A DNA stretch of 64,000 bases from Meandrina meandrites (lineage: Eukaryota > Cnidaria > Anthozoa > Scleractinia > Meandrinidae). The notes under the pieces were generated by a model, which saw only the letters and a program-made list of their open reading frames with translations, was not told where the DNA came from and searched no databases. A program made the translations under genes and the position numbers. The DNA is taken from the NCBI GenBank assembly GCA_963693305.1, contig OY855914.1:17174899-17238898 (forward strand). Direction: 5' to 3'. Of this stretch, positions 1 through 64,000 are shown piece after piece. Position 1 is the first letter of the stretch. Each line of letters opens with the position of its first letter.

Positions 1-2600
1 TACTTTTCGTGACGTTAATATCCGTACGGTACAGTAAAAGGCACTTATTTTCCACGGTGTATAAACTCGCAATCGCGCTAGAGGCGCAAGCCATATGATA
101 TCATACTCACCAATGGTAAGATGTCGTTTTCTATACTTGATGATGATGTCATCAAGTGGAAAGTAGTCCAGTTCCACAGCTCTCTCTACCGCGCCCTATA
201 TAAGGGTTAAAGCCAGGCACAAGTCCAGGATAACTTGCATGCACATGCTCAAAACGAACCAATGAAAAACGACAGAGAAGTATGGCGTTTCTTACATGTA
301 ACGCGCGCGCACGGGTTAAAATTGCTAGCTAAAATGATAAATTCAACTACGCGACCAAGCCTACCACTTTAATGCAAGAAAAGTTGTTGTGAACTTTGTG
401 TAAACCATAAATGAACATGTACTAAATCCAGGATTACTAGAACAGCCGGAGACACTAATCAAATGTTACCAACCGCTTAAAACTAAACCAACCAATAATA
501 TTACGGCTTGGGTAGCTCACGCGCGATAAACTCGTCATTTAAGGAAGCAATTTGAACTCCAGCAGAAAAGTAAGTACTGAGTTGTTTTAACGTGTCTTAA
601 GCGGCTAGAGATCACTGTTTTTGTAATTTGTTTTTGATCGGATAGTGCCCAGGTTAAACTCTCTTCTGGTGTTCCTGCTGTACTACATAGTCGTGTAGTT
701 GAAGTGTCATTTGTGTTCGCGCGTTTCCAAATGAGCATCCATAGCCATAGAAATTAGTAAACCCATCAAGCCAAGGAAATTTGGTGCTCGTCTACGTTAT
801 ACGTACGTACGTACGTACGTATGGATTTGGCCTGGGGAATCGTTTGTCTTTGTCCTTAGATTTGGAGTGCTTCTCGCGCAAAGAGTAATGCAAAAACATT
901 TTTTGGTCGTATGACTTCAGAGTTTTTTCTCATGTTTTCTCATGATCTGGACATTTCATTGCAACTTAAACGAAGCGATTGTATGAAAAGGCGCTGAAAT
1001 AGTTGGTACGTTGTTCACCTTTTAACCTGAATGAAAGACGCGAAGAAAGCATGCTGAAAAACACATTTCTTCGTGAATATTTCTCACTCTATTTACTCGT
1101 CAACATCATGGAAATCCATGCCAAGTGATTTAGGACAACCGCTTAACGGGAAGATCCGAAAAAATTTCCGACTTGAACATGATATACGTACATGGGAGTC
1201 ACCTAGAGTTGAAGAACTAGATATACTGCGGCTAACCAAGGCTGAAACGTTAATTGAGCTGACATTGAGCTGAAATAAAAGTGAGCTCAGAGCCGGTGAT
1301 GGATAAAAGACTGCTGAAAGGAAAGTAGAGATCGATCTTCGCTGATAATTTAAAACATGTAAGAACTTATATGTCGGTGGTGTTGGAGTAAGCTTACAAC
1401 GAGTGGCATGTTAGCTTCCGATATTATTGTGCTGGTTTGAAATTTTAGCCCTGCAGAATTACAAGCCTTCTCCAAACATGAGGTAACAAACGTAAATATA
1501 TGCACTAAGGATAAGCGTTTTTTTTTTGTTGTTGTTGTTGTTGTTGTGCAAGAGAATCTGTTTAAACTTCATTTATGAGCGAATTTGAAGTTGTTTACAA
1601 TTCTGTTATGCTTAATGCTGCTTTCAAACTTGTTCATGTTTGTACATTTTATACGGACATTGTTTATTAAATATTCCATTTGGACTAATTGTTTTGTCTT
1701 TTAGTTAATCGAGTAAACTGTGATGTTTATTATTAGATTTTGAAAACGATATCAAATTATTAAGCTTCACGGATCAAAATCATGATTTCGATTTGTAAAT
1801 TACCTTTGGATTTCTGAGCATGCGGATGCTCAGAATCCCTCTTCTCGCGCATGGTGTCAACCCCTATATATGACACGGAAGTGAGAGTTCATGGACTGGA
1901 CTAAACCGAGAGTTGCAAAAGGTCAACTGAATTACAAAAGACGTTCCGGAATTCCGAAAATCCAACATCAAGATCCATTCGTGTAGTGTGATCGTCCGTA
2001 AAAGAAGGCTGAAGGAAACTGTTGTTGGTGACTGACGTTAACACAACAGAAACGTTGGCACTGATTGGACAGTTTTTTTCGTGATGTCATTGGCAGAACG
2101 AGGCGTCTAAGGTTTGGCAGTAATTGGTCACTTACGATCCGTCTATTGTTAGTCAAATTGAGTAGTTCTACTTCAGTTCCGTTTGCTTGTTTTGTTTACC
2201 AAAATGGTGTTCAGAACTAAATTACCATATAGATTGTTGACATAACCATTTCCCGTAGCTCGTTTGTGTTCAGTCATTCCCGCGTTGAGGTTTCTAACAG
2301 TCTCTCTTGGCAGCCAGAGCATTTGATCTTATAAACCGTCCCCAGTCTGTCGTTCGGTTTCTTCTTTTTTTGATGTTGGTCAGTAAATGTCTCAAAATCC
2401 ACACAATCCTTATTCCTTCATGTCTACAATTTTTGCCACAATATTGTTTGCAAGAGGCTACTGTCCGGCGCACGCGCACAATCAAACCGGAACCTGGATT
2501 TCCCGGTTCCGGTTTTGGATTTTCCCAGAGCCGTTCAGTTTTCTGACCGCTGGTCAAGGGAAACGCAGGCTTTTAGGAACGAGATTGGAGTAGATCGTGG
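1..2600. other. No gene recognised; simple repeats
   Basis: I see no protein family in this stretch; the short open frames have no recognisable composition or motifs. It holds an (ACGT)5 run at 801-821 and a T-run followed by (GTT)n at 1518-1547. A GTAAGT splice-donor-like site lies at 2620-2625, just downstream of a relatively GC-rich patch (about 2455-2619). That could mark a first exon of a + strand gene, but no start codon or partner exon is convincing. Confidence 0.5.
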
Positions 2601-4052
2601 GAGCGAGGTTGGCACTAATGTAAGTTGTTTATCTTCTGTTCGCAATTTTGCGGCAGTAAGGAGTTTGAACATCACCATGGTCACTTTCTTTATCGCCTGG
2701 TTGTATTTCAGGTGAAGAACATGACCGTTAATGTTATCAAAAACAGCGCTACGTCACGGTGGCAGCACCCTCTTGACCTGGAAATTGTTATTCAATCAGA
2801 GTTCTAGCCTTTGGTTTCATTTTCTGACACAGTGGTGACCAATAATGGAATAAAGGGTCACCTTTGCAAATAGGATCAAGTTGCTTTAAAAAAAGAACCC
2901 GTTTTGAGTTTTTACAACATTGCTTAGCGCCATTACTTTTCTTCCTGTTTTGCTAATTTCATTTTTATTTTCTCTTTTTGTATGGCTCTTGTACCGGACA
3001 ATCAGGGCGTAAGTTACTGTTTTATTTCATATGCTAATTATGTTTCACGTAAAACTTCCGCATAGATTATTGATTAGCGCGAATTTCCACTTTTGACCCG
3101 TATGCAGAAATCAGAGGAATTAGAAAAAAATTTAATCTACTATCGCGGCCACCCCAAGATGCTGACCAGATGACTTAGATTACTCAATGCCATACCGTTA
3201 ACACGGTATCAATTCAAAGAAGTGTAGAGGAAGCTTCATGTGAAGCAAGAATAAACGAAATTGCAAATGAAGGCCTGGCTAGTAAGCAAGTTCGCAATAT
3301 GGCAACAACATGCTGCGGATGCAATCTTCCTTATAAAGGTGCACTCCTCCTTAAGGGTAATAAAAGTAGGATTACCTTAGTCTCTTTAGCAGTGCAATAC
3401 GAAAACATGCAAGTAACACCTCTGGGTTGGCTCATGGGCGAATTGTAGCCTATTCCACTATTTAAACTTAAAAATTTGCTTAAAAAAAAGAAGCCGCGTG
3501 CTTTGAGATTTTTACGACATTGCTTAGCGCCATTATTTTTCCTTCTGTCTTGGTGATTTCGTTTCTTTTATCTCCCTTTGAAAAAAAGAAGCCGTTTTGA
3601 GCCTTTTACAACATTGCTTAATGCCATTACTTTTCTTCCTGTTTTGCTTATTTCATTTTTATTTTCTCTTTTTGTACGTTTTCTTTACCGGACAATCAGC
3701 CTGTAAGTTACTGTTTTATTTCATGTGCTAATTATGCTTCACGTAAAACTTCCGCATAGATTATTGATTAGCGCAAATTTCCACTTTTGACCCGTATGCA
3801 GAAATCAGAGGAAATTAGCAAATTTTTTATCTACTATCGCGGTCACGCCAAGACGCTGACCATAGATGCCTTACATTACTCAATGCCATACCGTTGACAC
3901 GTATCAATTCAAAGAAGTGTAGAGGAAGCTTCATTTGAAGCAAGAATAAACGAAATTGCAAATCATGAGGGCCTGGATAGTAAGCAAGCTCGCAATATGG
4001 CAACAACATGCTGCGGATGCAATCTTCCTTATTAAGGTGCACTCCTCCTTAA

Positions 4053-5828
4053 AGTGCACCTAACACCATTTTTTTCGTTTCGCTAAAAAAAATTATTGAA
4101 AAATTTTCGATTTGATTAAATTCTCGATTTTCTATTCCCTGCCGAAGTCAGGTTTTGTGTGGTTCGCGACCGCGCTAACGGAAGTCTGGGGAGAATACGC
4201 TTGTGACGTCAAATCAAGAACGATGCTCGGTGAGCTCTTATCAATATTGCCTTTTATATCTTGGCATTCTGAGTCTTCTGAGACTTTCTGCAACACAATT
4301 TTTATGCTTTGGGCACCGCAGTCACCTCCATTCTATTGAAACTGACAATGTCTTTCTCTTCATCTGATTTTTAGATGAGCTTTGACCGGGAGTACTAGGA
4401 AATTAATTTTATTACTGCCGCGAAAGCACAGCGATAGAAGCCGGACAGAATGTATTTGCGTTTATCGCATCGCAGCATTAATATCTGTTTACCAATGGCC
4501 ATGTTTTCAAAGCTACAGCTGAGTCTACTAAATAGGATTCTAGGCTGAGTCAAATCACCCAGTCTAGACAGTGGTTTTGCTGTTCCGAGATGTTTTATGG
4601 GCACGCGGTGAATAATTCTTCTATCGACCTGAAATCAGAGACAGTGCGTGGACTACAAATGATCCGAGCGGCTGATGTCATGCGGCCTTGATACACTTTC
4701 GCTTTAATAAATGCTTGAATTCACTATTTTAAATAATTGCTGCACTAATTCAAGTTAATTTGTAGGAAAAAATCGCCAAGTGATTCTCTTTTGTGTTCTT
4801 ACACATAAGTAAGTGGCGTTTATACACCGGTCCAAATGTTTTGAAACTGAGCGCTTGTGTCATGTTTTGGATGAGTTGTTCCGGTTATACTAATTGCGGG
4901 ACTCGGAATACTCGCAGACTACAACTCCTCTCTCACTTTTTTATGTCAAACACTTAGCTTTTTTATGTCAAACACTTACACTGACTTAGCTTTCATTACT
5001 GGTTAGATATCCCAGCCGAAATACCACGCGAGGGAAAATTATTAGTCAGTGATTAGTTTTATGCATGACAGTCGCTTGTGTGTTGTATGCATAAGGCGGG
5101 CTACTTCAGCGACCTTCGCTGGCTATATAATAATAATTGTTTCCAGTACATTAAGCCATTAAATCCACTTCGAATGTGGCTATTTATTCACTGTTTCCTA
5201 AACGTTGTATACGGGTACAATGCCTCCGACTTGACTCGATTAATCGATAAACATCTCAGCATTTGAAGTGAGTCAAAGCTCACGCGGCGATCGCCAAATC
5301 ATTATTTTATTTGAAGACATCATAATCCGTGTTGTCTCGTTCCGATCACGTTGCTTAAGATACAAGTTTCTTTTCGACATTAACATACCATCATACAGCT
5401 TCATCGGCTTTTTGTAAAACTCAGCTAGAATAATAGCACTGCCTGCGAGTTTCCGTAGTAATCACATAATGCGGCATCACTCTGGCACTCTGAAAACTTC
5501 GATAGCTTGCCAAGCAAATTTCGCTCGTTTCTTTGCTTTTTTCACGATTAAGTTCCACAGAATGGTATCGTATGAAGCGTTTTACCCTCTTGTAAGTTTC
5601 AAGAGCTGTCACAACCCTCTACAAGACATTTAGTGGGCATTTCTTTTCCATCTGATGCATGTACTTTCTGAAGGAAAAAGGAGAATTACTGCGACGTGCA
5701 AATTTTGTGTTCTTGATTTGACGTCACACTCGCACTCGACCCAGACCTCTTCACACTCGGTAGTGAGCCAAAATGGTGGCGTTTTTGCGTACTTTAACAG
5801 AGCACACAAAATTGGTGTTAGGTGCACT
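4053..5828. mobile_element. TTAA-flanked non-autonomous DNA transposon, 1.78 kb
   Basis: The ends are inverted repeats beginning AGTGCACCTAACACCA, with TTAA on both sides (4049-4052 and 5829-5832). The flanks rejoin into an uninterrupted copy of the surrounding array unit, so the insertion is recent relative to that array. Inverted similarity extends inward for roughly 200 bp and includes a TGACGTCA-type motif in both arms. No transposase is visible inside. TTAA targets are typical of piggyBac and Kolobok superfamilies; the ends alone do not tell me which. Confidence 0.7.
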
Positions 5829-7046
5829 TTAAGGGTAATAAAAGTAGGATTACCTTAGTTACCTTGTTAGATTACCTTACCTTGCAAATAGGATCAAGTT
5901 GCTTTGAAAAAAAAAACCGTTTTGAGTTTTTACAACATTGCTTAGCGCCATTACTTTTCTTCCTGTTTTGCTAATTTCATTTTTATTTTCTCTTTTTGTA
6001 TGGTTTTTGTACCGGACAATCAGGGCGTAAGTTACTGTTTTATTTCATATGCTAATTATGTTTCACGTAAAACTTCCGCATAGATTATTGATTAGCGCGA
6101 ATTTCCACTTTTGACCCGTATGCAGAAATCAGAGGAATTAGAAAAAAATTTAATCTACTATCGCGGCCACCCCAAGATGCTGACCATAGATGCCTTAGAT
6201 TACTCAATGCCATACCGTTAACACGGTATCAATTCAAAGAAGTGTAGAGGAAGCTTCATGTGAAGCAAGAATAAACGAAATTGCAAATGAAGGCCTGGCT
6301 AGTAAGCAAGTTCGCAATATGGCAACAACATGCTGCAGATGCAATCTTCCTTATAAAGGTGCACTCCTCCTTAAGGGTAATAAAAGTAGGATTACCTTAG
6401 TCTCTTTAGCAGTGCAATACGAAAACATGCAAGTAACACCTCTGGGTTGGCTCATGGGCGAATTGTAGCCTATTCCACTATTTAAACTTAAAAATTTGCT
6501 TAAAAAAAGAAGCCGCGTGCTTTGAGATTTTTACGACATTGCTTAGCGACATTACTTTTCTTCCTGTTTTGCTAATTTCATTTTTATTTTCTCTTTTTGT
6601 ATGGTTTTTGTACCGGACAATCAGTCTGTAAGTTACTGTTTTATTTCATATGCTAATTATGTTTCACGTAAAACTTCCGCATAGATTATTGATTAGCGCG
6701 AATTTCCACTTGTGACCAGTATGCACTATCGCGGCCACCCCAAGATGCTGACCATAGATGCCTTAGATTACTCAATGCCATACCGTTAACATGGTATCAA
6801 TTCAAAGAAGTGTAGAGGAAGCTTCATGTGAAGCAAGAATAAACGAAATTGCAAATGAAGGCCTGGATAGTAAGCAAGTTCGCAATATGGCAACAACATG
6901 CTGCGGATGCAATCTTCCTTATAAAGGTGCACTCCTCCTTAAGGGTAATAAAAGTAGGATTACCTCAGTCTCTTTAGCAGTGCAATACGAAAACATGCAA
7001 GTAACACCTCTGGGTTGGCTCATGGGCGAATTTTAGCCTATTCCAC

Positions 7047-7255
7047 TGGTCTGGTTAGTTGAGGAGCAATGCAATAAACAGGTATAGCGCACAAACGGTG
7101 AGTGGATTCCCCTTATTTTTCGCTCGCCGTTTTCCGCGCTGCTCCCCAACTAACCGAAGGCTAGAACAGTTTAGGCGAATTGACTTCGTGAACAGAAAAC
7201 CAGTATCGAATAGCAACCTACACAGAATCGTTCACGAAACAAGAGTACTATTTAA
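7047..7255. repeat. Short interspersed repeat, copy 1
   Basis: A ~200 bp block sits between array units and recurs at 7826-7990. Near-inverted ends (GGTTAGTTG... and ...CCCCAACTAACC) enclose the shared core. It resembles a small MITE or SINE-like insertion. Flanking duplications are not clear. Confidence 0.4.
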
Positions 7256-7825
7256 ACTTAAAAAATTGCTTTAACAAAAAAAGAAGCCGCGTGCTTTGAG
7301 ATTTTTAAAACATTGCTTAGCGCCATCATCTTTCCTTTTGTCTTGGTGATTTTGTTTTCTTTTTCTCCTTTTATATGGTTTCAGACGGTTAGTTACTGTT
7401 TTATTTGTTATGCTAATTATACTTCACATAATACTTCCGGGGAGATGATTGATTAGTGCAAATTTCCACTTTAAACCCGTATTTGGAAATCAGAGGGAAT
7501 TAGCAAATTTTTAATGTACCATCGCGGTCACGCCAAGGCACAGACCATAGATGACTTGGATTACTCAATGCCATACCGTTGTCACGGTATCAATTCAAAG
7601 AAGTGCAAAGGAAGCTTAACGTAAAGCTGAAGAAGAAAAAATGCAAATAAAGGCCTAGATAGTAAGCAAGCCTGCAATATGGTAACAACATGCTGCGGAT
7701 GCAATGTTCCTTTACTCCTCCTTCAGAGTAATAAAAATATGATTACCTTAGTCTCTCTAGCAGTGCAATACGAAAACATGCAAGTAACACCTCTGGGTTT
7801 GCTCATGTTCGAATTGTGGCCTATT

Positions 7826-7990
7826 CCACTCGTCCCGGGTTAGTTGTAGGGCAACGGGATCAACAGGAATAGCGCAACGAACCGCGAGTGGACTCCCCTT
7901 ATTTTTCGCTCGCCGTTTTCCGCGCTGCTCCCCAACTAACCGAACGCTAAAACAGGCTAGACAAATAGCTTTGTTAGTACACAGAATCGT
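7826..7990. repeat. Short interspersed repeat, copy 2
   Basis: Second copy of the 7047-7255 block, with the same GGTTAGTTG/CAACTAACC ends and the same TTATTTTTCGCTCGCCG core. It lies immediately after the last unit of the tandem array. The two copies differ at many positions, so the duplication is not very recent. Confidence 0.4.
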
Positions 7991-8601
7991 TCACAGTTAA
8001 ACAATACTCTCTTAGTCAGGTATCTATAAATCTCGTCATATACCCTTTGTTTGGTAACCTTAAAAATATAATTGTAAAATATCTTAGCCTGAGCAGCTTG
8101 GTGACCATTTTTAGCGGCCATCCGTTCAGGGAAGTATTTATTCTTGTAGTGTATATAGATATTTATTTAAAAGCCGATATCGTCATTTTTTTTCTCTTTT
8201 CTCAGCTGATTCTTCTTAACACCCAATTAACTTTTTCGAAAACAAATCCGATTTGCATAAAGCGGAATTTCTTTCATAATTTTTTAAAGACGTTCAAATT
8301 ACTATTTTGGTCGATGCCAGGTCGATGCCATTTTGAACGGTCGATGCCATCATTGGTAACCAAGCTTTTCAGGAATGACGGTGCCATATTTGCTCTAGTT
8401 TAGGCCTGGATAATGTCGAAACTGTGCTTTGATTATTAGATGAAATTAGGCTTAGATAAGAAGATCGTTAGCTATTATTAGATCTAAGTAAGATTCACGC
8501 TTAGTTTAGGGATGCGGATAGGTCATCTATTATAGATGTAACAGTTATAATGTCATATTTTACAAACTTATATAATTAAATTTTTCGGGGTTTTGCGGAT
8601 C

Positions 8602-8672
8602 AACGGGGCGGTGCAGTGTTGAGAGAGGGCTGCTAACATGCGAGAGGTTCCAGGTTCGATTCTGGGTGGTGA
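8602..8672 (+). repeat. tRNA-like sequence, probable SINE head
   Basis: A B-box-like GGTTCGATTC (about 8652-8661) lies some 45 bp downstream of a weak A-box-like stretch (GTGCAGTGTTGAGAGAGG). The block is followed by unstructured A-rich DNA. I read this as the head of an old tRNA-derived SINE, since the acceptor and D stems do not pair well enough for a tRNA gene. A C-rich low-complexity run lies nearby at 8810-8847. Confidence 0.35.
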
Positions 8673-9110
8673 CGTAAAATTTTCATCTTCCTATTTAGAA
8701 GAAAAAAAATTCGAGGATTGTGAAAAAAAAAAACTGAAGTGTCGCTAAAATGGCACCAAATGTTTACGAAACGTAAACGTGCTTCGCGGAAGGCCGAATA
8801 CTTCCAACTCCCCCCACCCCCACCCCCCCCCCCCCACCCCCACCCCCTACTGGCAGACACACTGCTATTACGGACAAAACCCAGATCCCCAGCGCTTGCA
8901 ACTACCAAATATAGAGACACCGTGAATTTTACTAACTTGGTCTTTCTACGCATTGTTTAAGTTTGATAATGTTAGGCTTAAGACACCCCATATTCATGCA
9001 ATATGAAGTAATACTTCTGCTGTCACAAGCCGTTTGTAAAGTAGCTAAACGGATACCGTACTGTAGAGCAAGTGTCTAGGGCGGTCAACATTACGAATAT
9101 TTTGCGTTTA

Positions 9111-9767
9111 AGGTGATTCCTCAGAAATAAAATTGCCGATCGTTTTTGTTTTTGTTTTTGTTTTTTTAAACGTTCGCAGAATGTTCCCTTCTAAGCGCTG
9201 TTTCGAAAAATACAATAAAAAGGATAGGTCACCATGCTCGCAAGAAAGATATAAAGGGCCAGACTTAACTTATTTATGCCTGTTCTTGTACTAATCGCGC
9301 GCGCTATTACATCGGTCCACATTACATTTTACGGTAGCTGGAAGCACAGTTTATTAAAGTAATAGGTAGAAAGTTCCAAGCATAAGGAACAATGCTATAT
9401 ATATCTTATGGAAAAATTCAAACAAATCCAAATAAAATCGAATCAAAACGTTCCTCGGGTCGTTGCTTCCAAGATCATAATTTGCGTCCTCGAGTAACGA
9501 TTTTGTGCACGCATTCACCTATATCTTTTTTTTTTTTCCAGATGATTTTTTTTTATTTGTACAGCTCAAAGAGGACAATTTACACATCAAAACTTTGCAA
9601 TAAAAAATATAGGTCACCATGCTTGTTTACGAGAAAACGACGATATGTATCTCTCTCGCGAGCCAAGCCGTAAAGGAAAAATCCTCCATTTTGTTCATGT
9701 GCGCGCGCTAATCACGCGTAAAATTTTGCGCAGAAGGGATGCGTAATGCAATACTTAGGAATCACCT
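9111..9767. mobile_element. MITE-like element with 11 bp inverted ends
   Basis: The perfect inverted termini AGGTGATTCCT (9111-9121) and AGGAATCACCT (9757-9767) bound a 657 bp AT-rich block. The block holds two related copies of a TAGGTCACCATGCT motif and (GTTTTT)n and T-rich runs. There is no coding capacity. No clear target duplication is seen, so the superfamily is open. Confidence 0.5.
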
Positions 9768-10152
9768 CGACCTGGACTCGTATGCCAGGTATGATGGGAG
9801 TTTTATGTTTTTTGTTTCGACTGAGGGTCCCCTATCCTTTTACGTGAAGCGTGATTGGAGTTATTTGTATTTTCCGTGAAACGTGCTTTAAGCTTTTAGT
9901 TTTTCGTGATTCGTCATTCCCAATTTCAAAGCCTTGTCACGTGCACGTGACTGCAATTTTTAACTTAAACGTGAGCCGTGAACGACTGTCAGGTGAATAA
10001 GACGTGTATTGTGAATAATCTTGTTTTGCGCGGGGACCCTCACGGCAGGAAACAATATAGACCATGGTAGTAAAACCAGTCCAGTGAGTTGGTTACAATA
10101 TCTACATTGGAGAATAAGGTTTGGACCGGTCTAACAATCTTATATTCATTAA

Positions 10153-11440
10153 GATCAGAAGTCCATAACTAGAAGTCTACATCTGGGGTTGGGGCGCGTG
10201 CTATGTCTATCGCGTGTACGCTATTTTTAGAAACTGATGTCTCGCGAGAAAATGACGTAACCCACTATTTCGACACGATTGGAGTTCTAAGTTGCGGCCG
10301 AATATTTTGGAAAGTGGCAGGTGAAATAAATCAAATCACATCAAAACACTTGACAGGCCATTCTCTTTAATTCTCACATTTCGACAGAAGTAGTATCGTA
10401 GATAGTGATTTCAAACGTCTGTTCAGTTGCATTTGAAGGCGAGTGAAAAAGCAACCCGTCGCCGGGTTTCCGTAGACAAACTCACAAAACAAACAGGTCG
10501 ACTTTTTATAATTTACGAGAGAATTTATGAACAGAAGTTCCCCAAACTTTTAGTAGTTAAGTGTGTCTTTATTTTGTACAGCATATCCTCGTGTTAAAAT
10601 ACTGAACAACATACACAACACAATAGCTGCACACTGCGAAGTGCCCGAGAAGCACAACTTGAATTAAACTTTTGACGGATGTGAATGAAATCATCATTGT
10701 TCGATGAATTAAACTCGTATTTCTATTCATATTAAAACAAGTACATTACCTTAGTCAGTCTTTTGTTTTCATGCTGTCCTTATAATTCCAAAAACATGCG
10801 AAACTCGCCAAACTTGTCGTTTTCTCTGAATGTTGTTCTCAAACGAATCAAACTTCATTCTGTTCATTCCGCGCTCGATGTTGAGCGCTTCAGGGACCAC
10901 GGTTTTGTTTTTCAAAATAGCAACGAACCTGTGCCAAAATGCACTTGCTATCTTAATGCCTGTCTTCATCTTGAGAGTACCATTAATCTTTAGTGTCTTC
11001 GCATTTTGAATTTGACTCGGAATTAGTCTATCTTGCCCGCTGCCATTTCGTATTCGGACTCCAAAACACTGAGGTCCTCTCGCTTATTTGGATGCTCCGA
11101 ATTTTTACAACTTCGATGCTATCGTCATCGATGAAAGATGGCCTGATGATTCTTGTCCAGACGATTTAATCCTCACAAAACGGAAATTACGATGACCAAC
11201 AAACAGAAATTTCGTAATGCCGTTCGCTCGAGTTCACTCGTCCTCTGCAGTTCTGCTTTTCTTCAAAAATTTGTTCAACCAATCAAAGGCGCGAATTAAA
11301 AAATACTTCAATGTGATTGCTACTTGTTCGCGGCAAAGCTGTTCTAAAAATAGCCTACACGCGAGGAGCGCGAGATACACGCGAAAGACATATCTCAAAG
11401 CCTATTACCAGAGATGTAGACTTCTAGTTATGGACTTCTG
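10153..11440. mobile_element. TTAA-associated inverted-repeat element, 1.29 kb
   Basis: Inverted arms of ~100 bp share CAGAAGTCCATAACTAGAAG and CTATTTTTAGAA and lie just inside TTAA at 10149-10152 and 11441-11444. The left arm has three extra bases next to its TTAA. The interior has no recognisable protein. This is the third TTAA-bounded element in the window, which suggests an active TTAA transposase lineage in this genome. Confidence 0.45.
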
Positions 11441-11444
11441 TTAA

Positions 11445-12780
11445 GATTCAGCATTGAGTGTGATATTACGAAATGTAAGTATTGTGATGTGAGTGAAAGA
11501 GAGTTCATGACTACCGGGCAACCGGCGAGATTTATGCGGGCGAGACTACAAGCAATAATGAAGTGGTGGTTGCAGTTTCACAGGCGACAATATAACAACA
11601 GAGTTGATGTTCGCGGGTGTAAATGGAAAATTTGTATGCAAATAGGATTTTTTTTTGTCCTTAAACCGAACCAAAGTTTGAGAGTAGCGGACGTTTTACG
11701 CGTGATGTGTGATAAAAGCAAACATTAGACCGTGGCGCGTGAAATTAGGGAGAAAAGAAGTGCGATTCGTGAATTTTTGAGTTAATCTGCTGTTTCAAGT
11801 ATACGTGGCACGTGAATTTGGCTAAAAGTTATGATTGTCCTGGGAGACACGTTCCTTGCGGTTTGGTCAGTTTTTTTTTTTTTAATCGAGTGAAGAGGCT
11901 GTCGTTTCTTTTGCCCACTTCCTTACCGTGGCCCAGCCACGTGTCTTTCTTTGTTAAACCCCTCTTTTGACTTTGTTCTTGTTGCCCTCACCTTTGCTGG
12001 GCGAAATCATTGAATTTTATTTTAGTATAATAGAAGTCATTTTGGCAGATTTTGTAATGAGGTGGCTATGGGCCTTAGAAAGCCATAGGATATTTCATTT
12101 CATATTATCAACAAGAGAGCATGCTATCTTGTATCAAGGCTACGAGCCTTTTGGTCATAGCCATCTTACACCAGTGCATGGCTTTTTGTTTATTATATTG
12201 CCCAGCAAATACCAGATCACGGGATTTGAAGCGCTGAGCTTTATTATTTATTTTAAGAAAAGGAGGAAGACATAAGACATGTTTTTTGCCCGACTCTGGC
12301 TCGAGCCAGAAGCGAGGGATAAAATGAAGTTTAAGAAGGGCCAAAACATATTTACGCCCAAGGACATCAACTCTATTACTATTAAAATAATTTCATAAGG
12401 CATTGAGAAAAAGGAATCAAAAACAGTAAGCGATATCCTTTACACAACCGCTTCCCAGTCGGCGTTTATTTTGATCGTAAACCAGACTTATCAGTTAACA
12501 AAACTTGACAGGGAGTGATAATTTGAAGGAGTTCGAGTGTGGACCAGCTGGAGATAACAAAAATAAAAAGTTAAAACAAAGTACACTGTAACTAGCTCTA
12601 AGTTAAGCCCTATCTCATTTTAAAGCACGACTGAACAAAATCAATTTTAAATATTTTTCACAGAATTCCAGAAATGTTTGATTCTGCTAAAATCAGCCCT
12701 TCACTAAAAAGCTTAACAATGAATTACTCCGAATGGAAATACTAAAATTGCAGTCAGCGATAGACATTACAATGTAAATT
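11445..12780. other. No gene recognised
   Basis: AT-rich DNA with short open frames lacking motifs. A T-run lies at about 11871-11884. I see no RNA gene, promoter or transposon ends here. Confidence 0.5.
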
Positions 12781-12784
12781 ATTG

Positions 12785-13349
12785 TTTTTGACACTGACTT
12801 GTTCTAACGTTCGAAACAACGTTAATAAAACTTTCAAGACGTTTCGACCAAAAAACTTAGGCCTTCATCGGTTTTGTTTTTAAAAAGCCAACTGAGTGAG
12901 GGCTTTTCTAAAGGTTCACAATTCTGCGCGTGCTACGCTAGCAAAGACATAACGAACGACCACTGCGCACGACTACGCGAGGGATTTGTAAATATCCGGG
13001 ATGTCAATATGTTCGTTTCCCGCGTTGCTATCTCTCTGCGAATACCAGGCCTCGAGAAAAAGTCTCTCGTGAAAATTACGAGCCTTGTCTACAATAGTCG
13101 TGTGATCGAAGTCTATACTATGGACAAACTGGTTCGCGTGTTGTGCAATTTTTGAATTGTTGTTTCCAACCCGAACCGCTCTTCTTCTTTTAACCTAGTT
13201 TCCAAGGCTCTGTTCGTCTGTCCATAATACACGAAGTTGCAATCAACACACCCGACTTTGTAGACAACACCTCTGGACCGCAAGGTAGAAGGTTTGTCCT
13301 TTGGTCTCGGGAAACACATGGGCATGATATTTAAAGGTTTGTAACCCAC
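12785..13349 (-). pseudogene. Penelope-like retroelement 3' remnant with GIY-YIG endonuclease
   Basis: The minus-strand translation of 13113-13349 contains a GIY-YIG-type block (GVVYKVGC, then YYGQTNR). Another minus frame gives the family's C-terminal tail (KIAQHANQFVHS, then FHERLFLEAWYS) down to a stop at 12973-12975. The two frames imply a frameshift near 13.15 kb. A short 3' segment around 12815-12870 contains GACGTTTCGACC-type sequence on the + strand and ends the remnant. The reverse transcriptase is missing, so this is a 5'-truncated, dead insertion. The GIY-YIG domain normally nicks target DNA during Penelope retrotransposition. Confidence 0.75.
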
Positions 13350-13379
13350 TTTAACGCCGTTGTTACGTAGTACTCGCGA

Positions 13380-15440
13380 AATGCTCTCAGAGACGCCTCA
13401 TAAAGTATGACTCAGAATGGCTACCCGTTTTTTGCTTTTCCCATGATACATCAATTTGAAAGCAAGCGCTGAAAACACAGATTCGAATGCATCATGGCTT
13501 TTTCTTTATTGTCGCATTAAATCTTTTGTTATTTCTTTAAGGAAGTTTTAAGAAAAAAAATGTTTTTCTTCCTACTGAAAGGGATATAAAAAAACACTAA
13601 AAAGACGAAGAGATTAGTAAAATTGAACGAGTAACAAGCTAAAGAGAGGAAGAGAGAATTTACAAATGATTATACATTAACTTACACTGCGCAAAAATCC
13701 AAATATTCGGGCCCGAATTCGCCCGAATATGGATCGGTGAACGCCGCGTATGCTGTAATGTTCTGACGTATTCGATGACGCCTGACTCGAAGTACACCCG
13801 GAATATCCTATTTGAATCCGGCCTCTTTTTCCGAATTCAAATTGAATACTCCTGAATGACTCGGAGTGTTCGAAAACGTATACGGCCAACATTTTGTTAG
13901 ATGTTTCTTTAGGTTTTCCTCGAACATTCCGTGATAACTTGTGACCCGAACATCTTTGGATACTCCCAGTAGTTTGTGCAGTGTGATAGTCTGTGATGGT
14001 AGTCCAGGAAAGGACTGTTGCAGCTGGTGACTGACTTTTCCACAGCCGGAGCGGAAATCACCATCAGAGTGTAGTGGAACTGAGATTTGTCTGTCAGTCG
14101 CAATGCATGGTGTGAATTAGGTATTTGGTCCTTGAAACTGATCCTTTGAAAAGTTATTGTACTGCACTGCACTGTATTGCACTGCACTGTACTGCACTGC
14201 ACTGCACTGCATTGCACAATGTAGATGAGATGATGTAATCTTCAGATTTATTCCTTGTCGTTTTCCATTCTAACCAAAATGACCGGAAAATCCCTGTACG
14301 ATTTGTCAACCCATACCGGCCCCATTCCTCATGCTGGATTTTAGCTATACCATTAAGGACCGTTCCATTTCAACAGGTCGATTCCTTCAGAAGGAAGGAA
14401 TTGACAGTATGACTATAAAAGATCCGTTCCGACCGTTTTTTTTTCCGTTTTTTTTTCTTGCAAATGGTAAACGCCCCAGGTTTGATTTCTTATATTAAAT
14501 TGCTACGGGCGAGTCTACACATACTTTACTCGCGCGCGCGACAGAAATTTAATGCGCACTCAGCTATACTTAAGGCTAATTTAACGATAGCGCATTTCTA
14601 TGCTTTATACTGTGATACAGAGTAGCTTTTTCTGTTCGGTCAATCATCAGGTTTCTACCAGTCTCTCCGATTAAGCCTGTTGTAGCATTTGATCTTGTAT
14701 AATTATTCATGCTTTCCGACGACGGACTGCCTTCACTCGTTGAGGAACTTGTCCGGTGTATCACAAAAGAGTTTCGCCCTTCTCGGCAAAGTGTTTTTAA
14801 AATGTTGTATCCGCTTTGGACGTAATAGTGTTGTAGTATAGCTACTCTAGCCAAATCCGTCGTCGTCTGTTTGTTTTTGTCCTAGGAAACCAAGCAGAGA
14901 ATTGAAAGTCATTTCATTCTTTTTCCGTTCGGCTTACGGCGGCTTTTGCGTCGTCAACTCACACTGTAGCGTAACCAGGGTGCATTTTGCGATATGTTGT
15001 ATCACCATTTTTCAGTGCGACCATTAAAAAAAGACTGCCATCCGATGGCTGTCTCGTTGAACTGTTTGTAGAGTTTGCCACTGTGCGCAAGATCACGAAC
15101 TAAAAAAATGGAGTTCTTAGGGTGCGAGTAGTAAGCTTCTTGTTTATTGATCACTACTTGACCGAAATGAATATTTAAATGATATCATGAACTAACAACT
15201 ACCTTAAATGATTAGTTACATCAACTGTCCCTATCAATGTCTTGAGAAATGCATACTGCTTAGATCTGATATCCTTTCAGCCACTAAGTTAAGGTTATTA
15301 AACGAAGATAAAAATAAAATGTATTTTGTTTAGCCTAACTAGTTTGGAAGTAATAAGGTTAAGATACTATTTCAGTAGGTTTTTGTTGTAAGTTTTGTTA
15401 ATTGCTGCTTTCCTTTTATTTCTCCATGCTGTCTACGTGA
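13380..15440. other. No gene recognised; pentanucleotide repeat
   Basis: No protein family is recognised. A TGCAC-type pentanucleotide microsatellite occupies about 14158-14217 and explains the Cys/Gln-rich open frame on the minus strand there. Short TTCGAAT-like inverted motifs lie near 13.7-13.85 kb. Confidence 0.5.
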
Positions 15441-15450
15441 ACCAAATCAG

Positions 15451-15456
15451 GGGGAT
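15451..15456 (+). other. Candidate 6-nt micro-exon
   Basis: A pyrimidine-rich stretch (about 15408-15426) runs without an AG to ATCAG at 15446-15450, followed by six bases (GGGGAT) and GTAAGT at 15457-15462. Six bases would insert two codons in phase. The downstream flank (GTAAGTAACCACTTG) resembles that of the 17.03 kb site, suggesting diverged duplicates. Confidence 0.35.
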
Positions 15457-17026
15457 GTAAGTAACCACTTGTTGTCTTCTTTAGTCCATTTCGAGACTAA
15501 ATTTAAAGCTCGTAAGTTTGCTTCCTGCTCGACATAAATCAATGTGTGCAAATGTACCAATGATTAAAATAATCGGGAGGTAACAGAAATGCTTGCTATT
15601 GTTGGTTTTCACGTCACTTTTTGCCTATATATTATTCAAAATATTTCACGGTCTTAGAAACTGAATACCTGCTACAACGATTACAGTAAAATTATTAGCG
15701 TTTCAATGCGAGCCCTATTATTCATCATTTTCCTCCCATTTCTCTTCACGTTTGCCACAACGTTAAAGAACAGGCTAGGCCAGTGGCTACAGTCAAAACT
15801 ATTGCAAGAGACCAGCTCTCGTAAGCACAGGTGGCCCAAGCATCTTGGGAGACGTTAACATTTTTCTGTGTGTTACATGTGTTTCCACTGCGTTTTTGGG
15901 AAATTGCAAAGCGATTCCAGCGAGTTTCAGCTTCCCTGAAAGAAAAACAGTAAAACTAAAACTCGTTGGAATGGCTTTAAAATGGCCCAAAATATGAGAT
16001 GGAATCATAATTACAAAACAGTAGAGGAAAAGTAAGTCGTTTTAAATTGAATTTCTTTTCCATATTTCGAACTCCAGCTACGATTGTTACATTCCCATAC
16101 AAACTCTCATATTTAGGCTGTTGTGCAATGCCATATTATGTAATGTTAACGGCTCCCAAGTAGCTTGGGCTGCCTGTGTCGTAAGCGACTACACGCAGAA
16201 ACAATAGAGACTGGTCACTTTAGTCTCGGAGTAACACGCGTAAATCGGATATCTTTGTCAACACGAATTATAAGGCGATGTTATATTGCGGTAAATATGA
16301 TAAAGTAGTGCAAACTGTTGAATCCATGCAAATCAGAACTATTAACTGGTAACTTATGAGAGTTTGAAAACAAAGGAAAGACCAGTTCGTAATTCCCGAT
16401 GTTTGTTACGGTGACTATTCATTCGGAATTTCACAATGGTGGTCGAAATTTAAGCTAGTTGCTCACGAGAGTGGTCGCAAGGAGAGCTTTGACTGTATTT
16501 ATACAACGAGGCAAAAGCTGGTTATGTATTTCCAGCTTGCATGGCTTTCAAATTGACAGTTGACAGAAACGTCTGTTTCTACATTCTATTATTTAGATAT
16601 GCACGGTGACGAGGTAATCGATTTAGCAAGGCTGTATCTTAACTCCTCTCTTCGATTTTCATTTCTCTCATTTCCATCGCTCGGACTCCTACTTTTTGAA
16701 ATAAAAAAAAAAAAAAAACAGCTGACGTTTTGAGTGTTTTACCTTCTTCAGAGCAATTCCACACGCTACGTTGACGGCTTTAGTTCTGGAATAGGCAGCT
16801 GCTTAACTTTAAAACGACAGCTGATTTAACTTATACAGACTTAAAGTAGGTGAAAAAGATACGTAGCCATCAAAAACGCTTATCAACTTTATACTTCCCA
16901 TAAAAAATGCGATTTAAGAAAAGGGCTGATTGTTTAGTCTGCAGTTGTACTATTACAAATCAGGCATTGACTAATTTGTGTTTATTGTATTTTTGTCTCC
17001 TGTGGATATTTAAATCAACCATCCAG

Positions 17027-17029
17027 GCT
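17027..17029 (+). other. Candidate 3-nt micro-exon
   Basis: A T-rich tract leads without intervening AG to CCAG (17023-17026), then GCT, then GTAAGT at 17030-17035. The upstream flank is unrelated to the 2.9-7.4 kb array. The downstream flank is similar to the 15.46 and 17.46 kb sites. Confidence 0.35.
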
Positions 17030-17450
17030 GTAAGTAACCTCCTGGTTCACTTCTTTTTCAAGAGATTTAGCTTATGAAATGCACGATAAGCAAAATTTTG
17101 AAATGTAAAATGCCTTTTCTGACCATATATTTACTTTAAATTAATAAATGTGGTCACCCAACTAGTTTAGCTTTTTAGTTATTTTGGGTGACCAGCAACT
17201 ATATGTATTTTTAATTTATTTTCTGTTTAAGCATTAACTAGTAATTTTGCATTTCAAATAAACCTTGTTGTTGTTGTTGACTTTGCTTACCTTGAGATGG
17301 TCCGATCCCGTATATTTATCTCTACAGTTATAACACGTTACCTAATGTGAAGCATTACACCTTTCCATCTCTTCCGAAAAGTGTTACTAACTATTATTTG
17401 TTTTTATTTCATTTTTTTTTCTTTGCCTGCTGCTTTACTGGATCAATCAG

Positions 17451-17453
17451 TTG
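17451..17453 (+). other. Candidate 3-nt micro-exon
   Basis: A strong polypyrimidine tract (about 17400-17440) ends in ATCAATCAG at 17442-17450, followed by TTG and GTAAGT at 17454-17459. The sequence before the AG (TTTACTGGATCAATCAG) is clearly related to the array sites (TTTACCGGACAATCAG at 3.69 kb). The cassette has therefore been copied over at least 14 kb. Confidence 0.4.
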
Positions 17454-17459
17454 GTAAGT

Positions 17460-19400
17460 GATTCCCTGGTTTAGATTTGATTAAAATACTTATTACAAAG
17501 TTTTACACATGCACTGGTGTGTTTCATCTATAAGTACGGAGAGGAACCGGACCAGATGGGCAGCGCGCTAAATTTCCGATCTGAATCTCATGTTCGAGCT
17601 CTAACCTTGTCTACGACAAGACACATTTCCATTTTAGTGACGCTTTATATCCAGAGTGCTTCTTCAAGTCCAGGTGCAAAAATTGGAACCTGACGAAATT
17701 AGGAAACTATTTAAAACGCTGGAAGGTAGATAAGAAAGACAGACGGTCATTCTCGTACCAGAGAGACTGGAGCTTAGTCATGAAAACAATAACCTACCGG
17801 GCTCCTTAGTTTTTGATTTACCTTTCAGATCTAGCCAACAGGCCCCTTATTCAGCCTTTTTGGTTTAAAAATCCACGTTGAGGTTGAGCGAACATAAGAA
17901 GTAATCCCAGTTATTTTCTTGAACCAATAAACCATAAAAATAACATATAATTTCTATGGGAAAGAGAAAGATGACAAATGCTAAGCTCTGACACACCCCA
18001 GTATATAACTGCTAGTTTGTCGAGCCTGTCCCATGCTCCTAAATGACTGAATACTAAAGATAATTACCACTTTGCATTTGCTTTGCCGGTTTACGGTTAA
18101 TACCCTGCAATCAGAGCGTGTGCGTTATCTTCGGTGGAGTAGACATAATTTTCTTGCCGTGAGCGTGTAGCTGCGTAAGCTCGAAGTATGCCGTTCAGTT
18201 GCTGCACCCTCGGTATTCCAGGCTGTCAAAACTGCTTTCATTCGCGATCGGGTTTTCAGTGATGAATTAATACAATAAGTGATTAACCAAGATCGTTCTT
18301 TTTATTTAATATCAATATTAAAAAAATCATGCAATGCACTCTTTCTTGCCTTTGAGACCCTTGGGGAACTTTGCAATTTCAAAGAACTTATAGCGCCCTG
18401 TATGAAAAGAAGAAAAAGGAAAAAAAAAAACGCTTTACCACAAGTTGCAATAACATGCGTAATGCAAAAAAAAAAATACGTTCAGTGTACCTGTTCACTG
18501 ACAGTTAATAAAAATGAAACTCTTTGCCACTGTGATCAGAATGTGAAAAAAATAAAGAGAGGGGAAGTATATAGTTATCAAGTTATTGCTTTTCTGGTTA
18601 TTAAAATTTACAGACCAAACAAAAGTTCAGCTTTTCTGACTCCTGCAATAACTTGTCAAATATTTGAAAAATCTCGACTGCGACATAAGACGAGTATTCT
18701 CATTCGATATTTATGGGGTTTGCTTTAGAGATAGCACAAGCAATCCGACGTATAAATCTATCCATGGGATTTACTTCAGAATTTATCCAAAAGTTTCCAG
18801 AACTTGCTTATTTGTCAATAAAGAACTTTTGTTTATAGAACTTTAAGTTTACATAAGATCTCTGGCTTGCAAAACATGTTGTAATGCTGCGGTTTTTGCT
18901 GGATTTTCTTGTTCATAAAAAAAAAAAATGTCAAACCAAACACGACGAATTAAAGATGTTGGCTTAAATAACTAAATTTGTCCTCATCATTATTGTCGTC
19001 ACATATTTCTTCCGTGCTGTCCTCTGATTGGTAACACTGACGGGAGTAAACCGTGTGACTAGAGTCAATAGTTCCAATTGTCTTAAATCCCTCTTAGTTT
19101 ATCACTGCCATAGAACAAGACAATTATGACCGAGTGTTAAAACACAATCTCAAAATGGTACTGGGTGGGGCACTTTGGATAGGAAGTTGTGTATTAGGGA
19201 GGGGTAGTGGCTAATTTTTTGACTTTTTGATTCCACGTTTGTAAGGCCCAATTGGTCTTTGAAGCGTCTATAGCAAAGATGTTCAGCAATTTTGTTTTTC
19301 TGAGCTCTTTATTGTAACGATTTCATTCAAGGAAAGACGTAACACCATTAGAACCAGGATATCCATTCATTTTACTAATGCGATATTTTTGCTTTCTCTT
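17460..19400. other. No gene recognised
   Basis: AT-rich DNA with A-runs around 18421-18430, 18467-18476 and 18918-18928. The longest open frame (18279-18728) has lysine-rich, low-complexity composition driven by those A-runs and no recognisable motif. Confidence 0.5.
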
Positions 19401-19434
19401 TGCTTTCTGCAAAATTCCGTGTTGGACAAAATAG

Positions 19435-19437
19435 AAC
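19435..19437 (+). other. Candidate 3-nt micro-exon
   Basis: A pyrimidine-rich tract (TTTTTGCTTTCTCTTTGC) leads to ATAG at 19431-19434, followed by AAC and GTAAGT at 19438-19443. No other AG lies between the tract and the acceptor. This is the most diverged member of the set. Confidence 0.3.
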
Positions 19438-20099
19438 GTAAGTATACATGATAAGTATCAAAGTTAATAAGTAGCTAACTTGTTTCCAGCATTTGAAGCT
19501 TTTTTAATACTATAACGTACTTGCTGTAGGTAATACTAACCATGTCTTTTCTCTTGGTACGTGTCCCACCATTTGCTATATCGTGCATTCATCTCATAAA
19601 ACAAATTGCTATCAAAGTTACTCGAGTTGCTTTATTGAAATAAGTCGTGTGTAATGTAAGACACAGTGACAAACAACGTCGATCACAACTTACCTCTGAT
19701 CTCCGAATGAAAATAACAGTTTTTCTACGATGTTTATAATTTTGTGTCATTCAAGTTCGGAAAAACATCAAAAATCCAGATGAATAATATCCTTATGATA
19801 TTTTGGCAAACGTCTATGCACTTCAAAGCCAATAAATTACTCGCTTACCGCAAAGTCAAGCGAAATAAAGTTTTCAACATTTTATTAGCCTGCAAAGGGA
19901 TACGCATCTTTGACGCTTTTTTCTTTCTTTATACGAGAGTTATGGCATTCACATTCATCCACTCCTTGTTTTGCCACGATGAGAGTCGAGAAGACAACAG
20001 TGAGAGAGAACTAATGCTACGCTTTCACAGGACCGGTCCGGACCCGGTCACAATCGAATCGGACCGGATCAGCCTCTGTTTGCACAATAACAATAACAA

Positions 20100-20570
20100 T
20101 AACGATAATAACAAGACATTTCTATTGGAGTTAAATCTGATGATAATTGTATTTACTGTGGCGAACAAGACTCGATTGATCACACGTTCATTGAATGTCC
20201 ATTTACCAAGCGCTTTGTTAAAACCTGCATAGGCTGGTTCAATGATACAAATGGCTTACAATTTAATCTAACAACTGACGAGCTTTTATTTGGTATTCCT
20301 AACCCCTCTTCAGTTCTACTTAAGAAACTTAACTACACTCTTTTATTCATGCGTTGCTATATAAACATCAGGAAATTAAATGAGGAAGCACTGATCCTTC
20401 CAGACTTTATCAGTAAAATTAAGTCCAGATATCGATTGGAAAATTTCATAGTCAACGCTTCCTAGGCATTATAGCATACCATCAAGGAAAAATGTAAGCT
20501 CCTCGGAACTCTACCCTATGCCACACACTTTTATTTTTCCCTTTTTGTAAATATTTTCAATTGTCATATG
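20100..20570 (+). pseudogene. LINE ORF2 C-terminal remnant
   Basis: One frame from about 20118 to the stop at 20463-20465 encodes a C-terminal CCHC-like knuckle (CIYCGEQDSIDHTFIEC) followed by about 95 residues with no domain that I can place. This arrangement is found at the end of many non-LTR retrotransposon ORF2 proteins. The reverse transcriptase and endonuclease are absent, so the copy is 5'-truncated. Its 5' edge abuts an (AAC/AAT)n run near 20083-20113. The 3' UTR stops at 20570, where a TTAA element is inserted, and appears to resume at 30572. Confidence 0.6.
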
Positions 20571-20791
20571 TTAAAGGTCAAATGAACCAAAATTTCGACA
20601 TTCTTTCTTTAGCGATTTTAAAGCAACCAAACGCTAGAAGAACTCATTATTAACTAAACTTAAGAAGAAATTTTGCTTTCTGAGCCTTAAAGCGCGAACT
20701 ATAGCAAAAACTACGAAGATTTCCGAAGACTTCACGAAAACGTTTCCAAAATGACCGCGCACTGGAATGGAAGGAATGGATCGAGTTTTAA

Positions 20792-21967
20792 GAGGGCGTC
20801 CGCGTAAGATCCGACCACTCGATTTTCGGCCCAAAATAGAATTCCTTCAAATTTTCTGGGCAAGATAATTGATCCATATGATAAACAAAAATTGCAATAT
20901 TTTCGCTTCTAGTGCTATTTTGTAATATTTTTGTCGACGATTTTTGAGGACGGTCCAAAACCTCAAAAATCGTCCGGTTTCTAGTCAAATTAAGGCATTG
21001 CGCTGAAGGCGCTAAAAAATTTCGCTTTTACTCAAATAAAATAAAACTTCGCAATTACTATATTTCATGTCTTGTCTATAAATGCACGGCAAAATATTTG
21101 AAATCCGACTTAATAAAAAATAATTATGATTTTTTGAAAATACCCCACAAAGAGCCCTCGCAAAATTTAGGCAAACATGCTGTTGGTTAAAGAAGTATTT
21201 CTCAAAAGTATAACGTGATCTGGAGCCCAAACTACTACCCATGTTCAGTACTAGGGTTAGTGTACCAATAACAGGAAAAACATTTTTGGGCACTAAGCTT
21301 TTCGAGCTACAGGAGTTCGATGAACATGGCCTATATTCAATAGTCATAATGTTGCGTGACACAATTTTGCACTATCATAGTTTCTAACTTTTCCGCATAA
21401 AATAATTATCCAAGAGAGCAAATATTCTCAAGACTAACTTTGTGCTCTGGATAAGGCACTGGTTTACTTAAAACCATCAAATATTGCCCCAAAATTAGGA
21501 ATTACGAAGGTTAAATGAGCGGCTGCGATGTAAGGTGTCCTAATTTCCTCCTAAACGCTGTGTAAAAGCTTTTTCCGAGATTCGGTTATGTAAGCGACTG
21601 AACTATGAAAGAAAGCCTTTAACTTTTAGAATTAAACATATCTAATAAATAGAAACTTAAATAAACTATAAGGTGCGTAGAAAACTTATGAACCGCGAAT
21701 GTACCTTGCCTGTAACAAGAATCTTCTCAGGAAATGTAGATTTCAGATAACACGCTGGAATGTCAAAATTATTTTAGCATATCACGGACATTCGCGCTCC
21801 TATATTATTTTATCCCGTTGTTTTAGTTGGAAGAGCGAAACGAGGACTACCAGACTTGTACCCTTTCCGTTATCTGTTTCAATTTTTTAGAAAAAGCCTT
21901 TATGTCTTTATTACCACCTTTGTTTCTTATAGTTGTCTTCTGTGGTGAATTCAATTTATGCAAATTT
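20792..21967. repeat. Left TIR of the TTAA transposon
   Basis: Inverted copy of 27787-28952. The outer ~600 bp is essentially identical in both arms: identical 116- and 66-codon open frames appear in each, which are consequences of the repeat and not genes. Towards the interior the match degrades but is still traceable to about 21967. Confidence 0.8.
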
Positions 21968-22332
21968 GGAGCAGGTTAATATATGCAGCGGTGTGTCAAT
22001 AAAGTTAATTTCAATGTAGTAAAATTGTCAGAAAAGCATTGGGTGTCTAGTTTTCTGCGCTATGCTCCCACATTTCTTAACAAAAACTGCCTGTATCGTT
22101 CATATCGATTGCGAGGAAGAAGGGAAGTAAAGTTGATAATAATACTAATTTCACTCACCTACAAAAAATGTCGATTCCCGCTCAATAAATTTACATTTTT
22201 TTTCCTTTGTTGATTTTATAGCAATGCGTGACTTGTAAGCCATTTTAATTCTCTCAGTTTATAGAAAACTGTTAAAAGTATTTACAGCAACCCGATACGT
22301 CCGTAAATTGACGGCTCCTGAACTTTGTTTTC

Positions 22333-25300
22333 TTAATATCGGCGACAGTCACATCCTTCTAAGAATGTGGATAGGTTCGCTACCAGATTTTTTTTCCGAT
22401 CTCGTGAAGTAAAGGGAATCTCAAAATATCTTAGTATCTCCTTGAGCATAACTACACTGAAACTGTCAAGTTTCTCCTCTCGTGAGAGGTCACAAAGGCA
22501 GTAGGAATCGTAGCAGATTGGATGCCTGGGACTGAGCTGGGCGGCTACGCTCTCTAGTACTTCATGCCTTTCTTGTTCTTCCTCCTCTGCGTACACGTCC
22601 TCTATCTGTACCTCTTCGTTCCCCTGCCTTCTTCTTGTGGCCGCCAGTCTCGAGAAAAAGCCCTGTACTTGACTCTTCGTTAGCCAGTCTTTCCTGTCGA
22701 ACATCCGCAAGCCATCTGGTTTTCTTGCTGTTCTCATGTCTGCAGACACTTTTCCGGGATCTGCCTTGTTGCCAGTTCTCTCTCCAAGGTCGAATTTCGT
22801 CGTTAGGTACTGTTTAACCTCAGCAGCAAACCGCACACCTTGATTTCGCGGTTTGTGAAGAGCCCAACCAAGCTGTAAGTCACTGCTAGAACTAGAAGCT
22901 TCATATTTGTCTCGTTGCTCCTCGCAATGTGCTACTGGTGCCCTGCTGGTTTCCTTGTTCTTGTCAACAGTAAGGAATTTTCCGGCCCAGTCTATTCTGA
23001 GTTTGTCATACACCGTTTCGGGGCATCTGGGCACTTGTCGGTGCTCGCCAACATCAAGGTGATTCTCAAGCTCACTGAATTTCTTAAAGACCATCTGGCA
23101 CCCTGGCTCTGAGCAAGAGAAAAGACCGCTGGTTTCTTCACCATCAGTTGAGGTACCCTTAATATGGATTCGAGTCTCCTTGACTGAGAAAAATTCCACA
23201 TCAATAGCAAGATCTGTAGGACCCTGGGGCTTGACGATGATGTCTTGGTAGGGAATTAGCCTCCCTTGCCCTACACCGTAAGCTCTCCAAACCCGAATTC
23301 CGTTTGATTCAAATTTAAAGTTATGATACCTACTGAAATTCTCTATCTTTTTTACTTCAAGTGTCTCTTGAGACTCATTCACTGAGCAAACACAGGCAGT
23401 TGTGCCACGAACAGGACGTTCAGAAAGCGCCGTACGCATGTCCTTTGCAGAAAGAACATCGTGTCCCTCATTGCAATATCGACGGATAGCTGATTTCATT
23501 GGACAAAGGATCCTATCACAGACGTCTTTTCCGTACTGTGGCTCGGAAAAGTCATACTGCGTGACGGTAATACCAACTCGGTTCCCAGCATCTCTTACGG
23601 CCGCGATGAGAAAGTTGTTGTGGTAACAGCCTGCTTCGTCACTCCTAAGGTTCACTCTGGTTATGTGGGGGTGTTCCTTCTTTAAAGCCTCCAGTGTGTT
23701 CTCAATGATCGAGCAGACTGCGTACCAGTCCTGCTGGCAGGAATCAAGGATGTGAGCATATGATTTCAGCTCAACTTTGCCAGTGCTGGCATTCTTAGCT
23801 ATTACCGTGGATATATGCCAACTGAGCCCTCTTTTTCCGAACCAATCGGACTGTTTCTCACGATATTTCATTTGAAGAAATTTCATGGCCCAGTCCATTA
23901 TAAGAATAGCTGACGCCGCGTCGGGTGTTTTCAGTGAATCTTGTTTCGCCTCTTCCTGGTTAATCGAGCGGATAATGTGCGCTTTCCATAGTAAGATGTC
24001 TGACACCGCGCGCTCAAAGTCATACAGTAGATCTTCTCGCTGGTCTGAACTGTAAGGTGTCCAGGATGACCCTTTGATCCCTTGTCGAACTTCCTGCAAT
24101 ACGCTCTTCAGCTCTTGGCAGTCATCGCAAGTGGACACGTGCTGATGTGAGCAGGCTTGTTGGAAATCGGGTTCTACAGGATCACTTAGCGCAAAATTTC
24201 GACAGTGGTCAGCACAAGTAGAATTATCTGGTTGGCAATCCACGCGAAAGTCAGTCTTGAGATAGCGTTTTGCATCTCTGAGCTTTTGACGAACATCAAG
24301 GCACCACCGCTTCTCCATTCCTCCTTTCTCAAGGGTTTCAATTAGTATCTCAATCGTATGAAATCCCGCCGCGCCATCAGCTGCAGTGTTGTCTAGGCCT
24401 TGAAGCGATTTACGCTGAGATGCCTTCCGAACCTCCAAGATTTTGAATAACGTGGACCTACCGAGTGGCTCGTAACATTGTTCTTTGCAGTACTCCAAGT
24501 ATTGTTCGATCATTGTAGATCTGGTCACCGTTCTGACAACGTTTGGCATCTCTATTCTGTCACCACTGTCTAAGGTAAGTATCTTGCTGCCATAAGAAAC
24601 GTCTTGATAGAAGTAAGGTCTATTTGTGAATTCTACAAAGTGGTCGACTTTTCCCATATCAAGTCGTACGCGATGCTTTTGTTTCACTTCAGGGATTGTA
24701 CCAGGACCGTGAAGTTTAGCATGAGCACGTGCTTGCTTTATTCCCCACTTAGATAGTTTCCCGTACGGCTGGTGAATTTTCTGTAGCATGCTTGTGGGAT
24801 ATCTATAAGCGTAAAGGCTCAGTATCTGTCTCTTTAAGTTCCTGGTTTTCGCGTTCTTATAAGCAGTCATGAGAACCACTAGGTCATCGGATACTGGACC
24901 TTCACCCTTTTCGCTCTGTGCAGAAGCCATCGACTCGAACAACTCCTCTCCACTTCCAGGTGCTATTACACTACACACTAGCAAACAGTCCTCACTAGCC
25001 TTGTGTAGCACATTCAACTGTTCCGCTTTGCTCAGGTTATTAAACGAGGTTGTCAGTTGGGAGGAAAGGGGTTCACGTGTTATTTCTTGTGCAGTGAGAT
25101 TCGCAATCGTGTTCATAGCTGAGTTATACGCACCAACTGTATCGGTACCAAAGGGCGTTGAAGGAGAGGTGACATCTGATCCTGGAGTCCAGCATGGGGT
25201 CACAGGGATATTCTGAGGAGTTGGGGGCTCACGGAATGGGGTCAAGGAGGCAAGGTGGCCGATGGTTTTCATGGCAGCCTCCTTAGCAGGTCTGTGAGAA

Positions 25301-27313
25301 ATTTAAAACAAGCACAGATGTCTTGTCAACTTTGAAAAATGTTTTGTTTCGAAGTAAAAAAATGGATCCCACTACATACCTTTGAAGGGTTGCAGTTCCT
25401 TCAGGTTCGTCCGGATATAGCCAGTCTGCTTTTAGGCTAATTTCTTCGGCGTGTTTCTTTCTGCATGTTGTGCAGATGGCTAGTAACAAAAGATCGGTGT
25501 TATTGCGTCCTGGAAAATTGTCTATGCATAACGCAAGACCTTCGCTTGCCCTCCAGCAACATTTTCCATAGAAATCGTATTAATTTTTCAAAAATTTAAA
25601 CAGTCATAAAATCTGATTCTTTAATGCCAGGAGCGTCAAACTTGGCCATATTGCTATTTTTGCTTTTGCCAAATTGCTTTTTCCATTTCTGGCATTATAG
25701 TTCATAATATATATATATATATATTTTAGTAAACATTTGGTCATGTGACCCCAACTGCAAAGGGCTTATTTCTGTGTCGTACATGATTTTACTCCACATT
25801 CTCCCGCTCCCTTCCAAAACGAAAAAGGAAGAAAAACCCAAAAAAACAACAGGAATCTGAAACGCACAGATAAGTGCCACTTTCCCGGTAGTCCGGCGGC
25901 TTAGCTCGAAATTTTAGGTGAATTGATCACTTTTTGATACAAGTATGAAATTTGGCAAAAGCAAAGTGGTCACCAACAGAAGTTTTTTCAGATATGGTGC
26001 CAAGCCGAAAAAACGTCAGTTTCCATGGAAACCGTAATTTATTTAAAAAAAGTGTTTGTTTGTCCGGTTTATTGACAAATACTATTATATCAGGTAGTGG
26101 TACCAAGGCACACGTACAAAATTTAGAATGAAAAGCTGCAATTTAGACTGTTCACAGCCCTCTATATTTTCGTATTTTTCTTCTATTAGCGAATGGCGTA
26201 CGCGGGGATCGGGGAATGAATCGCGAGAGACCTGGACGCTAGCACAAAACGAAAGACGCGACGGGGCAGAGGGCGGGGAACGAAAAATCTTTTTCCATGC
26301 AATAATTTCCTAGTAAATTAATGGTAAAAACGTAACAATTGTCATAATTGTAAGCCTAATTCAAAGCATTCATATAAACGTGCTATGAGAGGTGTATAAA
26401 AGCGCAAAAAGAAGTAGTTCGTGGGGGGGGGGGGGGGTCTCTTGGCCGAAAATTTTATTTCCTGCTTACAAGCTTAAATTAGGAAATTGGCGTTGGCACT
26501 ATATCGAGAATTGATTAGTACTTTCTGCAAAGTTTGGTGCTTGTGTCAAAAATCGTACAATTCAGGAGCTACGCCGCCGGACTACGGGGCTAGTGTTAAG
26601 CAACTATGTACAAAGGACAGTGGATAGGATTCTTTATTGTGATCTTCATCTTTATTTTAATCGCTTGTTCCTCATGATCAGAACAAAATAGTTCCAGTAA
26701 TGTTATTTAGACACAGTAAAAAACGTTAGGCCAAACAAACTATATTAATCTATGTAAATTACTTGAATATGCATGCTAATAAAATTTTATCTTCCATTTG
26801 GGCAGGGTGTCTTGTGACCAAGCATTTTATGTCTGTTTTTAATAGCCTACAATGTAAACAATGATAACACTTACGCGAACCAACGGGTGTAGCGTCTCCA
26901 AAGAGGTTTTTGATTTCCCTGGCTAGCTTGAAATTAATAACATGTGTTCCTGTCACCGCTGTTTTCTTTCCATGATGTCTTGGATACTGGCAGGTCTTCG
27001 GGGCTTGCCAGTACTTTCCTAGAGTAAAACGATCAGCTGGACAAATCATCATATTCTTAATCTGTTCTTCTGTGAGCTCTGAAAGACCTGCTCTTGCCAG
27101 TATTAAATCCCTTTCACATGTATTTTCCCTTGTCAGGTGGTGATTTGCTAGATGCGAACTAATATCGCCGTCACAGTTATTTAGGGCTACACATTCCGTA
27201 TATCCTCGACTACTTCCGCACTTGCCACCTATAACTGACGAGAAGGAACAAACTCCTGCCATTCCACAGAACAAAACAACGAGAATCGCAAAGAGTAGAA
27301 CTATCCTTGGCAT
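22333..27313 (-). CDS. RNase H-like transposase, three exons, 1175 aa
   Basis: Exons on the minus strand are 27313-26875, 25509-25380 and 25291-22333. Donors are GTAAGT and GTATGT; acceptors follow TTTTCCAG and TTCTCACAG. The joined length is 3528 nt, an exact multiple of three, with phase kept at both junctions. Exon 1 encodes a hydrophobic N-terminus resembling a signal peptide and a Cys/His-rich domain. Exon 3 carries an RNase H-like core with candidate acidic residues near D656 (IMDW), D741 (RSDEAGCYH) and E773/D782 (FSEPQYGKDVCDR), a C2H2 finger (about 916-940) and a SAP-like helical C-terminus (about 1126-1171). It should cut and join the ends of its own 8.16 kb element. The hydrophobic start is odd for a nuclear enzyme; an internal TTCTGTGGAATGGCAG could be an acceptor that removes it. 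Exact superfamily unknown. Confidence 0.75.
25706..25725. repeat. (AT)n microsatellite
   Basis: Twenty bases of alternating A and T inside the transposon, upstream of exon 2 of the transposase. A G15 run lies in the same non-coding stretch at 26423-26437. Confidence 0.9.
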
Positions 27314-27786
27314 AATGTCATAATGTAAACAGATTCGTTGTCAACTATCACAAATTTGCATAAGTTACATGTAATTAAGCACAAGGGCAACACCAAAAAA
27401 ATATATATAAAATTAAAAATGAAATATAAAAGACATACAGAGCTTGTAGGCTATTCAAAACTAAAAAAACAATAGTAAAACAAGTTATTTCTTTCCAGGA
27501 GGCAGCATTTTGCATTACGATTTTTCGCATACGATGAAACTAACCTTCTAAAAATAACTTTGAGTTTGACATTCCGGCGTGTTAGCCGACTGAAATCTAC
27601 ATTCTCTGAAGAGATATTCGCTACAGCCAAAATATGTATTCGCGGTACATAATTTTTATAGGCACTAACTACTATGACTAAAGAGTCTAGTTATTGAATA
27701 TGTTAAATTCTAAAGAGTTTCTTTAAAGTTCATTCCCTATGACAAATTGGAGGGGAATTTCTCTCGAAGGACCGCCAAAAAATTGA

Positions 27787-28952
27787 ATGCATAAATTGAA
27801 TTCAGCGAAGACAACAATGGGAAAGAAAGCTGGTAAGACATAAAGGCTTTTTTCAAACACTTGAAACCAGTAACGGAAAAGGTACAAATCTGGTAGTCCT
27901 CATTTCGCTCTTCCAACTAAAGCAACGGGATAAAATATTATAGGAGCGCGAATGTCCGTGATATGCCTAAAATAATTTTGACATTCCAGCGTGTTATCTA
28001 AAATCAACATTTTCTCAAAAGATTTTAGCTACAGCCGTGGTACATTGGGGTTAATAAGTTTTTCTACGCGCTTTATACGTTATTTAAGTTTCTATATATT
28101 AGATAAATTAAATTCTAAAGGTCAAAGGCTTTCTTTCATAGTTCAGTCGCTTACATAACCGAATCTCGGAAACAGCTTTTACACAGCGTTTAGGAGGAAA
28201 TTAGGACACCTTACATCGCAGGCGCTCATTTAACCTTCGTAATTCCTAACTTTGGGGCAATATTTGATGGTTTTAAGTAAACCAGTGCCTTATCTAGAGC
28301 ACAGAGTTAGTCTTGAGAATATTTGCTCTCTTGAATAATTATTTTATGCGGAAAAGTTAGAAACTATGATAGTGCAAAATTGTGTCACGCAACATTATGA
28401 CTATTGAATATAGGCCATGTTCATCGAACTCCTGTAGCTCGAAAAGCTTAGTGCCCAAAAATGTTTTTCCTGTTATTGGTACACTAACCCTAGTACTGAA
28501 CATGGGTAGTAGTTTGGGCTCCAGATCACGTTATACTTTTGAGAAATACTTCTTTAACCAACAGCATGTTTGCCTAAATTTTGCGAGGGCTCTTTGTGGG
28601 GTATTTTCAAAAAATCATAATTATTTTTTATTAAGTCGGATTTCAAATATTTTGCCGTGCATTTATAGACAAGACATGAAATATAGTAATTGCGAAGTTT
28701 TATTTTATTTGAGTAAAAGCGAAATTTTTTAGCGCCTTCAGCGCAATGCCTTAATTTGACTAGAAACCGGACGATTTTTGAGGTTTTGGACCGTCCTCAA
28801 AAATCGTCGACAAAAATATTACAAAATAGCACTAGAAGCGAAAATATTGCAATTTTTGTTTATCATATGGATCAATTATCTTGCCCAGAAAATTTGAAGG
28901 AATTCTATTTTGGGCCGAAAATCGAGTGGTCGGATCTTACGCGGACGCCCTC
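27787..28952. repeat. Right TIR of the TTAA transposon
   Basis: Inverted copy of the left arm. A shorter related block (about 27560-27750) precedes it, with diverged versions of the CATTCCRGCGTGTTA and CTACAGCC landmarks found at 27.98-28.1 kb. The subterminal region has therefore been duplicated once more on this side. Confidence 0.8.
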
Positions 28953-28956
28953 TTAA

Positions 28957-30567
28957 ATTTTGTGACGTAATAGTTTTATTTCACGGCTTTGCGATCAAAG
29001 AGACGATCGTCGTTTAAAGAGCGAATAATGTAACGTTTGAGAGTTTGAGTCAGTCTAAGTAAATCTGAAAGAATCTAAGCTTTTTTTTAAACATGGTTAT
29101 ATTTTTTACTACATTGTAATCTAGTTTCAAACATTAATAATTATCAAAGCAATGAGTAAAATTGTAAGCATTGTACGATATAGGAGGTTTTCAAACACTG
29201 GATGGCGTATAAAAATCATCAGTCTGCTTAGCTTGGTATAGAACAATTAGTGTTGTTATATACCCCAATCTAAATGCAGTTTTTTTGGATTTGCACGTAA
29301 TTCTTATCAGGACGTGTGCGGCTTGCAACCCGGATCGGTATGCAGCGCGAAGGTATCCTAGGATGTGGCCAAAAGCTGAGATTGAATTCACTGTTTCTAT
29401 TCTGTACTCGAGAGTCACACAAAACGCAAAAATAAATTTGTACAGAAAAATTTAACTTGCATGAAAGGGTATTGCTCAATGCAAATTCGAAACTGCAAAG
29501 CATCACGCAGGGTAAAACTTTCAATGAATAAATTCGCGTTGTTTTCAGCTGAAGGAAAATTCAGTGTTGAAATAAATATTAAGCGTTTACACACTGTCCC
29601 CGCGGACACTGTGAGTTTTGTTTGTATTAGCTGTTTTTTTGGTCCATATTTATTTAGCCGGTACATGTTATTTAGGGCTCGAAATTAACGGTTGTAAACC
29701 CAACATAAATACAACATTTGAAGCTTAATTTTATACGCGTCAAAAAGCACGTGCACGTGCATGAAGCAAATTATTTGACGAGGATATTGAACTAACGAAC
29801 TCAAATTCTAATGCTTGATCATGACCAGCCAAATCAACAAAGCAAAAGTGCTAATAATCATAACAAATACTCTATCTAGCTCTAAGTAGAAAAAGAAAGT
29901 GCATACCCAAAATGCATACCCAAAATGCATACCTCTAGCTTCCTTCGTTTAGCAAAAGCCGAACGGACAGTGGGGTCTTTGTGCTTCGGAAGAAATTCTT
30001 CCCCGTGATTTCTTTTCCGAACAACAAAAAAAATAGTCCGCGGCTCAGCATCCTCTTTGAGCGGCTTGAAATCAGAACCCAGAAACCTACGTATTGCCAG
30101 ATTTTCTCTGAATTAGTCTTCGGTAAAATGAACCGCACAAATGCGAGAGTTCTTTTCTGGCTGAAATTCTTGTCTTTTCATTTTCAAAAGCCATTGTTTC
30201 CTGAGCTTTGAATTTGCTGGAAACTTAAACGTACTTACTTTCGACTTCGAATAATTTAAGCAGTTTAGTGCTGCACAAAACACCATGATGTTCCATTCTT
30301 GTGAGCTTCATCACTAAAAGACTTTAAATTTCCCGCAATTTCACAGCGCACCAATACTGACGTCACAGTTTTATGTTCCGAAAATTTCCCGACAATTTTC
30401 CCGAGCGCTCTACGATTATAAAGGTTAAAACTAAGCATATTTCAACCTGAAATTTCTCTGTTTTGCAAAGTCCAATTCCTTTGAAACTTCGGAATATGTT
30501 TATTTGGTTCTTAATCAACAAAATTGGCCTAAAAAAAAGAAAATTCGAAATTTTGGTTCATTGACCT
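28957..30567. other. Remainder of the outer TTAA MITE; no gene
   Basis: This AT-rich stretch lies between the inner transposon and the right terminus of the outer element. It contains a repeated AAAATGCATACCC motif near 29905-29930 and CACGTGCACGTG near 29750. No open frame resembles a protein family. Confidence 0.45.
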
Positions 30568-30571
30568 TTAT

Positions 30572-30786
30572 TGTCACCACTTTAATATGTATATTTCGCT
30601 GTGATAGCTACATGTACTATTGTAATACCTACTTTTAGTCTCTAACGTCATTGTATTTTTTCTTCCCGTGGATGTTAATTATTTTTTAAGACTTTTCTTT
30701 TTTTCTGTTTTGATATTGTTTATGGTTGTAATTGTATGTTTATATTACTCTCAATAAAATGTCTTGTTAATTAAAGAAAAAAAAAA
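30572..30786 (+). repeat. LINE 3' UTR end with poly(A)
   Basis: The sequence resumes what looks like the LINE 3' UTR. It contains AATAAA at 30753-30758 and ends in an A-rich tail at 30774-30786. The tail marks the 3' end of the retrotransposed copy whose ORF2 remnant is at 20.1-20.47 kb. Confidence 0.45.
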
Positions 30787-33700
30787 GACATTTCTAAAGC
30801 GTCCTTTCCAAAGGGTCCAAAGGCGCTACTTACAGGTTCTGGAACCGGTCCGGTCCAAAACTGGAACTGAAAAACCGCAGGTCCTGTTTTGGATCCATTT
30901 GAATAGAGCCTATCCGGTCTGACTTTCGGACCGGATCCGTTTGGAACCATTTCCGTGTAAACAACGATGTAATGGCCCAGTATCTCGTTGCCAAGTTACG
31001 CAGTTTGCCACGCAAGTGCAATTTTACTTCTGGTTTTCTTGTATTTCGTGATTATGCCTGGCGTCAAAATTTGACGTTAGAGGAGAGGGAATCTTAGTTG
31101 CTAGCTACCTTCCTCCATATAACTGTGCCCGCAATATTGTATACAGCGACGGAAATGACGGGGCAAAAACGCACGTTTTTCCGTTTCCTTTTCTCTTTCT
31201 ATCTTCCCTTTTATTCCGCAGGACATTTCGTGTACCATCCTACATGCCGTTTCACTAGTCACTTCCCCGTTCACTTCGATTCCACCAAAAATAATTTTTT
31301 TTCTCTCCAGTTTTGTGTGGGGTTCTAAAACCAAATTCAAATTAAATACTATCAAGAATAAATAAAACTTAAAGAAATAACCAGCACTTGAATTACTGAA
31401 ACTGCTGGAACTAGTATTGCGATCGGTAGTAGACATTTTTTTTTTAACCGATCTGGTTGTTCTTTACTAAACTTTAGGTGGCTTATGTCCACCTTTATCA
31501 GAGCGAATAAAAGTTCGTTGGAACTCGCGCTACAAAACCGTGCGTTGCTGATCTCTTTGTTTTTAAAATTAAAGGGAACGTTTTGCATTTGTTGCATTTG
31601 CTTTGCATTTGTTGCGGGAGTCGCTGTCCAAAGTGGAGTGCCAGGATTCCAAGAAAAGCCTATTGTTGTAACTGCTAACACCGCGCTTAAGGATCTGGGC
31701 GTCGCTCGGGTGTTGTGTTCCATTGACTTGGCATGCTGGTTGATTGCTGACAAGCTGTTGCTCGCGCAGCCTGCATCATGTACGGCTCCGGGCGAGGACC
31801 ACGCGCGTTTGCTTTCCGCGATGTACGTAAAGGAGCAGTAGTCGGTCCTTATATAAATGTTCTTACAGGCGTGAACGCTGTCAGAATAGGGAATTTCTAG
31901 AGGACAAAAACCCACTCGATCTGATGCACCTCTTACGTACGGAAGGACTGTGAGCCCCAATGACCTTTCTTCCCAATGACCTTTCTTCTTCTTTCTTCTG
32001 TCTTCTGACCTTTTGTTATAACGAATTCATAGTTATATATTTAGAGATTATGTTTCAATTCTATTATTGTGACTGTTTTTAATATACAACCGACTGTGGC
32101 CTGGAAACAAGGGGCGCTCTCCGTTTGAACAAAAATTCCAGAAACTTCGTAACGCGAGCTAATGGTGCAGAAAGTTCCTGGGATAGTTTTTAGATTATCG
32201 GAAAACTGCTGAATTTCCAAAATGCGAACCATTGAACGGAAAATTTCAATGGAAATGGATAACGAAAGGAAATTTTCACTAAGAAATTCTTAAAATTTGT
32301 GTATACCTTGAGGTGTAGTCCTCTTTTTTCGGAAAATTTCGGAAACATTTTTCATTCCTGTGCATTCAGTCAAAAAATGCTATTGCATTCGCCACTAGAA
32401 ATTTTTGAAGTTCAGATTAGAATTTTTTATGAAATGGAAAGCGCCAAAGAATTCCAAGTTTTTTTTTTAACCTTTCTGCCGAAAAAATCAAAGTCTACTT
32501 TCATGTTTCTTTTTCTCTTTCTTTTTATTTTTCCTAGGCATATCCAGCTGTAAGTAAATGTTTTACTTTTAAACTTATCAAACTTGAACACAATATCGTT
32601 TTTTTTTCATAAATTACACTGTTATATTACTATGACAATTTTTATCAACTTTCGATTATTGAGGCTTGAAGATCTACAAAAAAAAAAGGAAGGAAAATTA
32701 TGATCGTACAGGTCATGCTGGAAATAAAGTATCGATTATTGACTGGCGCCGATCCATTGTAAGGGAGGTGCGGATTTTAACACGATGGGAACTTATAATT
32801 TATCAATTATTCCATGAGCGCGCGTTTGATATGAGATGGTAGATAGCCAACAATACGAGTAACAATGGCTTTCTGACCATCTATGGACATCGCGCGAATT
32901 TGTTCAATAATAACAGATGATATTCCCCAAGTGATATTCCCCAGTTTTGGAACTCTGCGATTTACCTTCGCACGTTTAGCTTTTATCCCGAGTAAATCGT
33001 ATAAGTGAATAAAACTAAACACTTTGAGCAGGCTAATAATATTTGAGCGCTGGCAGATTTTCTTTGAAAGGTCTCCCAAAATGCGGCCTTGTAAAAAAAA
33101 ATATATATATTTGATCCATTTGGCTTCAAAAATATGCACGGATATTTATCCTTGGACATCGAAGCTCACAGTTTTCCTCGAGCCGCTTCTCTGAACCGAT
33201 AATGCCCAATGACAAATATCCGTAAAAATTTTCGCGCTAAATGGAGGCTATTGTTTATATCAATATCAATATCACTCATATTCCACTCGAATCTAAGACT
33301 GAATCTCTTTCGCGGAGTAAACAGTGCGTTTACTCTGGCTAAGATTGTCCGGGCAGGAATGGAGAGTATTTTACTGTGGAATGCACGTGCATGCTAAATC
33401 TCATGCAAGGAGGTCACTTGCGGTGAGCAGAGCAAGTTGAGCTCGCCACACAATTTATCTTGGAACAAGCCAACGAGTACGTTACAGCCTGGCGACAGAA
33501 ATAAAGTATTAAATCTCTCCACTTTGGCGTTGTAGTAACAGGCAAATAGTTCGATAAAATTTTATGCCTATCCATAATCCAACGCTAAGATCAGCACTGC
33601 TAGGACTCCACTGCGTATAAATCGATTCTGCTCAGGGAATTTCAACCCGAACAATATTTATTGAATGGCGCCCACAATTCCGCGTTTACGCGTATAGGTG

Positions 33701-33830
33701 CCTTAGAAGACGTCGCTGAGCTAGGAACAAGGCATGTGCTTTTAAGTGATACTGCGAAGGTTGTTTTCTGCGTTAAAATTTTAACCTTGACGTCCACCCG
33801 CTTAGAACAAAAAAATTAGCTGAATATTAT
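30787..33830. other. No gene recognised
   Basis: Open frames of 118 and 202 codons overlap on opposite strands at 31.35-31.96 kb, but neither has an ATG in a good context or a family I recognise. The 110-codon minus frame at 32807-33139 is similarly unassigned. GGACCGGTCC-type low-complexity motifs lie at 30.83-30.96 kb and echo those at 20.03-20.08 kb. Confidence 0.4.
32538..32549 (+). other. Candidate 12-nt micro-exon
   Basis: A long pyrimidine tract (TTTTTCTCTTTCTTTTTATT) ends in CCTAG at 32533-32537. Twelve bases (GCATATCCAGCT) then precede GTAAGT at 32550-32555. Twelve bases would encode Ala-Tyr-Pro-Ala in phase. An alternative CAG at 32545-32547 would leave a 2-nt segment, so the acceptor choice is uncertain. 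Confidence 0.4.
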
Positions 33831-33838
33831 ACACTTAA

Positions 33839-33972
33839 TGTCTGGTCCTGAGGGAAACAGTTAGTTTTGTTTTCCCAAGAGTCGCGATGTTTCCCGAGAA
33901 GAAGTTGACGGCAACATCGACTGGAGACTCGAGGAAAAACAAAACTAACTAGCTTCCCGAGGGACAAGACAT
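33839..33972. repeat. Imperfect palindrome, ~134 bp
   Basis: The left arm (33839-33875) and right arm (33932-33972) pair through GTTAGTTTTGTTTTCC and GGAAAAACAAAACTAAC, with inner complementary segments around CGATGTTTCCCG. It could fold into a long hairpin. It has no coding capacity and looks like a foldback MITE. Confidence 0.55.
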
Positions 33973-34370
33973 AAAGTGCTTTGTTAAACATCCCAAGAAC
34001 GTACGAAAATGATTTGCGTTAACAACAGGACGCCTAAGCACGACTTTGTTTCTTCTATAAAACACTGCAAATGAACAAATACATCGTAAACTACGGACAA
34101 AAGAAAGCGAAGAACCAACTTACTTCCTAGGCATTTTCGAAATCCTTCTGCTCTAAAAGTTTTTTGACTTGGTTTTTCGAATAAAAAGTAGAAAGCGCCG
34201 GTTTTAGCCACAAACTGTTCCACTGTATTTCACAAACTTTCGAAGAACTAACTACAAATTTCCTGGAATCGCCGAGAAATAAGCTTCAAAATGTCACGCC
34301 ACTGGTCTTGGTCACGTTTTGACCACATGGTTTTTCCGGCCATTGATCACGCCCAGGTCAATGAATCCCA

Positions 34371-34414
34371 ATCGGGATACATTTGATAAAAATGTATCCC
34401 GATCGGGATACATT
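34371..34414. repeat. Triplet of ATCGGGATACATTT motifs
   Basis: The 14-base motif occurs at 34371-34384, inverted at 34389-34402 and direct again at 34401-34414. This makes two overlapping palindromes. It may mark a transposon end or a protein-binding site; nothing else identifies it. Confidence 0.45.
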
Positions 34415-34555
34415 TAAATTTATGCAAGGTCACGTGATCTCGAATCAGCCAATGAGAATCGTCTTAAGAGCAAGAGAAACTGCGGTGTTGTTGTTCATGA
34501 CTTCTTTGAAACCAAAGCAGACTGCAGAGTAAAAGATTAAAAACATGTTAAGCAG

Positions 34556-34630
34556 TATATCTGGCGTTCGACAAATACGGTGGGACGTTTAAAACACGAA
34601 GATAATACTCTGGCACGAACGCCAGATATA
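34556..34630. repeat. 15 bp perfect inverted repeat, 45 bp loop
   Basis: TATATCTGGCGTTCG (34556-34570) is matched by its exact complement at 34616-34630. It lies about 170 bp upstream of the first gene of the PolB element and is the only strong symmetry near that element's presumed left side. It is a candidate regulatory or terminal structure. Confidence 0.5.
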
Positions 34631-34795
34631 TTACTAGGGGAGCGGATTTTTTTTTATTCGACAACCATTTTTTCGACAACCATTTTTGGAGAAAGCAACA
34701 GGGGAGCGCTCGAACCGTAAGAACCGGATAACCGGAGGGGTTGTTCACCATTTAGATAGAAACGCCACCCCTGTTATATCGTTCGAATAGCGGCT

Positions 34796-35050
34796 ATGGT
34801 TCGTGGATCAAAAAACTGCAACTGTGGGTGGTTAATGTTTAATCGGAAAGAAAAGTGTGCAAAGAGGTGTGTCGGTGCTTTCTGTGGGAAACACAACTAT
34901 CAAATTAAGAAAGGAATGAAAATGCCTGCCCCGTGTGGCAGCCGTGGTGTTGGGGTTTTGTGTGATTACCGTCTTTGCATTTCATGCGGCGGAAGTCAGC
35001 TAAAACACCGGCTGATACGAAAACACAAAAAAAGCAAAGAAAAATTTTGA
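34796..35050 (+). CDS. Cys-rich small protein (84 aa) of the PolB element
   Basis: This 84-residue, strongly basic protein has paired cysteines (CNCGW, CAKRC, GAFCGKH, PAPCGS, CDYRLCISCG), consistent with one or two zinc-binding modules. It starts at the first ATG, 3 codons before the first Cys. It lies immediately upstream of the DNA polymerase pseudogene on the same strand and is probably part of that mobile element. I do not know its role; nucleic-acid binding is inferred from composition only. The ORF is intact although its neighbours are broken. Confidence 0.55.
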   Translation: MVRGSKNCNCGWLMFNRKEKCAKRCVGAFCGKHNYQIKKGMKMPAPCGSRGVGVLCDYRLCISCGGSQLKHRLIRKHKKSKEKF

Positions 35051-35211
35051 ACGTGTTTTGGTTGAGCTTAAGCTAAAGCAATTAGAGAATTGAACACCTT
35101 GCATTAAATCAAAAAAAGTTTTCTCAATTAGAGAATTAACACCTTGCATTATATTAAAGTTTTCTCAATAATTATTTAACGCTATTATTTATTATTCTAT
35201 TTAACGCAACA

Positions 35212-35723
35212 ATGTCTGCTGTCTACTTTGACTTTGAATCTTAGGCAAAACAACTTGCGGAAATCGAGCCAGAAGCGTTGCAGGCTTTATTGCAATTACT
35301 TACAGAAAACGTACCTGCTGTTCGAAAGATTGTTCAGAACGTGCTGAATGAAACAATTCCCCAAGAAACGAAGAAGCGTTTACATAAACCTTTACTTCCT
35401 AAACCTTTCCAACCAAGAGCTCCTCTCCGGCAAAAAAGGACGAGAAAAAGGCAAGAACTTCTGAAGGAGTCCGATCCCTTTCCTCCACAGAACATCCGAA
35501 CGGTGACAGACTACCAGATTGAGATTCTGGACCCGTACGATGTTGCAAGACATGAGGGTGAAGAAACAAAAGGGCGGCGTTATATTCGATGGCGCTTCAT
35601 TAAAGATTTCGATAAAACCCTCACACGAAACTTTATGGCAAAAATTCGAGAGAACGTCCACACAGCGTTTTACATCAGGCACGTTTACTCTTATCAGTTG
35701 CGCCACATTGAAGATTGAACGGT
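35212..35723 (+). pseudogene. PolB gene, 5' part (broken)
   Basis: From the ATG at 35212 the frame is closed by TAG at 35242-35244. It then stays open from 35245 to TGA at 35716-35718, where the capsid-bearing Polinton begins. The encoded sequence (basic central part, then KTLTRNFMAKIRENVHTAFY) is the N-terminal region that precedes the exonuclease and polymerase domains in this element's DNA polymerase. The terminal TGA lies partly in the target duplication: the right-hand copy keeps G where the left has A, so the stop probably arose after insertion. The rest of the gene resumes at 54377. Confidence 0.6.
35718..35723 (+). repeat. Left target-site duplication of the Polinton
   Basis: AACGGT, matched by GACGGT at 54377-54382. 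One mismatch in six; 5-6 bp duplications are expected for Polinton/retroviral-type integrases. The element proper starts AGTAGTAAAGG at 35724. Confidence 0.75.
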
Positions 35724-35753
35724 AGTAGTAAAGGGGGGCCCTTTGGTCTGTAA

Positions 35754-35836
35754 CCAATCAGAGAGCCGTATTTAGCCCACGTGACCGGTCTAGACCAATC
35801 AGAGGAGAGCGTGACGTCATTCGGTCGCCTAGCAAC
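35754..35836. promoter_or_regulatory. Terminal CCAAT / E-box / CRE / X-box cluster
   Basis: Within 83 bp of DNA starting 30 bp from the element end are CCAAT (35754-35758), CACGTG (35778-35783), CCAAT (35795-35799), TGACGTCA (35812-35819) and an RFX-type X-box GTCGCCTAGCAAC (35824-35836). The order X-box, CRE, CCAAT read on the minus strand resembles the RFX/CREB/NF-Y modules of animal promoters. The cluster is repeated at the other end (about 54264-54346). A role in transcription from the TIR is inference. Confidence 0.5.
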
Positions 35837-35990
35837 CAAGGGGATTGGAATGCGGAAGTGAGGTGACCGGAAACGGAAGTCACGTGAGCGGAAACGGAAA
35901 CGGAAACGAGACCTGAATTTCAAACATGATTTTGTTATTTATTCAAAAGAATAACATTACAACAGAAGGGTTTGGGTTAACAGCACTTGA

Positions 35991-36577
35991 AGCACCTACA
36001 GAGACCCGAAAGAAAACAATAATGAACACACTCAAAGCCGCGACTGTCTTAAGAAGGTGCAGAAAACAAAGTGTCTGAAAAACGACAGTTTTTTCCTGAT
36101 TATCGAGTGCAAGTCACCGAGACCCCATAAAGTTTGTTTCTACCAAGGTGAGTGCAGAAGAAAGGCGAAGACGTAACTAGATTCTTCGTGAGCTGGAACC
36201 GCAAAGAGAATCCTATGTGATTTGGAACAACAAAAATGCGACGAAGCAATGGCTGCAAGTACTTTTCATCCATCTCCAGCTTCTAATTCTCTTCTTCTTC
36301 CATTTCGGATGCAGGATGGAATTACAAGATCAATACAACCACTGAATGCATCACAGAGGTTTGGGAAGCAACGGAGGTTATTTTGAATGCATGGAAAGAT
36401 TATCAACCAACAAAAGAAGAAAGAATGAGTCACAATATCATCATGCTGGATATGAACAGTGCCGCGAGTGAAAATGTCAGTGTACATGGTTGGAAGTCCA
36501 TACTAGGGAGTTTCCAGGTCGCATCCGCTCACTGCATGCACGGACCCTCAAGGCCTAAAAGAAATCCTCACCAGTAG
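35991..36577 (+). CDS. Possible spliced TIR-encoded protein (partial)
   Basis: An open frame at 35991-36147 ends at a donor (CAAG|GTGAGT). A 167 nt intron contains CTAAT and a pyrimidine tract before GCAG at 36311-36314. Joining to 36315-36577 keeps one frame, about 139 codons to TAG. The sequence includes SFFLIIECKSPRP and a Trp-rich part (EVWEATEVILNAWKDY). I recognise no family. No ATG precedes it in the first exon, so an upstream exon would be needed. Because it lies in the TIR, the element carries two copies; the second is at 53523-54109 on the minus strand. Frame conservation across the junction could be chance. Confidence 0.3.
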
Positions 36578-36727
36578 CGTAGGTGCGCTGCATGGTTTAC
36601 CACAGGAGTTTTATGGATCAAGTAATAGATCATGTTCTAAATTATCCTCGTTTTAATTAATTCAAAATGGCCGCCAATAAAAGTTCGAGAAATCGCGTGA
36701 GGTGCTAACGAACACGACAAGGTGCTG

Positions 36728-36805
36728 ATTTGCATTACGAGGTGCACGGATCACATGGTCACGTGACCAATTTGTATGTTAGGGACAACGCCCTGTGACG
36801 TCACA
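36728..36805. promoter_or_regulatory. Octamer, E-box and CRE palindromes in the TIR
   Basis: An exact octamer ATTTGCAT (36728-36735), the palindrome GGTCACGTGACC (36757-36768) and the palindrome TGTGACGTCACA (36794-36805) lie within 78 bp. A second ATGGCCGCC-containing motif precedes them at about 36666. The right TIR has the same block at about 53294-53372, with one base changed next to its E-box. Such density of animal transcription-factor sites suggests an enhancer. Confidence 0.45.
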
Positions 36806-37239
36806 GCCTCGCTCGGATGTTAGGTAGTCTCGCTTGGGCGTGCATAATTAATGACCTGACTTGAAGGGTGGAAAAATTTGACGCATCGGCTTAATTTTAT
36901 CATCAAGTAGATTCAGATTTTAATAAAGGTTAACGCGCGTTACCGCCCGCCGCCCGCTAGCAAGGAAATCATCAAAATCAAAACATTTTTTGTTGGATAT
37001 GTAGTACAAGTAAGCGAGCGATCGATTGTACATGTACAAGTTCTCGCTGCCCGTACCACAAGTGTGAGCAAAACGTGTTAACAAATTGATGCAACGAAGA
37101 CGAACAACAATGCTCGCGTGCACTCGTTTTGCGAGTCTTAAATTGTGTCAGCTTCGGTTCCCAGGTAAGTTTTAATTTTTTTTCCCGAACTGTTTTAATT
37201 TTCGCTGAACTGTTGTCGTTCATTTAAGGACCTTGAAAA

Positions 37240-38035
37240 AATTGTTTTTCCTTCGAGAAGAATGGCAAAACGAAGCGCACGCCGAATTATATTTTTGCCG
37301 AACGGTAAAATTACAAGAGAGCCGCCAACACATTCGTCTAGGGTTAAAAACGTGAAAACTTTCGTTCGATGGCTAGTTTTAATTGTGGCTGAGCTGTTGT
37401 CATTGATAGTTGGACGTCGTTCGAAGTGAGGGCTGTGAAAAAAATTGTTGTTCCTTCGAGAAGAATGGCAAAACGAAGCGCACGCTGAATTATATTTTTG
37501 CCGAACGGCAAAATCGCAACAGAGTTGTTGACGTATCGGCTTAAAGTTTAAAACGTGAAAATTTTCGTTCGATGGCTAGTTTTAATTGTGGCTGGACTGC
37601 TGTCATTCATAGTTGGGCGTCCTTCGAAGTGAGGGCTGTGAAAAAAATTTTTTCCTTCGAGAAGAATGGCAAAACGAAGCGCACGCTGAATTATATTTTT
37701 GGCGAACGGCAAAATCGCAACAGAGTTGTTGACGTATCGGCTTAAAGTTTAAAACGTGAAAATTTTCGTTCGATGGCTAGTTTTAATTTTGGTTGAACTG
37801 TTGTCAGTCATAGTTGGGCGTCCTTCGAAGTGAGGGCTGTGAAAAAAATTTTTTCCTTCGAGAAGAATGGCAAACGAAGCGCACGCTGAATTATATTTTT
37901 GGCGAACGGCAAAATCACAACAGAGTTGTTGACGCATCGGCTTAAAGTTTAAATCGTGAAAACGTTCCTTCGATGGCTAGTTTTAATTTTGGTTGAACTG
38001 TTGTCAGTCATAGTTGAACGTTCCTTCGATGTGAG
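37240..38035. repeat. ~198 bp tandem array in the left TIR, four units
   Basis: Units begin near 37247, 37457, 37653 and 37855 (TCCTTCGAGAAGAATGGC) and each contains a hairpin TTTTGCC-GAAC-GGCAAAA or a close variant. The right TIR has three units (52266-52870). A diverged fifth copy lies outside the TIR at about 39430-39540. Iterated hairpins near a terminus could serve replication or packaging; this is inference. Confidence 0.75.
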
Positions 38036-38633
38036 GATCGCCAAAAGAAATAGAAAGCCATTGGAAGCGCGGTTGTGAGTATGAAAAACAATCAGCCGAG
38101 CGAGCAACTTCGCTCAACTGATTTACTGCAGAGAGACGACTTGTCTGTCAAGTGTAATAAAATTCGAGTTCGTGTTATTTAGGCAATCGACAAAAAGCTA
38201 ACAATAGGAACCAACGGGTCTAAAACCTTATTTTTCGGCGATCACAAGAGGAAATGTAACACAAACTACTCGTCAAGATTTGTGGTGAAACTGAATTTAT
38301 TTCCTTCGTTCACGCTTAAAATACAATCCAGCCAACGCTCTCCGTTTCGTACACAGTGAAAAAAAGAAGCAGCTTACCTTGAACCTCGTAACCTTCTCGA
38401 ATTAAACGCGTTCGCTTCCCAAATAATCAACCGAGAGAAAGAACAAGAGTCTGTAGGTTTTTCTGAGAATGTTACTCGAGATTCCGAGAAAAACACGCGA
38501 GCCCCTCCGCGCGCGTGCAGGGGTTAGGCAGGGGTCTGGATCTGAGGTGTCTCGTGCGCCTGCGTGTGAGTGAAAAACGTACCGTGAACGTAAGAGAGCG
38601 CACCACAAGTGCGAGCAATGAAGACGTGAGCAA

Positions 38634-38641
38634 TATATAAG
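38634..38641 (+). promoter_or_regulatory. TATA box in the left TIR, inward-facing
   Basis: TATATAAG about 130 bp upstream of the structured element. The motif is partly symmetrical, so outward transcription is also possible; an outward donor (AAG|GTAAGC on the minus strand) lies near 38374-38379. Copy in the right TIR at about 51657-51664. Confidence 0.45.
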
Positions 38642-38767
38642 GCTGAATGGTACTTGGGATAGGCAAGTTCGCAAATTCGGGGGGGTCTAGGGGGTTGAGA
38701 GTTGGCCACTTTCTGTACCCTGTTGGACGACTCGTGCGATGGCGAATGACGGAGCGGTGGTGGGGTT

Positions 38768-38961
38768 CCGGCTCCAACAGGGGTGTGCTCGAGATCTCTT
38801 CGGAGATCTCACCCACGGTCCCAGTGGTTAAATGGGAGGAAAGTCCTAGCCGTGGGGCTAGGCAAAAGTCCTAGCCGGTGAGGCTAGGCAAAAAGTCCTA
38901 GCCCGGGGGGTAGGCGAGAACGGCCAACGAGCACACCCCGACCGGGGTTTTTGTCTTTTTT
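38768..38961 (+). ncRNA. Cloverleaf-like structured element, left TIR copy
   Basis: A perfect 12 bp stem (GGGGTGTGCTCG 38780-38791 with CGAGCACACCCC 38928-38939) closes a multi-branched domain. Inside are an 8 bp stem with TTCG loop (38791-38810), a CCAC/GTGG hairpin, two perfect 7 bp CCTAGCC/GGCTAGG hairpins (38845-38862, 38870-38888) and a third, imperfect one (about 38897-38914). The domain is followed by CCCCGACCGGGG and T5/T6 runs (38936-38960), resembling a terminator. It lies downstream of a TATA box. It could be a structured RNA, a leader, or a DNA element used in replication or packaging. I know no family that matches. Confidence 0.55.
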
Positions 38962-39093
38962 CAATGTAGCAAACCGGACTACGCATGCGTGTGGGTAAAA
39001 CTGCGACGGGGGACAAAGGAGAGCGCACCACAAGTCAGAGCGCGGTACACGGCACGACTAGACGTGCGTGGAAACTCCTGTGTTGCATCGAAA

Positions 39094-39600
39094 CTTCTCT
39101 TCATAATCCTTTTCTCTTGTGCACAGGGTCACATCTGTTAGCAATCAGCCCTGGGGTTGTTTTGTCGCCTAGCCTGTCCAGCAAATTTTTTTGTGTGCTT
39201 CTCTTTATGAAAGGCACATCCAAGAGAGAATTAATTAATTAATTCAAAATGGCTGTAATGAACTGCTAAAGAGATCATGAATAAATCATGTTGAGAAAAC
39301 AATTGAAGAATTATTCGGTGGTAACAACTTAAGGAGGGGGAGGGAAACCTTAGGCACAAATTGATTCAATAAAAACGAAAAGCAAGAACAACAACAATTC
39401 TTCCTGCGCTAAACTTTATTTTTCGATCGGCAATATTTAAAATGTGAGGGCTTTCGTTGAATGGCTAGTCTTTTTTCGTGGAGTGTTGTTATTTATAGTT
39501 GGCCATTCGTTCGGTTTTAGAGCAATGAAAAATTGCTTGCCAAGAAAAAACAATGCAAGATCCTGAATGCGATGCACTACCGCTGCCCTATTCAAGTGGA
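39094..39600. other. Inner boundary region, no gene
   Basis: Contains an acceptor-like TTTTCTCTTGTGCACAG near 39110-39126, an (AATT)n-like stretch before AAAATGGC at 39226-39252, and a diverged copy of the TIR array unit (about 39430-39540). The ATTAATTCAAAATGGC motif also occurs inside the TIR at about 36654. This region therefore looks like an older, decayed duplicate of TIR sequence. Confidence 0.5.
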
Positions 39601-39617
39601 TGCGTTACAAAACGATG

Positions 39618-39625
39618 TATATAAA
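39618..39625 (+). promoter_or_regulatory. TATA box
   Basis: TATATAAA lies 49 bp upstream of the ATG at 39674, a fitting distance for an RNA polymerase II core promoter with a short leader. Confidence 0.6.
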
Positions 39626-39673
39626 CGACACGACTAGGAAGAAACTATCATAAATTTCAAGCACACACAGGAG

Positions 39674-40105
39674 ATGGAAGACGAAGGTAAGAAAAGCCCT
39701 TTCTTTGAATTCGAGTTGGAACCATTTAGAACTCGCGAAGCTAGAAGTTATGGCCTCAGACGAACGAGTTACCATCTCCGTGTACGTAATCCACCCGAGA
39801 CAAGACCTGTTGAACATGTCAGCATCATCAGGCAATTCGAAGAAGGACTGGCCGAAGCCATAGATAAACTGGTGGAAGATTTACCGGACCATGATCGGCT
39901 ACAGATTTATATAGCATCCAGACGATTGAGAAGTGCGCATACGTCGGCCAATGTCACAGTGGGAACTTGGAGAAACTTTTTGGAACCTGCCAGGCAAATA
40001 CTAAGCGCCATTTCCAGAATGTTGAACTCAAATGAGAATTTTGATGTTGACGACAGCATGGAGCTAGACCTAACGCACATAACTATGCGTTCACCAGAGA
40101 CCTAA
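39674..40105 (+). CDS. Stand-alone PolB-associated N-terminal domain protein, 143 aa
   Basis: The protein begins with an acidic, Phe-rich segment (FFEFELEPFRTREARSYGL) and ends with a conserved-looking block (HTSANVTVGTWR, then MLNSNENF). From what I know of Polinton proteins, this kind of domain usually forms the N-terminus of the large protein that carries the DNA polymerase. Here it stops at 143 residues and no polymerase follows. It has its own TATA box and an AATAAA at 40308-40313, so it looks like a complete short gene and not a cut end. Function unknown; retention suggests a role separable from polymerization. Confidence 0.55.
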   Translation: MEDEGKKSPFFEFELEPFRTREARSYGLRRTSYHLRVRNPPETRPVEHVSIIRQFEEGLAEAIDKLVEDLPDHDRLQIYIASRRLRSAHTSANVTVGTWRNFLEPARQILSAISRMLNSNENFDVDDSMELDLTHITMRSPET

Positions 40106-40401
40106 AAGAAGGAAGTTCTGAACAAAAGGCTAGAAAATAAGTAAAAAGAAAATGGTCCCCAAACCCCTAGACGTTGGACCTGCCTAGCGTGGACGTAAGA
40201 AGAAGGTTCTCACACCACCTCCGGAAGAAGACATAGCCAAGCCAGTGGAAAATCAAGGAAACGCCCTCCAAGGCACCGAGACCCCATGAAATGTTTTTCA
40301 ACATGTAAATAAAAAGTCATTTTGAACACATTTAGCGTCCAAACCTTGGGTAGAAAACGTATTTAGAGAGGTGTGGCGGATTCTCCTTGTCGAAAACGGG
40401 C

Positions 40402-41475
40402 ATGAAGAAGAAAGAGAAAAACCTACTCTCCAGCTACCACGATCCATCTGAGCCAGGTAGCCTGGGAGGAATCCAGAGATTCGCCAAGGCTCGACGCGTC
40501 CCCGTCCAAAAAGCCAGAGAGGTCTTGGAACGCGATTTGGGGTACACCCTTCACAAACCACGAAGAAAACGGTTTCCTACCACACCCGTATTGGTGTTTA
40601 ACATCGACCAACAATGGGTCGCAGATCTCGTGGAAGTCCAGACCCTGGCCAAATACAACAAGGGGAACCGATACCTGCTAAACGTGATCGACGCCCTGTC
40701 CAAATACGCCTGGGTAGAACCATTGAAAAACAAGACGGGTAAAGTCGTGACTGACGCCTTTGCCAAGATTTTGAAACGAGCCGACGGACGCAAGCCTCAA
40801 AAACTACAAACAGATGACGGTAAAGAGTTTTACAACAAGACGTTCGCCACGTTGATGAAACAGGAAGGCATCCATCACTTTTCCACGGCCGGGGACACGA
40901 AAGCCAGCATTGTGGAACGTTTCAATCGGACTCTCAAAGAACGCATGTACCGCTATTTCACCGCTAAGAACACACTGAGCTACTTACCCGTACTACAGAG
41001 TTTGGTCAAAGGCTACAATGGCACCTATCATCGCAGTATCGGTATGCCCCCCGAGAAAGTGAGGGTGAGCAACGAGGGGGAAGTGTGGAATCGGCTCTAC
41101 GCCAAGAGATTGTCGGGAAAGAAACCCAAACGCGGATCGATGATGAAGGTGGGAGACGGAGTGAGACTGAACAAGAAATTTCGTACTTTCGAGAAAGGGT
41201 ACTTGCCAGGGTGGACCGAAGAAGTGTTCACGATACGCGATGTACGACCCGGACCCCCCGTCACCACTTACAAGGTCAAAGAGTTCGACGACACCCCGGT
41301 ACGAGGTACTTTTTACAAGGAGGATCTACAGAAGGTCACGGTGTCTGACGACGACATCTTCAGAGTGGACAAGATCGTCAAGCGCAAAGGAGATAAAGTC
41401 TTGGTGCACTGGAAAGGCTGGCCAGACAAATACGACAGTTGGATCGAGAAGCGTGCCATTCGCAAATTGACGTGA
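40402..41475 (+). CDS. Polinton integrase with chromodomain, 357 aa
   Basis: Retroviral-type integrase (rve) that should cut and join the element's ends to host DNA. An N-terminal helical segment (SLGGIQRF... TLHKPRRKRF) leads to the catalytic core with D75 (WVADLVE), D138 (LQTDDGKEF) and E172 (ASIVERFNRTLKERM). An SH3-like stretch follows, and a C-terminal chromodomain (about 315-353; VHWKGWPDKYDSW) probably targets modified histones. I start at the first ATG; upstream in-frame codons lack one. The stop shares one base with the next gene's start (TGATG). The ORF is intact and complete. Confidence 0.93.
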   Translation: MKKKEKNLLSSYHDPSEPGSLGGIQRFAKARRVPVQKAREVLERDLGYTLHKPRRKRFPTTPVLVFNIDQQWVADLVEVQTLAKYNKGNRYLLNVIDALSKYAWVEPLKNKTGKVVTDAFAKILKRADGRKPQKLQTDDGKEFYNKTFATLMKQEGIHHFSTAGDTKASIVERFNRTLKERMYRYFTAKNTLSYLPVLQSLVKGYNGTYHRSIGMPPEKVRVSNEGEVWNRLYAKRLSGKKPKRGSMMKVGDGVRLNKKFRTFEKGYLPGWTEEVFTIRDVRPGPPVTTYKVKEFDDTPVRGTFYKEDLQKVTVSDDDIFRVDKIVKRKGDKVLVHWKGWPDKYDSWIEKRAIRKLT

Positions 41476-42497
41476 TGAGTGAAGACGGGTTTTACGTGAC
41501 GTTGCCCAGTCACAGCAATCGAAAAGAGTTTCCAGAGAACAGAGCCAATTCTTTCAAGGTCCGACTACCTTACCCACTACGATTGGAAGGATCGGGATGG
41601 AGAGTGGGGCTGAGTAGCATCTCTGTGCCAGACGCCAGCATCGACTTGAACCGTTTCAAATCGCTCAAATTCCCTCTTTTGAGCGTTCAGTGGATGCTCA
41701 AACGCCGAGGTGATGGTGGTAAGCTGCAAGACAGGTCGTTGACTGCCCATCTAACGTTCCAGGACATTCTGCATGACGACAACATCGTGGACGGTCTCAG
41801 CTTCATGAAAGCCCTCGTCTTCAAGTTTGATCAAGTCAAAGAGTTCAAGCGTAACGTCGGCGATATGACAGAATCAGTCAGCGGAAAGAAGTGGGAATTC
41901 ACGTTCAAGTGGGAAGGTGAAGAATTGGTCCTCGACAACTCGAATTTAGACGTCTCCGAAGTGAAAACGGAAGGCATCCCATACTTCATGTCGTTCAACG
42001 AAGAGTTGGCCTTCGACATGGGATGGATCAAAAAGAATGAGAAGGAAATCGTGGTTCTCGGGCCGAACCTGAGGCCAGAATGTGACCACACGACGATACC
42101 TGATCCCATAGACGTGGACGATTTTTCAGACGGCAAGAAACTATTCTGGAGTAACGAGAACGGACAACTTTTTTTGAGTTGTTATTGCAACTGGCACTTC
42201 ACGAATTTGAACAGAGCCTTCCAAAAAGTTATAGGTGATGCGTCACGCACGCTCTTCATCTACTCGGACGTGAGCGGTAGTTCCGTGGTAGGTAATCAAG
42301 TCACGGATCTGTTGCGCGAAATTCACTTTCGACGTGAGGGACAAGGCATCAAGTACTTCGAACCCCTCCACATCCAATATATTCCGCTGCGTAACCAAGT
42401 GGTGGACATTATCGAAACGCAAGTCAGCGAGACCACAGGGAAGCTGGTGAATTTCGGGAAAGGCGACACGACCGTGACGTTACATTTCAAACGATGA
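41475..42497 (+). CDS. Penton-like minor capsid protein, 340 aa
   Basis: The N-terminus (DGFYVTLPSHSN, then FKVRLPYPLRLEGSGWRVGL) matches what I recall of the conserved protein encoded beside the major capsid gene in animal Polintons. That protein is thought to be the single-jelly-roll penton that fills capsid vertices. The position between integrase and major capsid protein fits. The start ATG overlaps the integrase stop by one base, and the stop overlaps the next ATG in an ATGA. Alternatives are a different virion protein with a beta-sandwich fold; a structure prediction would settle it. Confidence 0.65.
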   Translation: MSEDGFYVTLPSHSNRKEFPENRANSFKVRLPYPLRLEGSGWRVGLSSISVPDASIDLNRFKSLKFPLLSVQWMLKRRGDGGKLQDRSLTAHLTFQDILHDDNIVDGLSFMKALVFKFDQVKEFKRNVGDMTESVSGKKWEFTFKWEGEELVLDNSNLDVSEVKTEGIPYFMSFNEELAFDMGWIKKNEKEIVVLGPNLRPECDHTTIPDPIDVDDFSDGKKLFWSNENGQLFLSCYCNWHFTNLNRAFQKVIGDASRTLFIYSDVSGSSVVGNQVTDLLREIHFRREGQGIKYFEPLHIQYIPLRNQVVDIIETQVSETTGKLVNFGKGDTTVTLHFKR

Positions 42498-42748
42498 GAG
42501 GTGGCAGTCTCACGCGTTACAGGCCCGACGACGTCTCGCAAGAGGGAGAAGGATTTTTGAGAGACATCGTGACACAATCCCTGGGTGGAGCCGCGGATGG
42601 ATTTAAGACCGGACGCAACCTTCGAGACCGCATCAGTCAAGCTAAACGGGGAGCCAAACACGGTGCCAAACGAGCCGTGAAACGTAAAGCTGAGGAAGTC
42701 ATCGCCAGAAACATCAAGAGAAAACTGAACGACATCTTTGGACCATGA
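42494..42748 (+). CDS. Small basic virion protein, adenain-site N-terminus, 84 aa
   Basis: The protein opens with MRGGS, which fits the adenain consensus (M/I/L)xGG|x, so the mature form may lose only its first residues. The rest is basic and helical (RGAKHGAKRAVKRKAEE) and ends IKRKLNDIFGP. I infer a core or cement protein like adenoviral pX or pVI-type peptides, from composition, size and position before the major capsid gene. Both ends sit in ATGA overlaps with the flanking genes. Confidence 0.6.
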   Translation: MRGGSLTRYRPDDVSQEGEGFLRDIVTQSLGGAADGFKTGRNLRDRISQAKRGAKHGAKRAVKRKAEEVIARNIKRKLNDIFGP

Positions 42749-42969
42749 ATCCCATTTACTCGCGATCGTCGAGACTGGTCCGCTCGAAACGCGCACCCGT
42801 CAGACAACGCGGGGAAGGAGGTATTCCGTTGGCCGTCTTGGCATACGCGTTGAGCAAGAGTAAAGGAAAAGTACAAAAAGGCGGGTGGATCGCCCCGCAA
42901 GTCAGAAAACCTCCTGACTACGATTGGATACAGACCCTGCAGAAGCAGAGAAGAAGAAAAAGAAGATGA
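42745..42969 (+). CDS. Small basic virion protein, 74 aa
   Basis: Strongly basic, with a short Ala/Leu-rich segment (GGIPLAVLAYALSK), a candidate protease site VQKGG|W in the middle and an Arg/Lys-rich tail. It is linked by ATGA overlaps to the gene before and to the major capsid gene after. Likely a DNA-condensing or capsid-lining peptide; no specific homologue recognised. Confidence 0.55.
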   Translation: MNPIYSRSSRLVRSKRAPVRQRGEGGIPLAVLAYALSKSKGKVQKGGWIAPQVRKPPDYDWIQTLQKQRRRKRR

Positions 42970-44369
42970 CTGACGTCGTCCCGGAGGCTCATCCACAGTC
43001 GGAAGCCATGGCCAGCCCCTTATTGGATTTGTTCAGACTTCCGTCGACGGACGTCAGCGTATCTTCCTATCGGCTAGTCCCCATTCAGACCTACACCTCG
43101 GGTATCAATCCCGTCGAGTTTCAGATAGACCCACAAGAAGATTACATCGATCTCTATCGTAGCTTCTTCGAGATAGAATTGCAACTGAAGAAAGTGAACG
43201 GCGATGACCTGGCGGTTGCCGACAAGCTGTGGCCCGTGAACAATCTGGCCCATTCTCTGTTCAAACAGATCAGCGTGCGCTTTAACGGGGCTCTCATCAG
43301 TCCCCAGACAGACACGTACCATTACAAAGCCTACTTGGAAACCCTGATGAATTATGACAGGAACGACGGAGAGACTGTCTTGAAACCTCAAGGATGGTAC
43401 AGCGCCCTAGATTTTCCAGTCACCTTCACTGCTAACAACACCACTGTAGACCTAGATGGTGGAAATCCTCATGGACATTACACGGCCCTCCCTCAAAATC
43501 ACAAAGACTCCATCTTGCTCATGAAAAAAGAACAGGACCATTACACTGGCAACAAGCGACACGTGTTACGGTTCAAACCTCACATCGAAGTCTTTCATCT
43601 AAACAAGCTCTTGGTGCCCAGAGTGCAGATCGGGATACAGATGTACTTCAATTCTCCAGCCCTGTTCTTGAATGGAGTAGGTGAAGCCGGACGAATGACG
43701 ACCGAAGATGTCACAGTTCGAATGTACCTGTGTCAAGTGCGACCCAATCCCACCACGTACAGGAACCTGATGACCAAGATGGAAGTGGAGAAAGCATTGG
43801 TGGCCTACCCCACCGTGAGAAGCGAGATTCGTACTTTCAACATGCAAGGCAACCAACAACAGTACGAATGCAACAACTTGTTCCAAGGAAGGGTTCCCAA
43901 TCGATTGATCGTGGGCATGGTGTTGTCGACGGCGTTCACGGGTACCGTGACCAATGATCCCTTCTGTTTTCAGAAATTTGGACTGAGTAGCATACGACAG
44001 ATCGTGCGAGGAGAAGAGTATCCTTACGAGACCCTAGAATTGGTGCACAACAACGACACCAAAGATCTCAGAGGTTACTTTCGCTTCCTCCAAGCCACCG
44101 GGTGCCTGAGCCAACATCGAGGAAACATGGTGAAGAGCGACGAGTGGGGACAAGGCAAGAATTGCACGCTTTTCGCATTTGACAACGTCGCCAACGGATG
44201 CCTGGACAGCAACAGGTTGAACCCGAGACAAGTGGGAGATCTACAAATTGTGCTGAATTTTGGAGCGGCCCCAGGTCAGAACCTGACCATCATACTGTAC
44301 GGAGAATTCGAGAATCTGTTGGAGATAGACAAGAACAAAGCGGTGTTATACGACGTGTACCAGCGCTGA
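42966..44369 (+). CDS. Major capsid protein, double jelly-roll, 467 aa
   Basis: This is the trimeric double jelly-roll capsid protein that builds icosahedral shells of Polinton-type viruses. Recognisable features are the N-terminal beta strand region (VSSYRLVPIQTYTSG), EDYIDLYRSFFEIEL, the signature WPVNNLAHSLFKQISVRFNG and YHYKAYLETLMNYD. Length is in the usual range. The ATG at 42966 overlaps the preceding stop as ATGA; I prefer it to any upstream start because no earlier in-frame ATG exists. Protease follows after 2 bases. The frame is uninterrupted. Confidence 0.92.
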   Translation: MTDVVPEAHPQSEAMASPLLDLFRLPSTDVSVSSYRLVPIQTYTSGINPVEFQIDPQEDYIDLYRSFFEIELQLKKVNGDDLAVADKLWPVNNLAHSLFKQISVRFNGALISPQTDTYHYKAYLETLMNYDRNDGETVLKPQGWYSALDFPVTFTANNTTVDLDGGNPHGHYTALPQNHKDSILLMKKEQDHYTGNKRHVLRFKPHIEVFHLNKLLVPRVQIGIQMYFNSPALFLNGVGEAGRMTTEDVTVRMYLCQVRPNPTTYRNLMTKMEVEKALVAYPTVRSEIRTFNMQGNQQQYECNNLFQGRVPNRLIVGMVLSTAFTGTVTNDPFCFQKFGLSSIRQIVRGEEYPYETLELVHNNDTKDLRGYFRFLQATGCLSQHRGNMVKSDEWGQGKNCTLFAFDNVANGCLDSNRLNPRQVGDLQIVLNFGAAPGQNLTIILYGEFENLLEIDKNKAVLYDVYQR

Positions 44370-44371
44370 GG

Positions 44372-44953
44372 ATGGAGAAAGTCGCTCTGAACAATGTGCA
44401 GTTGGATCATTTGGCCAAACATCACCCTTCGTTGGGACCCTACTTTCACGGGACGGTGGCCTGCGATCAATTACCTCGTCACCCCATCAAAACACAAGCC
44501 AGAGGGTACATCGTGAACACGGATCCGCACGACCTGCCTGGCAGACATTGGATCGCCCTGTGGACTTGCGACAACGTCTGCGAAGTGTTGGACAGTTACG
44601 CTTTACCGTTGGAGGTTTACGAGACGGCCCGACCATTGGAAGATTGGTTAAACACTCACTGGAAGTACGTGGTGTTTAACGGACAGAGTCTACAATCCGT
44701 GTACAATCAGAGTTGTGGCGATTACGCCTTGGTGTATCTGATCGATCGAGCCGAAGGGCGTAGCACGTGTCAATTCGAAGCAAGATTCAAGAAACACGAT
44801 TACCTGTATAACGACCATAAAGTAGGACAGATGTTGAAGAATTTAATCGCAAAGGAGACGATGTGGGACACCGTCTGTAAACTGAAATACCACCAAGATT
44901 GTAATGCTTCCTTAGGTGGTGTGAGGCACTTGTTAGGTAACAAAGACGAGTAG
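44372..44953 (+). CDS. Adenain-type cysteine protease, 193 aa
   Basis: Maturation protease of the C5/Ulp1-like clan. The catalytic residues are visible in order: H59 (GRHWIALW), D74 (EVLDSYALP), Q105 or Q108 (FNGQSLQ) and C115 (NQSCGDYAL). It should process virion precursors at xxGG|x or xxGx|G sites, several of which occur in the neighbouring small proteins. It starts two bases after the capsid stop and is the last gene of the first same-strand run. Confidence 0.9.
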   Translation: MEKVALNNVQLDHLAKHHPSLGPYFHGTVACDQLPRHPIKTQARGYIVNTDPHDLPGRHWIALWTCDNVCEVLDSYALPLEVYETARPLEDWLNTHWKYVVFNGQSLQSVYNQSCGDYALVYLIDRAEGRSTCQFEARFKKHDYLYNDHKVGQMLKNLIAKETMWDTVCKLKYHQDCNASLGGVRHLLGNKDE

Positions 44954-44999
44954 TTGACGTGATACATGTGTCTCGTTGTCTGTGTGTGCAAAACACGTA

Positions 45000-45006
45000 C
45001 ATATAG
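45000..45006 (+). promoter_or_regulatory. Weak TATA-like motif before the ATPase gene
   Basis: CATATAG lies 34-40 bp upstream of the ATG in an 86 bp gap, the only gap longer than about 50 bp between 40.4 and 47.9 kb. It may start the second gene run. Confidence 0.35.
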
Positions 45007-45039
45007 TCTTTCTCCTTGTTTTCGACGTTGTCATTCGAT

Positions 45040-45696
45040 ATGGAACGTGACGAAGCATTCACCTTTCGTACCCCCTGCAGCATTTTGATCGTGGGACCGT
45101 CAGGTTGCGGGAAGACTTGTTTTACAGCGTCGTTACTTTTGGATCACTTGGAAGAGTTGTTTGCCACACCCCCCGAGACCGTGCATTATTGTTACAGGGC
45201 CTGGCAAGACGGGTTCACTTCCATGAAAAAGGGCGGTGTCAAATTTCACGAAGGGGTTCCTTCAACCTCCCAATTGCAAACGTGGTTTCCGAACGGCGGA
45301 CTCCTCGTGTTGGACGACCTGATGGAAGAAGGAGGCAACGACAAGAGAGTGTTGGACCTGTTCACCAAACATTCGCACCATAGGAACATCACCGTGTTGT
45401 ACTTGTGTCAAGACATGTTTCCGCCCGGTAAATACGCCAAGAGCATTTCCCGAAATGCTCATTACGTCGTGGCTTTCAAGAATCCTCGCGATCAATTGGG
45501 CACAAGGAATTTACTGTTGCAAGCGTTTCCGTCTCATTGGCAAGATGTGATGGAGGTGTTTACCAAGGCGACGGACCGACCATTTGGCTACATGGTCTTG
45601 GATCTACACCCCGCCAGCAATGACGGTAAACGGATTTTTAGTCATCTCTTAAAAGACGAAGGTTTCATGAGGTGTTATATAACGAGACCTGCTTGA
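45040..45696 (+). CDS. Genome-packaging ATPase (FtsK/HerA, A32-like), 218 aa
   Basis: P-loop ATPase that would pump DNA into capsids. Walker A is GPSGCGKT (19-26) and Walker B is GGLLVLDDL (86-94). A glutamine-type sensor segment (ITVLYLCQDMFPPG) follows. Length is normal for Polinton packaging ATPases. The first in-frame ATG is at 45040. It opens the second run of closely spaced genes on this strand. Confidence 0.9.
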   Translation: MERDEAFTFRTPCSILIVGPSGCGKTCFTASLLLDHLEELFATPPETVHYCYRAWQDGFTSMKKGGVKFHEGVPSTSQLQTWFPNGGLLVLDDLMEEGGNDKRVLDLFTKHSHHRNITVLYLCQDMFPPGKYAKSISRNAHYVVAFKNPRDQLGTRNLLLQAFPSHWQDVMEVFTKATDRPFGYMVLDLHPASNDGKRIFSHLLKDEGFMRCYITRPA

Positions 45697-45709
45697 GTTG
45701 AGGGGAAAC

Positions 45710-46210
45710 ATGTCGATACATAGTTATTCGCCAGCGGGTGTGGGAACAGGATCGTTTGTCAAGGACGACGACGACGATGTTCGAGCCGAGTTGGGCGCGG
45801 TATACGAGGCAGCCACCACGAGAGCATACTTGGACATGATGTTACAAGAAATGGCGGCAGGACGTCACATTGCAGGTATCACCACCGCGAATGCCATTAT
45901 CACCACTTACAAAGACGGCGGGCGGCGTACTTGGAGGAGAGTCACAACGACAAAAAAAGACAAGGTATCTCCGTCTAAAGTGTCAGGAACGAGGAGGATG
46001 GCGAGAAAGAAACGCGAGACCAAGAAAAGCAAGAGTCAACGGGGCGGGGCTCTTGCGAGACATAAACCTTTTTTGGTGGACAAAATCGCCGAGGGGGACA
46101 GCATGTTTCTGTCAGGATCTTCGCCTACGTTCTTGACGTTGTCCAGTCAAGCATTTAAGGGGGTGAACGACAATGTAAATCACTCTAGCCGCAGACCACG
46201 ACGGCGTTAG
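45710..46210 (+). CDS. Basic virion-associated protein, 166 aa
   Basis: An acidic stretch near the start (VKDDDDDVRAEL) gives way to a Lys/Arg-rich central part (MARKKRETKKSKS) and a candidate protease site SQRGG|A. A Ser/Thr-rich tail ends RRPRRR. It follows the ATPase by 13 bp. I do not recognise a family; a cleaved core protein is the simplest reading. Confidence 0.5.
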   Translation: MSIHSYSPAGVGTGSFVKDDDDDVRAELGAVYEAATTRAYLDMMLQEMAAGRHIAGITTANAIITTYKDGGRRTWRRVTTTKKDKVSPSKVSGTRRMARKKRETKKSKSQRGGALARHKPFLVDKIAEGDSMFLSGSSPTFLTLSSQAFKGVNDNVNHSSRRPRRR

Positions 46211-46214
46211 GACC

Positions 46215-46499
46215 ATGGGGAGAAAGCAACGCGTGGGGCAACGAAGGAAACGTAGGCACAGGAAAAGAATAGGACAAAAAGGAGGCCTTTTACCTTTGGC
46301 AGCCTTGATACCCGCTCTGGTTGCGGCTGGAAAAGCGGCCGCTCTGGGGGCTGCCTCTGGGGCAGCCGGTTGGGGTGCCAAGAAAGCCTTGAACGCGGCC
46401 ACTCGAAAGAAACCCGCAGCCTCGCCCGCCCAAATCCGCCAGTTGAAAAAAACACTTCGACTCGGGAATACCAGGAGCATCATGGCCAATGCATTATAA
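46215..46499 (+). CDS. Small basic/hydrophobic virion protein, 94 aa
   Basis: A very basic leader (about 25 residues) ends in GQKGG|LLPLAALIPALV, i.e. an adenain-like site followed by a hydrophobic Ala/Gly-rich segment that could be membrane-active. The protein then becomes basic again. This layout resembles adenovirus pX/pVI-type precursors, in which the protease releases a membrane- or DNA-binding peptide. It starts 4 bp after the previous stop. Confidence 0.6.
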   Translation: MGRKQRVGQRRKRRHRKRIGQKGGLLPLAALIPALVAAGKAAALGAASGAAGWGAKKALNAATRKKPAASPAQIRQLKKTLRLGNTRSIMANAL

Positions 46500-46540
46500 G
46501 AGGACAAGTGCCACAGGTAGTGACGTGAGATGGGAAAGGT

Positions 46541-46903
46541 ATGAAGCGATTACGTCGACAACGTCCATTTTTGGAGGCCATTCTGAAAGAAGCCAATCGG
46601 AACAAGCGAGAAGAGATGTTGCAACACGCCAACGCCGACCAAATCAACGCCGTGAGCGAGATGGTGTTGAATTTGCTCAAGAATCGCGTTCCAATCTCTC
46701 CTCCCCTCACCGCCAAGCTGAGACGGTACAGAGATTCTTTACGTGAACTGGGGAAGCGTGGAAACTCCTTGAAGAGAACGCGAAAGAAACTCATCTCTCA
46801 GAAGGGTAGCGGGTTTTGGAAAGGATTACACCAGGTACAAGGCATGTCACTGCAAGACGAGAGTGCTTTAAAAATACGACTCGAGGTGCTGCAAGGGCAT
46901 TAA
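46541..46903 (+). CDS. Conserved Polinton virion protein with C-terminal protease site, 120 aa
   Basis: A helical N-terminal part (LEAILKEANRNKREEMLQ, then VLNLLKNRVPISP) is followed by basic KLRRYRDSLRELGKRG and a candidate site SQKGS|GFW. I recall proteins of this shape from other animal Polintons, with a similar KRxSxKxxR...QKGG end, but their function is not known. A core protein is likely. Complete, with ATG at 46541. Confidence 0.55.
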   Translation: MKRLRRQRPFLEAILKEANRNKREEMLQHANADQINAVSEMVLNLLKNRVPISPPLTAKLRRYRDSLRELGKRGNSLKRTRKKLISQKGSGFWKGLHQVQGMSLQDESALKIRLEVLQGH

Positions 46904-46927
46904 ACGTCGAGAAGAGTCGACGAAAGC

Positions 46928-47545
46928 ATGGCCGAAGAAGTGATGATGGTACCGACCAAAGACTTTGAACGAATGGTGCAATATTACAAAGGCGAAATCA
47001 CCGACAATGCTTTGCTGAACAAGGCGGCTCGTCTGGCGGCCGAAAGTCACCTGTTGCTCAAAGACCAATCCCTTCCTGACGGCATCGCGATGGCCCGAGT
47101 GAAGCCCATCGCTCGCGAACGTGCCCGATTGACCAAACGAATACGGCAATTTCCTTCAGCCAGGGCTGCGGGCGGCGAAGCTCCCGAGGAAGAAGAGGAA
47201 GAAGAGGACGGTTTGGTGACGGGACCTCTGTACAACATGATGAAACAAATCATAAAAGGAAGTGCCAAGAAATCGCCGTCTTCAATCACCACCAAGCGAA
47301 GCACTACACCAGAAGCAGGGCCTTCGTCGTCTGTACCTACTCCCAAACGGAAAACATCTTCCGAGCGGCTGGAGGAACTCCGCCAACGAAGTGTGACCAT
47401 TCGAAAGGAATTCGAAAAGAAAGCAGAAAAATTAAAGAAACACAAGACCGAAGCTGAGAGACTGAAACCACTGCCCGGTTGGGAAGATTGGGCCAAAGGG
47501 AAAAAATTGAGACGAGAATTGGAATATGACGAGGAGGACGACTAG
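46928..47545 (+). CDS. Conserved Polinton protein of unknown function, 205 aa
   Basis: The N-terminal half contains a well-ordered block (DNALLNKAARLAAESHLLL, then VKPIARERARLTKRIRQ) that I associate with a widespread unassigned Polinton family. A Glu-run, a Ser/Pro-rich linker and a C-terminal coiled-coil-like stretch follow. It overlaps the next gene by 20 bp. Possible roles are scaffold or DNA-binding structural protein; neither is shown by the sequence. Confidence 0.55.
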   Translation: MAEEVMMVPTKDFERMVQYYKGEITDNALLNKAARLAAESHLLLKDQSLPDGIAMARVKPIARERARLTKRIRQFPSARAAGGEAPEEEEEEEDGLVTGPLYNMMKQIIKGSAKKSPSSITTKRSTTPEAGPSSSVPTPKRKTSSERLEELRQRSVTIRKEFEKKAEKLKKHKTEAERLKPLPGWEDWAKGKKLRRELEYDEEDD

Positions 47546-47876
47546 AAAGAAGACGAGACGCCAACGTGGACGTGGTGTCGACATTCAGAAATGGATCGGC
47601 AAGACCGGGCTCGAATTTCATTGGCCAGGGTATCAGTACATGGGTCCCGGGACAAAATTGGAAAAGCGATTGAAACGTGGTGACCCTGGGATCAACCGGC
47701 TGGACCGCATTGCCAAACAGCACGACATCGATTACAGTCGCGCAAAGAATTTGCAAGACAAGTGGAAAGCGGACGAGAAGATGATCAAGGCGATTGACAG
47801 GCTCCCGGGCAAGCGCATGATGACCGAGAGAATTGTTAAGAAAATTATGCAAGCCAAGAAAAGATTGAAACTGTAA
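47526..47876 (+). CDS. Parvovirus-type phospholipase A2-like protein, 116 aa
   Basis: The calcium-loop motif YMGPG (38-42) and the catalytic HD dyad with its context DRIAKQHDIDY (60-70) match the secreted/parvoviral PLA2 fold. Such domains let non-enveloped virions breach endosomal membranes. A basic N-terminus carries RRQRGR|G, which fits the adenain pattern xxGx|G and could release the enzyme. The start lies inside the preceding gene (20 bp overlap). Last gene of the second run; AATAAA follows at 47897-47902. Confidence 0.8.
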   Translation: MTRRTTRKKTRRQRGRGVDIQKWIGKTGLEFHWPGYQYMGPGTKLEKRLKRGDPGINRLDRIAKQHDIDYSRAKNLQDKWKADEKMIKAIDRLPGKRMMTERIVKKIMQAKKRLKL

Positions 47877-47896
47877 AACGAAACATTGTTCTTGAG

Positions 47897-47902
47897 AATA
47901 AA
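47897..47902 (+). terminator. Polyadenylation signal AATAAA
   Basis: Lies 21 bp after the PLA2-like gene and just before the TATA box of the next gene, so it probably ends the ATPase-to-PLA2 transcript. Confidence 0.5.
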
Positions 47903-47941
47903 ATGATGGCGATACAGTACGTGATTTTTGTCTTTGTGGCG

Positions 47942-47949
47942 TATATAAG
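47942..47949 (+). promoter_or_regulatory. TATA box
   Basis: TATATAAG, 33 bp upstream of the ATG at 47982. Only a very short leader would be made. Confidence 0.6.
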
Positions 47950-47981
47950 GAACGTTTTCCCACGTCTATTCTTGTTTCGCC

Positions 47982-48575
47982 ATGCAGCGCCAAGACCTGA
48001 CAGCCAATGTGTGCTTGATCCTTGACTTGGAAGGGTACTTTTTACGGAAACAGTTTTATGCCCGCGAGCTGGGCTGGTGCGATTGGGAGGGCCGATTTGG
48101 TGTACTACACTATCAACAACCCTACCGATGGAAAACGCTCAACAGTGTGGACCGACACACGGCCATTTACGTGTACCACCGCGTTCACGGACTACCATTT
48201 GAAGATCCACCCGAAGAAAATGTTCGTCCTCTGGACAACCTGAAAGGAGACGTTCTAGAACTCTACGAACAGAGTAGGACCCCTGAGCGATTCTTGGTGG
48301 CTTATAAGGGGGGTCACGTCGAAAGGAATTTGTTGAGAGAGCTGGATCTTCCCGCCACCAACTTGGAACATGCCGGATGTCCCAAATTTGAGCGCTTGGA
48401 GATCTACCCTATTCAAGACTGTGGGCAGCATAGAACACGAGGACATTGTGCCATGGTAGAGTGCCAAGCGTTTTGGCAGTGGATGAAACCCGACAGCGAC
48501 CCGTGGGGACCGGACAGCGGCGGCAGCGAACAGTTGCGCATGGCCCGAAGACCTTGGCTTTTAGACAGAAAATAA
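47982..48575 (+). CDS. Possible DEDD-type nuclease-like protein, 197 aa
   Basis: The sequence opens with a hydrophobic strand ending in DLEG (D15, E17). Later it shows VAYKGGHVERNLLREL and GHCAMVECQAFWQWM, an order of acidic and His residues that resembles RNase H-fold 3'-5' exonucleases. I recall related proteins in cnidarian mobile elements, without a proven function. It is driven by its own TATA box. Its stop codon lies inside the AATAAA at 48571-48576. Confidence 0.45.
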   Translation: MQRQDLTANVCLILDLEGYFLRKQFYARELGWCDWEGRFGVLHYQQPYRWKTLNSVDRHTAIYVYHRVHGLPFEDPPEENVRPLDNLKGDVLELYEQSRTPERFLVAYKGGHVERNLLRELDLPATNLEHAGCPKFERLEIYPIQDCGQHRTRGHCAMVECQAFWQWMKPDSDPWGPDSGGSEQLRMARRPWLLDRK

Positions 48576-48609
48576 AACATGATGTTTACACAAAAACCAG
48601 AACTTTATT
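48571..48609. terminator. Convergent polyadenylation signals
   Basis: AATAAA on the + strand (48571-48576, overlapping the stop codon) and its complement TTTATT (48604-48609, AATAAA on the minus strand) end the two convergent genes within 39 bp. Confidence 0.6.
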
Positions 48610-48628
48610 CTTAAAACAGGTTGACAAG

Positions 48629-49249
48629 TCACTTGATTAAAAAAGCAAGTCTTTTCTGTAGTTCTTCGTTTCCAATGGTTAAAGGTACGTCTGCCCACTG
48701 GAAAAATCGGCACCCTTTTCTGTTTCGGCAGGCATAGTAGGGCCGGTTAAAATTGGCTTCGGATCGGCTCACTTTCAGACTGGCCTGGTTGTTACACTCG
48801 CATTTAATGTTTCCTTGCATGGTGTAGTAACCGCCATCCACCTTGGTGTAGATTGTCGTCATGTAAGGGATCACATCTTTGCTGTGAGTGAACAGACCGC
48901 AGGGCAAGAGAGCACACTTCACATAGTGGTCTTTGTTTTTGACGGCTTGAAACACGGTTAAGTTGCAGTGATGAAAAGGGCACACGTTCAGGTCATAGCT
49001 CGGTTTTTCCTCCACGACTTCTGTCTGTATTGACTGGGGTTGGCCTGTCAAGAGGCTATCTAGCAAATCTGCCATGGCTTGCTCGCCGTCGTCTCCTTGT
49101 TGTTGTGCAGGAATGGTAGGTTTCAAGACTTGCAAAGATGGCGGTGCTTCTTGTTTCTTGGTTTTCTTGAGTTTTTTCTTGTCCTTCTCGGAAGGCTGTA
49201 GTCTGTCCACCATGTTTTGCATGGCTTGTAACGATCTCTTCTGATTCAT
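48629..49249 (-). CDS. GRF zinc-finger protein, 206 aa
   Basis: The C-terminal third contains a zf-GRF-like unit (CECNNQASLKVSR, NRPYYACRNRKGCRFFQW), known to bind single-stranded nucleic acid in nucleases and repair factors. A further Cys/His set (CPFHHCNLTVFQ, KCALLPCGLF) lies before it. The N-terminus is Lys/Gln-rich. I choose the ATG at 49249 because a TATA-like ATATAAT lies 46-52 bp upstream (49295-49301); an in-frame ATG pair also exists at 49321-49324. It may protect or process DNA during replication. Confidence 0.7.
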   Translation of the reverse strand: MNQKRSLQAMQNMVDRLQPSEKDKKKLKKTKKQEAPPSLQVLKPTIPAQQQGDDGEQAMADLLDSLLTGQPQSIQTEVVEEKPSYDLNVCPFHHCNLTVFQAVKNKDHYVKCALLPCGLFTHSKDVIPYMTTIYTKVDGGYYTMQGNIKCECNNQASLKVSRSEANFNRPYYACRNRKGCRFFQWADVPLTIGNEELQKRLAFLIK

Positions 49250-49294
49250 GTTTGTGACTGACGCAAAAGAGAACGAACGGTACCTGCGTCGTTG

Positions 49295-49301
49295 ATTATA
49301 T
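49295..49301 (-). promoter_or_regulatory. TATA-like box for the GRF gene
   Basis: ATATAAT on the minus strand, overlapping the last codons of the upstream gene. It supports the shorter reading of the GRF gene. Confidence 0.4.
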
Positions 49302-49843
49302 GGCTTGCTCTTCGATCCCATCATTCATTGATGAATGAAAATCCACTTCGTCCAATCCTGACCAGAAGCGGTTGTCATCTGACCGACTTCTCATCCAATC
49401 AAGAATCTCATCGATGTCTTGGTGATGTAATCCCAACAACTCGTACGTGAAGGCGAGGCCTTGCTTGTTGAAAGACATGATCTCCGTCAACGTCACCTCG
49501 GTGTTCTTGACGGGAGTCGTCATGCGTTTGATGAAATCAAAATCGTCGTGATTGAAGTGGGCGTGAACCACACCGTTCTTGTCCATCAACCCTTTCCACG
49601 TGTCGTAGTCTTCGCCAAAGACCAACGACTTTAGCCCTCTCCAGATCTTGTCTTGTGTGTCTAACACGTGCTGAAATGAATCGACCGAGTAAATGGTGTG
49701 ACACGCAGGTTCCAAGTTTTCTTTCTCGTGGATCACTTTTTCCAAGCCTCGCTGGTGATTTCAAGATGGAAATTACTGCACTGTACGACGCTCCCATCTC
49801 GTCGGACAGGATCTTCCGGCACGTCGTCCATCGAGTGAGCCAT
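49296..49843 (-). CDS. Polinton protein of unknown function, frame break near its start
   Basis: An ATG at 49843 opens a frame that stops at TGA (49733-49735) right after an A5 run. The -1 frame is open from just before that point for 149 codons down to 49296 and has no ATG until residue 54. The long part (DNGVV-like region, then DFDFIKRMTTPVKNTEVTL and FTYELLGLHHQDID) looks like one globular acidic protein that I cannot name. Either programmed -1 frameshifting on AAA AAG, a sequencing or real single-base loss in the A-run, or internal initiation would explain the layout. Confidence 0.5.
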
Positions 49844-49905
49844 TTTAGGCGGAGGCACGAAAATGCACATTCTTTCTTATGTCCCCCCTGGGTTTGATTG
49901 TCAGC

Positions 49906-49914
49906 TATTTAAAG
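49906..49914. promoter_or_regulatory. Possible bidirectional TATA box
   Basis: TATTTAAAG reads as a TATA-type box on both strands. It lies 39-47 bp before the + strand ATG at 49953 and 63-71 bp before the minus-strand ATG at 49843. Confidence 0.45.
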
Positions 49915-49952
49915 AATGGCGGGGTAAAGCGGGTGCCCCATTGACTCGCATC

Positions 49953-50291
49953 ATGTCTCGCACGAAGGAATGGATGTGGAGACGAATTTGGAATCTATAC
50001 GACGGAGATCGAACCGCCACGGTCTGGAAAGGAGATTATGACCTCCCTGCCGATCTGTTGGATCCGAAAGCCATCTTCGCGTTTCAGTTAGAAGACGACG
50101 AAAGACCGTTTACGCTGTTTCATTTCATTGCACACATGGAAAACATGCGAATCAAACTACCACAACGTGACTACGACCTGCACAAAGAATGGGTATTTAA
50201 CACGCATCCCGACCGAGTGCCCACGTTCAAGGAGTTACTGGTGACGCTCGTCTTCCTACTCGTACGTTGCTGCACGCGGGTGTTTTTGTGA
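49953..50291 (+). CDS. Unassigned small protein with C-terminal hydrophobic tail, 112 aa
   Basis: Trp-rich start (SRTKEWMWRRIWNLYDGD), acidic middle and a C-terminal hydrophobic segment (ELLVTLVFLLVRCC) that could anchor it in a membrane. I choose the ATG at 49953, downstream of the TATTTAAAG box; an in-frame ATG at 49863 lies upstream of that box and is less likely. No family recognised. Confidence 0.5.
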   Translation: MSRTKEWMWRRIWNLYDGDRTATVWKGDYDLPADLLDPKAIFAFQLEDDERPFTLFHFIAHMENMRIKLPQRDYDLHKEWVFNTHPDRVPTFKELLVTLVFLLVRCCTRVFL

Positions 50292-50354
50292 TGACATGAA
50301 ACAAAATACAACCTCCCAAGCGTCAGTTGGCAACACGTTCAAGACCAAAAAAGG

Positions 50355-50362
50355 TATAAAAA
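50355..50362 (+). promoter_or_regulatory. TATA box
   Basis: TATAAAAA, 41 bp upstream of the ATG at 50403, which has a near-ideal initiation context (CACCATGG). Confidence 0.65.
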
Positions 50363-50402
50363 CACCAGCCCCCTCGAGCAGCGTTGCACTTTTCCCAACA
50401 CC

Positions 50403-50675
50403 ATGGCCAACATCAATCACCCCTTGATTGACATTTTACACGACATCAACGAAAGCCTGTCCTCGCATGTCACTGTCATGCAGCAGGAACTCGAAGAGCT
50501 TCAAGAGGACATGATCGAGTTAGAAGAAACACTCGTAGAGTGGTGCAGTAGCTCGGACGTCGTCGTCAAAGGAAAAGACTCTCACGATGGAAACGTGGGT
50601 GCAGGCATCAACCCAGACTCTGAAGGAACAGACGAATCAGATAAGTCAGATCATAACACGGCTCCAAGAAAGTAA
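50403..50675 (+). CDS. Acidic coiled-coil protein, 90 aa
   Basis: A heptad-like segment (VMQQELEELQEDMIELEETL) precedes an acidic Asp/Ser-rich tail. TATA box and initiation context are strong. No homologue recognised. It overlaps the next open frame by 89 bp in a different phase. Confidence 0.5.
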   Translation: MANINHPLIDILHDINESLSSHVTVMQQELEELQEDMIELEETLVEWCSSSDVVVKGKDSHDGNVGAGINPDSEGTDESDKSDHNTAPRK

Positions 50676-50865
50676 ACAAGATCCACACGACGAATTTACT
50701 ACTTCAATCGACGTTCTTAAACAATTGCACGAGGTTACGATCATCAGGGCAAGCATGACGAGTCGCCTCATGGAAGAGTATGCCAAGCTCTACAAGGAGA
50801 AGAAAGAATTGGAGCGGAAATACGACGAACTCGTACAACGAAACATTCACGGCTGGGTCTGTTAA
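50587..50865 (+). CDS. Second coiled-coil protein, overlapping frame, 92 aa
   Basis: Begins inside the previous gene. Two helical stretches (TNQISQIITRLQES and MEEYAKLYKEKKELERKYDE) suggest another coiled coil. The overlap could reflect leaky scanning, or a former single protein split by a frameshift; both halves have coiled-coil character, which makes the second plausible. Confidence 0.4.
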   Translation: METWVQASTQTLKEQTNQISQIITRLQESKQDPHDEFTTSIDVLKQLHEVTIIRASMTSRLMEEYAKLYKEKKELERKYDELVQRNIHGWVC

Positions 50866-50889
50866 GTATGAAAAGCACTTCTCAATACG

Positions 50890-51138
50890 ATGCTTCCATT
50901 CAATCAATATGGGAAAAGCATACACAATGAAGAACCGCTCAAGACGAACTGCTGCGTCAATTGTCCTATCAGTCGAAGAAAGAAGCACAACAATTCCTGC
51001 CATTACAAAGCCATGAAGTACAGCACCATGGATAAAGAAAGCAACCCATTGAAAAACTCCTGCAAGAATTTAAGACGAAATCGCTGTCAACTTCATTTGC
51101 AAACACCGAAGCAAGAAATTAAACCATGTTATTTTTAA
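50890..51138 (+). CDS. Cys/Lys-rich small protein, 82 aa
   Basis: Contains CCVNCPISRRKK and NNSCHYKA, a possible zinc-binding pattern, in an otherwise basic protein. It starts 24 bp after the preceding stop and is the last open frame before the right TIR. Low complexity of composition keeps confidence modest. Confidence 0.35.
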   Translation: MLPFNQYGKSIHNEEPLKTNCCVNCPISRRKKHNNSCHYKAMKYSTMDKESNPLKNSCKNLRRNRCQLHLQTPKQEIKPCYF

Positions 51139-51362
51139 GAAAAAGGTCTCCCATATTTCAGAAACGAAGAACTCCACTGGAGCTGTAGACTTCTTGGCCA
51201 AAGTTTTGAGCAGTATGGTGTTCAGTAAGTTTCGATGCAACACAGGAGTTTCCAAGCACGTCTAGTCATGCCGTGTACCGCGCTCTGACTTGTGGTGCGC
51301 TCTCCTTTGTCCCCCGTCGCAGTTTTACCCACACGCATGCGCAGTCCGGTTTGCTACATTGA

Positions 51363-51532
51363 AAAAAGACAAAAACCCCGGTCGGGGTGTGCTCGTTGGC
51401 CGTTCTCGCCTAGCGCCCCCGGGCTAGGACTTTTTGCCTAGCCTCACCGGCTAGGACTTTCCTCCCATTTAACCACTGGGACCGTGGGTGAGATCTCCGA
51501 AGAGATCTCGAGCACACCCCTGTTGGAGCCGG
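51363..51532 (-). ncRNA. Cloverleaf-like structured element, right TIR copy
   Basis: The 12 bp closing stem is intact (51384-51395 with 51509-51520), as is the 8 bp hairpin (51490-51509, loop CGAA on the + strand, TTCG on the minus). Two internal CTAGCC-type hairpins remain; the last is perfectly paired here (CCTAGC/GCTAGG) but imperfect in the left copy. The T-runs lie at 51361-51375 on the complementary strand, so a transcript would read inward. Confidence 0.55.
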
Positions 51533-52265
51533 AACCCCACCACCGCTCCGTCATTCGCCATCGCACGAGTCGTCCAACAGGGTACAGAAAGTGGCCAACT
51601 CTCAACCCCCTAGACCCCCCCGAATTTGCGAACTTGCCTATCCCAAGTACCATTCAGCCTTATATATTGCTCACGTCTTCATTGCTCGCACTTGTGGTGC
51701 GCTCTCTTACGTTCACGGTACGTTTTTCACTCACACGCAGGCGCACGAGACACCTCAGATCCAGACCCCTGCCTAACCCCTGCACGCGCGCGGAGGGGCT
51801 CGCGTGTTTTTCTCGGAATCTCGAGTAACATTCTCAGAAAAACCTACAGACTCTTGTTCTTTCTCTCGGTTGATTATTTGGGAAGCGAACGCGTTTAATT
51901 CGAGAAGGTTACGAGGTTCAAGGTAAGCTGCTTCTTTTTTTCACTGTGTACGAAACGGAGAGCGTTGGCTGGATTGTATTTTAAGCGTGAACGAAGGAAA
52001 TAAATTCAGTTTCACCACAAATCTTGACGAGTAGTTTGTGTTACATTTCCTCTTGTGATCGCCGAAAAATAAGGTTTTAGACCCGTTGGTTCCTATTGTT
52101 AGCTTTTTGTCGATTGCCTAAATAACACGAACTCGAATTTTATTACACTTGACAGACAAGTCGTCTCTCTGCAGTAAATCAGTTGAGCGAAGTTGCTCGC
52201 TCGGCTGATTGTTTTTCATACTCACAACCGCGCTTCCAATGGCTTTCTATTTCTTTTGGCGATCC

Positions 52266-52870
52266 TCACATCGAAGGAACGTTCAACTATGACTGACAAC
52301 AGTTCAACCAAAATTAAAACTAGCCATCGAAGGAACGTTTTCACGATTTAAACTTTAAGCCGATGCGTCAACAACTCTGTTGTGATTTTGCCGTTCGCCA
52401 AAAATATAATTCAGCGTGCGCTTCGTTTTGCCATTCTTCTCGAAGGAAAAAAATTTTTTCACAGCCCTCACTTCGAAGGACGCCCAACTATGACTGACAA
52501 CAGTTCAACCAAAATTAAAACTAGCCATCGAACGAAAATTTTCACGTTTTAAACTTTAAGCCGATACGTTAACAACTCTGTTGCGATTTTGCCGTTCGGC
52601 AAAAATATAATTCAGCGTGCGCTTCGTTTTGCCATTCTTCTCGAAGGAAAAACAATTTTTTTCACAGCCCTCACTTCGAACGACGTCCAACTATCAATGA
52701 CAACAGTTCAGCCACAATTAAAACTAGCCATCGAACGAAAGTTTTCACGTTTTTAACCCTAGACGAATGTGTTGGCGGCTCTCTTGTAATTTTACCGTTC
52801 GGCAAAAATATAATTCGGCGTGCGCTTCGTTTTGCCATTCTTCTCGAAGGAAAAACAATTTTTTCAAGGT
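52266..52870. repeat. ~198 bp tandem array in the right TIR, three units
   Basis: Counterpart of the left array, with one unit fewer. Unit boundaries are marked by CCATTCTTCTCGAAGGAAA near 52431, 52634 and 52839. Confidence 0.7.
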
Positions 52871-53522
52871 CCTTAAATGAACGACAACAGTTCAGCGAAA
52901 ATTAAAACAGTTCGGGAAAAAAAATTAAAACTTACCTGGGAACCGAAGCTGACACAATTTAAGACTCGCAAAACGAGTGCACGCGAGCATTGTTGTTCGT
53001 CTTCATTGCATCAATTTGTTAACACGTTTTGCTCACACTTGTGGTACGGGCAGCGAGAACTTGTACATGTACAATCGATCGCTCGCTTACTTGTACTACA
53101 TATCCAACAAAAAATGTTTTGATTTTGATGATTTCCTTGCTAGCGGGCGGCGGGCGGTAACGCGCGTTAACCTTTATTAAAATCTGAATCTACTTGATGA
53201 TAAAATTAAGCCGATGCGTCAAATTTTTCCACCCTTCAAGTCAGGTCATTAATTATGCACGCCCAAGCGAGACTACCTAACATCCGAGCGAGGCTGTGAC
53301 GTCACAGGGCGTTGTCCCTAACATACAAATTAGTCACGTGACCATGTGATCCGTGCACCTCGTAATGCAAATCAGCACCTTGTCGTGTTCGTTAGCACCT
53401 CACGCGATTTCTCGAACTTTTATTGGCGGCCATTTTGAATTAATTAAAACGAGGATAATTCAGAACATGATCTATTACTTGATCCATAAAACTCCTGTGG
53501 TAAACCATGCAGCGCACCTACG

Positions 53523-54109
53523 CTACTGGTGAGGATTTCTTTTAGGCCTTGAGGGTCCGTGCATGCAGTGAGCGGATGCGACCTGGAAACTCCCTAGTAT
53601 GGACTTCCAACCATGTACACTGACATTTTCACTCGCGGCACTGTTCATATCCAGCATGATGATATTGTGACTCATTCTTTCTTCTTTTGTTGGTTGATAA
53701 TCTTTCCATGCATTCAAAATAACCTCCGTTGCTTCCCAAACCTCTGTGATGCATTCAGTGGTTGTATTGATCTTGTAATTCCATCCTGCATCCGAAATGG
53801 AAGAAGAAGAGAATTAGAAGCTGGAGATGGATGAAAAGTACTTGCAGCCATTGCTTCGTCGCATTTTTGTTGTTCCAAATCACATAGGATTCTCTTTGCG
53901 GTTCCAGCTCACGAAGAATCTAGTTACGTCTTCGCCTTTCTTCTGCACTCACCTTGGTAGAAACAAACTTTATGGGGTCTCGGTGACTTGTACTCGATAA
54001 TCAGGAAAAAACTGTCGTTTTTCAGACACTTTGTTTTCTGCACCTTCTTAAGACAGTCGCGGCTTTGAGTGTGTTTATTATTGTTTTCTTTCGGGTCTCT
54101 GTAGATGCT
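53523..54109 (-). CDS. Second copy of the possible spliced TIR protein
   Basis: Mirror copy of 35991-36577 in the right TIR, with the same donor and acceptor on the minus strand. Same doubts apply: no ATG in the first visible exon and no recognised family. Confidence 0.25.
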
Positions 54110-54263
54110 TCAAGTGCTGTTAACCCAAACCCTTCTGTTGTAATGTTATTCTTTTGAATAAATAAAAAAATCATGTTTGAAATTCAGGTCTCGTTTCCGT
54201 TTCCGTTTCCGCTCACGTGACTTCCGTTTCCGGTCACCTCACTTCCGCATTCCAATCCCCTTG

Positions 54264-54346
54264 GTTGCTAGGCGACCGAATGACGTCACGCTCTCCTCTG
54301 ATTGGTCTAGACCGGTCACGTGGGCTAAATACGGCTCTCTGATTGG
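54264..54346. promoter_or_regulatory. Terminal CCAAT / E-box / CRE / X-box cluster, right end
   Basis: Mirror of 35754-35836: X-box (GTTGCTAGGCGAC), TGACGTCA, two CTGATTGG sites and CACGTG, in that order on the + strand. Confidence 0.5.
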
Positions 54347-54376
54347 TTACAGACCAAAGGGCCCCCCTTTACTACT

Positions 54377-54382
54377 GACGGT
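54377..54382 (+). repeat. Right target-site duplication of the Polinton
   Basis: GACGGT, against AACGGT on the left. In the polymerase reading frame this copy keeps a sense codon where the left copy makes a stop, so it is probably the ancestral version. Confidence 0.75.
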
Positions 54383-56952
54383 CATTGTGTACTACACTAA
54401 CCAAGGCTCACCTTGGATTAACGACCTTTCAGCAGCGGAGAAATGGCTGAGTGGGCAGGAGACGAAACGCCTAGAATCTGACAATATCAAAAGACCTTCT
54501 ACAAAGTGGGAGTTTGTAAGCTTCTTTAATGTTGATGTGAAGGTTGTGCTCGACCGTCAACCGCTGTTGGGCACAGGCCCCTTGCCAGACTGCTTGCGTA
54601 ACCTTGCACATGGCCGGTCGATGGTGGCACTGGATAACTATCAAGATAACTTAAGCCTATGGCGTTTCATTGCTGTGCACTGAGGAGCGCGTCTTGATGG
54701 AAGCAGAACAGCAGCCCGCGGTCTCGCAATGAGTTTCTTCAAACTCAAAACAATGAGGACCAACTGTCCAAAAACGTGTCTTGATGAATTAGGCAAGGTG
54801 GAAAGGCATCTGAATCAGGGTGCCGCTTTCTCTGATTGGCTCGGCATCCGGGTATATGAGGCTGAGAGGGTAGAAGATGCCAAAGTGGTATGGCACCTTA
54901 GAAGAAACCCGCCAGCTCAGTTGAAGAATATTCTGACAATCGGCATTTTTGGAGGGCACGCGTTCGTTATCAAGGATATTGCAAGGTTGGCGAAAACGTA
55001 TGCATGCACCCATTGCTATGCAAGATTCACAAAAGGTTGCGACCTTCAACGTCATTTCCAAAGGTGTGCTTAAGGTAAGACGATAGTTGATTGCCCGGGT
55101 GAGAAGGTCGAAGCCCGGCAGACAGCCTTCGAGAAAGCTTTCTATCCAAACCATTGAGCTTCTAAAGAATCGCTGTGGTGGCTTAATCAAGAGGCCAAGC
55201 GGCGGAAAATTCACATTCATCACGCAATGTGCGCGCATGGCGGCGAACGTTGGGTTGAGCGCGCACCTGTTGACGGATACAACCATGCAACAGAGACAGT
55301 ATTTCAATACCACGGCTGCCACTGGCACGGTTGTCGAAAATGTTACCGGCATGATCGTAACAAAATCATTGACCCCAACGACCAAACACGTGAAGACTGG
55401 TTCAAAGCCACAATGAAACGCACAAGATTGTTGCGAAAGGCCAGCTACCGCGTGATTGAGGCTTGGGCAGTTGAAGTTGAGAAAATCGGTTATTCACCGC
55501 GTACCCAAACAAAAAGCTATCCGCACGCGATTTTGTACGATTTTGAGACATACGGCGACAATAAACATCGGAAGGAGCCGACGCCCACGCTCACGACCCT
55601 GAACGCGCAAGTGCCAATCTCGGTGAGCATCGGTGACACCCTTGAAAGAGAGCCCACCCACATCTGTGAAAGAGACCCCGCGGAGCAGGTCCGCAAGCTT
55701 ATGGAAGAGCTGGAGAGACACGGGAAAAACATCCGGGCCCAAGTAAGAGCGGAGTTTATGCCAGAAGACGTGGGCCTACTCCCAAAGCGCAGCGGCAAAA
55801 AATCGAGGAATGGTACAACCAGGTTCCTGTCGTCGGGTTCAACTCTGGTACTTACGATCTGAATTTGATCAAAAAGCACTCCGCAGACCGCCTTGCTGAC
55901 ACAACCGGCAAAGTGAGAGTGGCAAAAAAACGGAAACAAAATCATGTTCTTGCTCACTTGGGGCTTCCGTTTCCTTGACATCATCAACTATCTTGGGCCA
56001 GGGACCAGCTACGAGAAATGGGTGAAAGCATACGAATGCAAGACTGTGAAATCGTGGTTTCCATACGAGTGCTTTGACAAACCCGAAAAACATGCTGGGC
56101 TCCCGAAATATGAGGAGTGGTATTCGAAGCTTAAGGGAGAATACATTCTCACGCGAGATGAATGGGAGGGGTGTCAGCGTCTGTTCGAAGAAAACGGCAT
56201 GCGTACCTTCGCAGACTGGCTACGTTACTACAATAATCTCAATGTGGTTCCCGACCTCGAGGCTCTGGAAAAGATGAGAACCTTTTACACTGAGAAGGGA
56301 ATCGACATCCTGAAAGACACTGTCAGCGTCCCAGGCGTGAGTTTAGTGAGTGAGTTCAGGTGGGGAGCTGTTGAGCGGAACGCGGAGCTTTACAGCCCAG
56401 GCAAAGAAGCGTATGATATGCTGAAAGAAGCAGTTGTCGGGGGCCCAAGTCTCGTTTTTACAAGGTACCACGAAGTTGGCGTTACAGGGATAAGGTCTCA
56501 TCGAATAGCGGAACCCCGTCTTTGCAAAAATATCCTTGGTTACGATGCCAACGCCCTCTATCTTTCAACCATGCACAGAGAAATGCCTTGCGGAAAGGAA
56601 AGGGTCGTGCACTACGACGACGAGTACCAAGCAGAGACGGCTCCTATACTAACGCACAGGCTGAAAGAAAGAAACAGGCTCGGATTTGCCGAAGTAGGTA
56701 TAGAGATTCCGAAACCCTTGCACCCAAAGTTTGAGGAAATGTGCCCGTTCATCTTCAAAAAAGTGGTGCGCATTGAAGTTGTTCCGGAACATATGCTCGA
56801 TTACTTGCGGAGTACAGGCAGAAAGCGCGGAGACTTGAAAAAACTCGTGGGCGCGTTGTCTGCACAGAGGTTGTTGGTGTACGCCCCTCTGCTACTCTGG
56901 TATGTGGAACACGGGGCGGTTATCACAAAGATACGAAAATGTCCTGCGCAGC

Positions 56953-57150
56953 GTTAATTTAAATGAACACATAAGAGTTTGTAATGTAAAACGCTGGAAA
57001 GTTAATTTTTAAAACTAAACGTTTCGGCAATGCTGCCTTCATCAGTAGTAGTAAAAAAACAACGACACATTTTTTTTACTACTACTGATGAAGGCAGCAC
57101 TTTCCAGCGTCTCACATTAAAAAATCTTAAGCGGTTATAAAAAAGGTTTA
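56953..57150. mobile_element. Foldback insertion in the PolB pseudogene
   Basis: Inverted arms share TAATGT..ACGCTGGAAAGT and GCTGCCTTCATCAGTAGTAG, with about 30 bp missing from one arm. Flanking polymerase sequence repeats a short GCGGTTAT stretch on both sides in slightly different forms, so the junction may also involve recombination between two diverged copies. Confidence 0.5.
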
Positions 57151-57835
57151 TCGGACGATTGACTACCAACCGGCGAAGATCTTTTCCTGGTTAGTGGAGC
57201 AAGTGACGGAGGCGCGCCGGACAGGAGACGTGGAAAAAAGCAAAGCGCTGCTGGCCGAGGTGTTCAAGCCGCTGGGGAACAGCAGGTACGGGAAGCTCAT
57301 CGAAGCCTTGGCGCGGCAAACAAACATTATTTACACCAAAGACGAGAAGGTAGTCGACGGAGCCTTGCGCAACGCGTATTTCTGTGATCTTGACGAGATC
57401 GGGCAGGCGTATGAGTTGGAAAGCCGGAAGCCTCGGATCACAATCAGACGGCCGTTTCAGGTTGGAATCGCTGTCTATCAGCTGGCGAAGCTGCGGATGT
57501 TGGAATTCTATTACGACTTTCTTGACAGGTATTTTGACAGAAGAGATTTTGAGCTTATCCAGATGGATACGGACAGCAATTACATAGCTATTTCTGCTGA
57601 GCAAATCGAGGACATTGTTCGTCCGGAGCTAAAACCAGAACTCGAGGTGCAAAAAAAGCACTCGCTGGCCTTGGACAAGTGGAGCGGTCGGACCCCAGGT
57701 CTCTTTAAGCTAGAGTGTGTGGGTAGCCGGATAATTCCGCTCTGCTCAAAATGCTATTTCATTGATAACCCTGAGGGCGAAAAAATGAAGTTTAGCACAA
57801 AGGGGATGTCGAAGAAGCAAAACGAGGTGGTGGCT

Positions 57836-58593
57836 TTTTTTCCCTTTGCCCAACAGGCCTCGAATAAGGTGTCGATGGCATTGCAGAAACATTTTGTTCT
57901 TTGATGGCAACGGCGGGTTTCTGGCCGGTAAGGCTTGTTACCTTGTTGTTCAGGGCGGCCACAACTTCAGGAAGCCTTTTTACCCACGCCGTGGACCGCT
58001 GGCCCTCGGGCAGGCGCATTTCAACGGCGTACTGGTGCCCGAACTAACGCACAGGCAGGGTGCGGTTGAAACGTTCAACAATGGCCTGGTCACGGTGAAT
58101 GTCAACTCGCCCGTGACGAATGTACGTTTTGTGATTTTCCATTTCTTTTGTAACAGCGCCCCTGAATTCGCGCCCAGGGTCAACCTGCAGCAGTTGAGGT
58201 TATTTCAGAGGCGCGCGCTTGTAAATTATCTTAAAAGCCATGGCAACTTCATCAGAATTTATCGAGGTCAAGGGTTCAACCTCTTTGTTGCGGCTGGCCA
58301 CATCGACAACGACGAGGACATATTTGAAAACTTTGCGTCAACGGGGCAGTTTGTCGTGCGGCAGAAAAAGAAGTCCCGCCTGGTGGACTGCGTTGGGTGT
58401 TGGCACGTCAAATTTCGGCCGAGGAATGCGCTTCGGTGCGGGGAGGAATATCTGCCAGAGCGCTTGCTTGATCAGCCACTTTTTTTGCGGTTTCTTCTGG
58501 TACCTTGGCGGCTTTGGATAATTTTTTGATCGCTGCAATACCTTTCCAGTAGCCCCCGGGGCTGTAGTATATCTTTGCGAGTTTGTCATCCAT
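57836..58593 (-). pseudogene. Maverick-type integrase, left copy (broken)
   Basis: The minus strand starts at an ATG (58593) with DDKLAKIYYSPGGYWKG, then changes frame near 58.4 kb to LWQIFLPAPKRIPRPKF and VHQAGLLFLPHDKL. It continues in pieces to sequence fused with the truncated polymerase gene. Stops follow HDKLPR. A second copy in opposite orientation lies at 62674-63977. The protein would have integrated the PolB element. Confidence 0.75.
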
Positions 58594-58628
58594 CGCGTAA
58601 TATAAGTAAGGAGTTAAAAAAGTTTAAA

Positions 58629-59049
58629 GGAACCGGAAGGCTGCGTAGCCCAGAGCAAGAGCCCCGGCGCCCACCAACATGAGTTCACCATTTTTCTGCT
58701 GCGCGCTTGGTTGATAGAAATCTGAGAACTTGGGCTCTTTGGGAGGTATCATTTGTTAGTCAGGGTGCGCTTGGTTGTATGGTTTCAAGGCATAGTCAGC
58801 GTTAGTGAAGTTCTGCTTGGCCTCAGCCTTTATTTGCGTGTTAGTCCCAATCCAGTCGAGAAGTTTGGTGCGGTCACGCGTGTATTTGGCGTAAGCCGCT
58901 TGATACTCCTCGGAAGCTTTATCATGGCGCACTTTTCCTTCAAGTGCAGCTTTGTCACCTCCGCCAAGTGCCCTCGCAAGGTAATTGCCGCCGATAAAAG
59001 CAGCGGCGTTCAATACAGCCCCACCAACCATAATCGCGATACTTGGCAT
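58629..59049 (-). pseudogene. Small two-membrane-segment protein of the PolB element, truncated
   Basis: From the ATG at 59049 the frame runs 97 codons to a stop at 58756. It starts with a hydrophobic segment (SIAIMVGGAVLNAAAFIGG) and continues as charged helices (AALEGKVRHDKASEEYQ). The same frame beyond the stop encodes PPKEPKFSDFY and a second hydrophobic segment (LMLVGAGALALGYAAF), ending near 58629. A premature stop has therefore removed the tail. The inverted copy at 62219 is truncated by a different stop. Function unknown; perhaps a membrane or virion component. Confidence 0.6.
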
Positions 59050-59088
59050 GGTGTTATATATCAGAGGTTATTTTTCAAATCATTAATT

Positions 59089-59310
59089 TCAGACGCTGGT
59101 GGGAAGGATTATTTGGTCCTCGAGGTACTGTTTGAGCGCAATGCTCCCCGCCATGACGGCGGTGAACTTCGCGTAGTTCATCGCACTGCTGCTGAGGTCA
59201 GAAGTAAAATTATCTTTCACAACCTTTTTTGCGACCCAGCCGATGCCGGCGACCAAACCAGTGATAGTAGCAGCGTCTATGATGGTTTTAACAAGCTTGT
59301 TGTCTGACAT
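59089..59310 (-). CDS. Small membrane protein of the PolB element, 73 aa
   Basis: Starts SDNKLVKTIIDAATITGL, with two hydrophobic stretches (TITGLVAGIGWVA and FTAVMAGSIAL) and a polar tail (QYLEDQIILP). The ATG at 59310 is the first in frame. A partial inverted copy lies at 62052-62179. No function known to me. Confidence 0.5.
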   Translation of the reverse strand: MSDNKLVKTIIDAATITGLVAGIGWVAKKVVKDNFTSDLSSSAMNYAKFTAVMAGSIALKQYLEDQIILPTSV

Positions 59311-59429
59311 AGCTTTTGATAGTATAGAAGAAATATACAAAAGTTTAAAACAAAATTAATTTGTCTCTTCTACTTCCGTGTCATACTCTTCTGCGTCCGT
59401 GTCATATATAAAGGATATTACACGGTGGC

Positions 59430-59546
59430 GAGAAGATATGAATTTTATGTTCGAGTGGCAGAAACCATATCTCACGAGTGAGCGCAGCGAATGAGTGAGC
59501 TATCGTTTCTGCCACGAGAACTTGCATAAAATTCATATTTTTGAGC
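59430..59546. repeat. Long imperfect palindrome at one end of the recombinase element
   Basis: GATATGAATTTTATGTTCGA..GTGGCAGAAAC (left arm) pairs with GTTTCTGCCAC..ATAAAATTCATAT (right arm). The interior is CATATCTCACGAGTGAGCGC and its partial mirror. It is a candidate recombinase binding site. Confidence 0.6.
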
Positions 59547-59756
59547 CAACGTGTAATGTTCTTTTTATTATATGGAAAACAAATGTAGTTAATTTTGCCG
59601 ATTTTATTGTTTCGAAATTTTCAAGTTTTACAAATACGGGTGCGCGGTTTGTACAAAATAGAAAATTCAAGTGAAAAATACAAAATACCCGTTGCCAATG
59701 ATCTAAAATGCTGTGAACTAATTTAACACGAAATTAATTAAAAGGTAATGAAAATG

Positions 59757-60953
59757 TTACTGACTCTGGCTTGAATCATCAGATACGGTGATTTTTACTT
59801 TCTTTTCACAACGAGTCTTTGAACATTTTTCGGTGCGACCAGACTGATACACTTGAGCATTTACCGTTCCGATTTGGCAGTTTTGAAATAAACTTCCCGA
59901 AGCTGCACCCGAAAAATAGCTATTCGACTTAGTTTTCTCTTCAAAGGAGACGGCTGACAATGTTTGGCTTGAACTGGCATCGTTAGACAATACAGCGGAA
60001 ATCTGCTTCTGTTTCTGTTCGGATAAAGATGAGTACTTGTTTAAAGAGTTGATGTTGTTATGTTCAGTAATCTGAATGATTTCGTTGGGTGGTATTTCAT
60101 TATCCACCAACTTCTGAACCAAATGCTTTCTTGTGCTGTGATTAACCATTTCGGATTTTCGTTATTAATAGCAAGATAGAAAGGAGATTCATCGCTCATC
60201 ATGGCAGCGGGCCGATCTTTGTAAGCCAAGTAGGCATTAACGGGGCAGCGATCTGCATTGCTCTTGTTTTCGTACGTTTGAGGTTTCTTCTCTCTGATAA
60301 TTCGAGGATCTTCGCCGGTGCGTGTTTTTGTTTGTCTTTCTTTGTTGAACTCGACGTAGCGGTTTCCCTCCGAATCTGTTTTTAACTGCAAATCACCCCA
60401 GCAAAGGTCTCTCTGCTCTTTCCCTGGCCTCATACCAAAGAACACACAGTTCTTCATCCAAAAGGTATTTAACAGAGCTCTAGGAGATTGAATTCCTAGG
60501 ACTCCACGGCTGTAAAAAAGTTTCAATGTCTTCATCCGACAACGGGTCTGCTGCGTTTGGCCGGTTTCCTTTGCCCACGGATTTTAGCTGTTTTTGTTTT
60601 TTCTTTAAAATATCTTGAACCTCTTGAAATTCTTTGTCGTTAAGGACGGACAATCCATAATTGTTTTTTCGAAGATGCCGGTCGATACTTTGGATGAACG
60701 CTCTGATTGACGAGGTCTCGTACTCTTCACCATTTTTCTTTCGCACAGCGAGAACAAACTTTTTGATGATTTCTTGCAGCTCCACAGGCGCGATATCCTC
60801 AATTTCTCTCTTCACGTTGCAAGCGTCGAGAAATTCTTTGAGAACCTTCATATCATACAAGGTCTTCCTTTTTGTGTTATTGGTCTCGAAGTTTTCGGAA
60901 AACTCTTTGACTTGTTCATCGTTTAGTAAAACAAGCCTGCTTGCCACCGCCAT
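59757..60953 (-). pseudogene. Tyrosine recombinase (KIAA1958/Crypton-like), frameshifted
   Basis: Three minus-strand frames cover one protein: an N-terminal SAM-like part (KRKTLYDMKVLKEFLDAC, 60953-60500), a catalytic N part (LLNTFWMKNCVFFGMRPG...RDLCWGDLQL, 60520-60150) and a C part with NHSTRKHLVQKL and ITEHNN, then the likely nucleophile Tyr in LNKYSSLS (60149-59757). Frame changes occur near 60.5 and 60.15 kb, the second probably with some loss. The family moves DNA by site-specific recombination. Start chosen at the first ATG (60953). Confidence 0.75.
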
Positions 60954-61055
60954 AATTCTAAACAACGCTGAGGCAACGACGCGAGAAATTCATTCAACAA
61001 AGTTGAAAAGGCGGGAATCGTGACGTCATTGAACGATATGACAATCGCAAGCGTG

Positions 61056-61268
61056 TCATACGGAAAATACGACACGGATGGAGTGGCGTATGGATTCTAC
61101 GAGTGGTTTAGTTCCTAGTAAAACACTCTCCTCCATATAATAAAATGTGGCATACAAAAGATCGCGGACTGTATTAAAAACCTTTACGTTGAAGTCGTAC
61201 CATAGCAGCCCGATACCAAAAATGGCCGCGGTTGAGATAAGAACTTGGGGAACGTCAACTTTCTTCAT
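61056..61268 (-). CDS. Small membrane protein of the PolB element, 70 aa
   Basis: A hydrophobic segment near the N-terminus (VLISTAAIFGIGLLW) and an amphipathic remainder. Its stop codon lies within the CGTGTCATA repeat that borders the recombinase element, so the C-terminus may have been changed by that insertion. Function unknown. Confidence 0.45.
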   Translation of the reverse strand: MKKVDVPQVLISTAAIFGIGLLWYDFNVKVFNTVRDLLYATFYYMEESVLLGTKPLVESIRHSIRVVFSV

Positions 61269-61307
61269 GTTTTATGATGACAGGTATAATATTTAATTCC
61301 TAAATAT

Positions 61308-61490
61308 TTAATCCATATGTCTCAAACCTCTGGGCTGTGTCGCGCGAGCAGGTTGTGGTTCAACACGTGCGGGCTCAGGTGTCTTTTTGCTGAATACGGC
61401 CTTGAGCTCTTCACGTTTGTAATAAATCCCGACCAGTGAAACGACTAAGCTGGCAACAGCAAGCCATTGGGTGGTGCTGAGACTGCTACT
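61308..61490 (-). pseudogene. Short membrane-protein frame without ATG
   Basis: An open frame reads LSTTQWLAVASLVVSLVGIYY followed by a charged Pro-rich tail (EPARVEPQPARATQPRG). It looks like a single-span membrane protein of the PolB element, but has lost or never had an ATG at its start. It directly follows the stop of the 61486-61800 gene in a different frame. Confidence 0.35.
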
Positions 61491-61800
61491 TTTTTTCTCC
61501 GGTACTCTTTACGTTTTCGTCTTCTTTAGTCGGGGCTGGCTCAGGGGCCACGGTGGTGGCTTTTGCCTTGTTGTTTGCGATTATGACAGCAGCCTCAGCT
61601 GCGGCTTTTTTCTGTTGTTCGCGGGCCAGCCGCGTTCTTTCAGCAACCAATTTGCCAGCAGCCACACGGTTGGGATTTTTTGCACCCTGCGTGGTTGTAG
61701 TTGGAGTTGGAGTTGTCGCCTGCTGTGTGATATCGACCTGCGAATGCGCTGTCTGGGTCTCGCCCTGAGAAAGTGCGCTCTCGGATTGTTCGGTAGACAT
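61486..61800 (-). CDS. Low-complexity helical protein of the PolB element, 104 aa
   Basis: Gln/Ser/Thr-rich N-terminus, a central Thr/Pro run, a basic Ala-rich helix (LVAERTRLAREQQKKAAAE) and a Lys/Glu tail. It starts at the ATG 61800. No family recognised; possibly structural. Confidence 0.4.
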   Translation of the reverse strand: MSTEQSESALSQGETQTAHSQVDITQQATTPTPTTTTQGAKNPNRVAAGKLVAERTRLAREQQKKAAAEAAVIIANNKAKATTVAPEPAPTKEDENVKSTGEKK

Positions 61801-62218
61801 TTTGAAACAAAGGGTATGTTAAGCAAATGTAATAATACTTAGCAATTATTTAATAATGCAAAGTAATTATTCAACAGTTGGTGAGTATTGCTCAGCAATT
61901 TCTTCCGATTTTGCATTGTCCTTGCTCTTTAAATGCTCATTAAAATCAATATGTTTTGTGGTGATCAGCGCCGCGTTGGCCAGAGCAAGAAAACGGCCGC
62001 ACTTCAAAGCAAGGTCACCAGCCAGATTGGAGAGCTCTTGGTTGATGATGTAGTATAATTTTACTTCTGACCCCAGCAGCAGTGCGATGAACTACGCGAA
62101 GTTCTCCGCCGTCATGGCGGGGAGCATTGCGCTCAAACGGTACCTCGAGGACCAAAAAATCCTTCCCACCAGCGTCTGAAATTAATGATTTGAAAAATAA
62201 CCTCTGATATATAACACC

Positions 62219-62560
62219 ATGGAGAGTATTGCGATTATGGTTAGTGGGGCTGTGTTGAACGCCGCTGCTTTTATCGGTGGCAATTATCTTGCGAGGACAC
62301 TTGGCGGAGGTGACAAAGCTGCACTTGAAGAAAAAGTGCGCCATGATACAGCTCTCGAGGAGTATCAAGCGGTTTACGCCAAATACACGCGTGACCGCAC
62401 CAAACTTCTCGACTGGATTGCGACTAACACGCAAATAAAGGCGGAGGCCAAGCAGAACTTCACTAACACTGACTATGCCTTGAAACCGTACAACCAAGCG
62501 CACCTTGACAAAGAAATGATACCTCCCAAAGAGCCCAAGTTCTCAGATTTCTATCAATAA
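62219..62560 (+). CDS. Two-segment membrane protein, right copy, 113 aa
   Basis: Same protein as the 59049 gene (SIAIMVSGAVLNAAAFIGG start). It reads past the position of the left copy's stop into PPKEPKFSDFYQ, then ends at TAA 62558-62560. The second hydrophobic segment (MFVGAGALALGYAAF) follows in frame after the stop. Both copies are therefore shortened, by independent mutations. Confidence 0.5.
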   Translation: MESIAIMVSGAVLNAAAFIGGNYLARTLGGGDKAALEEKVRHDTALEEYQAVYAKYTRDRTKLLDWIATNTQIKAEAKQNFTNTDYALKPYNQAHLDKEMIPPKEPKFSDFYQ

Positions 62561-62673
62561 AGCGAGCAGCAGAAAAATGATGAACTCATGTTCGTGGGCG
62601 CCGGGGCTCTTGCTCTGGGCTACGCAGCCTTCCGGTTCCCTTAAACTTTTTTAACTCCTTACTTATATTACGC

Positions 62674-63977
62674 GATGGATGAGAAACTCGCAACTCTGGC
62701 AGATATTCCTCCCCGCGCCGAAGCGCATTCCTCGGCCGAAATTTGACGTGGCAACACCCAACGCAGTCCACCAGGCGGACCTTCTTTTTCTGCCGCACGA
62801 CAAACTGCCCCGCGGGCGCAAAGTTTTCAAATATGCCCTCACCGTTGTCGATGTGGCCAGCCGCAACAAAGAGGCTGAACCCTTGACCTCGAAAAATTCT
62901 GATGAAGTTGCCCTGGCTTTTAAGATAATTTACAAGCGCGCCCCTCTGAAATGGCCTCAACTGCTGCAGGTTGACCCTGGACCAGAATTCAGGGGCGCTG
63001 TTACAAAGGAAATGGAAAATCACAAAACGTACATTCGTCGCGGGCGAATTGACATTCACCGTGACCAAGCCATTGTTGAACGTTTCAAGCGCACCCTGGC
63101 TGAGCGCTTGTTCCGGCACCAGTACGCCGTTGAAATGCGCCTGCCCGAGGGCCAGCGGTAAAGACGTTGGTAAAAAGGCTTCCTGAAGTTGTGGCCGCTC
63201 TTAACAACGAGCTCAGTTGGTAGAGCGCCGGACTTCTGTGCGGGAGGTCTAGGGTTCGAGCCCAGACCGGACCAACACTCCGGGTCTTAAAATAACTGAG
63301 GAGAATGTGCTGCCTTTGTGATGACATCTGCAAATGGTTAGACATTCTAGTCTTCTCGGAAAAGGACGATAAACCGTAGGTCCCGTCTCCTCCATCTTCA
63401 AAGGCTATGGTCAGCAGGGGACGTTAAAATCCCACACACTTATCGCAAAGAGTAGGGCATGGAGTTCCCGGTGTTGTGGTCTGGTCTTGTTCCGAAATTA
63501 CATTGGGGGCATCTGTAAAAATAAATCCTCATTCGTTGTAAACCGCTTAATTGCAGTCTGTCTAAGACCCCCGCAAAGTGTTGTAAAGCGCATTGAGCAT
63601 ATGGAAATGCGCTATATAAATACCGTCATTATTATTATTATTATTATTACCGGCCAGAAACCCGCCGTTGCCATCAAAGAAAAAAATGTTTCTTCAAAGC
63701 CATCGACACCTTATTCGAGGCCTGTTGGGCAAAGGGAAATAAAGCTCCCTTCTCTCGTGCATGTTAGGTGTTTGTAACAACCTGGCGAGTTTGAGGGTTG
63801 TGTGAAAAGAGCCACTGATCCAATCTGGTCTTTGAAAGTTTACAACATTGAACGACCTTTTACCAAACCAAATCAGCCTGTTCTCTACTATTTGCACGAC
63901 GGGCCCAAGAGCGGCTTCGTGCGTGAAGAAAACTGCTGGTTGTGCCTCCAAACACCACTCTTCCTGCGGCTGATGTA
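62674..63977 (+). pseudogene. Maverick-type integrase, right copy (broken)
   Basis: The ATG at 62674 is followed by a deletion relative to the left copy. A long frame (62679-63161) then gives the catalytic core (VHQADLLFLPHDKLPRG, VDPGPEFRGA, DQAIVERFKRTLAERLF). The first acidic residue is in HQADLLF, the second in QVDPGPEF and the Glu in VERFKR. A SINE interrupts at 63209. The C-terminal part resumes at about 63652, with a stop at 63775-63777 and readable sequence (VYNIERPFTKPNQPVLYYL) to the TAA at 63975-63977. Confidence 0.75.
63209..63651 (+). mobile_element. tRNA-derived SINE in the integrase pseudogene
   Basis: The head is tRNA-like, with A box GAGCTCAGTTGGTAGAGCG (63209-63227) and B box GGTTCGAGCCC (63252-63262). 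A ~350 bp body ends GCGCTATATAAATACC and an (ATT)n tail (about 63627-63649). The element replaces about a dozen bases of integrase sequence relative to the left copy. tRNA-headed SINEs with (ATT)n tails depend on a LINE for mobility. Confidence 0.75.
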
Positions 63978-64000
63978 AACTAAATGTGAAATTCGATTGA

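What the first reader, a model, noticed from the sequence alone, without database searches (positions are those of the whole stretch)
35724..54376. Virion-encoding Polinton with no DNA polymerase, inserted in another element's DNA polymerase gene
Between near-identical TIRs I find integrase, capsid, penton-like, protease, ATPase and PLA2-like genes, all intact, but no family B polymerase motifs in any frame. The same element sits within the polymerase gene of a different PolB/integrase element (35212-35723 and 54377-57834). A capsid-bearing element that depends on, and damages, a polymerase-bearing one would be a satellite/helper system of a kind I do not know from animals. The alternative is a recent polymerase deletion in this copy only.
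Basis: partly seen in the sequence, partly recalled or inferred. Interest (0 to 1): 0.88.

Follow-up and report, generated by a model that had tools for sequence, protein, structure and literature searches.

The report
Polymerase-less Polinton family, probably a satellite
In what is probably a stony coral genome, a virus-like element that keeps its capsid genes but has lost its DNA-copying enzyme has nevertheless spread to many places, beside sister elements that still carry that enzyme, which suggests that it lives as a satellite of its sisters.

Summary
And it is no single damaged copy. The genome holds 20 elements with this capsid (98-100%): 13 have the standalone TP and no PolB found, five an open TP-PolB fusion of about 1,300 aa, two neither form. 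From the integrase on, the classes are about 96-99.5% identical, yet their TP genes only 68%, so this is not a recent deletion of the sister's polymerase. PolB-less copies sit at different sites (exact 6-bp duplications in 10 of 13), have ends 99.3-100% equal within a copy but a median 14% different between copies, share terminal sequences with PolB+ copies, and have about the same length because longer TIRs fill the gap. Best reading: a virion-encoding Polinton satellite with its own TP and origins that borrows PolB. Dependence is inferred. The insertion into another PolB looks incidental (0 of 19 flanks of other copies hit Polinton proteins).

The parts
35718..35723 (.). target-site copy, left (AACGGT)
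   Evidence: 5 of 6 bases equal to the right copy
35724..39096 (+). left TIR, 3.37 kb
37234..38036 (+). four tandem 201-bp units inside the left TIR
39674..40105 (+). standalone TP gene (143 aa): N-terminal terminal-protein domain of Polinton PolB
   Evidence: same domain opens 1.3-kaa PolB frames in sisters; AF2 fold nearest to Y-family polymerases, weakly
40289..40343 (.). module junction: identity to PolB+ sisters jumps from about 68% to 97-99%
40387..41475 (+). rve integrase with chromodomain
41439..42497 (+). 352-aa minor-capsid/penton-like protein (named by position only)
   Evidence: no family; open frame
42966..44369 (+). major capsid protein, double jelly-roll
44348..44953 (+). protease-position ORF (not confirmed by sequence)
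45016..45696 (+). packaging ATPase (Pox_A32 type)
45698..47545 (+). four small unknown ORFs
47526..47876 (+). phospholipase A2-like protein
47982..48575 (+). 197-aa unknown ORF
48629..49760 (-). GRF zinc-finger ORF (48629-49324) and overlapping unknown ORF (49296-49760)
51227..54376 (-). right TIR, 3.15 kb, with three 203-bp units at 52264-52866
54377..54382 (.). target-site copy, right (GACGGT)
54377..57834 (+). host PolB pieces of a distant element, interrupted by stops and a frame change

Best explanation
The element belongs to a young, multi-copy class of PolB-less Polintons that act as satellite viruses of near-identical PolB-bearing sisters in the same genome. It carries integrase, capsid, ATPase and probably the other virion genes, its own terminal protein (TP) as a separate gene, and replication origins in its termini. 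A PolB made by a sister (or another Polinton) would initiate on these termini, primed by the satellite's own TP or the helper's; the DNA would be packaged in the common capsid and integrated by the common integrase. Shown: no PolB found in 13 copies, the standalone TP, shared termini, shared virion module, similar genome length, independent integrations, homogenised ends, open PolB frames in sisters. Inferred: that replication is protein-primed, that PolB acts in trans, that virions form.
For: 13 of 20 elements with this capsid (>=98%) have the standalone TP and no listed PolB within 20 kb; 5 of 20 have fused TP-PolB frames of 1303-1313 aa (DNA_pol_B_2 E about 1e-42 in the two tested). Exact 6-bp duplications in 10 of 13 PolB-less (one of them inside a GATA repeat) and 5 of 5 PolB+ copies. 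First 590 bp of the two ends 99.3-100% equal within each of 10 PolB-less elements, between 11 elements median 85.6%, range 80.5-99.3%. Terminal 162 bp equally alike within and between classes (medians 90.7, 91.9, 91.3%). Lengths 18.65-20.02 kb (12 of 13 measurable) against 18.29-18.70 kb (5 of 5), with longer TIRs (window 3.37/3.15 kb, C10 3.29 kb, C8 2.2 kb left and 3.2 kb right) against 0.37-0.69 kb (5 of 5). TP kept: 7 synonymous to 4 nonsynonymous changes in 15 TP copies, p 0.007; fewer variable sites than its flanks.
Against: No expression, virion or trans-replication data. PolB-less left modules are all 97-100% alike, with no older relics found, so long persistence as a satellite is not shown here. 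The TP test rests on 11 changes, one of them a nonsense change. The TP differs by 27% in protein from the sisters', and protein-primed polymerases can be choosy about TP (recalled). Integrase still clusters by class (10 of 5000 label shuffles; the nearest neighbour of all five PolB+ integrases is PolB+), so module sharing may be one founding recombination rather than constant exchange. Some PolB-less copies have damaged genes: integrase full and stop-free in 10 of 12 sisters, the penton-position ORF in 10 of 12.
Confidence: 0.66

Rival explanations
1. Bipartite system: the standalone TP has its own TP-less vOTU-PolB partner encoded elsewhere, as in the Stylophora polinton in which TP and vOTU-PolB are separate genes; the element is one half of a split replication system rather than a satellite of the PolB+ sisters.
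For: A separate TP gene with a separate pPolB is reported for a Stylophora pistillata polinton (PMC11071308, passages read). The TP is 27% different from the sisters' TP.
Against: Of 11 PolB places at >=95% to the sister PolB, eight are fused to the other TP type in one frame, two have that TP in a broken frame nearby, one lacks TP; more distant PolBs were not examined for this. No listed PolB lies in a PolB-less element. Termini are shared with the PolB+ sisters.
Confidence: 0.12
2. Passive deletion derivative: a PolB+ element with this TP type lost PolB recently and was amplified like any non-autonomous transposon; virion and TP genes are intact only because it is young.
For: All copies are young. 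Non-autonomous forms exist: a 7.3-kb internally deleted element with the same ends and TSD.
Against: No PolB+ element or database PolB with this TP type was found (best 74% in this genome, 72% among the 8 database PolBs listed). Synonymous excess in TP among copies. TIR expansion restores genome length. A decayed database copy, P0144, shares the same TP ending.
Confidence: 0.14
3. Replication by host enzymes: the element copies itself through host DNA polymerases and its own integrase, with no need for a Polinton PolB.
For: PolB-less copies outnumber PolB+ copies of this capsid type 13 to 5; no helper dependence has been measured.
Against: End homogenisation within each copy, terminal sequences shared with PolB+ elements and retention of a TP gene all fit protein-primed replication.
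Confidence: 0.08

Closest known systems
Polinton/Maverick (Polintoviricetes; adintovirus-like)
   Same: rve-chromodomain integrase, double-jelly-roll capsid, A32-type ATPase, TIRs, 6-bp target duplications; near-identical PolB+ sisters in the genome
   Different: no vOTU, exonuclease or palm of PolB found; TP as a separate gene; TIRs of the window copy about five to nine times longer than in the five PolB+ sisters
Stylophora pistillata polinton with split TP (PMC11071308, passages read)
   Same: TP encoded by a separate gene, in a coral
   Different: that element also has vOTU-pPolB; this one does not
'Meldviruses' with adenovirus-class virion proteins but no recognisable PolB and integrase (PMC11071296, passages read)
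   Same: animal-associated Polinton-like virion genes without PolB
   Different: those also lack the integrase, and the example drawn there has a primase-helicase instead; here integrase and TP stay, no replacement replicase was recognised, and PolB+ sisters share the rest
Adenovirus TP/polymerase (split TP, inverted ends)
   Same: separate TP gene; capsid-coding linear genome with inverted ends
   Different: adenovirus encodes its own polymerase
Virophages and satellite polinton-like viruses of protists
   Same: capsid-coding small relatives of Polintons that use another virus
   Different: those keep their own replication polymerase and borrow a giant virus's other functions (recalled); here polymerase alone is missing and the presumed helper is a sister with the same capsid, in an animal

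Membership tests
[quoted passage not shown]
   window element. In 12 sister copies: left modules tested directly, whole intervals only against a list of the 72 best-scoring PolB places of 811 candidates. Only the TP domain remains
Polinton/Maverick | retrovirus-like integrase with chromodomain | tested here: met
   rve 1.4e-13; Chromo 8.3e-5 (22.9 bits, cut-off 25.1)
Polinton/Maverick | double-jelly-roll major capsid protein | tested here: met
   AF2 pLDDT 79, best Foldseek E 4e-16 to iridovirus capsid, then PBCV-1; mavirus MCP at 5.5e-13 (that these are double jelly-rolls is recalled)
Polinton/Maverick | genome-packaging ATPase | tested here: met
   Pox_A32 23.1 bits, cut-off 22.8
Polinton/Maverick | Ulp1-type cysteine protease and minor capsid protein | tested here: inconclusive
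   no match; only gene order fits
Polinton/Maverick | TIRs and 6-bp target duplication | tested here: met
   one mismatch in the window copy; exact in 10 of 13 copies of the class
Polinton TP domain | sequence homology to the N-terminal domain of Polinton PolB | tested here: met
   71-74% to the N-terminus of 1.3-kaa PolB frames
Polinton TP domain | PRD1-like TP fold related to Y-family little finger | tested here: inconclusive
Polinton TP domain | covalent link to the 5' end | not testable with these tools
   needs protein-linked DNA
Satellite virus | own capsid gene | tested here: met
   capsid gene in one piece without stops in 12 of 13 PolB-less copies (the thirteenth is split in two frames)
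Satellite virus | lacks an essential replication gene that a co-resident helper has | tested here: met
Satellite virus | multiplies only with the helper | not testable with these tools
   no expression or infection data

The most novel reading that the evidence does not exclude
An animal genome harbours a true satellite-helper pair of Polintons: a lineage that gave up its polymerase, kept a separate terminal protein and full virion genes, lengthened its ends so that its genome still fills the common capsid, and now outnumbers the polymerase-bearing helper whose PolB it uses.
Probability: 0.5. Interest if true: 0.9.

Novelty: new variant of a known kind. Interest (0 to 1): 0.78.

Why it matters
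Polintons are called self-synthesising because they carry PolB. A class that has spread without it, beside PolB-bearing sisters that share its capsid, integrase and ends, would be a natural complementation system within one animal genome. It makes open questions testable: whether Polintons replicate by protein priming in animals, whether they form virions with a size limit (the similar lengths suggest one), and whether TP and polymerase can be supplied separately. It also warns surveys that use PolB as a marker of an intact Maverick.

Tried and rejected
Scans of IMG/VR with the capsid, the TP and a capsid alignment gave no confirmed relative; tblastn in the phage collection gave none. Pfam and NCBIfam did not name the TP or capsid. 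Sequence searches of the capsid, a capsid profile and the protease-position ORF against PDB gave nothing below E 0.6. Host PolB relatives: two loci chosen proved too distant, and a search with a host PolB piece did not complete.

Considered and rejected: (1) PolB remnant hidden in the TIRs or after the TP stop (chance-level matches only, although two or three residues after the stop resemble the fused form); (2) targeting of PolB genes (0 of 19 flanks; the flanks are short and only this window's proteins and the sister PolB were queries); (3) a replacement polymerase in the right part: for the one PolB+ sister compared, that part is 95.9% identical, so it is not special to the PolB-less class; (4) segmental duplication: distinct target duplications.

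Dropped or partial: one search mixed strands and is void; one search replaces it, and its nine copies are among those nearest the window, a biased sample. In one search two of five PolB+ TPs fell below the blastn limit, one PolB-less integrase (C5:20761783, interrupted by an insertion of about 1.6 kb) was dropped, and L030, from a copy without TP, entered no row. One search compared ends of 10 (within) and 11 (between) of the 13 PolB-less elements. One search's PolB-less ends include the mirror element.

Papers: searches for PolB-less Polintons gave none; listings 19, 27, 47, 48, 83, 114 were seen as titles and starts of abstracts only, and many matches were not listed in 47 and 114. Passages were read in PMC11071308 (also section 6), PMC11071296, PMC8097293 and PMC6431247; the only PolB-less report seen is the one in PMC11071296.
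Full report
What was checked. The element lies at 35724-54376 and is bounded by long inverted ends, 35724-39096 and 51227-54376. It is flanked by AACGGT and GACGGT, a 6-bp duplication with one mismatch. Integrase, ATPase and PLA2 are named by Pfam, the capsid protein by its predicted fold: an AF2 model of pLDDT 79 whose best PDB matches are capsid proteins of iridovirus and PBCV-1, E 4e-16, with mavirus at 5.5e-13. The penton and protease labels are by position only. No PolB body was found in the element. The host is inferred to be a stony coral because the only named capsid relative in the list is from Oculina patagonica, 74%.

A two-class family. The genome (551 Mb, 56 contigs) holds 20 copies of this capsid gene at 98-100%, one of them in two pieces. 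Cross-mapping with TP and PolB places: 13 standalone TP and no listed PolB; 5 fused TP-PolB with open frames of 1303-1313 aa; 1 PolB piece without TP; 1 neither. A further, mirror-shaped element holds two standalone TPs. The PolB list was limited to the 72 best of 811 candidates, but direct tblastn of the sister PolB also found nothing in the left modules of the 12 other PolB-less copies nor in the right parts that were fetched for a few of them.

The junction. Against all five PolB+ copies, high identity (97-99%) begins at window position 40289 or 40343, between the PolB stop and the integrase; before it, TP matches at about 68%. Between classes, TP DNA is 67.8-68.9% identical (three of five PolB+ TPs entered), integrase 96.0-99.5%, the next gene 97.7-99.4%; the right part is 95.9% identical in the one pair compared. 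Synonymous divergence of TP between the classes is saturated while dN is 0.20. So the left module is old and distinct, the rest is shared. Class structure fades away from the junction: the within-minus-between difference is 31 points in TP, 1.34 in integrase, 0.22 in the next gene, and 0.6 and 0.2 for the capsid and the stretch after it in a smaller, biased set of nine. In integrase all five PolB+ copies have a PolB+ nearest neighbour, in the next gene three of five. This fits one founding recombination and perhaps later exchange. Conversely, the PolB module is also shared with elements whose capsid is only 42-43% alike, so modules move in this family.

Signs of mobility without PolB. Ten of 13 PolB-less copies have exact and different 6-bp duplications, one of them inside a GATA repeat; the window copy has one mismatch, one copy has 5 bp, one lacks the last 70 bp of its right end. 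The first 590 bp of left and right ends are 99.3-100% identical within each of 10 elements, while ends of different elements differ by a median of 14%, range 0.7-19.5%; one pair of ends is identical over 3,285 bp. Integrase and the next gene differ by about 1% between PolB-less copies, so ends seem to be renewed and exchanged during multiplication, as expected if linear DNA replicates from both termini (inference). The terminal 162 bp form one pool: medians 90.7% within PolB-less, 91.9% within PolB+, 91.3% between.

Length compensation. PolB+ elements measure 18.29-18.70 kb with TIRs of 0.37-0.69 kb (5 of 5). PolB-less elements measure 18.65-20.02 kb (12 of 13 with both ends; the longest has an insertion), although they lack about 3.4 kb of PolB. 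Their right end carries a copy of the left end: the TIRs are 3.37/3.15 kb in the window, 3.29 kb in the C10 copy, and 2.2 kb left against 3.2 kb right in the C8:29697133 copy, whose left end is rearranged; in seven others the ends agree as far as the pieces reach, 0.70-1.12 kb, and the right ends of all nine PolB-less sisters tested match inner TIR sequence that the five PolB+ right ends lack. A packaging size limit would explain this (inference).

Is TP still used? All 15 TP copies (13 elements and two in the mirror element) have the same frame length; one has a nonsense change. Among them are 7 synonymous and 4 nonsynonymous changes where neutral evolution would give 75% nonsynonymous (p 0.007), and in 13 copies TP has fewer variable sites per 100 bp (2.55) than the flanks (3.92, 4.64). 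Modest, but it speaks for use after PolB was lost. An unnamed, decayed database copy (P0144) ends in the same way and branches with this TP, which hints at greater age; it is protein only and was not found in this genome.

Limits. In this genome the left module is 97-100% identical in all copies found, with no older relics, so the class is young here. Several PolB-less copies have damaged genes. No expression or particle data were available. Dependence on PolB+ sisters is the simplest reading of anatomy, not a measurement. The insertion into a distant, interrupted PolB looks like chance.

Noticed in passing
G000 C9:16543058-16558059 (L028, L029, L070, L071): A 15.0-kb mirror element: two left halves in opposite orientation, a TP gene at each end, TSD CAAAAT; resembles foldback defective genomes of adenoviruses (recalled). 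A 200-N gap lies at the centre, so an assembly fault is possible.
   Followed up: partly
G000 C9:23022347-23029613 (L087): A 7.3-kb internally deleted element with the same ends and TSD TACTAT, without TP, integrase and capsid: mobilisation in trans, or a deletion after insertion.
   Followed up: partly
35730-35738 and 35745-35750, and the same sites in the other copies: A few terminal sites are hypervariable between elements within otherwise conserved ends, although the two ends of an element are nearly equal.
   Followed up: no
40152-40289: A small reading frame with an in-frame stop follows TP and is present, with that stop, in all 13 PolB-less copies compared.
   Followed up: no
57833-59213 and 62055-63745: Inverted near-copies (93-96%) with integrase-like pieces flank the host relic: a nest of rearranged Polinton remains.
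   Followed up: no
G000 C13:12878689-14857499: Eight distant TP-like frames (29-30%, open frames 208-248 aa) lie within 2 Mb on one contig, away from any listed capsid gene.
   Followed up: no
39426-39532: A diverged copy of the 201-bp TIR repeat unit (71-73%) lies just upstream of the TP gene.
   Followed up: no
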